This document shows, piece by piece, positions 1 to 64,000 of a stretch of DNA of 64,000 nucleotides (position 1 is the stretch's first letter; each line of letters opens with the position of its first letter). Origin of the DNA: Antedon bifida (taxonomy: Eukaryota; Echinodermata; Crinoidea; Comatulida; Antedonidae); the NCBI GenBank assembly GCA_963402885.1, contig OY727095.1, forward strand, positions 8,809,001 through 8,873,000, given 5' to 3'. The notes beneath the pieces were generated by a model. The model ran no database searches. It was not told where the DNA came from and saw only the letters and a list, made by a program, of their open reading frames with translations. The translations under genes and the position numbers were made by a program.

Positions 1-265
1 AAAATAAAATAAAACATTTTGAACCAGCATACATTTTAGTGTTGTTTTTACAGAAAAATTTACCTCTAACTTGAGAGAGTATTTGATAGGAGGAAAATAA
101 ATAAATATTACAAAAACCATTACATGAAACAAACCCAAATCCGAGCCGTATGGACTGGAAGTCAACTTATTTCTTTATAAAAATCTCATTTACACAAAGG
201 AAAAAACTCCACAAATGCAGTAAATACAAACTAATGAAAGATATATATACATAAAGTATCCTTAC
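1..265 (-). other. Last visible VPS51 intron (part)
   Basis: This stretch begins at the donor after the 266-378 exon. I found no reading frame for the expected C-terminal residues (human LVHLLLDEV region), so the terminal exon should lie to the left of the window. Confidence 0.6.
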
Positions 266-3200
266 TTTTCATCACTGACAAATCTCCATAGATACATGTC
301 TAAATAGTGGGTATCCACTTGCATTTGCTGTAACCCATAGCGACCAAATGTCCGTAGACGTACACATTCTAATAAAGTCTGATGAAGAATATGTTTTGAT
401 AAATTTTTTAGCATTTACTAAACGTAAATGTTATACAAACATTCCTTTTATATTACAGTACTATGTTTTTACGAGTCCATTTTATTGTCGCCACAGATTT
501 ACTTCTTTATCAGTACTTCTATGAATGGATGAATAGGGGGAACACTAACACTAGTTCCATCCATTCGGGAAACCACCTCATGACTCAATCAATGGACTGG
601 AGGTAGTGAAACAAAATTACACTTAAAGAGAGCTTCATTGTAAAAATGTTGTGATTGGTGTGCCGCAATATGGTAGGCATAAATATTGTGAGACGGCAAA
701 CCCACCAATAGAGTTTGCCAATTTGACCTTTTTTTTGACCTTCTTGACCTTTGGTTAAAGATGGAAATGGCTTATTAACTAAATAAAATTTAATAATGGG
801 TGTTTATAAAACAAATAATAAAGGTTTTGTAAGTTGAATGGGGAAAATATTTTCATTCTATGAAAGCCTGACTGTGCTATTTCACTTGGCTCCACCTCAT
901 TAAATAGAGCAGACAATCTTTCAACTCATAAAATATTATTTGTATACGATTACTTGCTAAAAAAAAAAAAATATATTTTGTGTATTTAATCTCTCCCTAA
1001 TGCAGTATACACTACTTTATTCCAACATTCAAAATATCTGCTTAGTACTTTAGTTTTTACCTTAAGACTTATTTTAACAATACCAGTAAGCACAGACACT
1101 TTGGAGAATTCTACAGCGCTGAAAATCTCTATTCGTTCAGAAAACAACTTCTGTATATTGCTCATTAGACTATTATCGATATTTGCACTAAAAAAAAAAC
1201 AAAAATAAGTAATTAAACAAAAACATAAACAATGTTTATATAGAAATATTAAACTCTGTCTACACTTTCAAACCAGTTTGAAAAAAAAAAGTATGATGTG
1301 CCTAAATATGTAGTGATATCTTATCATCATGTCCATATATGGGCACATCAGACAGAGCTACACATGACATCTTATCTGAAGGATGGTGTATTTGTAATTG
1401 TACTTACCTTGGTCTTTGCATTCGTTGTTGCTGTTGGCGTGCAGAACTCAAGCTAAAAGCCCTACGACTAGAATCGCTGCTATGCGCCTTACGTACGCCC
1501 TCTTCGTATAGATGTCCAACTTGCGTGTCAATGGCTGTTACATCTTCTACGACTCGCTTCATTACGGCACGGACATTACGTGGTTCAATTGTGTTTAGCC
1601 AATCCCTGGTTTCAACACTTTTCCTCAACATCTTGTACAAAGAAATAATGGATGTTTCATTTTTAAATACATCTAATAACGTTAAACACAAAATGAAAGA
1701 TGAAAAATATACTTGCATTTTCTAAATCATTGTTTATTGTTGTTGAAGCATCAAGAAAAATATTTGTTGCTTTGACAACAAATCCTCTGAGTGGCATTGA
1801 CATGAACCCATGATCTGGAATTGGTGTGCAACCATGTCAACAACCACTATTAAGGCCAATTTACACAGACGAGCAGTAACAATAAAGAATCTATGTCAAT
1901 CCTTATGACCATTTACACAATGTGAAATGGACGGGCAGTTTCTCTATTTAGTTTAATTTTGTAGTTTTCCCTTATTTGATTAAAATTTAAGTTATTTAAT
2001 TTAAATCTTTTGTTTTACTAACCTGAGAGATTTGTAAGCCTTGTATTTGTACATATTGGTTGAGAAGCTTCTGAGCCGTCTTCTTGGCTTTGGTTGAAAG
2101 GTCGGCAGCAGGGGTCACCTTGCAACGTGGGTCAAGTGAAAACTGCTTATCAGCTGTTGTAACCTTGAAATAACAACACAAACTAATGTTTACTATTTAA
2201 AAATCATCATTATATTAAATTATACAATTTAAGGTAAAGTTTAAGCAAATTCATTCTTGATCTGTCTTTTATGCGAAGCATAGAATGGCTTTCATGGTTA
2301 ATCAGCATATCGTGTTAAAGTAAAGAGTAATGTAAAGATAAAATTTATAACCCTTGTGAAAACTATTATTATTTTAATGATATTCCTCTGACAGCTGATG
2401 TCTGCATTTCCAACTAAGACCCTAAATCTATATAATTTTTAATAACTGGCAAGATTTGGGATACTTCTAATTTTGTCAGTAAAATCCTTATTATCATAGT
2501 CATAAAAAAAATAGTAGGTGCTGGCTGCATCTCAACTAGGCGTTTTTTTCCAATCAAGACCCTAGTGTCTACGCCTGTATTCTTCAAATTCTCAAATTTC
2601 CCTCTAGGTGAATAAAGACGATTAAATAGCTATTAAAAACTAAGACTTACAATTTGGTTTATTGTTGAGTTACTAAAGTCCATGTGAAGTCTAGAGAGCA
2701 GTAGAATAATAGCTGCAGGGGCTGATCCTTTCTCACCACTTCGCTCACAGAGATCCTAGAATTGTATAAAAACAAACAGTACGTTAAAACTAGACTGACT
2801 TGTGAGAAGTCATAATTTCAGGATAGGATGTTCAGTCATTGGTCCCTGTATGTACATATATGAACATTATGCAGGATACAGAATATGAAAACAGCAGGGA
2901 ATAGTATAACTGTGAGCTGATCATTGTACTGTAAGTACTGTGCTGTGGTTGCCATGAGTATTTAGGTAAATAACTTTTTGGATCCAGTTTTTGGTCATAT
3001 TTAAAGCTCTGTCTACACTATCAAACTTTATGTGATAAAAAAATGTGATGTGCCCATATCACATCACACTTTTTTTTTGTCAAACTAGCTTGATAGTGTA
3101 GGCAGGGCTTAACAACAAAATTGCTGTCATGGAACAATATATTATTAATGGAAAATAGACACATCTGTAAACTTACACATGATGCTTTAAACAAATACTC

Positions 3201-6200
3201 AAGGAATCCTACTACTACCACTTCACGCACATCATGAACACAGAAAGTGCCTTGGAAATAAGCTGTGTTGGCAAACGTCAGGTCAGCAGAGGTAAAACCC
3301 TACAACAAAAACGTGCATGTCATTTATTTAAAAAAAAGAATTACAGAATCTAGGGAACAGCTATGATTGAAAACAATTAGTCCGAGCAAATTCAATAATA
3401 CTATATCATACAAAAAGAAATTGTAAGTCAATCTAAAGCGTAGACAGAGCTTAAGCTGGCAATGACGGAAGAGATGAAGGAGAGATAATCTCTTTCAATA
3501 TATTTTTAGATAGGGAAATGTTAAAGTTGTTTCCCTTACCCAAAGTATCAATGGTGTATACAGTCACAGAAACCTATGTAAAGCTCAGTCTACAATTCAA
3601 AACTTTATGTGACAAAAAAAAAGTGATGTGCCCATATATGGACATGATGATGGCATATCACTACCTTATTTGGGCACATTTTTTTTTTGTCAAACTAGTT
3701 TGATAGTGTAATCAGGGCTTAACTGGCAGCAGCTTGTAACTAACCTGTAGATTAGCAAGAACAATTTTCATTTGTTCCACAATTGATGATGACATCATTG
3801 ACAGCATATCCATCAGATTTGATGTCTCTTGTTTTCCAATGAGATGTGGCGTACACAACTTCTGCCGTACATCCGTAGTGCACTCGATAAAGTGATTTTT
3901 CAATCCTTCTAAATAAAACAGCGACCTCTCTCGGGCAGCATTGGCAACAATTTCTGTTCCTCGAGCGATGATATTGAGTTTTGGAAGTAGGTCATCGACA
4001 GCTTGGAGGCGGCGATGGAATCTGTCCAGAGCTCTAACAAGCATTGAGTTCTCAACAGATTCCTTCTACATGTTGAAAAAGGTCAGAATATAAATTTAAA
4101 CTAAGACTTATAAAATGTAAAAAACTGTTTCATATTTAAAAAAGAATATAGATGATTTGAGCCAACATCAGGTGACTGGGCTGCCCAGGCCTAGCACAAA
4201 ACTTTAAAGTGCTATTTATCCTAATTTTGTCAAACATTTTTAGTAAATTCATTTCCATAAATTGTCTCTCTCTTGTTTATACTATAATTATATACAATCT
4301 TAATTCAATGCAAAAAATAGACCAAAACAGTATATTATTCGTTTTGAATATGACTGTATTTCTATGAAAATGAAAGATGAATGTATGTTTTCGTATTCAT
4401 AAGGTTGCAAACTTCCCAAATATGTGAGAACCAAAATGTCACTTGGGACAGTTAATGTCTTACAAATATACATGTTTATGTTTACAACTTTGCGCTGATT
4501 ACTAGCTGCATTATGGAAGCATGTTTCCATACGTGTTTGATCCAAAAATTACCATGGTAATAATATGTACAGCCTTTACAAGTTTCACAACATTAGGCGC
4601 TTTATAAATCCAAGATATTATTATTATTTATTAATAAGTAAACAATACCTCAGCTTGAATTCTTTGTTCCACACATGAGAAATATTGCTCCATCCTTGAC
4701 TTGACAAACTCTGCTAACTTTGCATGGGCAACCTCCTTTAGTTGATCCTGCTCCTGGGGACTAATAAGAAATGTTGATATTTAATAGAAACCGGACCATG
4801 GAGAATGATAACAAGATGAAGGCTAGGGAGCAAACTAGGATATATAGAGTGTGTTTCTTTTTACGGAGATCAGAAGTAGAAGATTTCTTGGTAAAATTGT
4901 GTACATTTTACACACAAACCTGTAGTTTAGTATACCATTTTGGTTTTGTTTGTTTTTGTTGATCGCTGGCATAGTGATTTGTGGCTGCGAATGCATTAAG
5001 AAAGTTAGGCTTGACTGACAAAAACATGATTATTAAAGAACTTACTCTGAATGTGTTTTACTGTTGACAAACAGTTCTTTGTAAGATGCAATCACAAGAC
5101 AAATATTACCAAGGAAATTGGTGCAACCTTTGTGAATGAATTCCAAAATATCCTACATTAAAAAAGAAAAATGTCGACAATAAGGCAATTTTACAATAAT
5201 TCTATTTCTATGGCAATTCATATACAACAATTGATACAAACCATTGGCATATTTCTCATATACTTTTCTGAAGGCCTTTCTTCTTTCTTGTCTGAGGACT
5301 CTACCATTTCCTCTATAGGAGTAGACACTTCAATAGCTTTCGCAGGGTCTACCTGATCTGACATCTCAGACAAATCTTCATCAAGTTTCTCCTGGGCACT
5401 ACACAGAATAAATAAAATTTACCATTATTTTTTAGATTTTTGTAGCACATTTTCAGCGGTGTCTCTATGTGCTTAATGATATTCATGAATCTCATCAAAG
5501 TGCAGTGTGAGAAAAAAGGGATTTGAACCCAGCACAAATATTCTATCCTTCAGATAGGACATAAAGCTGTTTTTCATGTACATATGTGCATGACAAAGAA
5601 CACAATTAAAAGAAGGGGATAATCTACCTGGCCTTCTTGAAGAGCAGTCTATTACTGGTCACCCAGGATAAAGAATAAATAAATCAAATTTTTACCCTAA
5701 ACTAATTTCTACTGGCTTTACTTTGTGTTTATAATTTTACTGTGACACAAGAATATTTAAGTTATGTCTGTGTGATTTTTCTAAATATGGTAGTGATATT
5801 CCTAAATATGGTAGTGATATGACATCATCATGTCCATATATGGGTACATCATATTTTTTTTGAGTCACATAAAGTTCGATAGTGTAGACAAGGCTTCAGG
5901 ACTATACTCACCGTGCCAGGAACTCGTCACAGAGTTCATCAGCTGGTTCCTTGAGTTGCAACAGAAGATCAACGCACTCTGCAAGCTGTTTTGGTGTGGA
6001 CTATCATAATAAAAAAAAATAAAATGCAAGTAATAATAACACATTTCTATAGTGCCCTTTTCATGAACAGTCATGCTCAAAGGCGCTTTACATAATAATA
6101 AACAACAATCAGTGAATCAAATAAGTTGGATATTACATTAAAAAAATCTGTAAAAATATGAATGCAAGTAAAAAAATAAATCTATTTACAAGTAACTGAT

Positions 6201-9200
6201 TGAAAACTTTACCGCAAAACCTAATTTTACGTTTTGCTAAAAAGGACATGATAATCCTAATTATACTGCATACATTAATATGCTTCCCTCACCTCTTTGT
6301 CTCTAAATTGTTCCCTTAGCTTTGATCTTAATTCAGTAACAATGTCACTACAGTCTTGTTGTATACCATGAAAGGATGGCATATGCTGATACTGGTTCAG
6401 AACGGTTCTTGTCTTAGCATAATACCTGTGAAAGAAGAAACACAAATTCTTGATCTTTAAATAGTACAAGGCTCTCTGGGTCCTAGTTCTGGTGGTAGTG
6501 CATTTAAAAGATAGTGTATCTTTATCTTGGAAAGATCATATCTTTATCATATCGTAGCAAAAAACATTCATAAAGCTCTGTCTACACTATCAAACTAGTT
6601 TGACAAAAGAAAGTGTGATGTGCCCAAATATGTCAGTGATATGCTTGAAATGAAATGACATCACAATGTCCATATATGGGCACATCACACTTTTTGTCAC
6701 ATAAAGTTTAATAGTATAGACAAAGCTTAACTTGTGTCATTAATCCTACTATGCATGGGCTAACAACCCTACCAGTTACAGACAATATAAGAATTGTGGC
6801 CCTTGTCCCAATTAGGAGGAATGTGTTAATTAACTATAATACCTGACAGCTTGTCCATAAGCTTTCATTTCAATACACTTCTTTAACCTTGCAGGAAGCT
6901 CAAATAGAAATTGTAACTGTAAATAAACACAACTACTGTTAAACATTCCCATGCTACAGTATATTTTTTATCCTTAGTCTTTATTTTAACATTACAACGC
7001 CAAATTGTAGCACAAACAAATAGTCAATTGAAAACAACTGCGATAAAAACTGCCACTAACATAAAACATACAATAAAATATATAATATACTGTAGAAACT
7101 AAAAGAATACATCAGCATGATCTTAGACACATTATTTATTTCATATGCATCCAACAGCAAGTAACTCTCCAATTACTGGATGGATAAACTATTTAATAAT
7201 TTATCGTGCTTATAAACTAAGTCTCATTTGATGCTTAGGGAGTGGAGTTGAAAGAGTGGTGAGTTACAACCCTGGCACTAGGTCAGGATTGGACCCTGGA
7301 CCTTGGGATTGGAAGGCAAGCATGTTAACCACCAAGCTACAGCTCTACACTACTAATGGCATCCATGTTATGCATTCTTTTGAACAATGGAATGCATGAT
7401 CTTCATTTAAAAAGAAACAACGTTATCAGAGAACACATAATATATGAACACATGTTAAGCTCGGTCTACACTATCAAACTTTATGTTACAAAATTATGTG
7501 ATGTGCCCATGTCATATCATTACCATAGTTGGGCATATAATCACTACCATATGTGGGCACATCACACTTTTTTGTTCAACTAGTTTGATAGTTTAGATAT
7601 AGCTTTACATAATACTGGAATTGTGGAAACGGGAAACGGTACATGTATATTAAAAACATTTTTAAATAGAATAAAAAAACACCTTTTTAAGTAGTGAATG
7701 GACACCACTAAGAGTAGATATTTGCTGCCTTCTTTCCTGCAATGTGTTGCTTATTCCTGCACTGAATTCTGTAATGGCGTCCATGTTTGTAGCTAACCTA
7801 TCCATCTCATCCTCCATTTTCTTGAAATCATTCTTCATCTGTAATATTGTATTGTGTTTATATTATTTAGGAAAATTGCCAAGGATAACCATGGATCCAA
7901 AGTGAGATATTTGGACCAAGATTCAGGTAAAAATTTTGTACTTTAAACTTCAAGTACTATGTCATAATAAATAATACATGTTGACGAAATATATTTTATT
8001 TTGTTTATTTTTATTTCACCTTATTTATAGAGGGTGACCCTAAACAACGTATTCTGACAATCAAGGAGCCCTTATGATAAGTGTCTGTGTGTGACAGTGG
8101 CTGTGTGTATACTACTACACTGGGGTAACCCCTAATTGTCTCCAAAGATGTACTAGGTTCTTTAAAGTGCACATGAGCCAGATGTGTACACTGGACCTAC
8201 GGTTTAGTGGTTTAGTTAGTTTATTTTTAAGATTTGTTCTGGTGGTAAATAGTCTTATCCAAACAGGAATAAAAACCATAGGCACTTTTTTTAATTGTGT
8301 ACATCTTTGAAGATGGGTAGGAGTTGTGTACTAATTCACCCAAGGTTGTGGACAAACGAAAGAGCAAGTAGCAGCATGGACATTACATCCAGGGCAGAAG
8401 CACGTAGTTGAAAAGTTGAAAACAATCCACAGAGAAACAATGGACATGATCATTAGGACATTTATAATGAAATACATTTCAAAATATATAATTTATTTTG
8501 TTACTTACTTTTCTAATAGTATCCGTAGCACTAATAAATTTATTATAATTTTCATAAACAAGGGTTTGCATGTCACTGTCTAGAGAACGAATTTCTGAAA
8601 AAGAAAAAAAAACTGATTGATGATTTATGGTTTTACAATTGAAAAGTGGTCGCATCTGAGGTGATCTTATCTTGTTATTGGCTGTGGTTCAGAGGTTGCC
8701 ACTCCTTCAGCCATCCGACATGGCATGACCAGTTTAAAATACTTATCCGAAGTAGATAGACTTGTTCTACAACGTTCTACAACCAGAACTACTGTATGTC
8801 TAAAAAAAAGTCAATATAATTTTCAAAAAATGTGATGTGCCCATAATGGACATCATATCACTACCATATTTAAGCATATCACTACCATATTTGAGCACAT
8901 CACACTTTTTTGTCAAACTAGTTTGATAGTGTAGACAGAGCTTTAGAAAGATGGAGAAAGAAAATTGATTTAACAATTCTCTGGTCCAAAAGCATTGCCA
9001 TATATGGGGAAAAAATGACGTGCATATTTGGCAATCAAATAAACAAAAAATGTCATACGTTTAACCATATCACTTTCTCTGTCGATCAACTCATTCAAGC
9101 GCTTTTCTTTCATCAGCCGTGACAGATACACCTGTGGATTAAACTGAGCACCATTAATATCAATTGGATTTGAATCTTGGTTGTCCTTATTTGATTCCTC

Positions 9201-9827
9201 CATTCCATAGTACAGCTTCAACATCCCATGCTTTCGTCGTCTGCGTATTTCTTCTCCCGCTTCATCTATCTTGTCGCCTCCTGAATCACAAAACAACAAT
9301 ATATTTATTTAAAAGAAAGTGTCTAGTGGCCTATTCTATTAGTTTACTATCTACCCTCTTTTGCAATTTCAAATTATGCGTACAGTAGGCCTAACTAAGG
9401 CTAATTAGTAATACACTAACATGTTTTTATTAACAGAATTATTTATTTTATAAAAAAAGTGTGAAATTACACCCTTTCCTAGTATAAGAAAGTGCCTTTT
9501 AAAAAACAATGCAAATAAAGGCTAGGTTTTTAAATTTAAAAACAGAAAGTAAAATGTTATTAACACCTACCTAGGCCTAGCCTATGTATACCTATGCCTA
9601 AGAAAAAGAGGCACCTAGGAGCGGCACACTCCCCTCTACCCATCATCATGAACAACCAAGTACACAACCAAAAAACAAGCAGGGGAGGCCTAGGCAGGCC
9701 TAGCTAGCCCTGCCTGGCTATTATTAATCCTAATTTTGGTAATTTTAGCTTACTATATTTTAATAAAATGCGATATAAACTATTAAAACGGACTATCATT
9801 AAATTGTAGTTTACCTGAGGTAGCCAT
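266..9827 (-). CDS. VPS51: VPS51, GARP/EARP tethering complex subunit (3' end off window)
   Basis: VPS51 is the small subunit shared by the GARP and EARP complexes, which tether endosome-derived vesicles at the trans-Golgi and recycling endosomes. Coding exons, in order of translation: 9815-9827, 9059-9280, 8509-8594, 7683-7838, 6843-6916, 6293-6425, 5912-6000, 5242-5398, 5046-5152, 4649-4760, 3745-4065, 3177-3299, 2651-2755, 2023-2163, 1408-1631, 1061-1187, 266-378. All have GT-AG borders and the phases join, giving 767 codons plus 2 nt. Motifs matching vertebrate VPS51 are HGMLKLYYG near the N terminus, [20 protein letters not shown] at the start of the coiled-coil region, [12 protein letters not shown] in the middle and [12 protein letters not shown] followed by [15 protein letters not shown] near the C terminus. 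Human VPS51 is 782 aa, so only about 25-30 residues should be missing to the left of the window. The start is the ATG at 9825-9827, whose exon codes for only four residues. Exon 8 could use an earlier donor, but only 5242 keeps the reading frame. Seven copies of one MITE family sit in its introns. Confidence 0.96.
1249..1360. repeat. Fold-back MITE family 1, copy 1
   Basis: It starts with the CTGTCTACACT-type terminal repeat followed by the inner GATGTGCC...GTCCATATATGGGCACATC palindrome. The right arm is shortened. It lies in a VPS51 intron. Confidence 0.75.
3001..3112. repeat. Fold-back MITE family 1, copy 2
   Basis: Both arms are present: GTCTACACTATCAAACT on the left and its complement on the right, framed by TTAA and CTTAA. 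The inner part is deleted. Confidence 0.85.
3579..3722. repeat. Fold-back MITE family 1, copy 3
   Basis: A diverged left arm, the inner ATATGG/CCATAT palindrome and a right arm ending GGGCTTAA are visible. It abuts the VPS51 exon at 3745, so the exon's splice donor lies just outside the element. Confidence 0.8.
4484..4626 (+). repeat. SINE B, 5' shortened
   Basis: GCTGATTACTAGCTGCATTA, CCATACGTGTTTGATCC and TTTCACAACATTAGGCGC precede an ATT-rich tail. It lies in a VPS51 intron. Confidence 0.75.
5770..5895. repeat. Fold-back MITE family 1, copy 4
   Basis: The left end is degraded and the TAAATATGGTAGTGATAT motif is duplicated. The right arm GATAGTGTAGACAAGGCTT is intact and lies 17 bp from the donor end of a VPS51 exon. 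Confidence 0.75.
6571..6730. repeat. Fold-back MITE family 1, copy 5
   Basis: A nearly full-length element of about 160 bp with both terminal arms and the inner palindrome; it serves as a reference copy. Confidence 0.88.
7130..7350. repeat. Dispersed repeat C, first copy
   Basis: GCATCCAACAGCAA, CACTAGGTCAGGATTGGACC and CCTGGACCTTGGGATTGGAAG recur near 62020-62500. The gene-like AACCACCAAGCTAC suggests a reversed tRNA-derived head. Confidence 0.6.
7455..7607. repeat. Fold-back MITE family 1, copy 6
   Basis: A full-length copy bounded by TTAAGC and GCTTTA, in a VPS51 intron. Confidence 0.85.
8015..8275 (-). repeat. tRNA-derived SINE A, reversed
   Basis: TAGAGGGTGACCCTAAA, CACTGGGGTAACCCC, AAGATGTACTAGGTTC and CTGGACCTACGGTTT are the reverse of the SINE A body seen at 40189. 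The tRNA head is missing or diverged. Confidence 0.75.
8818..8945. repeat. Fold-back MITE family 1, copy 7
   Basis: The left arm is missing; the inner region and the right arm GATAGTGTAGACAGAGCTTTA are intact. Confidence 0.8.
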
Positions 9828-10132
9828 AATTAATAATAAAAACGTTTAATACGAGGCTAAAATTGATAAATCTGACAACTTCTTTTTCCTTCCCTTTTTC
9901 TTTTTCTGAGTTCCAGCGACAGCGGTGATTTCATGAGTTAACAGTCTAACAAAACGCGTTTAATCTTAGACAAAACATAGGTAACATAACATAGGTAAAC
10001 GTTATTTAACTGCGTTACAATTTTCGTCATAATGGCCAGGTTTTAAACGCAAAAGGTCAAACAACTGGGCAGCGCAGACTAAATTTCCAGTTATCCCACA
10101 TCATCAAAACCTCAAAACCAACGAAACGCAAC
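9828..10132. promoter_or_regulatory. Shared promoter region of VPS51 and STX18
   Basis: The two start codons are divergent and 305 bp apart. Both 5' UTRs and both core promoters must fit here unless there are unseen upstream exons. No TATA box stands out near either start. An AATGGCC word at about 10032, a weak YY1-like match, is the only motif I would note. A bidirectional housekeeping promoter is inferred from the arrangement. Confidence 0.6.
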
Positions 10133-13100
10133 ATGGACATAACAGCACTTTTCAAAGCTTCAGTTAAAACTGTTCGAACAAGAAATAAAGCTCTAGGAAC
10201 TGGTCAAGACAATTTAAAAAGTTCAATTTTAAAGTCCAGTCGTCCAAAAACAGAATTCTCCACCAAATCCAAAGAAATGGTAGGTACACTGCTGCTAGGC
10301 CCCCACGTTAGTGTATTATTATGATATATAAACATCTCACAGCCCAGCAGCGTAACGATTCGGTCGGGGAAGATTCGGCAGATGGACGATTCGCCCCGTG
10401 AAGTTTCGGCCCGTGACGTTTCCCATTAGGAGGTCGGCTTTTCAATGATTATTTGTAAACATTTATAAATAAATAAGTCTGCTTCATTCAAATAAAATAA
10501 GTGCTGTTTCGCACTGCAGGCTGTGCGGCGTTATCTTCGTTTTCTCAAATTTTTTAAAACAACAATATTTTCAAAACATTACTGAAATGTCCCGTTTGAG
10601 GTGGTCAATATGTCAACGTTGAATATTCTTTTTTGGACCAACATTCCTTTCAAATTTGTCTTTACACATTTATAATTTTATTCTTTTTCCAACAACCAAT
10701 ACGGATCAGGTGCCGTTTTCGGCCACCTCGACTTGTATGGACTATACCATTATAAAAAGATGGGAAAATAGGGGTGTCCCATTTATTAATTGAGTGTGTT
10801 AATGTGCTAAAATACTGCTGCTTTTGTTCTTTTGTTTAGTGCATTATGTTTCGGCAACAAAGGAAAAACACCTAAGCCCTGCACCTAATTTCAGTTTTCA
10901 AGTTAATACAGTATATTATGGCTCTTTATTTCTATATAATATTTATGTATCTCCCTAATATGGATATTAGGTGGATTCCCTAAGGTGGATATTGAATATT
11001 TTTACGGATTTATAAATACAGAAAGTAATAAAAAAATATAATTTATCTAACGATAACACAGTAGTACATATTTAACAAAGATGACAGTAGTACATTTAAT
11101 AAGATCTATCACATACTGATTATTAGGTAATCAGTAAAACATTATAATTTTTTATCAATGAATCTGTACCATTTTGTTCCCAGAAAACACAGATCGTTTG
11201 TTAAACGTAATCGAAATGTTTTACATGTTTTTAGGTTTGGTTTTTCTAAAACGTTTTAAACACGTTTTTAAATGTTTCCTCAAGCAGTACAGCCTTGTAT
11301 TTAACTTCTTAACTATATGATCAACATGTCCACCCATTTAAGCTTTAGTCAAACACTACTCCCAGATACTTATAATTGTTAACAATCTCTACTTCCTTTC
11401 CTTTAATTAATGTATACTGTAAGACCAATTATGTTTTCGAAAATCAATTCTTATTTCTTTCGTTTTATTTATGTTTAGTTCAAGGAAATTGTTGCCATAA
11501 TCGGTAAATCAAATAATCTCAGAAAGGTACAGAGAATAATCGTTGTTATAAGTCCAACTATAGCCGAGTCGAGTTGTTTCTGTATCTACAATCGTTTCAT
11601 TTATTTACATTTAACATTAAATGTAAATGTATCAGGTAAAGCAAACATACATATAATTACGTTAATGAATCTGTTACCATTTTTTTTTTCTGTATCTTCA
11701 TTCGTTTCATTAATTTACATTTAACATTAAATGTAAATGTATCAGGTAATCAGTAAAACAAATAAACATATAATTACGTTAATGAATCTGTTACCATTTT
11801 TTGTTTGTATCTTCATTCGTTTCATTTATTTACATTTAACATTAAATGTAAATGTATCAGGTAATCAGTAAAACAAATAAACATATAATTATGTCAATGA
11901 ATCTGTTACCCTTTTGTTTCTGTATCTACAATTCGTTTTACATTTAGCATTAAATGTAAACGTATCAGGTGATCGGTAAAACAAACAAAAAACATATAAT
12001 TATGTCAATGAATCTTCAATTATGCTTGTCTCCCGATGCCAGGTTCTTGGGTTCAAATCCATGTTGTTGGGATTTATCCTTTGCAAATAAAAAATATGAT
12101 TTATCTACCGATAGGATTGGGCCGATTATAATGCTTTTGCCAACATTCTTTTACATATTTCACAATATTATAGAGTGTAGGTAATTTAACCGATTGTAAT
12201 GTAGTATTTAGGATATTTTAATATTGATTGTACTGTGTAGTATTTAAGATTTTTTTTTATTGTACTGTATTTAGTTGTATTGTAGGTAACATGTTTTAAT
12301 TCCGATTGTATTGTAGTATTTAGATTTTCTAATTTCGAATCCGATTGTACTAAAATTTAATGTGTTTAAATCCAGATAGGCATAACATAGTATTTAATAT
12401 GTTTTAATTTTGATTATACCGTAATGTTTAGTTTAGTTTTTATGTATAGTAAGTCAGTATACCTACTTATAGGCCTAGTTAATAATAGTACTATTGTTAC
12501 AAAATCTTGGCACAGTACCTAATATAATAACATGCCTTATAAAAAGTACATGCCTAGTTTTTGATGTTCTGTATTGTTCCTTGTAGTTTGTACTGTAGGT
12601 TACATAACAGAACGATTGTATTGTCTTCCCATTCAGTAGACACCCTTCTCTACATAAAACATAATACACCACACCCCTATCATAATAATGGTATAGTCCA
12701 TACAAGTCGAGGTGGCCGAAAACGGCACCTGATCCACCAATACATTTATGTACCCAATTTTTATTTGGTCCCTCAAACATCAACCATCAGAAACGAAAAC
12801 TTGTAATTGTATATGACATCATATGCGATGGGTCACATAAGCTGGTCATTAAGCAAGTAAGTAAGTAAAGAGGCTCTTCTCTAATAAATATTTTTTGTTT
12901 TTAGGTAATTTCATTTTTTTGTTTTTCTAATAGCCTAATACAATATACAGTATGTATTATTTTAATTTTCCTTTTCAAATAGGTGGTGGCAATAACTAAA
13001 CTGAAAGACTTTCTTCAAAAACATAGAAAAGATTATATCAACCCATCAAGGTGAGTTTGTTTTTAAAATTAGTTTATATTGTTTAAAAAAATCCATTGAA

Positions 13101-16100
13101 GTCATCACAACTTTATTATTTTATTTTATGTTTAATTTAAGAAATTATATACAATCAAAAATACTTTTTAAATAAAATTTGTTTAATTTGTAGTCATTTA
13201 AAGTCTGATTCAAATTCAATGACGGAAGCTGATCGGGACCAGATAGATGCAGATGCTCAAGTATTTATGAGAACGTGCTTAGATGCAATCAGATCATTTA
13301 AACAAGAGGGTAAGATAGACAGAGAGATGCAATATAAAAGCATGTATTGACCATTCAAAACTTACTCTTGAAAATAATTTCATCTGAGAGAATGCCACTT
13401 AATATTTTAATAAATTACACACAATGTTCACTTCCAATAAAAGGGAGCGATGACCTCCGACCTAGATAATCTCCTGTGTTGGGCCTCAGGCCCATTGCTC
13501 CCTCTTGGGCTGTATGCTACATTTTTAATAAATATTGATAAACTTTGTGGAGAAATAGAGGGAGGAAGCACTACAGTACCTATATTCCCTGCATGTACAC
13601 AATGAATTGACATGACCTTTCTTGTTTCTAAGTGGTTAGTCATCCTATATCGAAAGCTCTCCTGAAAATTATTCAAGCTCAGTTCATTTTCTTAAAACTT
13701 ATTTCTTTACATTTTTTTTCAATGAAAGTTACAGTATGTTATTGTTTTTAATAGCCATGAAGCAGGAGACAACAGAAGAGGTACAAAAACACAGAGAAGC
13801 TACGTTTGAACTATTAGACAATTACTTAAAAGGTTTGTACATATATAATACAGACTCGCATAAGTGCTCAGGAAAAAGTGTCCACATACGGCAAGTTTGA
13901 CAAACTTTTGATTGTGACAGACCCCATTTTCTCTTTGGTTCCTGTGAATCAGACGAGTTCTCGTTGCAGAAAAGTGCGGTAGAAATGGTTTCCTGCATCA
14001 CCTCTATTTTTGGATATTTCTTTTTATTCTTTTTTGTGTGTAAAGCACCTTGATACTTATGTATTAGGCGCTGTATAACAACTATATATATATTTCGTGG
14101 AATTCTCTTTTTTTTTTCTTGTAATTTATTAGTTCATTATTAATTATTCACAATTTTGTATTCAAGATTTTGTATTGGGAAATTGTTGGTGTTTGTTTTG
14201 TTTGTTTTATTAAATTTTCCACACACATCAAATAATACAGTTGTACATTCTAATAAGTTCAAAGAACTTTAAAGCTGGCCCAATTGGTGGACATTTTAAC
14301 ACTAAAAATATATAAGCATTTATAGGATTGTTACATACTTATGGATGTGTGTCCATTATGAGTGGTGTCTGTGTATGAGAGGTGTATGTGCAGGGAGATT
14401 CAACTAAACAATTACCACAACCTTCTGGAAGTTACATTATTTTGTTGAGGAATTTTTACATTTTATTTACAGGTGTTTGTAAGCTATACAGTGAACAGAG
14501 AGCTTTACGTGTCAAGAAAGTGGTTGACAAGAAAAGAATGTACGTACCTACTGTATATGGAAATGGTAACCTGCTATGTTTGTAGCACAGTAGAACCCCC
14601 TTTTAGGGGATGCTTTCAGGAAACAAATGCTGGTTGCCATAGAGTTGAAGCATATATTGCTTCTAGTTAGATTCACAGGAAAGTGTCAATAATGAATGTG
14701 TTGCAGTGATTGTGAGATCGAGGTTCGAATCCAACTCTCGCCGCATTGCTTGTATCCTTAGGCAAGATACTTACGTTTGCCTAGGTGTATAAATGGGAAC
14801 CCAATTAGATCAAGACACAACTTTGCATTATCAGGAAAAAATGACTGGGGTAATAATGTTCAGCGCTTAGAGGTTTCACAACATTAGGTGCTATATAAAT
14901 GCAGGATATTATTATTATTAATAGGGATTGTACTGAATTTATATTCTCTAATTGGAGGATGTTTTTTTAATGAAATTTTCCTTTAATTGTATGTTAATTT
15001 AGATAACAACTTGACCAGTCAAATAAAAAGTATGGCATCTCTTGTAACAAGTTCAAAATAAAATACAAAATATTTGACAATACAAACTAACTGTAACACA
15101 CACACTCTAGACTAACCAAAATTGACCTATATACTATATGTTATGTAAGTTATTTAACTTCTTTTTATACTTTCTGTTTCAGCTCCCGATTAGAATCTGT
15201 CCAGCTCAAAAACAGTAAAGCCAAGTTTGCCTCTGGGTTAAATTTAAGAAAACTAACCACTTCTAATTCAGGTAGATATTTGTATACAGGGGCGGATCCA
15301 GGATTTTTAAATAGGGGGCAAAAATTTTTTTTGGTAAATGACACCCCCAGATGGTTGGAAATGGTACTCTCGCACACATAAAATTCATGATAAATGGCAC
15401 CTCTAGTTTGACCGGAAATAACACTCCCATGTATTGCACAACAATCAGCATGGTAAACACGGCCGGATGTCAGATGCGTGTGGGAACCGCCGAACCGCCG
15501 ATTGTTTTTGGTTTGCTATTGAAATAGTTAATAGAAAAGTAAATCTTTGAACTGGTAAAATATTCTCCCTATCTTTGTATATACATCACAGCAGAGTGAA
15601 CATTTGTAATTTGGATTGATTTTTCTTTCTATTCTATTTCAGATTTATCAAACCAAGTATCTAATCAAGAACAGTATTCTGACAATGAGCTATCTCCTGA
15701 AGAAATTGCAATGGTACTTTATTCATTCATTAGTTTAAGCTTTTAAATGTGTATTACTGGTATAACATAACATCATTGAACTGTGTATAAGTAAAAGTTT
15801 AGACAAAATTATTGGTTTCAACTATTTTCCTCACTGTACAACCCCCTCTATAGTTTATAAAAATTAGGTTATTTGCCATTCAAATCATCTATAGTGTTTT
15901 TTCCAAATCAATTTTGCGTATCAAATAATTACTGGAATGCCGGCAAATTAATTCCTTAACTTATCTATTTTGTTAGCACTATTCTGTAGAAAAACACATT
16001 TCATAACAATTTTGTGGAGAAAATTAGCTTTTTCATAATTGGTGAAAAATGAAAAAATCCAAACAAAATTATGTAAATTATCACTTTCGTTCTCTCCTCC

Positions 16101-17897
16101 TTCCTACACTAAAAACACCGTATTTTTTTTTTCATTTTGCTAAAATCGTCAAATTGAGGGTGCTATGCTCTGCCAAAATATGCAAATTTATATCTTTAAT
16201 TTTTGGTTTATTTTTATTATTTCAGTTCCAACAAGAAAACCAGATGATGCTACAGGAGAAAAATAATCTTGATGAAGTCAGGTAAATAATAAGATGACTT
16301 GAGCCTCTTCCTAAAATGTTTGATGCCCCTCCTCCTCCACTCACTTTTTCAAAAGCCAAAGCCAATAAAACCACCAATTTGTGTTCATTGAAGATGTAAA
16401 AAACTATATAATAAAAAAAAAAATTAACAAATATTAATATTTATAAATGGTCAAAAGACAAATATATATAGATATACTGTAATTGTTCAAATTAAATTTA
16501 GGAATATTTGTATGTTTTGCATAAACTCTCAGGGAGGAGGAATTGATTGGCTTTACTAGGATCAACAAGAGCATCTGCATATTTTGGAGCCAAAGTCCAG
16601 TTTAATAGTTTAGTGCTTTATTAATGTTTTTGAAACATTAGCTCTTTTTATTTTTTAGAGAACTAGAAGGAAAGGTTGTAGATATTGCAGCTTTACAAAC
16701 AGTGTTTATGGATGAGGTTGTAAAACAGGTAAAAACATTTATACAGTGGTATATTATACAAAATAATGAATGTTAGTAAGTGCAACGGTACAAATAATTT
16801 TATGCTTTGTCAAATTTGTCGAAAAATGGGAAAAATATGGACTTTTTAAAAATGAATTATTATGTACAAAAAATAATTACAAATGAATTTGTATGCACTA
16901 AAATTGATATAATTTATGCATATATATTGCATCTTATCATCTTATGGTACCATATTAAAGCAGTTACGTTAAAAAAAAATATAATGGTAAAAATGTAACA
17001 ATTTTTCGAGAAAAAAAAATTCCTGTACTATAGTAAGAAATTTGTCGAAAAATGGGCAAAACATGTACTTTTTAAAAATGAATTATTTTGCACTAAGATA
17101 TATATATGCATATGTATTGCGTTATCATCATCTTATGATACCACAGTAAGCAGTTATGTCAAAAAATAAACCCATTTTTAATATTGAATTATTATTGCAC
17201 CTAAATAAATACAATGTCTTTGCTTACTCAATAGGATAATGTTATTGATCAAGTTATAGAAAAAGCTGTGACATCTACTGAGAATGTAGAAGGTGCTACA
17301 GAAGCTATAAGAGAAGTGAGTTGCATTAATGATGTTACATTCTGAAAGATACTAGTTATACAAAAAATGAATGTTTATGAGTAGAATGGTACAAATAATG
17401 AATGTTTATGAGTAGAATGGTACAAAAATGAATGTTTATGAGTAGAATGGTACATATAATTTCATGAGGTGAAAGGTTTCTATCTCTAAAACAGAACATT
17501 TTATCCTTCACCGAATGAAATTATTTGTAACATTGCACGAATATAAACATTCATTATTTGTTTTAATACACCTACTTTTAACGAGACGCTATGCCAAGGT
17601 CTAACCCATTTGAAACGACAGTGCTTAAATTGTTAACGTGGAGTAAAAGAATTATTGATGACGTACACTACCAGTCTTGTGTTGCGCGTTCCGGTTGCTC
17701 AGAAATAAGGGTGTAGACTATAAAAAGAAATCAATTTAGGTATGTTATAAAAATAATTATTACACTTCATTTTTCGCTAATTCTTATTTTAATTTTTTCC
17801 CCAGGCTATCAAGAATAATGCAAGTCTTCGAGTGTGGATTTTATTTTTCTTGTTTATGTGCTCATTCACATTATTATTCCTTGATTGGTACAATTAA
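10133..17897 (+). CDS. STX18: Syntaxin-18, ER Qa-SNARE, complete
   Basis: Syntaxin-18 is the Qa-SNARE of the endoplasmic reticulum and accepts COPI vesicles returning from the Golgi, together with the NRZ tether. Exons: 10133-10279, 12983-13050, 13194-13309, 13755-13832, 14473-14539, 15183-15271, 15643-15713, 16226-16281, 16659-16728, 17235-17315, 17805-17897. Phases join throughout and give 311 aa (human 335). The N terminus [14 protein letters not shown] matches the human start, followed by [11 protein letters not shown], the [14 protein letters not shown] block and [20 protein letters not shown]. The SNARE helix covers about residues 232-285, with Gln254 aligning with the zero-layer glutamine as the last codon of the 16659-16728 exon. 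A C-terminal anchor (about residues 290-308) ends in FLDWYN with a very short luminal tail. The acidic [14 protein letters not shown] block is retained. The linker between residues 160 and 190 is shorter and less conserved than in vertebrates. Confidence 0.97.
10703..10753 (+). repeat. 51-bp inverted repeat in STX18 intron 1, left
   Basis: GGATCAGGTGCCGTTTTCGG starts a 51-bp block found again, inverted and identical by eye, at 12685-12735. Confidence 0.8.
11575..12010 (+). repeat. About 110-bp tandem repeat, four copies
   Basis: Four imperfect units contain TTTACATTTAACATTAAATG (itself palindromic), ATCAGGTAA and AATGAATCTGTTACC. A degenerate unit lies near 11126. It is in STX18 intron 1; the remainder of that intron (10760-11570, 12011-12680) is AT-rich with nothing recognised. 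Confidence 0.8.
12685..12735 (-). repeat. 51-bp inverted repeat in STX18 intron 1, right
   Basis: The reverse complement of 10703-10753. The pair encloses 1.9 kb without coding capacity. Confidence 0.8.
14586..14670 (+). repeat. Pogo/Tigger-like MITE, left part, in STX18 intron 5
   Basis: CACAGTAGAACCCCCTTTTA starts the copy. It may have been split by the SINE insertion that follows. Confidence 0.45.
14695..14925 (+). repeat. SINE B with tRNA head
   Basis: GAGGTTCGAATCCAAC is a clean B box. The body has AGATCAAGACACAACTTTG, ATGACTGGGGTAATAATG and TTCACAACATTAGGTGC, then ATT repeats. It lies in STX18 intron 5. Confidence 0.82.
15288..15500 (+). repeat. Transposon-end-like repeat in STX18 intron 6
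   Basis: CAGGGGCGGATCCAGGATTT is a widespread invertebrate DNA-transposon-type end. Only one end is seen, followed by noncoding sequence, so the family is uncertain. Confidence 0.4.
16807..17185 (+). repeat. Tandem duplication of about 220 bp in STX18 intron 9
   Basis: TTTGTCGAAAAATGGG, then CTTTTTAAAAATGAATTATT and a CATCTTATGRTACCA block occur twice, starting at about 16812 and 17040. Confidence 0.65.
17362..17582. repeat. Palindromic element with a short internal tandem repeat
   Basis: AATGAATGTTTATGAGTAGA occurs three times at about 33-bp spacing on the left, and the complementary ATAAACATTCATTATTTG closes the right side. Confidence 0.6.
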
Positions 17898-17942
17898 TTA
17901 TTCATTTTGTATATAAAATTTATCCTAATATAAAGTATAAAC

Positions 17943-17948
17943 AATAAA
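17943..17948 (+). other. STX18 poly(A) signal
   Basis: An AATAAA hexamer lies 46 bp after the STX18 stop codon, the usual distance for a short 3' UTR. Confidence 0.5.
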
Positions 17949-20299
17949 CAAGCAAGAAAATTATACAAATAGTGGTTTATTTGTGATTGTGTCATAAAAA
18001 TATCGAGATATTACAGATAATCAACAAATTTACATTTGTTTTTGTTTATGAACATATTCTGTTTTTTAGTTGGACAGATCAATCAAAAATGAAGATAAAT
18101 AAAATTAGATAAAAATAAAGTTAAATATCTTCAGCTTTAACTTTTTAAATATATAATTTAATCATACTCCACTTGACATTTAGGCTTACTAAACTAAATC
18201 ATTCTTTATAAAAAGTTCAAAAGGAGTCAATTTGGTTGTCGAAAGGACCCTAGCACCAATCACATGATTTTCCCCTGCTTTTGGGAAATCCCAAACGCTT
18301 GGGTTTTTTAGTCTTTTAAATGTTCATCACGAAAGCTTGGTTTTTCTACGATTAGATTTTACTTCCTGTATAGAAATGTTTATAGAATACCATTTAGAAT
18401 ATCCACCCTTAATTTATTTGGAAGGGTGTATAAATGTCATATCCTTATGTTTTGGTCAACAAATTAAAAAATCCTGGATGTAATACTTTAAATATTGCTT
18501 TATGTATGCCTTGTGAATGTGGTTTTTGTGGAAACGTCTTTTTTAAATATGATACAATTATTGGTTACTACGATATTCAAACACATTTTCCCATAGTTTA
18601 GTTCACTAACAAGCGGTAAGACTCCTTGCAGGAAGTCAAAACGGAACCGTTTAATATTGAATTCAAGCAGTTTCTTTTTAAATAAGACGAAAAAGAAGCT
18701 TTTCTACCTGCATCCATAGACGGTTTGATGACAGCAAACCAATATTGTTTTCTTTACGCCCATAACCATAAGTAAGCACTGCACTCACATGATTTAGGCC
18801 TACTAAAAGTGATGTGATGATCTTGGTTGGTTCTCACCTATATGAAATGTCTAATAAAAATTATAATTATAATATATTATACATTTAACATGATACATTA
18901 TACATAATAAATTATACATGATAAATTATACCTTAAACATTATACATGGTATAATTATTTTCACAGGCCCCTGAGATGATGGGGCCCCTGAGATTATGGG
19001 GCCCCTGAGCAGTGCCCAGAGGAAAAAAACAGGCATTAATATATGTCGAAAAAGGCTAAAAGGTTCCTAAACCAAGGGCCTCAGGTCTCTATGTTACGCC
19101 ACTTTACACGGTATACATGATTGATGAATTATGATTTATATTTATGATTATGAATAATGATGATTTATTTTATGTCTGGTTCCCCATCGCCTCGAAACCA
19201 GGAGGGTGGAATCACAGGTTTTCCCATAGAAGGATGTTCTTAAAATTGGTTTGTATTGAGCTATCAAATGTGGTTTGATAACCTTGGTCTGTGGTATCTA
19301 TTTAAACATATTGCATTACTATTAATATATATTTATTTTTCCGGTTTGAAAGGTATTTCAGTACATTATCATGTAATATTATATTTAAAAAATGATCAGT
19401 GGTTGCACTATTCTGAGGAATTCAGGATAAGTTTCTTTTTTCATATTACTGTATAAAAATGTCCATATTTGGTGTGTGGGTTTTTCTTTTTGAAATTTAT
19501 GAAACAAATGAAAATGAAAAGGATGTTCTGTAAAATAATGATCTTAACATTACATTACAGCTTTAAGTCATCGCCCTAAAGATAAAAACTAGGTGTGGCC
19601 TTAAAATCATTAATGCAACAATGTACAATTTATGAGTGTGGCTCATAAACAACTATGATTATTATTATTCTGTTTCAGTTGAACAATGATCAATAAATAA
19701 CATTATAATAATAACAATAACAATAATAATAATAATACAAAATTGTAGTTCGGCAATTCCAGCAGTAAGGAATAAAATATGAGAGAGCTCAATTTGAAAG
19801 AAAAAGATGAGAGGAAAGGAAGATTTAAAGGTGATAGTAGAAGAACATGATCTAATAGAGGCGGGTTGGTCATTCCATATAAGCGAGAGGCAGCAGAAGT
19901 AAAGGTGCTTATGCCATACATTTTAGTGATAAAAGTTGGAATGGAAATGAGATTTTATGAAAACGAGCGAAGGCGACGGGAAGGAATTATAGCTTATATA
20001 TTCTTTAAAAAGAGTGTATATGACACCCATGACATGCCTCCATTGTGTATGGCAGCGTCTCCTCCCTGGTGTCCCATGGTAGTTCTGTGACTTGCTAGAT
20101 TGAATTACAGTATTCATTTTGTCATCTTATTCATTACTATGCCCTTCAGCTGTACTTTTTTATGCTCATCATGTTTCCTTTATTTTTTCAAACTTTTATC
20201 TACTGGTATGATATTCATTGTTTCTATTTCATTTAAAAAAAATTAATTTATTAACTTTATTTGTATTCATTTTTTTCATAATTTTCTATTTTTAAAATT

Positions 20300-20432
20300 A
20301 ATTTATAAAGGCAATCCTGTCACAAGATTCTCATCTTTCTGGGATCTGCCTTCATCCATTTTCTTAATTATCTCTTGCCATTGTTGTTTTTGTCTTTTGG
20401 ACGCTTATAAATGTTCTTTGAATTGAATTGAA
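20300..20432 (+). repeat. LINE-like 3' tail
   Basis: Sequence ending TTGAATTGAATTGAATAAC looks like the short terminal repeats of CR1/L2-type elements. No coding part is recognised. Confidence 0.3.
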
Positions 20433-20691
20433 TAACAATACCTCACTCTGCGTGCCTGTTCCTTCGAATTATTGTAGTACACATAACTTTTTTTTGTTTA
20501 TATCATTTTTTGTTTCTGATACCATAAACTTCATGTTAACTTCCATAGACCAGCTGGTTAAATCATGTAGTTATTGCAGTAGATTCAAGTTTATGGTTGC
20601 ATCAATTTCCTCTTTTTTATTTATCAATGATAACATTTATAAAAAAACAGTATTAGTCAAAATCAAGGTAGTTTGGTGCTAAAACTTTTAA

Positions 20692-20884
20692 ATACAGTAG
20701 AACCCATATATGGGGACACTTTTGCGATTCTATAGTGTGTTCCCTTAATAAGGTATCTCCTGCCGTCATGTTAAAATGTATATTGTTTTTCATGTTAAAA
20801 TATATATATTGTCCCTCATGATCATTTGTTTCATATGAAAATGTAGTCTTACTAATAGGGCTGTCCCAAATAAGTTCTACTGTG
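20692..20884. repeat. Pogo/Tigger-like MITE
   Basis: ACAGTAGAACCCATATATGG and GGGGACAC at the left face GGGCTGTCCC and AAGTTCTACTGT at the right. The CAGTAGAACC-type ends are those of pogo/Tigger elements; no transposase is present. Confidence 0.7.
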
Positions 20885-21348
20885 TGAATCAATGCTTTTT
20901 AAATGTTTGTTTAAATGTTTGTTTTAATGCTATGGTTGAGACATGACTAGAGTTATAAATTTCACAACTACATTATTGTATATCTTTATTCCAATTTACA
21001 TTTTATATTATAAATATTTTTATAATCTTCATTTTTATATTATTAAATATATATATTTTATACTTGTATAGATGAAACTGCTACATTATTACCATGGTGG
21101 CATTAGCACCAAAAGTATTTGGATCGCAAGAAATTAGATTTTAACATAAGCTACATAATTAATTTAAGTTTACATATAACAAAACTTCAGATAAACAATT
21201 TTAGATTAACTATTTTTAACATATCATTTTTAATAACTAAACAATCAAATATGTTTAGATTCACTAATTTAACATAAATTATGACATCAATTTAAGATTT
21301 TAAATCTTAATTAATACTAATACATTGTTGTACAAGTAAAATAAACAT

Positions 21349-21354
21349 TTTATT
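21349..21354 (-). other. Possible FUOM poly(A) signal
   Basis: AATAAA on the minus strand lies about 180 nt after the FUOM stop codon. Other A-rich words occur nearby, so the choice is uncertain. Confidence 0.3.
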
Positions 21355-21534
21355 TGTATTCGTTATTATTTTCTTCTGTTCTTATAATCTTTCTTTTTTT
21401 TGTTTTGGCCCACAATTAACGCTTTTCTTCAGTGGAGTACCTTAGTATTATTATAAATTATGTTGTATTTTGTTGAGAAATAAATGTATGTATGATTGAA
21501 TTTTAGTACCCATAATACTGTAGTGGATTTTCTT

Positions 21535-24500
21535 TCATTGTGAAGATGATATCACACCTTTCTTCAAAATCAGATTACCATACAAAGCCTTTTCTCTGAA
21601 ATAAAACAAAAACCAAAATTTAAATTAAAAACAACTTAAGACAATATGGAGAATTGTCAAATAAATTTCATTGTACATAATAATAAAATTTAATTTAAGA
21701 AATTGCAATAGCCAATCAAGTGTAGCCCCTGCAACTATTACTATTATTTGATAAAGTACTATTAAAGTTAACGATAAATATAATAGCAATATTATTAACA
21801 ATATTTTTATTTAAATAAATTAAATAGAAAATATTTAAATTTAAGAAAATTTTAAATACCCTGTTGCTACAACAGCAAAAGCTGTTCGCGCTCGATCATA
21901 AAACTTGAATCGTTCAACATTTCCCAATCTTACCTAGAAATAGAAAAATACAAATCAAAACAATTAAAAATGGTCTCATCACAATTAAAATTAGACACTA
22001 CTGATTCAATATTGAATTTATTTTGTATATAAATAGTAAGACATTTTCATTCTGGATATTTGTGTTTTAAAGTTTATATGTTAATATTTATTATGGGAAA
22101 GTGCAACAAGGGGTGGGTTTATAGACCCTACTGCATTTTCTAATAATCTGAATTATTATCTAGTAGAAATACAAATATTTAAAGATTAGAAATACAGAAC
22201 AGAAAACAGGAACATTTATTAATATTTGTTAATAAATAAACAACTAAAAAGCACACATTGATCTAAAATGATATCTTTTTTCCCCCTACTACTATATAAA
22301 CAATTATTAAATAGTGAACTGAAGGTCACATTAAAAACAATGTCTCATTTTGTGGTGAGCCATCAGAAATTTTTATTGATCAATGGTCAATTAACAGATT
22401 AAATTTCTGCTATTACAATATACTTAAAATCAGGTCAAGTGTCCCATCTCCCACTGAATAATGCGCCTACTCATCATTGTAGTGGGCAATCCATATGTAA
22501 GGAGAAGGCATTCCATACGTAAGGAGAAGGCATTCCATACGTAAGGAGAAGGCATTCCATATGTAAGGAAGGCACTCCATATGTAAGGGAGAAGGCAGTC
22601 CATATATAAGGGAGAAGGCACTCCATATGTAAGGGAGAGGGCACTCCATATGCAAGGGAGAGGGCACTCCATATGTAAGGGAGAAGGCACTCCATATGTA
22701 AGGGAGAAGGCATTCCATACGTAAGAAGAAGGCATTCCATACGTAAGGAGAAGGCATTCCATATGTAAGGAAGGCATTCCATATGTAAACAAGGCACTCC
22801 ATATGTAAACAAGGCACTCCATATGCAAGGGAGAAGGCACTCCATATGTAAGGGAGAAGGCACTCCATATGCAAGGGAGAATGCACTCCATATGTAATGG
22901 AGAAGGCATTCCATATGTAAGGAAGAAGGCACTCCATATGTAATGGAGAAGGCATTCCATATGTAAGGGAGAAGGCATTCCATATGTAAGGAAGAATGCA
23001 CTCCATATGTAATGGAGAAGGCATTCCATATGTAAGGAAGAAGGCACTCCATATGTAAGGGAGAAGGCATTCCATATGTAAGGGAGAAGGCATTCCATAT
23101 GTAAGGAAGAAGGCACTCCATATGCAAGGGAGAAGGCATTCCATATGTAAGGAAGAAGGCATTCCATGTGTAAGGGAGAAGGCACTCCATGTGTAAGGGA
23201 GAAGGCACTCCATATGTAAGGGAGAAGGCACTCCATATGTAAAGGGAGAAGGCACTCCATATGTAAAGAAGAAGGCACTCCATATGTAAGGGAGAAGGCA
23301 CTCCATATGCATGGGAAAAGGCACTCCATATGCAAGGGAGAAGGCACTCCATATGTAATGGAGAAGGCATTCCATATGTAAGGAAGAAGGCACTCCATAT
23401 GCAAGGGAGAAGGCATTCCATATGTGAGAGAGAAGGCATTCCATATGTAAGGGAGAAGGCACTCCATATGCAAGGGAGAAGGCACTCCATTATGTAAGAG
23501 AGAAGGCACGGAAGAGGAGGAGGAGGTACTACAAAGCCATAGTAGCTACTGAATATTAAAATCCTAATTTCATCCAAGTGTCACATTTCCCACCACAGTA
23601 AACATGGAAAAAATTGATAATTATAATTACCTGTCTACCTTCTGCCTCTGTTAACATTTCTTTATATATTTCCCAAACCGGAGTTTTTAACTTTCGCTGA
23701 ACATCACTATCCACTAACTGCATCACCACTGCCTGAAATCAAAATATAAAGAGGGTGTTACCGATTTTTACACCTGGCGGGTGATTTTTAAACCTGCAAT
23801 ATGGCGAGCGTTGGATTCGAACCCATGACCTCACGATCATTAGACCAACGTCCAACAAACTGCGCCACATGCCCTTATGATAATTGCCACGTCTTTCTGA
23901 TGACATTAAAATGAACAATACATAATAATAAACAGTAGTATCCTTATTATTAACAACCTTATTAGGAATTTTCCTTGAATAGGGATGTTCAAAAAGAAGG
24001 GTAAGTATACAGTATGTCTAAAATGTACATTTTAAAGATATACATTTATTAAAGGGTAGTACTGGGTATTTAAAGGTTCTTCTATTATAAAATATAAATC
24101 TTTGCTACACAATTGACAACAACTAAAATGTTAATGTTGTTCGATTTATAAAGCGCTTTTACAATCAAAAGATTGTCCCAAAGTGCTGAGAGAAAAAACA
24201 GAAAGAAATTACAAAGAAAAAAGATGGGTTTTTAAAAGTGTTTTGAAAACTTTATTCGTCATGGGTGGTAAAGCAGACAGAGTGTTCTGAAATAAGTCCC
24301 CTTTTCAAAAGTGGCGCTACAGGAATTTCATTCATAACATAGGGATTTTACTGGGTAACTACTTGTTAACAGTGTAAACATTTCAAAGAAACATTATCTT
24401 CATACAATCTAAATTCTGGCTATCATACTCAAACATGTGACGAGGAACAGCATCTAGATTGGTTGGATTCAATATATTTGATTATGATCCCATCAGGGCA

Positions 24501-27500
24501 AACTAAAGGATTGAGTTTAAAGGAACATGGTTACGGTGTACAGTAGAACAACTATTATGGGGACACCTTCAGGACCAAAAGTATTTCCTTATAGAGTGTA
24601 GTGTTCCCTGATTAGGCGTTGTGTTAAAAAGTATTTTGCACCTCATGGGGAAGTTTTCCTTAGTGGTGTCCCTTGCATATGGGTGTTACAAAGGAAGGTG
24701 TTACTGTATTGTAAAAACACATACAAATTGAATATAACTTATAATGCCTTTGTAGTCAATTTCCAAAACTTTTCCAGCACTAAAGCCTTGTCTACACTAT
24801 CAAACTTTATGTGACAAAAAAATGTGATGTGCCCATATATGGACACTATGATGTCATATCACTACCATATTTGGGCACATCACTACCATATATGGGCACA
24901 TCACATTTTTTTGACACATAAAGTTTGATGGTGTAGACAAGGCTTAACAAGTGCAATGTATGGGATGTAAAACCAGTAAAGAGTAAAATAAATTTCTTCT
25001 CTGGTAAAAGATGTTTCATAACTTTTAATAGGAACGAACATATTACAGCTGTTAATACAGACGTCACTCAAATATGATACTTTATCAGCAGTACCTACAG
25101 TACATGCCACCAATTCTTTTCTTGTATTTACCCATTTCATTAAATAGTAATATTGCATTGTCATAATAAATAACAAGGTCACCTTATGCAGGCATCCAGT
25201 CCGTCGATCAAGGGGGTGGACCTGATACCACCCGGCCCGGAAGTATCATGATAGAGTGATAGTACAGGTATTTACTATTATTCTCACTCGTTTTAAAGGT
25301 TAAACTAGTAATTGAATAAGTTTTTTCCACATGAATTAAAGTTTATATTCTATTTTCTTGATATATACAAAATACAATGGGTTCAATGACTGGCGTAGGA
25401 GTATACCAATAGTCCCTTACACCTAATCGTATTCCAAGAATCTAATTGACTAACTGCGTCTGACAGAACAGAGCTTAATCAAAATATTTATATTATGTTT
25501 TCCTTTTACCTACACACACTTCCTAAAAACCTGCAAACAATCGAAATACAGGCTTGACACACTTATATTGTTCCTATTGTATCATTAAATACATTTATAG
25601 ATATGAATGAGTCACTGGATTTAATCAACTGAAAGTTTTCTTTTCTTCAACTTTGTCCCTGATTTTGTTCCAATTTCAATAAACTGCCACAGTATGGAGG
25701 ATTGACATATTTGGTAATTTCTATTGTATCTTTTTTTTGCATACATTTACATATATTATATTTTCTTTTCTTTAACTTTTTCACCTTATCACAATGCAAA
25801 GTATGACATACTGTTTCGTTTTGGGACGGTAGACGAAGGAGACATTTCCAAATCTGTTACAACCTACCTTCATTTACCATCCCAAACTGAAGGTTGGTGA
25901 ATAACCCCTGCAAAGGGGTAGTGTTTGTGTCATGCGCATACTCCTTTGACAGCTAAAATGACATTATGCACTACTTTTTTTATATCTATTATCTTAGCTT
26001 TTCCCATTAAAAGAAAATCCTTGATCTGCCCTGCCAGTATACTAAATTAAATTTAAACTTCCTAACATCCACCAATACTACAATATACTTCCAAACAAAC
26101 AGAATAGATGTGTACATTTTTTATTATAACAAAATATTATCCAGCGTTTAAACAGAATAATCATTAACATCCTACACACAAACAAACAGTAAGTATGTAT
26201 GTATTACTTTTCCTGAAAAATTAGGGAATTTTAATACAAATAACAGACTCATAAACAAACACTTATTATATTTGTTCAATATCTATAAGCTTGTAAAAAT
26301 GTGTATTTATAGTCTTTCCTAAAATACTAATAGACTGATAATTAACTATTTACTACCGGATATATGTTATATTTATTATTATTATTACAAAAACAAAAAA
26401 AAATTGATTTAAATAGTAATTTAAGTAATGAATATTAATTTATGAACACATATGTTACTTTATAAGATTAACTAGAAATCATTTTTTTTTGTTTCCAGGC
26501 CTAATTGGAATGATCCCTTTAAAAATAAAACGTATATATTTGTTACTAATTATTATGTTTTAAATGCTGTTTTATTATAAAGGTATACATATTTGGGCAC
26601 ATCACACTTCTTTTTAAAAACTAGTTTGATAGTGTAGACAGAGCTTTACAGTAAGTAAGTTGACCGAGTTAGAATTCACCTTAAATACTAGATCAATATT
26701 TAGTTTTTTATGGTATAAATCTTAAGTTCAACAAACCCTTTTAAGTACTGGAAGTTTCTTCAACTCTCATGGGTACTAAAAAAAAATTGCTATACTATTT
26801 CAGGGTATGTTATTTCTGCAAATTTAGATAATTGAAAAAGCAGCATAATTTAATACATTTTAAAATTTACAATACATAATGCAAATTGATATTATTTACT
26901 TTACTTTATTCCATTACAAGTCTACATAATGCTACAGTAGCAGTTTTTTAATGTAAAGAATAACTACAAGGCTTTTATAACTGTAGCTATTGCATCAAAA
27001 AGTAATTCTCAGAAATATATGTGTGTGGGGGATTACCACTTATATGATAGGACATTGATTGATTTACTATTGATAGAATACTACTAAATGTGGTGGTCTA
27101 GTGGCATGTCGTGAAATTAAAATAGTTAATATACCAAATGCACAAAATCACACTTACAGGTTGATCCACATAGGTGTCTAATGGTAAAAGTGTCAAAATT
27201 GCCTTCAGAAGGTCTGGAATTTCATGGCCTATTAAAAAAAAAAAGTTTAAAGTCAATTTAAGAGCCAAATAAAGCTACAGCATGGCCCATACAATGTGGT
27301 GTAATATAATCCATGCCTTATGGATTATGAATTAGAGGAGAGAGGATGTACATTTTCTAAAAATAACTATTATCAGTTTTAAGGGTTTATAAAACCCTGA
27401 ATGTCTAAAATTGTTGGGTCAAATTATCGTCCAGCAAATGGAAGCTTGCTTAGCAAATGGACGCCTGCTTAGCAAATGGATGCTTGCTTAGCAAATGGAT

Positions 27501-30500
27501 GCTTGCTTGGCAAACATTCCACCCCTCGACCTCGCGCGGGCGCATCTTGGCGCCAACACTGCTTCCATCTTGAATCGATGTCGAAGGCTCATAAAATAAA
27601 TATGGCATTCATTATTTGGCACGGATAGAGCTGTTATATTATAGATGGCGCACTTTAAATTATTTAAAAAATACATAAGCCTTTAAAAAGCTTTGTAAAA
27701 AAAAATCAACATGAAATTAACTTCCAATCGGGATGGATTCAAATTATGCATGATACGTAATCAACCAATCGAATGGCATGGATAATTTGAAACATGATGT
27801 CAACATTGATACACAAAATGTGCTAAAAATAGAAAAAAAAAAAAGATACCTCTTACCGTCTGCACGTATAAGGATTGGTCCTGATTTGCATATTGAACTT
27901 GAAGGAAAGTTTGCATCAGCCAAAACTATAGAGGTGTAAAAGAAGGGAATAAAGAGAGCGTTACTGTCTGTCTACCAGGGTTTGATAGTAGTATGAGTCA
28001 TGTACCAATCTTTTGTTAAAAAGCCCCTGAAGGTGCAAATGGAATGTCAACCTGATCATACTATTGACAAATTATACGCCTGATGTAACACCAAACAAAA
28101 TATCTTTGAAATATAGGAATGTGCGTTTGATTTGGAAATTCCTTGATTTAGTTCCTCTTGAATGTTAAAATTGTGATTATTTTGTTATTCATCATCAAAA
28201 CCACAGAACTATCAAATTTCAAAATATTTTGATAAGGGGTGTGATTTGTGTACAAATAGCCTTCTGGACCACCTCACCTCCCAGCAATACAATAGCATTA
28301 AATTAAATCATACTATTGTTTGTGATTTATTTTTAAAAAGGAAAATTGTTATGATTGAAAACATAGCAACAATATACATATCACTAGCCTGAAATCATAC
28401 TACCTACAGTACAGATGGGGATTTAATATCAATCTTATATAACGCTTAATGCTCAAAGCTTTTAAGCGCTTCATATTATTAATTCCCTCGGTCATTGGAT
28501 CAAACACATATGAACTGCTCTCATAAATACAGTATGCAGCTAGTAATCAGTTGAATTGTGTTTTTAGACCATACTGGGTACCCATTGACAACTAGGCGGA
28601 GAGAGAGGCAAGCCTCTTAACAAAGCAACACACTGCGCCACATACCCTTACATTTAATATAAGCAGTGTGTCCAGCAAAGTAAACAATAAAATACTGTAT
28701 GGAGCGCATTTTGACATGCAAAATGTACTTGCTCAGTATGTAGTATAATAATAATAATAATATCCTGGATTTATATAGCGCCTAATGTTGTGAAACCTCT
28801 AAGCGCTGAACATTATTACCCCAGTCTTTTTTTTGTTGATCAAACACGTATGGAAACGTAATATAATAATGCAACTAGTAATCAGCGCAAAGGAAAGTAT
28901 CTTACATAATCGCAAGTTGTTCTTGTTAATCTCCAGACCACCACAGCCAGGAGAAACTAGGGTTATGAGGGCCCCTTGATTGTCAGCATGTTTAGGCTCA
29001 CCCTCTATAAATAAGGTTAAATAAATAAATGAAGAATGCTAATATAATACCATAAAAATAATAAGTTGAATAGGGAAAATTTTTATTTTATTTGACGAGC
29101 GATATGATTGTTCAGTGTGTAGGCAAATAATGGTGTCTGGACAACTCCAAAATAATTGTGCAAGTTACAATTTAAAAGGCAATCTAAAGGTTAAGTCCAA
29201 CCTCTATTTAAAATCAGACCATACACTGATGTGAATGGTTGTATTAAGCTCCAATTGTGCTATATGATTTTCATGATGTGATTTATTGTTATAAATGTCA
29301 CATGTGATGTAATAGTTCTAATTACCCACTCAACCTAGGTTCTATTTATATCATGTTCATATTTTAACAATAGAGTATACATATGTATAGCTATTCCTAA
29401 TCCTCCTTAATTAATAAATTAGACAATTTTCTTAGAAATGCTGTACTGTAAATATGTGGTGGTAGGCACCACAAACATTTGTTTAATACATTTTGATCAT
29501 GTGTTTAGCAGTTTTTGTTAAAAATTATAACCTCATTACAAGATGTGGCCTAAACCTCTGGTGCGATATCGTGTGACCTAAACCTCTGGTGCGATATCGT
29601 GTGACCTAAACCTCTGGTGCGATTTCAGTCATCGTGTGACCCACTTTAGGATGCTAAAATAATTATTCACCTAATATCCTCATTATGGGTGTGGTAACCT
29701 ACAAGATAATTGTTAAAATGTCAATTTATATACAAAGATGAATTTTGCTCACATCATACCATATTTTTGTGGTGGTGTAATGTTTGTTATGGTCTTTAGA
29801 ATATTCTAGAACTTGGTTTAAGATCACCTCATCAAAGGGTGTGTCCTGGAACTAGAATATGAGACAACTGTTAAAATGTACATTTTGATACTATCTTTTG
29901 ATAAACTTATATCCTCAAATAACTTCCATTGTACTAGTACCGGTAATAAAATGGTGTGATGTATTGTGTGTTATGTCTGTATTTGTTTAGAACTCGGCAT
30001 AATAGGCGTGTCATACCACAAAATGATCGTATTAACCAATCAAAACTATTTAAACAATATTGGGTTGGCATAGCATTGCATTTCTATTAAATTTAAATTC
30101 AATTTACAGCACACCCTAATTAAAAATACCTTAATACCTAATTACTTCTTTTGGGAGGTGAGAAAATTATGACATTCTCAGAATCAAGGCGACTAATTGT
30201 ATTTAGTCATAATTTATAATTGTACTACTGTAATTTCAGGGGGTCTTTTTGGTCTTAGTATTCGCATAGAATATTCTAGGCATATTATTATTCCTAGAGA
30301 AACTCAACAGTTCTTTTCAGAACTATATATACAGTATGTGATGTAACGCAAACTTTATATCAACATATCATTCCGTCATGCAAACTTTCAAAGGAGCCCC
30401 CGTTTTAAAATAAATATTTTATTATTATTATAAACAATACATTATTAAATAAAGTAATAGTACATGCTTAAATAATGTAATAAGACATACTATGAATTTT

Positions 30501-33349
30501 TTATTTTTTTTGCAATATATTTTACAATTTCTAATTATTAACAATTTAATTTTAATTTCATTAATTTATTTGACCAAAAAAAGTAACAGGTCAGGAAAAA
30601 AAAAGCGCCCTAGGCCACTATGACTTAATGAGTCAGTATTCCTTTATAAAACATAAAAATATAAAAATTTGGTAATTATGAAAAGCACTATTTAATACAA
30701 ATAATTTTTTTTTAAATTTCATGATAAAAATATTAAATTAAAAAACAGTAGTATTATACTTTTAATCAATGTGGAATGACTGTATTTAGAGATAAAGGTG
30801 TTTAGAAAAGAAAGTACTGCGGAATCTTTGATAAATAATGGTAATGAATTCCACAAGACCGGGAACTCATGAACTGCAGTGTATTGGAGAGCAACTGTCT
30901 GTGCAAAGGGATGGATGATAGAACTCACAAAACAATAATCATGCTAATAATATTTTCAATAAAAAAAAGAAGAAAAACAATATTTTATCATGATTTTGTA
31001 TAAAAAGATCATGGTACAATTCCAATAAATTTAAGAATAATATTATGAAAATGAAACTAAAGTTTATTTCCTTTTTTGGTATGATGCCTAATATGGTATT
31101 ATTTGTTTCGATCATTAAATTGCAGAGACTCCCATAAAGGAGAGGTTGTTGAACCAGGGATAGTAAACATTACATTTATTATTTATTTGTTAAATTTTAT
31201 TTCAGATTTACTGGAATAATATAAAAACAATTAATACTGTATAATGAAAAACAATGTACTATTCTAAGTTCCTATTTGTCTTATATTTTTTATTTCAACA
31301 CATCGGATAGAAGTATCTTGCAAAATACAGGGTATACTATATTAATAAAGGTATTTAAGTCGTGTTTGGGGGATACTGAGTGGACTACAGTAGGTCATGA
31401 TTAATAATAATGATAATATCGAACATTTATACAGCGCAATATGAAAAGAATAACTATTGAAATAGGCGAGTTTTCAGGAGAGATTTGAATAGAAAAGGGG
31501 AGAAAAGTTGGTCCCAGATCTCTGGTGCCCGATTAGGCACGGATTTAAGGTTGGTTCTATGTGGTGTTAACATAAAAGGATCCGTTTAGATTGAAGACCT
31601 CTGCGTAGTGGGACATATGGTTTAATAAGTTTGTTAAGATAATGTGGAGCCGTGCCACAAAGACACTTTATGAAGAGGGTCTTGTACTGTATACACTCTT
31701 TAACAGGCAACAGCAGAAGGCCAAAGGGCTAGATGGCGTATATCTCTACTTACTATTCTTTATCAGCAGGTCAAAATTGTTTGTATACTGTGTACTGTAG
31801 TAAATTTTAAAAAAAATATGCAAGTTTCATTGATAAAATAGTGTACAGTAGTATTTGTTTCAATAATAATAATAATAATAAATAACATTTATAAAGCGCA
31901 AGAGACAAAGGTTTCAAAGCGCTGTGTTTTCCAAGATCTGTGCAAGTAGTAGCGTGTGATTATGCTTCTCTGAAGAGATGAATTTTGAGTTTAGTTTTAA
32001 ATGTGATTACAGATTTTGATGAGCGTATTTCGAGGGGTAGAGTGTTCCAGAGTTTTGGGGCTGCGACAGCGAAAGCACGATCACCGTAAAACCGAGTTCT
32101 GGAACGGGGTCTAGGTTTTAGAAGAAGTCTGCAGGATGAACGAAGCGAAGAGTTGGTTGACGGAGTAATGATGTCACATATGTAGGCTGGAGCACATCCG
32201 TTTTATGCCTAAATAATAACAAAGTAAATTGTACTTTGAACAATTCCAAGATCTTCCTGTTTAAAAAAAAATATTTTCACAACCACAACACATGTGTAAC
32301 TGTCAGTTTGTTAGCTAAGTTATTTGATAGGGATTTTCCATTTTAATTGTATGATTACATAGGAATGCCATACTTTCATTTGTGTTTAAATTTTAATTAC
32401 TGTACTACTATCCTTATTATTTGTTGTGGGTAACTTGATCAGAATTGTATTCACATAATATAATATTTAGTTAAATAGGGATTTTCCATTTCAATTGTAT
32501 GCAAAAGCCTGAATGCCATAGAATATTTATTTGTTTTTATTTGTGACTACTTTCCTTATTTGTTGTGGCTATATAATATACACCATTTGAACTTACAGTT
32601 TTGGTGTTAAGAGTTTTGTCTTTGTCAATTTCTTGTATTACAAAGACAGTTTTATTCTTAATCCTACAGGAATAAAGGTAGGCCTAAATATTGTAGCTTA
32701 TTCAGGTATTTAAAATATGTATGAAGGATATCCTCTATGAAATGTTACCTAAATTCTCACTTTACAATAGAAAGCTTAAAATTGGTTTATTATATCCGTT
32801 CCATTGTATTGTTGACAATCATATAGCATCATGTGATCATTTTTCAACGATTATTTCATGTTTAAAATTCTTAAAAATTATGGTAGTTTTCTAAGAAAAA
32901 TAAACAAAACCCCGCCAAAAAAAACCCCCAATATGATAAGATCAGATACTGTCATGATTGTCACGTTTACTTTATAACTTGGTATATACATGAAATTTAA
33001 AAATCACAGTAAAATAAGATTTAAAGACATAAAAATAAAAAGAATCTTGCATTGAAAAGGTCATGTTCAGATTCTAGTATAGAAATGAGCTGTTTAGGAG
33101 CTCATTGTTAAAAAAAAAGTTGTTCATATCTTGGTGCTAGATTATGGAATACTCTAGACTAGAAAAACCAATTTAAAACGCCACAAATTAGAATTTTATT
33201 TTGAACCCCTAAATGTAAAAAGTAAAGCTTTTGTTTATATACTTTTCTCTCTTTTTTTAAAATTTTTAAATTAGTAATGTATAAGTTGATCACAGCCTTG
33301 TAGAAGAACACCTTTGTGGTGATACAAACATTTCCGTGTTAAAATAAAG

Positions 33350-33381
<32 letters not shown>

Positions 33382-36300
33382 TGTACTAAGCCTTGGAATT
33401 ATGTGGTAGGGTGCCAAGTTCCATTACACACCACAACAACCAGGTACTCATTTACAACCGAGTGAACTGGGTCTTTCTGTATGACAGTCAAGTGTCTTAA
33501 CCACTTGGTTACCCAATTCTAGGCGTGGTATAAACAGATTATAATTACAAATTTGAGTTTAGAAGGTGTGGGATAAGTTATACAATTGATTTCCTGCATC
33601 TACAGTACATTTCTTTTAAAACAGTCGCCCAATGTCTTAACGGTGGCTATTAAGATAGTTAATGTTCGCTCTTTCAAAAACACCTTTGACCTTTATAATA
33701 AAAAAAACCATTTAAAACATAATCTAGTGTATAATGACCAGTAAGATGCATTAAAAGTTGTAATAAAATAAAGAAAAACTCTGTCTACACTATCAAACTA
33801 GTTTGACAAAAAAGGGGTGATATGCCCAAATATGGTAGTGATATGCACAAATATGGTATTGATATGATGTCATCATGTCCATATATGGGCACAGCACATA
33901 AAGTTTGATATTGCAGACAGGACTTTAGAATTATCATTACTGATAATAAATCAAATAAAATAAAACAGTATTATAGTACTATAGCTTAATTAAATTAGTA
34001 ATTCAGTATATAATAATTATTATTACCATGATTATAGCTGTCTAAGTACAAAGTTTATTCCTGGGTCATGTGAGTCCGCAGCCGATTACAGTATGTCTAT
34101 TTTAAACCACAAGTTTCCTCAGGTAAATCAAGGTTAGCATAAAAAATAGCAATCAGCATTTAAAAGCTAAATTTGAGGAAGCTATTAGATGCTGGACTAT
34201 TAAGAAGTCTTTAGTGTTACTGTACTTAGTTATCCCAATAAAAAAAAATTGATTTTCTCCAAGGATTTCCCATTTCAATTGTAGTAGTATTGTATTTTAC
34301 AATAGAAAGAATGATATTCTTTTATGTTATTTTAATAAAATATCAACTGTTCTACTGTATTTCTTTCCAGTAGATATACTGTACAGTAGGACCATCCATC
34401 CAACACTCAACCAATATAAAAACCTATTGTTTGGTAACTATTTAAATGCAATATGTAATCATATACGTTCACAGTTTTTTTGGAGAGATAAAATTAAGCC
34501 TATCATCAAAAATTATTTTTGCCCCTCTTTTTTTCAGGTTTGTTCAATTATTCTTTCTTTAAATTAAATTATTATTCATTTATTATTTCAGACAATTAAA
34601 CAATATAAACATTGCCACCATTAACCATATTTTCATTGCCACATCGCACGCTACTAATGATAATATTATACATTGCCACATCGCACGATAATACTATCAA
34701 TTGTTTCATTTTTAACAACGATCATTGAAACCTCCTACTGACCTAGCTATACCCACGTAACAAAATCATCATAGCCGAATCTATGTGCTGTACCACTGTA
34801 ACGCAAAATTAAAATAGAAAAATCATAAAAAGTTTTAGAAGTGACTTAGAAATGTACAGTATGTCAAGTTTCTAATATGTATAGGCAGATTGTTCCAAAG
34901 CCTAGGCCCAACAGTACTGAAAGTCTGTTCTCCCCAGCTAAAACTAATAGTCTGTCAACAAGTAGGCCTAATTTATAATTTAGCTGGATTTAAGTGGATC
35001 ACTCGCTCCAAGAGCAACCCCCTAGCTGTGCCAATTTAAGCAACATTTGAAAACATAGGCAATTCAATATACGGTACCTGTATAATTTTCAGTACTCACT
35101 GCTTGGCCGGAAGTCAAGATCAATTATAACTTCCTGTATAGTAAACTAGTAAACAATAAATTATATTGAAATAAATTGAAGATTTTCATTGCTATTTGTA
35201 TTTGTACACCACCTCCTACTGACCTAGATATACCCACGTAAAAACAACATCAACATCATAGCCGAATCTGTGTACTGTACTACTGTAGCAAAATCAAATA
35301 CAAAATGGCAACATAGCCAATTAAGTGCAATATAACCAAATGTCATAACACTCAAGTTTTTAATTACAATTGAATATTTATGACGACGCTTTTGGCAAAT
35401 AAATTAAAATATTCTAAGCAAATAAAAAAAAAAACTAACTTTGATAAACGGAAGATTATTCCAAACCATAGGCATGAGTTTTAGAAAAACAAACATTTCA
35501 TTTCACATTTAGTTTTAAATATTTTTCTATTTTTTAATAAAGAATTTTGCAAAGTGAATGATACTATTAACATTTTAGCGGAAATTTCTATCATTATCAG
35601 CAGTGCTCACTAAACAACATTGCTTGAAATGAAATGTTTTCAACTGTTTCTTCAACTGACTATTGTACAAATTGTTAATGCTATTACGTTAATGTTATTC
35701 CATAGTTGAGTCCAGGCACAAAGATTGGAGGGCGAGTGAGTGGCTGAGCGGTTAAGACAGTGGAACCGTAATCCATAGCCATAACATTGGCAAGGGTTCG
35801 TTCGCTCCATGGTTATCTCGGATAAGGACTATAAACCGTAGGTCCAGTGTACACATCTAGCTTGTGTGCACTTTAAAGAACCTAGTACATCTTTATAAAT
35901 ATCTAATAGCGCTATATAAATGTCGCATTACATTACATTACAAAGACAAATGATCTACAAGCATCAGACTGACATCATCGACATGACGTTTGGTCACTTG
36001 ATGTCGCCTTTGAAAAAGTTTCCATAACTGTACTACACTTAAATCAAAGATAGCCTTTACATATGAAATAAATGGAAAAGCATACTGTATGCGGAGGACC
36101 AGAATGCATTGAATCTCACTCTGCACAACCGGGATGACCGACTATAATTTAAAATACTTCAAGTTAGGATATTTATTTGTTTATTTGTTGACCATACACC
36201 TTTGAATAAGTGGCACTCACAATATGCGGTGCGGTCCAAGAAACCATACAGAACAGAACATATTGAAAAATAAAAAGACATGAATAACTAAACTATAATT

Positions 36301-38516
36301 TATAATTATAATTTACAATTTAAGTATTTTTCTGTAATAGTCATGAGCCATATAGTAATTTTAATTTTCTTGGACAATAAAGGAATTTTGTATTGTATTA
36401 TTATGCTATTATTATATTATTTAATATTATATTACTATAAATATTATATACTATCCAAAAAACCTATGTTATACTAATTGATATATTGAATGATGGTTAC
36501 TGTCAAATCCATTTATACATTTACTTATTGTACAATGTAATGTAACTACAATTATGCTTATAGAAAAAATTAATTAATTAAATCAAATTAAATTATTTTA
36601 ATTACACGATGGTATAGATTTATTATCAATTCCGGGAAGGAAAGAGGCGGAAGGGCTTTTCTAATTGCTTCCAAATATCATTTCCTTAGATTTATGTCTT
36701 TCCAATTTGGATTAGCAACCACCCTTTAGAAACCACAAGTGTAGTATTGACGTATACTTTAACTATATTACTCAATACAAGCATGGTAAAGGCTAATTAA
36801 AAGTTATTAACATTTTCTCCAGATGGGAATTCCTCGAAACATGGTACCTCGATCTTTCAAAATAATTAATAATAAATAACATGTAAAAATGTGTAAAATT
36901 GAATGTATTTCAGATTTAGATTATGTTTTTATTTTTAATAAGACAGATAATAAAACAAAAATAATCAATATATAATATCAGGGTATAACATTTTAAAGGA
37001 TTAAATACACAGATATTGCCTTGGAAAAAATGTTTTGTCCAAAAATGTTTCCAAATGATAGTGTGATCAATACGGTACTGGGTATGATCAACTAATGTTC
37101 TTGTCACCAACTAGGGAAAAACACCTCACAACAGGGGACACTTTCCTGTTAAACAAACGATGAGAAATATTAGCACTATGGTCAACCGCTATTAAGGGGA
37201 CACTTTGTTTTAACATCTGCACAATCAAATAAACTTGATTCGACCTGGTGTACATTTTTACGAAGAATGATCCGAAAAAACACTTTAGATGATGAATGTT
37301 ATAAACTGTATTACACCAACATCGGCAATATATATATTAAGACATGTGATATATCTACATTCATCAAAACCCAGCAACGAAATTATGCTGCACATCTGAT
37401 TAGATCCGATAATGATCGGATGATGAAAAAGCTATTCTTCCAAGATGACAAATGCTTGAAGCGTGGTAGAAATACGAACACGTTATTCAAACAAGTTCTC
37501 GATAATGTTGGAATGGACAGACAACCTTCATTAACAACTCGAAGGCCCGCTTATTTTGAATCGGCATTTATTTATTATATGCCATCTAGAACACAGAGTT
37601 ACAGATTAAAGATATTTATTTATTATTGTTGGGTCCCAAAGGTTTAATTTCATTTCCCCTCTACTGCAATTAATTTATATGCTATGTGATTGATCATTCA
37701 GATTGTATTAATGGGTCGATAGCTACCAGCATTGCGACAATATTTTGTCTGTCTGCTCCGTTAGTTTTGGTTTAACCTGTCCTAGTTTATTTACAACGTC
37801 ATTCAAATTAAGTAAGGTAATTTACGTATAACAGTAGGCTACTAAATGACATAAAGTTTTATTAAAACAATTACTTTTTAGTACCAATCACCAGTGCTAT
37901 TCAAGGTCAGTTAAGTTTTAAAATCTCATCAAGGATCTACTTATGAAAAGTATTTAATATTAAATTGTTACGTGTTAATCGGTGCTGACTGCTATATAAT
38001 AAGTATTATTATTACTAATTGTCAAGAACAACCAGCAACATTTATACACTTTTCTGAAAGTCATGCTTTTAATTTATTTTTCATGTCATTTTAGAAAATT
38101 CATTTTTATTTAGGCCTATATTGCTTTTGTTAATAATAATATTAATTATTGAAAAATCGTGATCGACCACATTCAGGTTGGGTACTATATCTCTACTACA
38201 ATAGTAGCTAGCGGCTAGGCTTACTCTGCCTAGCTGAGCTAGCTAGCTAGTAGTAGAGTAGTAGGCCTAGCTCACACACAGTACACACAGCAGACTCAGC
38301 AGTGGTGGGTGTGTAGGTAAGCTGAACCGGTAGTAGGCTAGGCCTATTTGTAAGTGTAAAAGGGATATATTATCACATAATATGTTAATATATGTTATTC
38401 TTTTAGTACTGAAGAATGTTTCTGTACTAACCTATTTCATCTCCATGGCCCATTTGGGCCAAAGCGTACAAAAGTTCAGGAGAAATAATAGACGGTATAT
38501 TCTTCAAAACAACCAT
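21535..38516 (-). CDS. FUOM: Fucose mutarotase, complete, spread over 17 kb
   Basis: FUOM interconverts the alpha and beta anomers of L-fucose in the cytosol, supporting the salvage route to GDP-fucose. Exons in translation order: 38432-38516, 27857-27925, 27158-27228, 23631-23732, 21860-21933, 21535-21595. Phases join and give 153 aa plus stop (human 154). The protein has ISPELLYALAQMGHGDEIV at the N terminus, including the conserved His and Asp of the RbsD/FucU fold, then LADANFPSSSIC, IRADG, LLPLDTYVDQP, KTPVWEIYKEML, VERFKFYDRARTAFAVVATG and EKALYGNLILKKGV. Essentially all family landmarks are present in order. The start is the ATG at 38514-38516, matching the human MVALKGVP start. Intron 1 is about 10.5 kb and intron 3 about 3.4 kb, both repeat-filled, and intron 4 carries a 1-kb minisatellite, so only 462 nt of the 17 kb are coding. 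Confidence 0.96.
22487..23515. repeat. Minisatellite of about 23-bp units, FUOM intron 4
   Basis: About 45 imperfect units of GGAGAAGGCACTCCATATGT plus AAG, with spacing of 18-24 bp, run for 1 kb. Because 23 is not a multiple of three and the unit lacks minus-strand stops, all three minus frames stay open for 331-367 codons, giving the same 23-residue period (LHMECLLPYIWNAFSLTYG). These are not genes. C/T and A/G variants and unit-length changes show repeated slippage. Confidence 0.92.
23783..23886 (-). repeat. SINE B head, reversed
   Basis: Read on the minus strand, GGGCATGTGGCGCAG resembles a tRNA 5' end and GGGTTCGAATCCAACGC is the B box shared with the SINE B copy at 14695. It is not a functional tRNA gene. 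Confidence 0.75.
24140..24310. repeat. Retroelement-like repeat D in FUOM intron 3
   Basis: ATTTATAAAGCGCTTTTAC opens it, and a GGTAAAGCAGACAGAGTGTTC block resembles the copies at 31395 and 31862. The family is not identified. Confidence 0.45.
24538..24712. repeat. Pogo/Tigger-like MITE in FUOM intron 3
   Basis: The left end is TACAGTAGAAC followed by GGGGACACC; the right end GGTGTTACTGTA is diverged. Confidence 0.6.
24781..24947. repeat. Fold-back MITE family 1, copy 8
   Basis: A full-length copy in FUOM intron 3, with arms ending GCCTTGTC and GACAAGGCTTAA. Confidence 0.88.
24948..27157 (-). other. FUOM intron 3, remaining part
   Basis: Between the MITE at 24781 and the exon at 27158 I see AT-rich sequence, one half MITE at 26585 and no coding frame with a recognisable domain. 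Confidence 0.55.
26585..26647. repeat. Fold-back MITE family 1, copy 9 (right half)
   Basis: Only the TTGGGCACATCACACTT to GTAGACAGAGCTTTA half remains, in FUOM intron 3. Confidence 0.75.
27428..27512 (+). repeat. 20-bp tandem repeat, four copies
   Basis: AGCAAATGGATGCTTGCTT repeats four times in FUOM intron 2 and leads into a GC-rich stretch at 27525-27560. Confidence 0.85.
28432..28645 (-). repeat. SINE B, reversed, diverged
   Basis: ATATAACGCTTAATGCTCAA, GGATCAAACACATATGA and AGCTAGTAATCAG are the reverse of the SINE B body. It lies in FUOM intron 1. Confidence 0.7.
28745..29030. repeat. SINE B reversed, joined to a SINE A tail
   Basis: TATATAGCGCCTAATGTTGT to AGTAATCAGCGC is SINE B on the minus strand. 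At about 28965-29030 the GCTCACCCTCTATAAATAAG tail of SINE A follows in plus orientation. Confidence 0.72.
29547..29640 (+). repeat. 30-bp tandem repeat, three copies
   Basis: GACCTAAACCTCTGGTGCGA followed by TATCGTGT is repeated three times in FUOM intron 1. Confidence 0.88.
30719..30928 (-). mobile_element. LINE ORF2 C-terminal fragment
   Basis: The minus-strand frame contains FPVLWNSLPLFIKDSAVLS and FLNTFISKYS, the WNSLP-type ending of CR1/L2-clade LINE proteins. Only about 60 residues remain; it lies in FUOM intron 1. Confidence 0.65.
31395..31680. repeat. Retroelement-like repeat D
   Basis: ATTTATACAGCGCAATATG, then GGCGAGTTTTCAGGAGAG and TGGAGCCGTGCCACAAAG. It shares its layout with the copy at 31862. 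Confidence 0.45.
31862..32205. repeat. Retroelement-like repeat D, longest copy
   Basis: An AAT microsatellite, CATTTATAAAGCGCAAGAG, AGAGTGTTCCAGAGTTTTGG and GCGACAGCGAAAGCACGATC. The order of blocks is that of a nonautonomous retroelement; the head is not identified. Confidence 0.5.
33085..33385 (+). mobile_element. Probable LINE 3' remnant
   Basis: TTGGTGCTAGATTATGGAAT encodes a LGARLWN-like string, and the segment ends in ATT repeats, as many LINE tails here do. Too short to classify. Confidence 0.35.
33776..33927. repeat. Fold-back MITE family 1, copy 10
   Basis: A full-length but diverged copy in FUOM intron 1. The right arm reads TTGATATTGCAGACAGG. Confidence 0.82.
34730..34810 (+). 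repeat. Duplicated 85-bp segment, copy 1
   Basis: CCTCCTACTGACCTAGCTAT and CATAGCCGAATCTATGTGC recur at 35211-35300. Confidence 0.65.
34835..34930 (-). mobile_element. LINE C-terminal fragment
   Basis: The minus frame reads FSTVGPRLWNNLPIHIRNL followed by a stop, a typical end of a CR1/L2-type ORF2. Confidence 0.6.
35211..35300 (+). repeat. Duplicated 85-bp segment, copy 2
   Basis: CCTCCTACTGACCTAGATAT and CATAGCCGAATCTGTGTAC match the copy at 34730. Confidence 0.65.
35435..35500 (-). mobile_element. LINE C-terminal fragment, very short
   Basis: The minus frame has FVFLKLMPMVWNNLPFI. It may belong with the fragment at 34835 as a second, older copy. Confidence 0.4.
35735..35945 (+). repeat. 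tRNA-derived SINE A, 3' shortened
   Basis: The head reads GAGTGGCTGAGCGGTTAAG, a tRNA-Ser/Leu-like A box; a GGTTCG B-box remnant and AACCGTAGGTCCAGTGTACA follow. Confidence 0.82.
37195..37560 (+). mobile_element. Non-LTR retrotransposon RT C-terminal fragment
   Basis: The open frame has ISTFIKTQQRNYAAHLIRSD, then KKLFFQDDKCLKRGR and LFKQVLDN. This is the RNY-AH-IR...RGR tail found after the reverse transcriptase of some aquatic-invertebrate LINEs. No RT core remains; it lies in FUOM intron 1. Confidence 0.7.
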
Positions 38517-38790
38517 TTTGGAAAAAGGTTATGGTTCAGCGAACTTGAACTTTACGTCACAACGTGCCTTGGAAATAATAAGTACACAACCTGTAACCAA
38601 TGGGAAGCGGTTAGAGATTGTGACGTCAAGTTAGGGGAATTCCCTTTCGGGTGAGTTTTAGAGGCCTATAAAAACACTATATACAGAGTAAAAAAAGAAC
38701 TACAGCTGTATTTTTACTTCCATATTATATATAACTTCCACATTTCAGTTATCCACAACTGGACTATCAAAATGTGACGTCACATCGAGA
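38517..38790 (-). promoter_or_regulatory. FUOM upstream region with CRE, CCAAT and kappa-B-like sites
   Basis: Just upstream of the FUOM start codon are two perfect TGACGTCA cAMP-response palindromes (38621-38628 and 38775-38782). A CCAAT word lies at about 38597, and a GGGGAATTCCC palindrome that fits the NF-kappa-B consensus lies at 38634-38644. The motifs are read directly; their use is inference. Confidence 0.45.
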
Positions 38791-39130
38791 CCCTACTATA
38801 CAAGTTTTACCAGAAAAGTAATCACTGTAATGATTTTCCAGTATTCAATAGGCTGGTTTGCTATGTAGGCATAAAATAAATCCAATAAAATCAGTAATAA
38901 GAAAACATTCTGTACTGTACACAATTCTAAGAAGTTTGGGCTCGTGTTAAATGAAGTAATGATCCGATGGCTGGAAGAGTCGTATTATAACTTAAAGCCG
39001 TACATTTAAGTTTAAAGCTTATAAATAATTATAAAGCATAGGCCGATGCACCTACTCAGTAATAATTAGACCAATTGGTAATAATAAAGGTGTATTCGGA
39101 AAAGCACCACGTGCACCAAATGCACGGTAA

Positions 39131-39310
39131 AGCTTAGTTCTCACTCCCCCAGAACGCAACGCAAGAAGTAGCACACGCAAGCGCACTTATCATCTATCGC
39201 GTTCTCACTCCCCCAGAACGCAACGCAAGAAGTAGCACACGCAAGCGCACTTATCATCTATCGCCTCGTGATTGGTCAAAGTTTGGCATTTCATCCTAGT
39301 GGGAACCAAC
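39131..39310. repeat. Fold-back family 2 element with a 64-bp tandem duplication
   Basis: It begins AAGCTTAGTTCTCACT and ends TAGTGGGAACCAAC. Two direct copies of a 64-bp unit containing AGAACGCAACGCAAGAAG start at 39138 and 39202. Confidence 0.75.
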
Positions 39311-39783
39311 AAAAAAATATAATGCATTTCCATTCTAAAAGTTAAAAAGAGGTGAACAATTGGGCTTCTAAAATGTTACACTCGCAAATCAAATCAATAT
39401 TAGGGCTAATTACCAAGAAACCAATACTGTCAGCGGGCTGGGAAATGAGGAGGTGTGGAGAGTGTTGTTGCAATCCACAGAAAAAACACAACTACCACTA
39501 ACACTGACCAAATCCGCCTTATTTTTATTAAACAATTCATTTGATTATTATATTAAAAACGAAAAAAAAACAATCCTCTAATAAATGGAAATGTTATGGC
39601 GCGTTGTTCAATTTAATCGTTGAGTTTAAAAAATAACGTTAGTGACTAAATATCCTGATTTTTGTAATAAACCACACTATATAATATTTTACCACTTCCT
39701 TCAGGATCTATGCTGACCAACTGTCAAGGATGCCCAGTGGAATTAGATGGGTGGGAAAGATAAAGAAAAATAATTGCGAAGAA

Positions 39784-39867
39784 TTAAGCCCTGTCTACAT
39801 TATCAAACTTTATGTGATGTGCCCATATATGGACATGATGATGTCATATCACATCATACTTTTTTAA
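39784..39867. repeat. Fold-back MITE family 1, copy 11 (shortened)
   Basis: TTAAGCCCTGTCTACATTATC begins the copy; the right arm is lost after the inner palindrome. Confidence 0.75.
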
Positions 39868-40188
39868 TATATTGCAACGAACTAAACTGGTATTGCACGT
39901 CATTATTGATTGGTTTAAATGCTTCTGAATAAATGAGAGAAACAAAAGAATTTATGACGATAGGCTACAAAATTATCTCTTAAAAATCCTCTTTTTTTAA
40001 ATATTGCCATAATGCAATAATGCTTATTCCAGATTTTGTATTCGTCATATTTTCACATTAAGGGCAATGCCTAATGGTTTCCCTGTACAATATAAACATT
40101 TCCCCATCCTTCATGTAATAATTAGCAAAGATTACCACTAACATTCACAGGCGTCCACCAACAATCAAGACATAACAAATTATATATG

Positions 40189-40510
40189 CGGTGAGTCAGC
40201 CAAGCGGTTAAGACAGTGGAACCGTAATCACATTGCCATATTAACATCGGTAATGGTTCGAGTCTTACTCGCTCCATGGTTCTGGTGGCAGAACGAGTCT
40301 TCTCGGATAAGGACTGTAAACCGTAGGTTCAGTGTACACATCTGGCTCATGTGCACTTTAAAGAACCTAGTACATCTTTCGAGACGAGTAGGGGGTTACC
40401 CCGGTGTACTAGTATACACACAGCCAATGTCACTCATCAAGAAAGCCCCTTAAATGTCAGCATACGCTTTTTAGGGTCACCCTCTATAAATAAAGTGTAA
40501 TAAAATAAAT
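40189..40510 (+). repeat. tRNA-derived SINE A, full length
   Basis: A-box-like CAAGCGGTTAAGAC, B-box GGTTCGAGTC, then the tRNA-unrelated body with GGGGGTTACCCCGGTGTAC, the tail AGGGTCACCCTCTATAAATA and an A-rich end. It is the best copy in the window. Confidence 0.88.
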
Positions 40511-41187
40511 AAAAAATATGCAACACCGCATCCTTATAACATTGATGTAACAGTCAATAGTATACCTTCTGTTTTTTTGTAGGAGGGGGTTGCATTGATG
40601 TATTAATCGTTGGTCATAAAAAAAAATAAACAAAAAACAGAAGTGAACCCCACTCAAAATATGTGCAACGTTTTAAAAGCTATAGGTTGAATGGAGTTAT
40701 AATTGAATAGTATTAGAATAATTGCATTTAGGTATTGAATATCAATATAGAAAAAGAAATTGCAATATCTTTCAAAATGTTGGTGACATAACTGCCACTG
40801 AGAACCGTTTTACTAATAAAAAAAAAAGGTTACTAGAGTAATAGGTTATTTTTAATAAATATCAGTATCATAAGACTGTGGGTTGGTAAAATCAAATTTT
40901 AAAAAATACGTGGCCTTCAAGATATAAACAGAACACCCACCTTATTTCTGTCTCAGATCCTGTAGAAAAAGAATATGATAGTACGTTATTAATAATTATC
41001 AAGTCCGTAATTAGTAACTAGTGTATTTTTCCGGCGGAAAAAAAATTCTTGGATAAACATTAAAGATATTTATAGATTCAAGTTAAAAGTCAAATATACA
41101 GGCATACTGCGCATAATCTTTAGTAAGAGGCTGTCCCAGTTTTTGCAATTAATAAAATACTATACTTCCGGCGGCTATCCTTCCATC

Positions 41188-41195
41188 TATATAAA
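41188..41195 (+). promoter_or_regulatory. TATA box of the first secreted-protein gene
   Basis: TATATAAA lies 160 bp before the start codon, which leaves room for a 5' UTR of about 120-130 nt. A similar box precedes the third gene of the cluster. Confidence 0.5.
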
Positions 41196-41347
41196 TGTGG
41201 CAAAGTTTGATATTTTCAACTAAACGCTCTCATTGAGACACTGAAGAACTACTTATCAAGAAATATAACTTGAATTTGGATTAAAGATATTAGATTTATA
41301 CTTTGTTGTTACAATTACAATTACAATTTGTTTTGAATATATTGGCG

Positions 41348-43520
41348 ATGGCTTCTTATACATCTTACGGTGAGTGAATACAATTATTTAATTTTACTAT
41401 AGGCCTACTGAATAGTACTTGCATGCGTTTTGTTGACTTATTTGTAAGACTTAGGCCCTGGATAGCCTACTTATTATGTTTTCAGAAATTGTAATTTTAA
41501 TGTTATATTTAGGTTTGTTTTCTACTGTGTTATTATGTTTTGTAAAGGAGAAAACCAGAATTCTATTAAGCGTATAGACCTTCTTACCTTTATTTTTTTT
41601 ATTCTTTGTGTGATACCTATTTCACCCATTGGAATTTTCTTTTCTTTTTCAAAATGAACTTTTGATATTTTCAACACAGAATAAAGCGAAATCTGAACCG
41701 AAATGTATTGAAGAGTGGGGTTATATACACATTTTCTGATAATAATATAATGTTTGGCCAATAATTCCCCAATTACGTAAAATGCGGTCATTTCTTTACG
41801 CTTAGTTTACGACAACATTATTATTTAAAACATTTTTAATATTTTCAGTGATGCTATTGATTGGGTGGTATGTAATGACCGTTACAATGGGAACACCAAT
41901 CCCAACTATGGAAACTGCAGTGGTTACGAACATTGAAACTACAGCGGCGGACATTAACACTGCGGATACTAAAATTGTTAATATGTCAACACTTGTCGGA
42001 CTATTCAACAACATGATTGACGACATAGCCAAAGGCATCTTCCAAGTAAGTTGACAATCTTATAATAATACCACCTCATATTATATTTTAACAATGAAAA
42101 TAATCACTGTTGAATTATTGAGGTATATACAAGGTTGCTGTATGTTATATATTGATGAACACCAACCTCTCCTTTACCAAGACTGAACTCTGTTCTTGAT
42201 TTAATCAGGGTAATTTCACTCCCCCTTCCCCCCCCCCCCCCCCCCCCCCAATTTAACACTCACAAGGCATATGACCAATGGCTAAAGCTTGGTTCCCACT
42301 AGAGACGCAACGCAACGACGTAAGTGATTTGACCAATGACAATGGATGGATTATTCGTTGCTTGTCATTGGTCAACTCGCTTGGTTTGCGTCTACGTCCT
42401 TACGTTGCGTCCTCTAGTGGGAACCGAGCTTCAGGATGTTGTATTTGAGAAGTTTTGAATTTAATTATTACAAGACCCGTTAGACACGAATTGTATACAA
42501 ACGCTGTGTCATATTATGCGTTATAATTCTCGGCAACAATATTTTTTAAATTTTATAGTATTGAAAACTTATTTTATTTGTATTTGTTTGTATATTTTTT
42601 ATATTTTTATATTCACAGGATTCAAATGCTACAAACGAGTGTGATGAAACAGTTACTCTTCCTGATTGGTTTTCTACGGCCGAAAGAAATAATACGGTAA
42701 GATATTAAACCTAATTATTTATTTATTATTATTTCATTCACATTAAAAGCACTTTTCAATGACAAATTAGATCTGTTTTACCCACATCTACAAACCCGAA
42801 TTGATGCAGAATAGCTGGCCTATTCACGTTAATTGCTATATTTGAAAGGTTTGTGGAGACAACAACTGTTAAGTAATTCTCACTCCGTCATCCCATTAAT
42901 ATTATTCTGTTATATTAAAAATAACCAAACATTCGTTTTTAAATCTAGGTGAAACTTTTACAAGATATAATTGATGTGCTGGAGGAATATTATTGCCTAT
43001 TTAAATCTCTAAATGCGTCTCAAGAAGGCGTAGTCTTACCCGAGGTATATACGACTACGCTTGATACTATAGTGAATAGCACAGTTGAAGTCATAACCGA
43101 ATCTAAAAATGTAAGTTGAAAGCATTTTACACTTCAATTTGATATTAATATATTTATTTATGAATGAATATAAGCTGGTTGCAATATACCAAAACGAAGA
43201 TCTTTGTGTTTCTTTTTTATTTTTCAATTAAACTAATTATATTTGACAGAACAGAAATTTTGTGATCTTTTCTTTTCTGAATTATGTTATCCTGCCTAAA
43301 TATGTAAATAAATAAAAATAAAATAAATAAATAAACATTTATACATTTTTAGATATTGAATAACACAAGTGGTTTAACGTGTCAAGACGATGGATGGCAA
43401 TATATACCCGCGCAAGAACTGATGAGTATTGCATGTCGTGTATGGATATTACCTAATGCAGAGAGAAACCTCGGTAGAATCTCGGTTGTAATAGAAACAG
43501 ACGTAGGCCCAACTGCATAA
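41348..43520 (+). CDS. Secreted class I cytokine-like protein A, complete
   Basis: Five exons: 41348-41369, 41849-42045, 42619-42696, 42949-43110, 43353-43520, with intron phases 1, 0, 0, 0, giving 208 aa. Residues 1-22 form a signal peptide with a hydrophobic core (VMLLIGWYVMTV). Likely helix A ends exon 2 (residues 51-73, STLVGLFNNMIDDIAKGIFQ). Exon 3 is a short loop containing TVTLPDWF. Exon 4 has two amphipathic helices (VKLLQDIIDVLEEYYCLF and TLDTIVNSTVEVITES). Exon 5 has a loop and a C-terminal helix (QELMSIACRVWI). The mature part has four cysteines (81, 115, 163, 181), enough for two disulfides, and several N-glycosylation sequons (N52, N76, N97, N121 and others). I recognise no database family by sequence. 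Length, exon plan and helix order resemble IL-6/G-CSF/GH-type cytokines; the role as a ligand is inference. The gene model is more certain than the family. Confidence 0.8.
42228..42249 (+). repeat. Poly(C) run
   Basis: About 22 uninterrupted C in intron 2 of secreted-protein gene A; the length is likely to vary and to be hard to sequence. Confidence 0.85.
42283..42432. repeat. Fold-back family 2 element, well preserved
   Basis: An AAGCTTGGTTCCCACTAGA arm faces its complement CTAGTGGGAACCGAGCTT, with GACGCAACGCAACGACG and its complement inside and GACCAATGACAATGGATGG near the centre. It lies in intron 2 of secreted-protein gene A. Confidence 0.85.
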
Positions 43521-43997
43521 CTTTAGTGTATTTAACTAAAATAATGCTTTCTGTGAACAAATTGTGTGTGAGAAATGGCGCTTTTTAACGCGATATTAGG
43601 ATGTTTATTGTCGCTAAACATGATACCATTCGTGTATAATTTACATGGTGTAGGTCAGTTATACTTATGTCTGTACTAATTGAGCAAGAAATAAGTTTAA
43701 TATCTACTTGAACAACAATAGCTTTGCTAATATAAATTAGCCAACAAACAAGTTTTATTCCATTACGCCGCTTATTTCCATCTCGCTTGTGTAGTTAGGG
43801 TTTATTTATATATCGTGCAATTATATATTTATGTAGACAATCGCTTATGATTATTAATAACGAAGACATTACATGCAGCTGAATCTATATGTATAATAGA
43901 TTATTTTAGATACCTTGAGATTTATCTATTACAAGTATTTATTAATAGTATATTTAAAATAACGTCTATTACCAATATTTATTAGAATAAGCTTATT

Positions 43998-44165
43998 TAA
44001 GCTTGGTTCCCACTAGACGCAGCACAATGAGGTAGACGCAACGCAAGCGAGTTAAACAATGACTGTTCGAATAAATTCATCTCGTGTGATTGGCGAATCA
44101 CTTACGTGCGCTTTACTTACGTGCGTTTACGTCCTTGCATTGCGTCTCAAGTGGTAACCAAGCAT
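43998..44165. repeat. Fold-back family 2 element
   Basis: The same terminal arms (GCTTGGTTCCCACTAG and GTGGTAACCAAGCA) and CGCAACGCAAGCGAG inside. It follows gene A and may lie in its 3' UTR. Confidence 0.82.
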
Positions 44166-44704
44166 TATAGTCAGGAACGTATGCTTAACTTTTAACTTTT
44201 TGTATCTTGCTCATGATCAGTTCATATATTATATTTGCTATTTTGATAAGAAATTTAGATGAAAGAAATATATTTTAACAATAAAATGAATAAGAAAATG
44301 AAACATTTTTATTGTGCCCTATGTTATTTTTTTGGTTATTCCGATAATTACGTCGAAAACAAGAATGCCTAACTGCAGTTATCATCACCACGTTTTTGCT
44401 GAGTACAACTGATGATTATCAATGGGAAGGACACAGAGATGGAGTTTGGGTGAAATTTGGGGTGAGGTTGTTGACCCCGAATCACTCTCATAGATCATTG
44501 ATTGAAAACCAAGACACGTGGTCGTGTAGAATAGCATGTGTATGTTTTTCTCATCTGTCATCTCAGTTATGATCGTGAAAATATATTCATAAACATATTG
44601 CATCCATGGTTTTTGTAAAGAAATTGTTTCGATACGTAAAACCTCGTAGCATTCACACCCAATCGGTTTGGTACACCATTATGCATTACATATATTTTCC
44701 AACG

Positions 44705-44835
44705 TTAAGCTCTGTCTACATTATCAAACTTCATGCGACAAAAACATGTTATGTACCCATATATGGACAAGATGATGCCATATCACTACCATATCTGGGC
44801 ACATCACACTTTTTTGATAGTGTAGACAGAGATTT
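44705..44835. repeat. Fold-back MITE family 1, copy 12
   Basis: Both arms are present between genes A and B, bounded by TTAAGC and a GATTTA end. Confidence 0.83.
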
Positions 44836-45843
44836 ACTTTCTCGCATTCAGTTTGAATAATAGGCCCTGCCTTAATTAAGACACTAGAAACAAGTAGGCC
44901 TACCATTATTCAGCGTCTCTCTCACTATTGTGTTGTCGCTCAATCCATGCTGCCTCTAAGAGTCCATTTATTAATCCTCAATCCGTCCAGTGCGAAGCCT
45001 CATGTTCATTGACAATCTAAAAAAAAAAGAAAAAAGGAATCCATGTTAAATTTATTTCGAACAAGGATTGAACACGCCCAATAGTGCAATGATCTCTAAT
45101 ATTGCGTTCCCGAACCCAGTAGGGATATTGGTGAATCATCGGGAAAGAAGGCGTTTGATCGATTTACTTCTCCGATAAGGAATTTATGTGTACAATTGTT
45201 TACACTGTGCTGTATATTTCCTCCATGCACTGTGTGACACTGAATTAGGAATGGCTATTATAGAAAGGAAATTACACAGATAGGGCTACATGTCTATGAA
45301 AAGCAGTATTTCCTTGAAATATAACGAATGGCCTTATGGCAGAATTGTTGACATTTGATGGCATCTTTTTTGACAAGCAAAACATCATTAAAACTATTTC
45401 AAAGGTAATCATAAATAAACTGTCGATGGGCCATTGGGTATTATATATTTTCTTTAATTAATTAAGTGTGTGTACTGTAGAAGCACAAAAAGAAATCAAA
45501 GGGCGTAAGGAATAGACAATAAACACTATTGACTATCGAAGAGGTCGTCAATTACCGCGAAGTCAAATACCCGCGAAGTCAAACACCGTAATTACCCGCT
45601 TTGAATATATCCCTCTCCCTCCTCGAAAAAAAGAAAATTAACACATTTCTATATTTGTAGTAGTTCATTGACCTCCATCTACATTAATGTTTTACCAAGC
45701 GTGTTGATACAATTTTTTTTTCAGTTATTTATTGTGTTTTTTCGTATTTAAGAATTAATTTGACTATTCATGTTACCATATTACATTAAAAAAAATTAAA
45801 TTAAAATATATTGTCTTTCAGGCTTAAAAAACGATTAAAATAG

Positions 45844-46000
45844 TTAAGCTCTGTCTACACTATCAGTCTACACTAGTTTGACAAAAAAAAGTATGATGTT
45901 CTTAAATATGGTAGTGATATGCTTAAATATGGTAGTGATATGACATCATGTCCATATATGGGCGCATTACATAAAGTTTGATAATGTAGACATAGCTTTA
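45844..46000. repeat. Fold-back MITE family 1, copy 13
   Basis: A full-length copy with a small internal duplication of the arm (CAGTCTACACTA) near its left end. Confidence 0.83.
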
Positions 46001-46835
46001 GCAAATGGAAGACATTGTCTACTTAATTGAAGGAATCAACCCATCGGATTTTATATTTGTAAAATTAGAGGATGGGACTTCCCCATCCTCCTAATTATGA
46101 ATGAGGTGAAGTAAAACTGTTTAACATTTTCTAAAATGACGCAGCAAACATTGTATAACATTATGATATTTATTAAGCGGAAATCCGCTAGCAAACTAGC
46201 AAACATATAGTACTCTAGACATACCTGAACATTTTTATTTTCCCTTACTTTTTCTGGGATTAAGTAGTCTTCAATTATTTCATTTCCGTAACCACGCAAA
46301 CGATATCATATTGATTAAATTATAAAAGTGAAAATAGATAGATAGGTAGAGATAGATAGATAGATCGATAGATCGCCCTCATTGAATATAATTTATGCTG
46401 ATCTATGCCTATTTTGATTGTAAATAATAAACATCGATAAAAATGTTTTTTTCTTTTATAAAAAAAAATAATTTACAGTGTTCTAGAAGGAACACTTATT
46501 TCATATTTCGTTGTTATTTTTGTTTGTTTAAGGAAGAGTTTATTTTCATACCAGAAGATTGATTATTTAGTGGGCGTGTGGAACACTCAGATCGTTTACT
46601 TTCGAGGAATCTCCCTTTAATTTGTCACTTTGAAGGGTGGGAATTTTTCCATCAGGTAACACGCCGTAACATCCATCGTAAGCTTAGTTGTGGTTTTTGC
46701 CTGACGTTTAATTCCCCACGCTTCTTTTTTATTGTTGCCGATTAATATCTGGAATATTGATATAATAAACAAAACAATAAAAATACTTTATTTAAAAATG
46801 AACAGGAAGTACAATAGGCCTAGTCAATTTTGAAC

Positions 46836-47012
46836 CGAAAAAACATATGTTTTAAAGTCACATAAAATGTATTCACTTTGACCAAAAAATGGATCGAGAA
46901 AAAACATTTACCTAAAACAATGTAATTAAAATTGCAAAAATAGCATATTTAAAGTCTAATTTTATTAATCTTTATTTTTCATGTTTTTGGGGGATAATAC
47001 ATCTTTTAGATT
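46836..47012 (-). repeat. Fold-back MITE family 4, reversed partial copy
   Basis: TTTATTTTTCATGTTTTTGG followed by GGGATAATACATCTTTTA matches the left end of family 4 in reverse complement. Confidence 0.7.
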
Positions 47013-47075
47013 AATCTAGCAGAGTGACCATTCCTTTCGGTTCAAACTCGCTAATATTATTTGTTGCAGCCTCCC

Positions 47076-47264
47076 TAAAGATTGGTTCCCACTAGCGGCG
47101 CAACGTAACGCAATCTACGCAACCTAAGAAAATGCCCTTCCAATAATTGTGTTTGCCCCCGTCTGCGTGAAATCAAACCTTCGATTTTTGCAGCACTGAT
47201 TACGCAAAACATATATTTGCGTCAATACGTCACTGCGTTGCGTTCTAGTGGGAACCACGCTTTA
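47076..47264. repeat. Fold-back family 2 element, long variant
   Basis: Arms TTGGTTCCCACTAG and TCTAGTGGGAACCACGCTTT enclose repeated CGCAACGTAACGCAA words. The inner region matches the copy at 53613. Confidence 0.82.
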
Positions 47265-47347
47265 GACCTTGGTTTCCACTTGGACGCGACGTAAGTAAAT
47301 TGACCAATCACGACACGATGGATGGTTCGGACTATCGCTTGTCAGAA
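47265..47347. repeat. Fold-back family 2, left half
   Basis: It directly follows the previous copy. CTTGGTTTCCACTTGGACGC and the central GACCAATCACGAC are present; the right arm is absent. Confidence 0.65.
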
Positions 47348-47856
47348 TACCAAAATTGGTATCGTGGATAATGGAACGTCCGCACACGTGCTAATCCCTT
47401 GGTCGATAATCACAGGATAGATGGCCTTAATCTATTCAATGATGAGGATTAATTAGATTGTTGAAGTGATTCTATATTGTATTATCCTATACAAAGATAT
47501 ATTGTTAATCTGTTCTGGAAGCAATCCATTTGCAATTGGACGGAAGCACAAAACCAAACCCTATTTGATGCCGGTATAAATAGCGCATCAATCATACCAA
47601 AAAAGGAAACAATTCTTTAACTAATTTCTATATTTCTATGAACATCTTAATTTCATTCTTATTGTTTCTGTAATCAAATGTATATTATCCATTTGTTTTA
47701 TAAATGTAGAGGAATAGTCCGCTTATCAATACAGAAATAACAACAATGTATATAATGTTTTAACGAAAGAGAGAAATTGATTAATGACCCTATGCTTAAA
47801 ATAGTGGATAAAACCAACAAATATCTATGAGTAACTTTCATGCAATTTGAATATCA

Positions 47857-47935
47857 TGATGATAGCTCAAATGGTAGAAATATCAAGCAGAAGATTCCGA
47901 GTTCCAGTCTCGGTCGTGGTGGACTTGTTATCAAC
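47857..47935 (+). repeat. tRNA-like SINE head
   Basis: GATAGCTCAAATGGTAGA resembles a tRNA D-arm/A box and CGAGTTCCAGTCTCGG a T-arm. It cannot fold into a full tRNA by eye. Confidence 0.45.
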
Positions 47936-48191
47936 TTGAAATACGGAATTTATATGTTTTGTTCCTGTATTTCGTTGATATATTGAACGAATATAATGAA
48001 AAAAAGATAAATCTTAATAATAAATAAAGTTGATCACCGTACTGATGAATGAATACGATGACGATAATGATGATGATGACAGATACAGATGATGATGATT
48101 ATTATGATGCCGTAATTGACCGAGGAAAAGAAGGAATTGTTGTCGACACAAACAAATACTATGAATAATATTATATTATTGTTATCAAGTG

Positions 48192-48415
48192 AAGTGGGTG
48201 CCCCAGCGGTTAAGACAGTGGAACCATAATATCTAGCCATAAAATCAGCAAGGGTTCTGGGCTCACTTGCTACATGATTCTGGCGGTACGGTAGAACGAG
48301 ACTTCTTAGATAAGAACTATAAACCGTAGGACCTAGTACATCTTTGAGACGTGTAGGGGGTTACCCCGGAGTACTATTATACACACAGCCACTGTCACAC
48401 ACTCATCGTAAAGTA
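48192..48415 (+). repeat. tRNA-derived SINE A, internal deletion
   Basis: CCCAGCGGTTAAGACAGTGG starts it, and GGGGGTTACCCCGGAGTAC is retained; the CCAGTGTACACATC segment is missing. Confidence 0.8.
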
Positions 48416-49445
48416 CGTAAACCATGGAAAACATATTTTCAAAGTATACTTATAATTCTGCAACCTGGTAGATGGGTAAGATTGACACAATGTATAACCA
48501 ACTTATACTTATAATGAAATTGTAGACCTAAATTATAAAGTGTCTCATCATGTAAAGCACGGGAAAATAACTTTGAAAGCCCTACATGATTCAAAATATA
48601 ATACTTTATAATTGAACAACTGGTAAGACTGTATAAGGCTTACTAAATAAAATAGCAATAGCAATAATATAGCCATTCAATAAAAGTAACGGCCCACAGG
48701 AGTATTATACGAGTGATAATCTTTGCCTGCTTATTTCACTTAAGGTAAGCACCACCCACTTAAGGTAAGGAGGAAGAACGGCTATACCTGAAAGTGCCTC
48801 ATCATACGTACATCACGGGAATTTTGTTGAAAGCCCTGCACATTCAAAATATACTTTTATTACTACCAATTAGGCCTAATGTTATTCATAATTTTAATAA
48901 CAAATAAAATAAAACAAAATTTGTAATAATTTAAAATTGTGTTTCATTGGTACTTGTCCCTTACTCCCACGGTTTAAACCTCAATCTCAAAATGAAACAA
49001 GTTAATGAATAAGGCACTATACAAAAAAAAAAAAAAATTAAAAAAAAAAAATCAAGTAGGCCTAACTCTTAAACATTTTCTTGGAAAACTTTTAAAAAAT
49101 GAAACTTAAAAAAACAATTGATATTATTGTGCTTTTAGATACCAACAAAATTCATTAAAGGTCAAAACTTTTCCTTCTCGAATCGAATCCTTCTCTAAAA
49201 ATAGATTTTGCGTCACGTCGGCCCGGCTTTGACAATGATTTCTAATAATAATTTATAATAGCATTCAATTGTAAATCCTCTCAAAAACAAATAAAAGCAA
49301 CAGTTTAAACCAATGCATCCATCATTTCTGAGTTTTTCATCTACATAAATAAACTAAAATTGTTAATAGGACCAACAAGCAAACATTTACTCACCGACTT
49401 ACCAATATTTTCGATTCTTCACATTTAAAGCCGTATTTTGCTATA

Positions 49446-52400
49446 ATGATGGTTATTAATATATTTGGTAAGTTATTTTTTAATTATTTAAGATATAATT
49501 ATATACGATAAATTGACGGCAATTTTATCGTTGTTTTCAAGATGTTGGATAATGTATTTTTACTGCGACGCTTCTATGGCAACGCATTATTTTTACTGCG
49601 GTACAAATTGATTGGTTGATTTTACTGCAACGCCTATTCGATTGCATGCGCGATGTATTTTACCGAGGCATGTATAGGCCTACTTTTTTTTGTACTACTG
49701 CGATGCTTTTTCGAACACCCGATTCCCATACCGTATTATGTCTAGATACATAGACAGCACGTGCAGTTTCTTGTCTCCTTACTACAAACTGTTCTCCCAC
49801 TATCACAGCTCATGGATATTAACGATACGATATATTAAGGTGTATCCGAATTTTTTATTTGGAATGGTACTATAGTCCTAAGCGTATTTCATTTGTAAAC
49901 ATGACCCATTTACACTTTCTGTGATACGCAATGATTTATTTTAATCAATTTAAAAACTGTATATTTGGTAATTATTTCTAAATTAAAGCAATATTTCATA
50001 ATGTATAATAATGCAAATAAACAATAATTACATGGTAGCGAACTATACCAGATTTAATAAACTAATTTAGCCATAACATTACAATTATCCGACTTTTCAT
50101 GATAGTAAATGTAGAAAATTGCGACATTAAATAAACTAGATATGTTATCTATTTTTATACCGGTACTATAATAATAAGCCAGGGAAGAGTGAATAAGCAC
50201 GGCAACCATGTGATTTGTTTATACGTGCAGTAAGCAGCATTTAAGTAGGCCTAGGTGATACATCCAAACGGATGTGTACAGTAGATTTATTTGTAGACTT
50301 CCGAGATTATTCAATTCATGTTTCTTGCATTATATTGATATTTTCTGTAATAGTTTATCTTTATATAAATCCAAAATTAAGAAATATTTTAAGTTGGTTA
50401 ATTTGTTTGTTTTATTCGATACTCAAACAAGACACCACGAGGATAACCCATAGCTGAAACAGCTTGTTTCCAATAGGATCCTTATAAAGTTACAAACAAA
50501 TTATTACAACAAAGTTCACATTGTGTTTTGTTCTTGTCATGTTTTTCTTGTCATGCTCTTCTTGTTGTCTCGTATTGCTATATGTATTCCAATGTGTAAG
50601 TGGTGGGCTCCCCGAGTGTGAATTGAAATTTTAAAAAATAATAATCATTTTACGCTTATCTTTCAGGATCACTGTTTATACTGGTGTGCTTCAAAACATC
50701 TGTGTCATTAGCAGGGACAATACATCACACATCCCTCATTGAGAAAATCACGGAATTACAGAGGTCCTGCAGTGCATTTGTTAACGAATACGTAAGTGAT
50801 TTGTCCACAATTATAATTATTTCATATTTAGTGAATGTTCTATCTCAACAACATTATCATCCCCATCTCTATCTTCAACATTCTCGATGTTATCATCTTA
50901 CCATCCTCCTCCTCAACACCACCAGTAACACCACTATCAACACCACTATTAACATCAACATCAACATCATCATGATTTAAACTCATCAACACAATCCTCA
51001 TCAATATTATTATCCTCATCTCTATCTTTAACATTCTCAATGTTACCATCTTATCATCCTCCGCCTCAACAGTAACACCACAATCAATATCATTATCATC
51101 ATGATTTAAACTCATCAGCAAAATCTTCATCAACATTTTCATCTTCATCTCTATCTTTAACATTCGCAATGTTAACATCTTACCAGTATCATCAACAACA
51201 TCATCGCACCATCAGCATTATCATCATCATTCATGGTTATCATCATCCTTATCCTTATTATCATATTTCAAAAAAGACAACGATTGATAAGCCTACCGAA
51301 GCATTATTAGAATTCTTCTACAATGAAAACGATTACGGTAACTAATGACGTAAATGTTCTTTCGGATGTTTTTCCTATTCATACTATTGTTCTTTTTGTT
51401 GTATGGTATTATTACAATAAAAATAACTAACTTATTTACTTAACTTAGGCCTACTATCACTTTCATTTTAATATGATAAAAGGACTTTTATTCTGAAAAT
51501 TGTTTTAATAATTAGTACATACTCACATTATTTTTTATATTTTTTAATATCATAAACAAACTACGGTGTATGTCTAGCATGGTGTAATTTTTGTATTAGT
51601 ATTGTATCTGATATGATGTTTTTAATGTTTTTCTGTTTAATATTTTTTACTTATTAACTTTTTTTTTTTATACAGAATCGGACACGTTTCCGTAGACGAC
51701 ACTTCAACACCGACGATATTAACATTACAGTACCTCATCTTGCGTTTGAAGATGCCCGTAATGCAAGGGTTAGTATTAGTACTGAAATAATGCTATCCAT
51801 TATTCACATAATTTACTTATTGTTACCATTATATTAAGCCTTGTCTACACTATCAAACTTTATGTGACAAAAAAGGACATGATGATGTCATATCACTACC
51901 ATATTTGGGCACATCACACTTTTTTTGATAGTGTAGACAGAGGTGTAGATATAGCTTTAGGCCTACTATGGCTGACAACAGGATAGACATAAAGGGATGG
52001 GGACCGGATGTCCTGGATCCTGCCTGCGGGATTTCTATCCGGACACCGGTGATCCATAAAAATCGTTATAATACTATAACATGTAATTCATATGGCACTA
52101 TAGGAATTCACAAAGAATATTTTCCACATGATTAACGTTTTACGTCGATCAACAATGACTGTTCTCTGCAGTATTTAACCATGGAACAATTCACACTTTA
52201 GTACAATATCGAATTATAGACCCTTTATAGTTCGTTGTATTGTATCGGGTACTGTAATTCAGTCTTATATCCACCGTCAATGAATTTCATAGAAACCAAC
52301 AGGTGTAACAAAGATTAGATCATTTTGTAGGCATTTTTCTTATATTTTAGTCGCTCTTACCTTGTAAGGTTGATTATTACGATGAACAATCTTACTCTAT

Positions 52401-53324
52401 TACGTGCTTAGTAAACATATGCAACACTGATGAAATATATTCCGTTCAGTTTGATTTACTATATTTTTTTTTAATCGTCAGGAAGTGGACTTGTTATTAA
52501 CATACGTAACTGATCTCGGTATATTCCGCACTGTCTTTCAAGAAGTAAAGGCGAACGAAGCCCGATTATATAGCCAATCTCTTAGAAACTTCAGCAATGA
52601 ATTTCAGGAAGTATCTGATTTGATGACGACCATTATTGATAAAATGTCAAATATTGTAAGTAAAATTTGATTGTTAAATTGTCGTTTTAGGCCTACTAAC
52701 TTATGTCCGTGTTACACCAGTGCATACACAGCTCCGTCACGATTCTATGCGATTCATTCCACCTCTATCCAAACAGCATTTTCCACATTTTCGGTCTTTT
52801 AAAACATCTAAACAGGGAAGCGTCACTCTTACCTGATTTAAATAAACAAATCGAATATTACTGATTTTTTTCCCTCGCTTCATGATAATAGTTATTACTC
52901 TCACTCGCAACTATGTCAAAACCGGACATGGAACTATCTACTAGTTCTATTTGGTCAATTAACACTTAAAAACACAAACACATCTCAGCTACCTGATTAA
53001 ACCCATATTTTTGTTAAGCATGTTTGGGCGCGCGTCAGTGATTTACAAAAATTACATAATTCACAAAATATGCATTTAGTAACAGCACAGCTACTTAACA
53101 TTAAATAAATGTAATAACATAATTTTTTCTTGCAGATAAACCATAGAAATCAAAACGCAGTATTAATAAGAAACGCTACGACAGTTGATTATACTAACAA
53201 GACTAGAAAGGCCGATCTAAATGACTATGCAATGGAACTTCTATTGACTACAACACACTATGTCATTGACGTTGATTTCCACGTAACTGCACTCTATATG
53301 CCTACAACAACATCACAAGGGTAA
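49446..53324 (+). CDS. Secreted class I cytokine-like protein B, complete
   Basis: Five exons: 49446-49467, 50667-50791, 51676-51768, 52482-52655, 53136-53324, with phases 1, 0, 0, 0, giving 200 aa. Residues 1-23 are a clear signal peptide (INIFGSLFILVCF core). Helix A is residues 30-49 (SLIEKITELQRSCSAFVNEY) and ends exactly at the exon border. Exon 3 is a basic loop (RFRRR) leading to NITVPHLAFEDARNAR, which matches TVTLPDWFSTAERNNT of the neighbouring gene A in layout. Exon 4 holds two long helices (LLLTYVTDLGIFRTVFQEV and FSNEFQEVSDLMTTIIDKM). Exon 5 is a loop with NAT and NKT sequons, then a C-terminal helix (DYAMELLLTTTHYVIDV). Only Cys42 remains in the mature part, so the disulfide pattern differs from A. 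It is a paralogue of A and C by gene structure, on the same strand. The ligand function is inferred. Confidence 0.8.
49550..49690 (+). repeat. Irregular TTTACTGCGACGC repeat in gene B intron 1
   Basis: TTTTTACTGCGACGC and variants occur four or five times at uneven spacing. The origin is unknown. Confidence 0.5.
50850..51240 (+). repeat. CAT/ATC-rich imperfect tandem repeat
   Basis: Two to three units of about 150 bp (CATCATGATTTAAACTCATC, CTCATCTCTATCTTTAACATT) lie in intron 2 of secreted-protein gene B. The minus-strand open frame across it is repeat-derived. Confidence 0.8.
51834..51959. repeat. Fold-back MITE family 1, copy 14
   Basis: It lies in intron 3 of secreted-protein gene B. Left and right arms are present and the inner part is shortened. 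Confidence 0.82.
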
Positions 53325-53612
53325 TACTTTTTGAGTGTGCAATGCGTTGTATTTTACGCAAATGCGTCAATTAAGTAATCAAGCTCGTCAATGTAGTATG
53401 TAAACGCGTCACTGTGTAGTGCGCAAATAGTTCAAAGCACCAATGTGGTATAGTGTATGCATTACTGTAGTAAACAAGCGTTTAGATAAGGTGAGGTTAA
53501 TACGAGCACACGTTTACGCAGTGCGCAAGCGCGTCATTTGTACGTACTTAGCCCGTGTCACAGTTTGGCAGTAGGCCTACGTACGCGTCTTGCTTTAGAG
53601 CAAGAACAATGC

Positions 53613-53835
53613 TTAAGCTTGGTTCCCACTAGTGACGCAACGTAACGCAACCTACGCAACGTAAGAAAATGCCCTTTCGATAATTGTGTTTTGCCCCGCT
53701 TGCGTGAAATCAAACATGCGATGTTTGCAACACTATTTCGTCGTCGGTTCTCACTTGTGATTACGCAATATAGAACTTTGCGTCAAAACGTCGCTGCGTT
53801 GCGTTACGTTGCGTCGCTAGTGGTAATCACGCTTT
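53613..53835. repeat. Fold-back family 2 element, long variant
   Basis: A full copy with CTTGGTTCCCACTAGTGACG on the left and GTCGCTAGTGGTAATCACGC on the right. It has the same GCCCCGCTTGCGTGAAATC core as the copy at 47076. Confidence 0.83.
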
Positions 53836-53935
53836 ATTGCACCCACTGGAGTAATCATCACCGGGATATCTATCGTATATCATGATTAATGAATGTTTAT
53901 TATAAACGCTACACGTATAACCGTAATGTAATGAC

Positions 53936-54088
53936 AACAGTAGAACTGCTACTAAGAAGACACTTTCGGCACCAAACAAACTGTCCTCTCAATAAGGTTT
54001 TCATTTGTTAGTTTCATTTTAAAGTGCCACCATTAATAGGGGTGTCATTTGAATAGGGGTGTCCCGAAAGAAGTCGTTCTACTGTTTA
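53936..54088. repeat. Pogo/Tigger-like MITE
   Basis: CAGTAGAACTGC and GACACTTTCGG on the left face AGGGGTGTCCCGAAAG and GTTCTACTG on the right. Confidence 0.72.
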
Positions 54089-54582
54089 GCTTATTAGGAA
54101 GATATCCCGGTGCATTTACGAAAGGGTATTTACGAATTTACCTAGACTGTAAGTAGAAATTAGATGCAATTAATTATTATATTTATAAAAAATATTGATG
54201 CAATTTCTTATTGATAAAAAGGTGGATAGTTGTTGCTATGCAACTGTAAATAACGTTTGTCAAAACTTATTCCATTCCAAATATGTATTTTTATCACTTT
54301 AATCGGTTCTAAACTAAACAGTATTATTTTAAAGTATTTAATTATATAAAACATATTTATTAAAAGCGAAATCAATGAAAATTTAGAAAACTTAATTGTT
54401 AATTTTTGGAAAATGGTATCCATTTTTTGTGTGAAATGTTCGACACTCCGATCAACATTAAATTATATTGGGATACTGTGTATCCACTAAACAATAATAG
54501 TGGTTAAAATCAGTTACGTATTATTTTTAAAGAAAATGTTATGATAAAAAAAAATTAAATTATATCTGTAATTGGTATTAAA

Positions 54583-54908
54583 GATGTATTGTCCCCTAAA
54601 AACATGAAAAATAAAGATGAATTTAATCAGACTTTAAATAGGTTATTTTGTAGCTTTAATATATTTAGTCAGAAACAATGTTTTCACCTATAGGCCTAAA
54701 ATAACAAAATGGGTAAATTCAACCAAAAAGCCATTGGCTGGCAGCCAATTTAACTATTTTTTGCTTTAAATTGCATTTTTTTCAGGTAACTATTTTTTAA
54801 AATCCAATTTTTGGTCAAAGTGGTTAACTATTATGTGACATAAAAATGGCACAATTAACCAAACATTTTTTAAGAATTATTGTTTCAGGGGGACAATACA
54901 TCTTTAAA
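54583..54908 (+). repeat. Fold-back MITE family 4, about 325 bp
   Basis: TTAAAGATGTATTGTCCCC at the left and GGGGGACAATACATCTTTAA at the right are inverted ends. CATGAAAAATAAAGATGA follows the left end. Confidence 0.85.
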
Positions 54909-55321
54909 AATGTTTTAGTAATGAATGATATAACTTGAACATAGGGTTGTTTATCATCAGCACTGGAGGGTGGACATACCGTATGATACAGGCGTCACTT
55001 TATAGAAAAATATCCTCAAAGAAACTTTGATTTTAAACTTTATCTAGAAAAACATGCTTAGTCTTTATTTTGAAATACGCTTAAGATGAATAACATTGTA
55101 TAATATTATATATAAACTTATTTAATTTAACTTTACAGTCAATTGTGTTAATAATTAATGCATTTTACGTTAAAGGACAAAAACTCGAATAGTTGTATTT
55201 GTTAATGTTAAGTTTTATATTAAACTATCATGTTAAGAGAGTGACAACAAGTACATGTGATACATGTGTGACATGTATTACATCATTTGCCTTGATACAG
55301 GGCGACGATACTTTACTTACG

Positions 55322-55497
55322 TTTCCCATGTGTACCCGGTTAGATCAAGACACAACTTTTCGCTGATTACTAGCTGCATTATTGGAGTATGTTTCCATAC
55401 GTGTTTGATCCACAAAAAATGACTGGGGTAATAATGTTCATCGCTTAGAAACATTGTGCAATAAGCGCTATGTAAGAACGAATATTATTATTATTAT
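55322..55497 (+). repeat. SINE B, 5' shortened
   Basis: GATCAAGACACAACTTTTCG, GATTACTAGCTGCATTA, ATGACTGGGGTAATAATG and ATT repeats match the copy at 14695. Confidence 0.8.
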
Positions 55498-55760
55498 CCT
55501 TAGTAGCGATATTTGGGAATTAAGACATTTGGATATGTTTGTATACTGTAATTCTCATTTTAAAATGCTATCTGTGCAATAAAGTTTGGTATTGGGTTTT
55601 ATAAATATGTTGTTTTATTTCGTATGTTGTGATGGATGAAGATGTTGTCACGTAGATCTCAAATATACTATATATTGTGACGAGGCGGTGTTTATTTTAA
55701 TCAAATGATATTAATTTCCATTCAAACTAGGACTACGAAATGGAATGGAAAATGGAAATA

Positions 55761-55804
55761 TTTTTTGTCACATAAAGTTTGATAGTGTAGGCCTAGACAG
55801 AGCT
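55761..55804. repeat. Fold-back MITE family 1, copy 15 (right arm)
   Basis: A solitary right arm, TCACATAAAGTTTGATAGTG, followed by a GACAGAGCT end interrupted by GGCCTA. Confidence 0.7.
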
Positions 55805-56059
55805 GTACAAACATATATATATAAAAAGAAAGTCACTATATTTATGTTGTCTATTTGGTTATTTTTTAATGGGCCTATTTGCCAGTGATCTTTGTCATGA
55901 TGAGATGACACTTTTTATATAGCCATCAGTAATAACATACGTGTATTGTAATAATAAAAATAATGGGTGTGTTAACGTGTCTACGTAAACCGTATATCTT
56001 ATGAGGCGCCATTTGAAACATTATTGCAGTATTTATTTCAACAATATTTTATGAGGGTG

Positions 56060-56870
56060 GTCCATCCAGCATCAGCTGATCATTAGGGACCCTCAAACAA
56101 TACAAACAGAAAATACAAAATAAACTATAAAAACACAAAATTAACAAAGATTTAAAAAATAAATATATATATATATATAAAAATACAGAATGCCAACAAT
56201 GAAAGAATTGGATAAAAAGAAATAAAATCAGAGAATGAGAAACAGGTGTTTTTTCAAAAGAGATTTAAAGGAGGAAAAATTGTAAGAGTTACGAATGCTT
56301 AAAGGTAGAGAATTAAAGAAAGAAGGAGCATTGAAACTAAAAGAAAGTTTAAAGATTTCAAGGTAAGAACGAGGGATAAGAAGATCTCCTTTAGTAATTT
56401 GCCTAGTGTTCATACGGCCGTTGGAAGTTACTTTAGTTAAAAGCTGACAGATAGTAAGTGGAGCAGAGTGATGTAGAGCTTTGAAAGATAGACAAGCAAG
56501 CTGAAAAAGGTATCGTTCATGGAAGGGGAGAGTCTTAACACTGGAAAAGTGATGAGGAGAGAGATGTGTAGTGGGAGATAGATCGAGTAGAAGACGAATA
56601 GCTTTATTCTGGATTTTTTTTAAGTTTAGTGGTAGAAGAACGTTTAGAACCCCAGACAGAGCAGCAGTAGTCAAGTCTAGAAAGGAAAAGTGAATTGTAC
56701 AGAAGATGAAGAGAAGATTTGTTTGTAAATTTAGAGGTACGTTTGAGTAAGTAGATAATAGAATTGAGTTTTTTACAGAGGGAAGATATGTGAGATCGCC
56801 AGGTTAGAGTATTGTCAATTATGATTCCAAGGTGTTTGTGAGAAGTAACAGATTGTATTGACAGTTATAC
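56060..56870 (-). mobile_element. CR1/L2-type LINE, 3' part of ORF2
   Basis: On the minus strand, SHKHLGIIIDNTLTWRSHI, SRLDYCCSVWGS and IQNKAIRLLLDLSP are followed by LACLSFKALHHSAPLTI, SFNAPSFFNSLPLSIRN and LLKKHLF. This is the region from the end of the RT domain to the ORF2 stop. The part upstream of 56675 continues in another frame, so it is a broken copy. There is an AT-rich tail at about 56100-56200. Confidence 0.85.
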
Positions 56871-56939
56871 ACCACAGTAATTCGTGACAATATAGTACAG
56901 TCTGAACAGCACAGTGGATATAGCTGTGTCACCCATCAC

Positions 56940-57110
56940 CAATCGCGTCGTGGTTGATCAAATTATTTGCGTGATTTGTTCTCATACCAGGACGCAACGC
57001 AAACACGTAAGCGCAGTGCAAGCGAGTAGTTTCTCATGATCCATCGCTTGTGATGGGTCGCGTTGCATTTACGTCTTTGCATTGCGTCAGTGAGAAGGTG
57101 TAGGGTTGAA
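56940..57110. repeat. Fold-back family 2, diverged copy
   Basis: It contains GACGCAACGCAAACACGTAAG and the complementary GCATTGCGTC on the right, but its terminal arms have drifted. A further small fragment lies at about 57917-57945. Confidence 0.6.
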
Positions 57111-57124
57111 TTTTAACACTTACT

Positions 57125-57535
57125 AGAAGATCCTGACACATATCGACTATTATATATAACCTCCATTGGCTACCTATTGACTCCCGTATAAAATATCAGA
57201 TCCTTTTACTACTTCTTAAACAACCTCTTATTTTCTTGATATTCTTCCCTCCTACACCCATCTTGCTTGTCTTCGTTCGGCTGATCAAAACCTACTGGTT
57301 GTGCCTAGAATAAACACTAAATCCTATGGACAAAGGTATTTTGTGTTCTCTGCTGCTTCTCAGTGGAATTCTCTCCCTCGACATATTACTAAATCAACAT
57401 CTATTGCTATATTTAAAAAAGAACATCTCTTTAACATCTAATACAAGCGCCTTTGATTTTTACTTCGGTTTAGTTGATACTGGCGCTATACAAATACCTA
57501 CATTATTATTACTATTAATTCGTGGCTGCGTTTAG
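57125..57535 (+). mobile_element. CR1/L2-type LINE C-terminal remnant, plus strand
   Basis: LHWLPIDSRIKYQILLLL near the start, a VPRINTKSYGQR string and SQWNSLPRHITKSTS with FKKEHLF near the end are LINE C-terminal hallmarks, in more than one frame. ATT repeats follow. It lies about 300 bp from the LINE at 56060 and in opposite orientation. Confidence 0.8.
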
Positions 57536-58024
57536 TTCAGATAGTATTTTAAAATGAGAAAGTAGAAAGTTCTAAAACTGCGCCCCGTAGTCAACAATTC
57601 CCTGAATCCGGAATAGGGTGATTCCTTCCTTCCTTTCATCTAGTTCTTAAAATTGCACGTCAAAGCATGGACAACAAGGTCAATGTAAAAATATACACGG
57701 CAATATTTTGTTCAACAACCACAATAGTACAGCAATTAAATAAAAATAAATAAAAACCTATAAAAATACCGTAATACATGATATATGACGTCATAATATA
57801 TTATACTCCCTGTCTAGTCAATGGCTTAAAAAAATAAGGACATGGTTACATGACTTGTTTTTTCATTTGTAGGTTAAATGTGTAAACATAAATGTATTTA
57901 TAAATCCCTTTCACTTAAGCCGGGTTTCCACGTGGACGCAAGGCATCATTACTACATTTATTTATAGGCTTATTCTATTTTTTTTTAAATAACAATAATA
58001 AAGAATACACACTAGGCCAACATT

Positions 58025-58113
58025 TTAAGGTCTGCCCACACTATCAAACTAGTTTATGGTGGTCATATTATTCCCAAATACGGTAGTGATATGACATCAT
58101 CATGTCAATATGT
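58025..58113. repeat. Fold-back MITE family 1, copy 16 (left half)
   Basis: A diverged left arm and the GGTAGTGATATGACATCATC inner motif are present; the right arm is absent. Confidence 0.7.
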
Positions 58114-58635
58114 ATATATTTTATTCTTTATTTATTCACCAAATATAGCACATTTATTTTATTTATTTATTTATTCGTCATAAAAAACATCACAGCAACC
58201 CAGCGGGCAAACCTGTGATTTACAAAACAAACATAAAAAACAACGAGGAAAAATAAAAGCAAACAAACAACCAAAAGTACATAATTAAAACGAATTTAGG
58301 TTCAATGATTTTCCCAAAATAGGGGTATTTTCCAATCGTGGTATACACTTTCTAATGAACGCCTATGGAATGTTCCATTCATCGCAAATCAATACATTTG
58401 TATAAACGTATATTACATCTATCAAAATAGTATTTTTTTAAAAGAAAATCGGCATGTCTTTAACATTATGATGCTGTACTCGAGCTATTCAACCGGTTTT
58501 CAGCTATTAAAAACATCGTAGAATGCGAAGCATCCTCGTATTATTATGTGCGGTTATTTTTCAAGATGGACATCCATTAGACAGTGTATACCACGAATGT
58601 TGATGAATGAATGATGAATTCATTAACAGTGTCTT

Positions 58636-58945
58636 AAAGATGTATTTTCTCTCACCCCACCCACAAAACATGAAAAATGAAGATTAATTAAATCAGACTT
58701 TGAATAGGTTACGTTGTAGTTTTAATAAAGTTGACCCCTTTAAAAAAAATAAAACAAAAAGTTTTTTTTTTATATAAAATGACAAAATAAATGGTCAAAT
58801 TCAACCTGGAAGCCAATTTAACTTCTTTTTTTTTGCTTTCAATTACAGATTTTTTCAGGTAAATTTTTTTTTTCGATTCAATTTTGTTTCAATTTTGTTT
58901 ACGATGCAGCCGTATTTCGAAAATAAGGAGATAATGCATGTTTAT
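58636..58945 (+). repeat. Fold-back MITE family 4, diverged copy
   Basis: It starts TAAAGATGTATTTTCTC and shares the ACATGAAAAATGAAGATTAA and CCAATTTAACT blocks with the copy at 54583. Confidence 0.7.
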
Positions 58946-59047
58946 CTCGGAAGTGGGGGAGGATTGAGTGTTTTTGAGTTTATAAAATAAAGAGTTCAAA
59001 CAAATTTGTGTATTCGTACTGTTTTATTATTTTGCTGTGATTTGCTC

Positions 59048-59204
59048 ACCGGAATAGTTGGGGTGGGTTACTATTTTCAAGTGCCTAATTTAAGATTAGT
59101 AATAGTAACCCCCCCCCCCCCACCTTCTAATAGTAATCCACCCAAAAAAACAATCAAAGAATAATAACCCATGGTTACAATTAGAATATTTACGGTATCT
59201 TAAT
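59048..59204 (-). repeat. Fold-back MITE family 3 (TACCGTAAAT ends)
   Basis: Repeated GGTTACTATTA-type words end in TACCGTAAATATTCTAAT on the minus strand. It includes a C run. It is in opposite orientation to the copy at 61670. Confidence 0.75.
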
Positions 59205-59473
59205 GTTGGCTGTTTAGGCTTGCGGGACAGCCGTGAATGGTCTTCCTCCTCCAGAAACAACAACAAGGATATGTATAAAAATCCTTGGAAAAATAAAAGA
59301 AAAATGCGCATTGATGAAAAATGAAATTTGTAGATAAACCACAACCAACAAGGAATTCAAATATGAACAACAAAGGAATGTCAAAAGTAACGAAGTTTAC
59401 CTAAATAAATTCCAACTTATGACACATTTGATATTAAACGGATCCGGATAACGATCCGGCTAGTAATTTTAGA

Positions 59474-59745
59474 TTTGGCCGCACATCTTGTAGCCGTGGG
59501 AATAGGCGATGTAGTTATTTGGCCGCACATCTTGTAGCCGTGGGAATAGGCGATGTAGTTATTTGGCCGCACATCTTGTAGCCGTGGGGATAGGCGATGT
59601 AGTTATTTGGCCGCACATCTTGTAGCCGTGGGGATAGGCGATGTAGTTATTTGGCCGCACATCTTGTAGCCGTGGGGATAGGCGATGTATTTATTTGGCC
59701 GCACATCTTGTAGCCGTGGGGATAGGCGATATAGCCATGGGAATA
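59474..59745 (+). repeat. 44-bp tandem repeat, six copies
   Basis: Units begin TTTGGCCGCACATCTTG at 59474, 59518, 59562, 59606, 59650 and 59694, nearly identical, with GGGAATAGG/GGGGATAGG variants. The spacing is exactly 44 bp. Confidence 0.93.
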
Positions 59746-61431
59746 GGCGATGTAGTTATATTGGATATAAATTCATATTGGATACTGATATTAAGCAACA
59801 GTGGTAAATAGATCTGCTGGTAAAATATCACCATGGCCTATCTAACCGTTTATATCACTCAAATCAGTCAATGTAACTTTGGCTTATTGTTCATTTGTAG
59901 GCCGTTGCCAATATACAGTAATCTTCCTAAACACTATCTGCTATTTTTGATACTTACAATATTATATGTATTCATCTATTCCATTGTTTGTAAACCTCTA
60001 ATGAAACTTTGTATTTATTCAGTATTATTATTCAACTTCTGTTTTCAATAATAGTCAATATAATTAAATTAATTTTTATTATTATCATTAGGCCTACTGT
60101 AAATAATCACTGTATATTTTTATATTTAATATTTTTTTGTAAAAATCACTGTAAATACACGTTATTATGGTTACCATTATAATACCAAAAAAATGTACGA
60201 TTGATTGAATTAAGTTCACATATACATATAAATGATGATACGTGCTACTACGTTCCAAGTAAATAGGCCACACTTAGGGCTAAAAATTCGTAACGAAAGC
60301 AACACATAACATTCATAAACTGATTTGATGGTCTAGGCTGGGCTGAAAAAAAAAAGATGATAGCGTGATTTCGATTTCAGTGTGTGCATTGTAAACAGAA
60401 ACCCGTGCTGTTATAATTCTGGAAACTAAAAACGGTCGAAAAGCATTTCATATGAAATCTTGATTAAATTAGATTAACTGATAAACCTCGATTAACAAAG
60501 AATTTATAGATATATTAAAAGAAAATTTTATCGCAATTCTCCAAATTGAAATTGAAAATGAGATAACAATAAAATAAAAAAAAATTGAAAAAAATAATTA
60601 ATTATTTCATTATTTGTATTTTTCATTATCAAAATGTAATAATAAAGGATAAAACAATTACAAAAACATAATATGCATAATGTAGGAAAAACCAATGCAT
60701 TTATCCATATTAAAATGGATATGAAAGATTTTTAAAATATCAAAAAATTATTTTGTATGAATTTAGTATGACTATATGGCAAGCTTAAAACTGATTCATT
60801 TACACGTTGAGCCAATGAAATGATATTGCTAGGAACTCTTTCATATCCATTTTAAGACATTCATTACCGTTCATCATATATTAGGCTACGCCTATGTTTC
60901 ACTAGAAAATACGATTTGTTTTTGTTTACACATTTAGGAGCAGAAATCAATCACGCTATCCGCCTTACTAAAAACAAACAAACAAACACACAACAACAAC
61001 AAATAAGAACGTAATAGGTTCATGACAGTATTAATTTCATACAAGGTATTTTGAATACGTTCGCAAATGACGTAATAGGGAAATACCCTAATGGCTTTAA
61101 CAAAGCTTACTTCGAAAATATTATAGAGGGCAGTTTACCTTAAATTAATTTCCGAGAAAACGACTACAATCCCTTTGCAGTATGTAAACACACATTCGTT
61201 ACTAGGATAAATATCATGCCTATGGCGATCTAATCTATATTTATAATGTATATATACTTAGTTGATTTTAGTACACTAAACAAACACAGAGAATACAATA
61301 TTTTAAGATCGATTCAAGTTAACTGAATTCTGAGTAGGTTAGGAAAAGGAGGGGACATTGTCTTTTTCGGTTTTACACCTTAAATCACTTATTTTTAGCG
61401 CATTACTATTTGTTTCTATATTGCTACTAGG

Positions 61432-61441
61432 TATATATAAA
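61432..61441 (+). promoter_or_regulatory. TATA box of the third secreted-protein gene
   Basis: TATATATAAA followed by GGC lies about 120 bp before the first ATG, close to the spacing seen at gene A. Confidence 0.5.
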
Positions 61442-61550
61442 GGCACATCTGACAATGTTTCGTTATACATTCAAACACCGACAGAAACATTGGTTAAGCA
61501 ACATTGTTGACAAAATTAATTTGAAACTGTAAGGAAAATTGTGAATAAAA

Positions 61551-63948
61551 ATGGATGAGAGAAGAATGGTTTACAGTTTTTTGATCGGTAAGTTTCCAAT
61601 ACAATTTTAATAATTTTACAGACTTAAGCTTGATTTTATTTGCTAATGAGCAGAATCTGTAGTTATAAATACCGTAAATCTTCTAATTGTAACCCTGGGT
61701 TATTATTATTTAATTGTTTTTTAGGATGGATTACTATTAGAAGGGGGGTTACTATTAGAGTAGTGGGTTACTATTACTAATCTTAAATTAGGCACCTGAA
61801 AATAGTAACCCACCCCCAGTGGGTTATTATTATAGATTGACTTATAAGGTGGGTTACTAATAGAAGGGGGGTTACTATTAGAGTGTGGGTTACTATTAGA
61901 AGATTTACGGTATTGATCTCCTATTTCATTTGATCTTGGCTATTTTTTTTTTCATATACTTTCACATGCCAAATTTCTTGCCCGTTTTTTATCGAAGGTC
62001 TCATCATAAACTTATTATTTTATTTGATACGCATCATCCAACAGCAATAAACGCGCCGATGGATGGATATAAAGCTATAATATAATATATGTATTTTTTT
62101 TGTCTTATGTGGGTTCATCCCACTTTTATTTCCATCATATACATTTTCATATAAATACTGTATATTAATTTATACACATTTCTTCTAACTAATGTGTTTT
62201 TACATACATGGTTTTTGTTGTAATCTTTTCTCTATTCATTATCATTATTTACCATAATTGTCTCTTATAATTTATACATATCATCTTTTAATGTATTTCT
62301 TTTTTTTCTTTTAAGTTTAACATAACATATAATATATTTATTACTATATTAATTTAACTTACTGTCCAGCTTAAAGAAAGTTAAGTCTCACTTTAGGCTG
62401 AGGGCTAGTGGTAGAGAGTGCCATGGATAAGAGGCGCTAGGTCAGGATTACCCCCTGGACCTTGACATTGGAAGGCAATCAATTTAACCACCAACCAAAA
62501 GCACCACGATATTTCGTATAGACTACCACATCAAAACATTTCATAATCAATTGATACGATATCGTTAATTTATCAAGGGCAAGAGAATACTGTGTATGCC
62601 TATTTAATAGATAACAACAAAATAATAATCATAGTCTAACAATATTCAATACTTCGTCAGTTGAAATGATTTAACTCATCAGTTTTACAATAGTAGATTA
62701 TAATGAGGCTAACATTTACAAATGTTTCAACATTTTGTTTAATAGATAAACAATGAGTATAGTATTTATTCAAATAAATAAATTCATAAAAATAACGAAC
62801 GAACCTAATTTTATTAACTAAAATGTTGCATACCCAAATACAGACAGGCTGTCTGAAAAATGGTTACCTGTATATCGACCAGGGCTTCAAAAGGGCTTAA
62901 GATAGGATTTAATATATGAATCCATTTCCAGTGAGTAAAGAGGCGCACGGCAGTTTAGCAGCGGGATATTCAGACAATTTACACTACAGTACTTACCATC
63001 AGTAAATTAAATCTCAGATGCGCTATTATTATTATTCGTTATATTAAAGCACCCAAATCCATAGAAACGAGGTCAGAATTTTAAAATAGGAAATTAGAAT
63101 TGTGAAATTGAGTGCTAAACCTATCTTTAGTATGTGTTCTTTCGAGGGCTCCTGTAGTTAACTTTCACAAATTATACTTGACCGACGTATTTCACGAGTT
63201 AGTCGATAACCCAACCGTTACGATTTTATAGTGTAGGCCTAATTGAAATTAACACCGACGAAACCATGTGATATTGAAATGATTTCATTTTAAATTATAT
63301 TATTTATCTGCAACTATAACGAATTTATAATTATATTTTCTTTGATTTAGCCTTGTGTGTTTTACACGTTACGTCAGCAACGCCTGTTCCAACATCGATG
63401 CCGCAAAATGACATCGTTATACAACAACACGATAAGTTGGTTGAAGAAACAGTGACCTTGAATAAGATTGAGAAAGGCACCCTTGACAGTTATGTAAGTA
63501 ATGCGTCAGAGGTGTTAGGGTGGGAGGCAGTTTGGGTTGGGGTGGGGGCGGATTGTGGGTAAGGAGTTGAGGAGGGGTTAGGGAGTTATGGAGGTGTTAG
63601 TGAGTTGAGGAGGGGTTAGGGAGTTTGGGAGGGGTTATGCAGTTGGGGAGAGGTTAGGCAGTTGGAGAGCTGGCACACACGAAAGCCCTCATAATTTACC
63701 ATTGTTCAGCCTACATCATAATTGTATTCTGATATCTCGCCTGGCATTTCATAAGATCTTTATTAGCGTAGATCTAAATTGAATGGCAATTTAAAAAAGA
63801 GGGGATAGGTAATGATTCTTTAACAATGCGTTTTATATTTTGATTATAGAGAGTAGAACGATTTGGGGATCCTGACGCAACAGCCAAAAACATAATCATA
63901 TCTGGACTACCAAGCCAACTGACACTACAAATACGACTTGAAGCTACG
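61551..63948 (+). CDS. Secreted class I cytokine-like protein C (3' end off window)
   Basis: Three exons are visible: 61551-61587, 63351-63493 and 63850-63948, with phases 1, 0, 0; the two helical 3' exons should follow beyond the window. There are two in-frame ATGs in exon 1. The second (61566) leaves exactly 22 nt before the donor, as in genes A and B, and may be the true start. The signal peptide is MVYSFLIALCVLHVTSA. Helix A (DIVIQQHDKLVEETVTLNKI to LDSY) ends at the exon border with Tyr, as in gene B. Exon 3 reads RVERFGDPD, then NIIISGLPSQLTLQIRLEAT, in the place of the A-B loop. The FGDPD following the helix-A tyrosine recalls the start of the A-B loop in CLCF1 (FNEPDF); this is an eye alignment only. 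Confidence 0.72.
61670..61916 (+). repeat. Fold-back MITE family 3, full copy
   Basis: Left TACCGTAAATCTTCTAAT and right ATTAGAAGATTTACGGTA are perfect inverted ends. The middle has GGGGGGTTACTATTAGAG repeated. It sits in intron 1 of secreted-protein gene C. Confidence 0.85.
62020..62510. repeat. Dispersed repeat C, second copy, interrupted
   Basis: GCATCATCCAACAGCAA near 62027 and GCTAGGTCAGGATTACCCCC near 62437 match the copy at 7130 but are separated by about 300 bp of AT-rich sequence, suggesting a later insertion. It lies in gene C intron 1; the rest of that intron to 63350 shows nothing I recognise. Confidence 0.55.
63530..63670 (+). repeat. G-rich tandem repeat in gene C intron 2
   Basis: GAGGAGGGGTTAGGGAGTT-type units repeat at about 30 bp. 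The G runs could form quadruplexes on the plus strand. Confidence 0.75.
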
Positions 63949-64000
63949 GTAAAAACGATTTTATTATCACAATGAATCATACCACCTCCCCAATGCGTTG

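Follow-up and report, generated by a model that had tools for sequence, protein, structure and literature searches.

Tandem genes for small secreted proteins with a candidate class I cytokine exon plan

Three genes, here called A, B and C, lie in tandem on the plus strand of the window, the whole 64,000-nucleotide stretch of DNA that was analyzed, with A and B complete and C partial. Their exons, as read from the sequence, are separated by GT-AG introns (Table 1). Gene A comprises five coding exons of 22, 197, 78, 162 and 168 nt that encode a protein of 208 aa, and gene B comprises five of 22, 125, 93, 174 and 189 nt that encode 200 aa. Of gene C, exons 1 to 3 (37, 143 and 99 nt) are visible before the window end cuts off the remainder. 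Both A and B show the intron phases 1-0-0-0, and the visible part of C shows 1-0-0. The number of genes, their intron phases, exon order and tandem arrangement, all described in an earlier note on this DNA, hold when the exons are read again, as does its estimate of about 200 aa for the two complete proteins. The window comes from an AT-rich animal genome.

Table 1. Positions in the window of the predicted exons of genes A, B and C and of flanking sequence features.
Feature	Position	Strand	Basis
Gene A exon 1, start codon, phase-1 donor	41348..41369	+	GT-AG and phase check
Gene A exon 2: remaining signal peptide, TPIPT, predicted helix A	41849..42045	+	splice/phase check; moment P 0.004
Gene A exon 3: candidate A-B loop with LP motif	42619..42696	+	splice/phase check
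Gene A exon 4: helix pair, candidate for B and C	42949..43110	+	splice/phase check; moment P 0.004; AF2 of lone exon
Gene A exon 5 including stop: candidate helix D, less certain	43353..43520	+	splice/phase check; moment P 0.13
Gene B exon 1, phase-1 donor	49446..49467	+	splice/phase check
Gene B exon 2: remaining signal peptide, predicted helix A	50667..50791	+	splice/phase check; moment P 0.027
Gene B exon 3: candidate A-B loop with VP motif	51676..51768	+	splice/phase check
Gene B exon 4: extended helical stretch, candidate for helices B and C	52482..52655	+	splice/phase check; moment P 0.010; AF2
Gene B exon 5 including stop: candidate helix D	53136..53324	+	splice/phase check; moment P 0.94
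Gene C exon 1, phase-1 donor	61551..61587	+	splice/phase check
Gene C exon 2: remaining signal peptide, TPVPT, candidate helix A	63351..63493	+	splice/phase check; moment P 0.46
Gene C exon 3: candidate loop with LP motif; gene should run beyond window	63850..63948	+	splice/phase check
TATA-like box 5' of gene A, 160 nt before ATG	41188..41197	+	pattern match
TATA-like box 5' of gene C, 119 nt before ATG	61432..61441	+	pattern match
12-base word GATTCAAGTTAA, 113 nt before TATA-like box of A	41075..41086	+	one of only two window copies
12-base word GATTCAAGTTAA, 121 nt before TATA-like box of C	61311..61322	+	one of only two window copies

To gauge chance, both strands were scanned for chains consisting of an ATG-bearing exon 1 ending in phase 1, a hydrophobic N-terminus and three phase-0 introns, with sizes kept to fixed ranges. 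At the main settings, which were picked after A and B had been seen and whose thresholds were lowered to let both in, A and B (scores 29.1 and 31.3) were the sole non-overlapping chains on either strand, no additional gene with their plan was found in the window, and none of 200 order-3 Markov null windows (one strand each) held any chain. A first, stricter scan returned no chain in the real window and none in 60 null windows. Under two looser settings, chains turned up in 12 and in 96 of the 200 null windows, the best of them scoring 23.5 and 28.2, respectively, below both A and B. The loosest setting also added four chains in the real window, which were rejected, as their scores (13.3-16.9) fall inside the null range and one of them takes in an STX18 exon. 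Codon log-odds were highest in the predicted frame of each gene (A 0.06, B 0.03, C 0.21), compared with -0.15 to -0.37 in the remaining two forward frames and a reverse frame. Because of these null scans and this frame-specific codon signal, spurious exons are unlikely, and on the evidence of the sequence A, B and C are real genes.

In the flanking DNA, the TATA-like boxes of A and C, each with its upstream copy of the 12-base word, belong to a pattern (TATAWAWR) that occurs 87 times on the plus strand of the window. No STAT, kB, AP-1, ISRE-half or C/EBP pattern lies upstream of all three genes at a distance of up to 1 kb from the TATA-like boxes; GATA and Ets patterns do, yet they are common across the window (3.3 and 1.8 per kb, respectively). 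An AU-rich 3' end was rejected as a shared sign, with 10 ATTTA motifs in the 780 nt after the stop of A versus 0 for B (window mean 4.2, sd 2.7). Searches for RNA families and tRNAs found none.

The predicted proteins begin with hydrophobic N-termini, in keeping with the N-terminal signals proposed in the earlier note and with hydropathy as the only signal-peptide criterion, and they would be secreted via the signal-peptide route. A phase-1 intron near the signal peptide is common among secreted proteins generally. Protein A carries four cysteines and seven N-glycosylation sequons where 2.8 would be expected (P 0.009), and protein B carries five sequons where 2.6 would be (P 0.09); the 71 residues of protein C past position 22 contain none. 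Of ten exon comparisons between the genes, two reached P < 0.05: A and C match briefly in the signal/TPxPT stretch (P 0.003), and A and B match across exons 3 and 4 (P 0.013). The other eight were not significant. From the shared exon plan and these two matches, we infer that all three are kin, tandem paralogues that have diverged strongly.

The helical exons claimed earlier were borne out in part. Amphipathic moments are significant in exon 2 (P 0.004 in A, 0.027 in B) and exon 4 (P 0.004 in A, 0.010 in B) of the two complete genes, where the predicted folds of exon 4 agree, and support is weak for helix D in exon 5, which shows no clear amphipathic helix in either gene (P 0.13 in A, with prolines within the candidate helix region, and 0.94 in B). 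The proposed helix A in exon 2 of C did not find support, the moment there being not significant (P 0.46). In AF2 models of exon 4, folded without neighboring exons or an alignment, that of A forms helices at residues 2-24 and 32-53 (mean pLDDT 77.8), 23 and 22 residues long and joined by a 7-residue loop, whereas that of B forms a single helix of 56 residues (2-57) with no hairpin (mean pLDDT 92.3); the two helices expected in this exon are seen in the lone-exon model of A and not in that of B. Helices of 22-23 residues are close to the length typical of long-chain cytokine helices.

Vertebrate IL-6, G-CSF, EPO and GH/PRL genes have five exons with intron phases 1-0-0-0, and divide helix A, the A-B loop, helices B and C, and helix D among separate exons. 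The coding exons of A and B also resemble in length those of human IL-6 (19/191/114/147/168), EPO (13/146/87/180/156) and GH1 (10/161/120/165/198), the human values being general knowledge. In addition to the five-exon 1-0-0-0 plan, likeness to the vertebrate long-chain class I cytokines extends to a size of about 200 aa, a hydrophobic N-terminus, a helical exon 4 and a candidate allotment of helix A, the loop, helices B and C, and helix D to successive exons; unlike them, A and B give no detectable sequence match to such cytokines in Pfam or PDB. A search of Pfam up to E 10, in which HMMER filters drop most matches above about 0.1, listed no cytokine family and only weak unrelated matches (the best being IFT20, E 0.016, for B). 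By sequence, PDB likewise yielded no cytokine, with four weak unrelated matches for A (best E 0.24) and zero for B and for a profile of the three sequences. A sequence-profile match is not a defining feature of the family, because divergent true members can miss the profile too. A further difference concerns the site-III hot spot of IL-6, Trp157 (PMC7378365), as protein B has no Trp; A has one at residue 168, in exon 5.

Because of the exon plan and the order of the helices, class I cytokine-like is the best reading, and we consider it probable, with moderate confidence, that A, B and C encode small secreted glycoproteins, most likely of the long-chain four-helix class I type (the IL-6/G-CSF/EPO/GH plan). 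Exon plans have served in print to spot helical cytokines where sequence fails, and the same paper cautions that recognition by such means brings many false positives (PMC2654155). It may be that helix A from exon 2, the A-B loop from exon 3, helices B and C from exon 4 and helix D from exon 5 pack into an up-up-down-down bundle, whose faces would engage gp130/IL6R-like or CRLF3-like receptor chains and draw them together. The joined chains may then act through JAK/STAT signaling, probably in immune or tissue-repair cells.

The most serious alternative, which we regard as unlikely, is that the genes encode other secreted helical glycoproteins, such as fast-evolving reproductive or mucosal proteins or lineage-specific effectors, with a cytokine-like exon plan reached by convergence. 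Secreted genes that stand in tandem and diverge quickly are typical of reproductive, mucosal and effector families too, and both the lack of a family match by sequence in Pfam and PDB and an exon 5 without a clear amphipathic helix would fit such proteins; convergence must nevertheless contend with phases, exon sizes and helix order that match jointly in two separate genes, and with the two helices of A exon 4. It is improbable that real exons were partly misjoined, or that A, B and C do not form a single family, such that the cytokine look was assembled from unrelated short exons. Gene A does have an alternative last exon (44914-45012) that scores slightly above the model in looser scans (30.0 vs 29.1), and one of the two significant exon comparisons is carried by the signal-peptide stretch; against misjoining stand the empty null windows at the main settings, the frame-specific codon signal in all three genes, and the recurrence of one plan on one strand three times over. 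Class II (interferon/IL-10-like) cytokines whose genes carry a short additional exon at the start, as those of human IFNL2/IFNL3 do, are very improbable and not our first choice because intron 1 splits a codon and the plan has five exons. IFNL2/3, an exception within class II, do combine an extra first exon and a phase-1 intron with subsequent phase-0 introns (PMC2654155), but their plan has six exons against the five of A and B. The IL-10-family genes have five exons with no split codons, a plan common to IL3 and IL21 (PMC2654155), and in teleost type I interferon genes all four introns are in phase 0 (PMC4929537), whereas the first intron of A, B and C is in phase 1. What A, B and C share with IL-10/interferon-lambda genes is a probably helical product, several exons and phase-0 introns after the first exons (PMC2654155).

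The nearest comparisons include two from invertebrates. The amphioxus GH-like protein (GHl), an invertebrate class I helical cytokine and, like protein A, of 208 aa, is comparable by description alone, and is reported to have low identity to vertebrate cytokines and several related amphioxus genes (PMC9010856). The same holds for the Unpaired (Upd) proteins of Drosophila, which are comparable by description and serve as ligands of the gp130-like receptor Domeless (PMC13203501; PMC7378365). Receptors of the IL6R/gp130 type have been reported in Strongylocentrotus, Saccoglossus and Ciona, and a 2026 paper states that IL-6-like ligands were not found in most invertebrates, the sea urchin and acorn worm having IL6R-like receptors without such ligands (PMC13203501). 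That search used BLAST and required at least 30% identity; genes such as A, B and C would probably escape it. An earlier paper described no apparent cytokine receptor signaling system in the sea urchin (PMC3296744), a review places class I cytokines in amphioxus and says that acorn worms and sea squirts yielded none (PMC9010856), and the endogenous ligand of CRLF3 has been called unknown (PMC6797617). Among titles and abstract openings in the literature, we saw no report of such a cluster, which is weak evidence of absence.

It is conceivable, and we put it forward tentatively, that A, B and C form a tandem cluster of class I four-helix cytokine ligands, the first to come to light in a non-chordate animal, perhaps an ambulacrarian, and that its products are the missing partners of gp130/IL6R-like receptors or of CRLF3, a reading that hinges on the fold and on the kind of animal. 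If true, the five-exon 1-0-0-0 plan of GH, EPO and IL-6 predates chordates. Should the DNA be that of an invertebrate, A, B and C would suggest that exon plan can reveal ligands that sequence search misses and, as candidates for long-missing ligands, would offer concrete molecules with which the origin of class I cytokines becomes directly testable.

The plus strand from 41.3 kb to the window end carries gene A (208 aa), gene B (200 aa) and exons 1-3 of gene C, tandem genes for candidate cytokine-like helical proteins, in which every intron seen is bounded by GT-AG. In a scan of both strands for the whole gene plan (five coding exons, intron phases 1-0-0-0), with thresholds chosen once A and B were known, these two genes were the only non-overlapping chains, and none of 200 windows simulated from an order-3 Markov model, each scanned on one strand, yielded a chain at the main settings. 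Under two looser settings, chains appeared in 12/200 null windows (best score 23.5) and 96/200 (best 28.2); the real chains exceed even these, at 31.3 for B and 29.1 for A, and the looser scans also offered an alternative last exon for A (44914-45012, chain score 30.0). A first, stricter scan yielded no chains, either from the real window or from 60 null windows. Codon log-odds ranked the predicted frame top for A, B and C, using a training set of 584 codons from seven pieces of syntaxin-18 (STX18), one of them a weak match (E 0.63), and from four open frames on the minus strand, half of them lacking Pfam support; an eighth STX18 match, with an internal stop, was left out. GC content is higher in exons than in introns of each gene (A, 0.39/0.30; B, 0.38/0.32; C, 0.42/0.33). 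The three plus-strand genes described in the earlier note stand.

All three proteins begin with a hydrophobic stretch. At the signal end, A and C have in common the motif L-I-x(3)-V-x(2)-V-T-x(2)-T-P-x-P-T (P 0.003; BLASTP E 0.003 and 0.007, with three sequences compared), past which their likeness is not significant (P 0.24). A and B are similar over exons 3 and 4 (P 0.013), where the LP and VP motifs align and the borders between the two exons lie at most one residue apart; the other eight of the ten exon comparisons were not significant. From residue 23 onward, sequons number seven in A (2.8 expected, P 0.009) and five in B (2.6 expected, P 0.09), while C has none in 71 residues; A, B and C contain four, one and no cysteines, respectively.

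Upstream, TATA-like boxes lie 160 nt (A) and 119 nt (C) before the ATG, and B has only a loose one, at 156 nt. A 12-base word spotted post hoc, GATTCAAGTTAA, occurs just twice in the window, at 41075, 113 nt ahead of A's box, and at 61311, 121 nt ahead of C's; when 200-nt stretches are paired at random, 1.6% of the pairs have a word of at least 12 bases in common. The longest words for A-B (at most 8) and B-C (at most 9) are as in random pairs (mean 8.1). The 8-base core CAAGTTAA has four plus-strand copies, one at 10899 and one upstream of each of the three genes (48998 for B), and a single minus-strand copy. Perhaps these words form a shared control element.

The surrounding window is AT-rich animal DNA (GC 0.32). 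Its Vps51-type gene (8488-9308), which we take to be VPS51, stands head to head with STX18, roughly 0.8 kb apart; open frames 3712-4065 and 1404-1721 look like later parts of it, perhaps reaching down to 1404, and find no Pfam support as such. With a human STX18 query, tblastn gave 81% identity over 31 residues for the last STX18 exon and 49% for the first, the lower value hinting at a non-vertebrate source. In the dispersed repeat, ttggttcccact is seen by eye in the first four of its five places, and window self-comparison aligns place three with place four at 73% identity. The repeat looks like a small DNA transposon.

Other features of the window
Feature	Position	Strand	Evidence or remark
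Vps51/EXO84/COG1 N-terminal domain exon	8488-8601	-	Pfam PF08700, E 3e-12, profile 33-67
Preceding exon, Vps51-type gene	in 8970-9308	-	PF08700 profile 1-33, E 0.065, below curated cut-off
STX18	10133-17894	+	PF10496, E 1e-8
23-bp tandem repeat	22485-23509		about 45 copies; minus strand open in three frames, not evidence of a gene
Dispersed repeat	42290-42430, 44000-44160, 47080-47270, 53615-53840, 56975-57095		'cgcaacg' words at all five places, read by eye
Open frame	56228-56803	-	presumably resembles C-terminal end of LINE reverse transcriptase; no Pfam support for this
44-bp tandem repeat	59473-59734		6 copies, between B and C

GH, PRL, EPO, G-CSF and IL-6 genes have five exons with phases 1-0-0-0, divided into helix A, loop, helices B+C and helix D, and we take the exon lengths of A to be close to IL-6 and those of B to EPO. 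The best 18-residue amphipathic moment exceeded that of shuffles in four of seven segments, namely exons 2 and 4 of A (P 0.004 for each) and of B (P 0.027 and 0.010, respectively), and did not in exon 5 of A (P 0.13) or B (P 0.94) or exon 2 of C (P 0.46). Modelled as a single exon without alignment by AlphaFold2, exon 4 of A forms two helices, 2-24 and 32-53, separated by a loop (mean pLDDT 77.8), a prediction that fits a B/C hairpin. The same exon of B is predicted as a single helix, 2-57 (mean pLDDT 92.3), which at face value would count against such a hairpin, though the segment was isolated from any packing partner.

Pfam, searched up to E 10, returned only weak, unrelated matches and no cytokine family; a PDB sequence search gave no match for B or an A+B+C profile, and four for A, all weak and unrelated. 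Passages of an interferon-lambda paper describe helical cytokines as hard to find by sequence, take the exon plan as extra evidence and caution about many false positives (PMC2654155); true distant cytokines can give misses of this kind.

According to one source, receptors have been reported from invertebrates, most of which have yielded no IL-6-like ligand (PMC13203501), and another presents amphioxus as the known invertebrate-chordate case of class I cytokines (PMC9010856). For A, B and C of Antedon bifida, the best available reading, unproven and one towards which we lean, is that they are class I-like helical cytokines.
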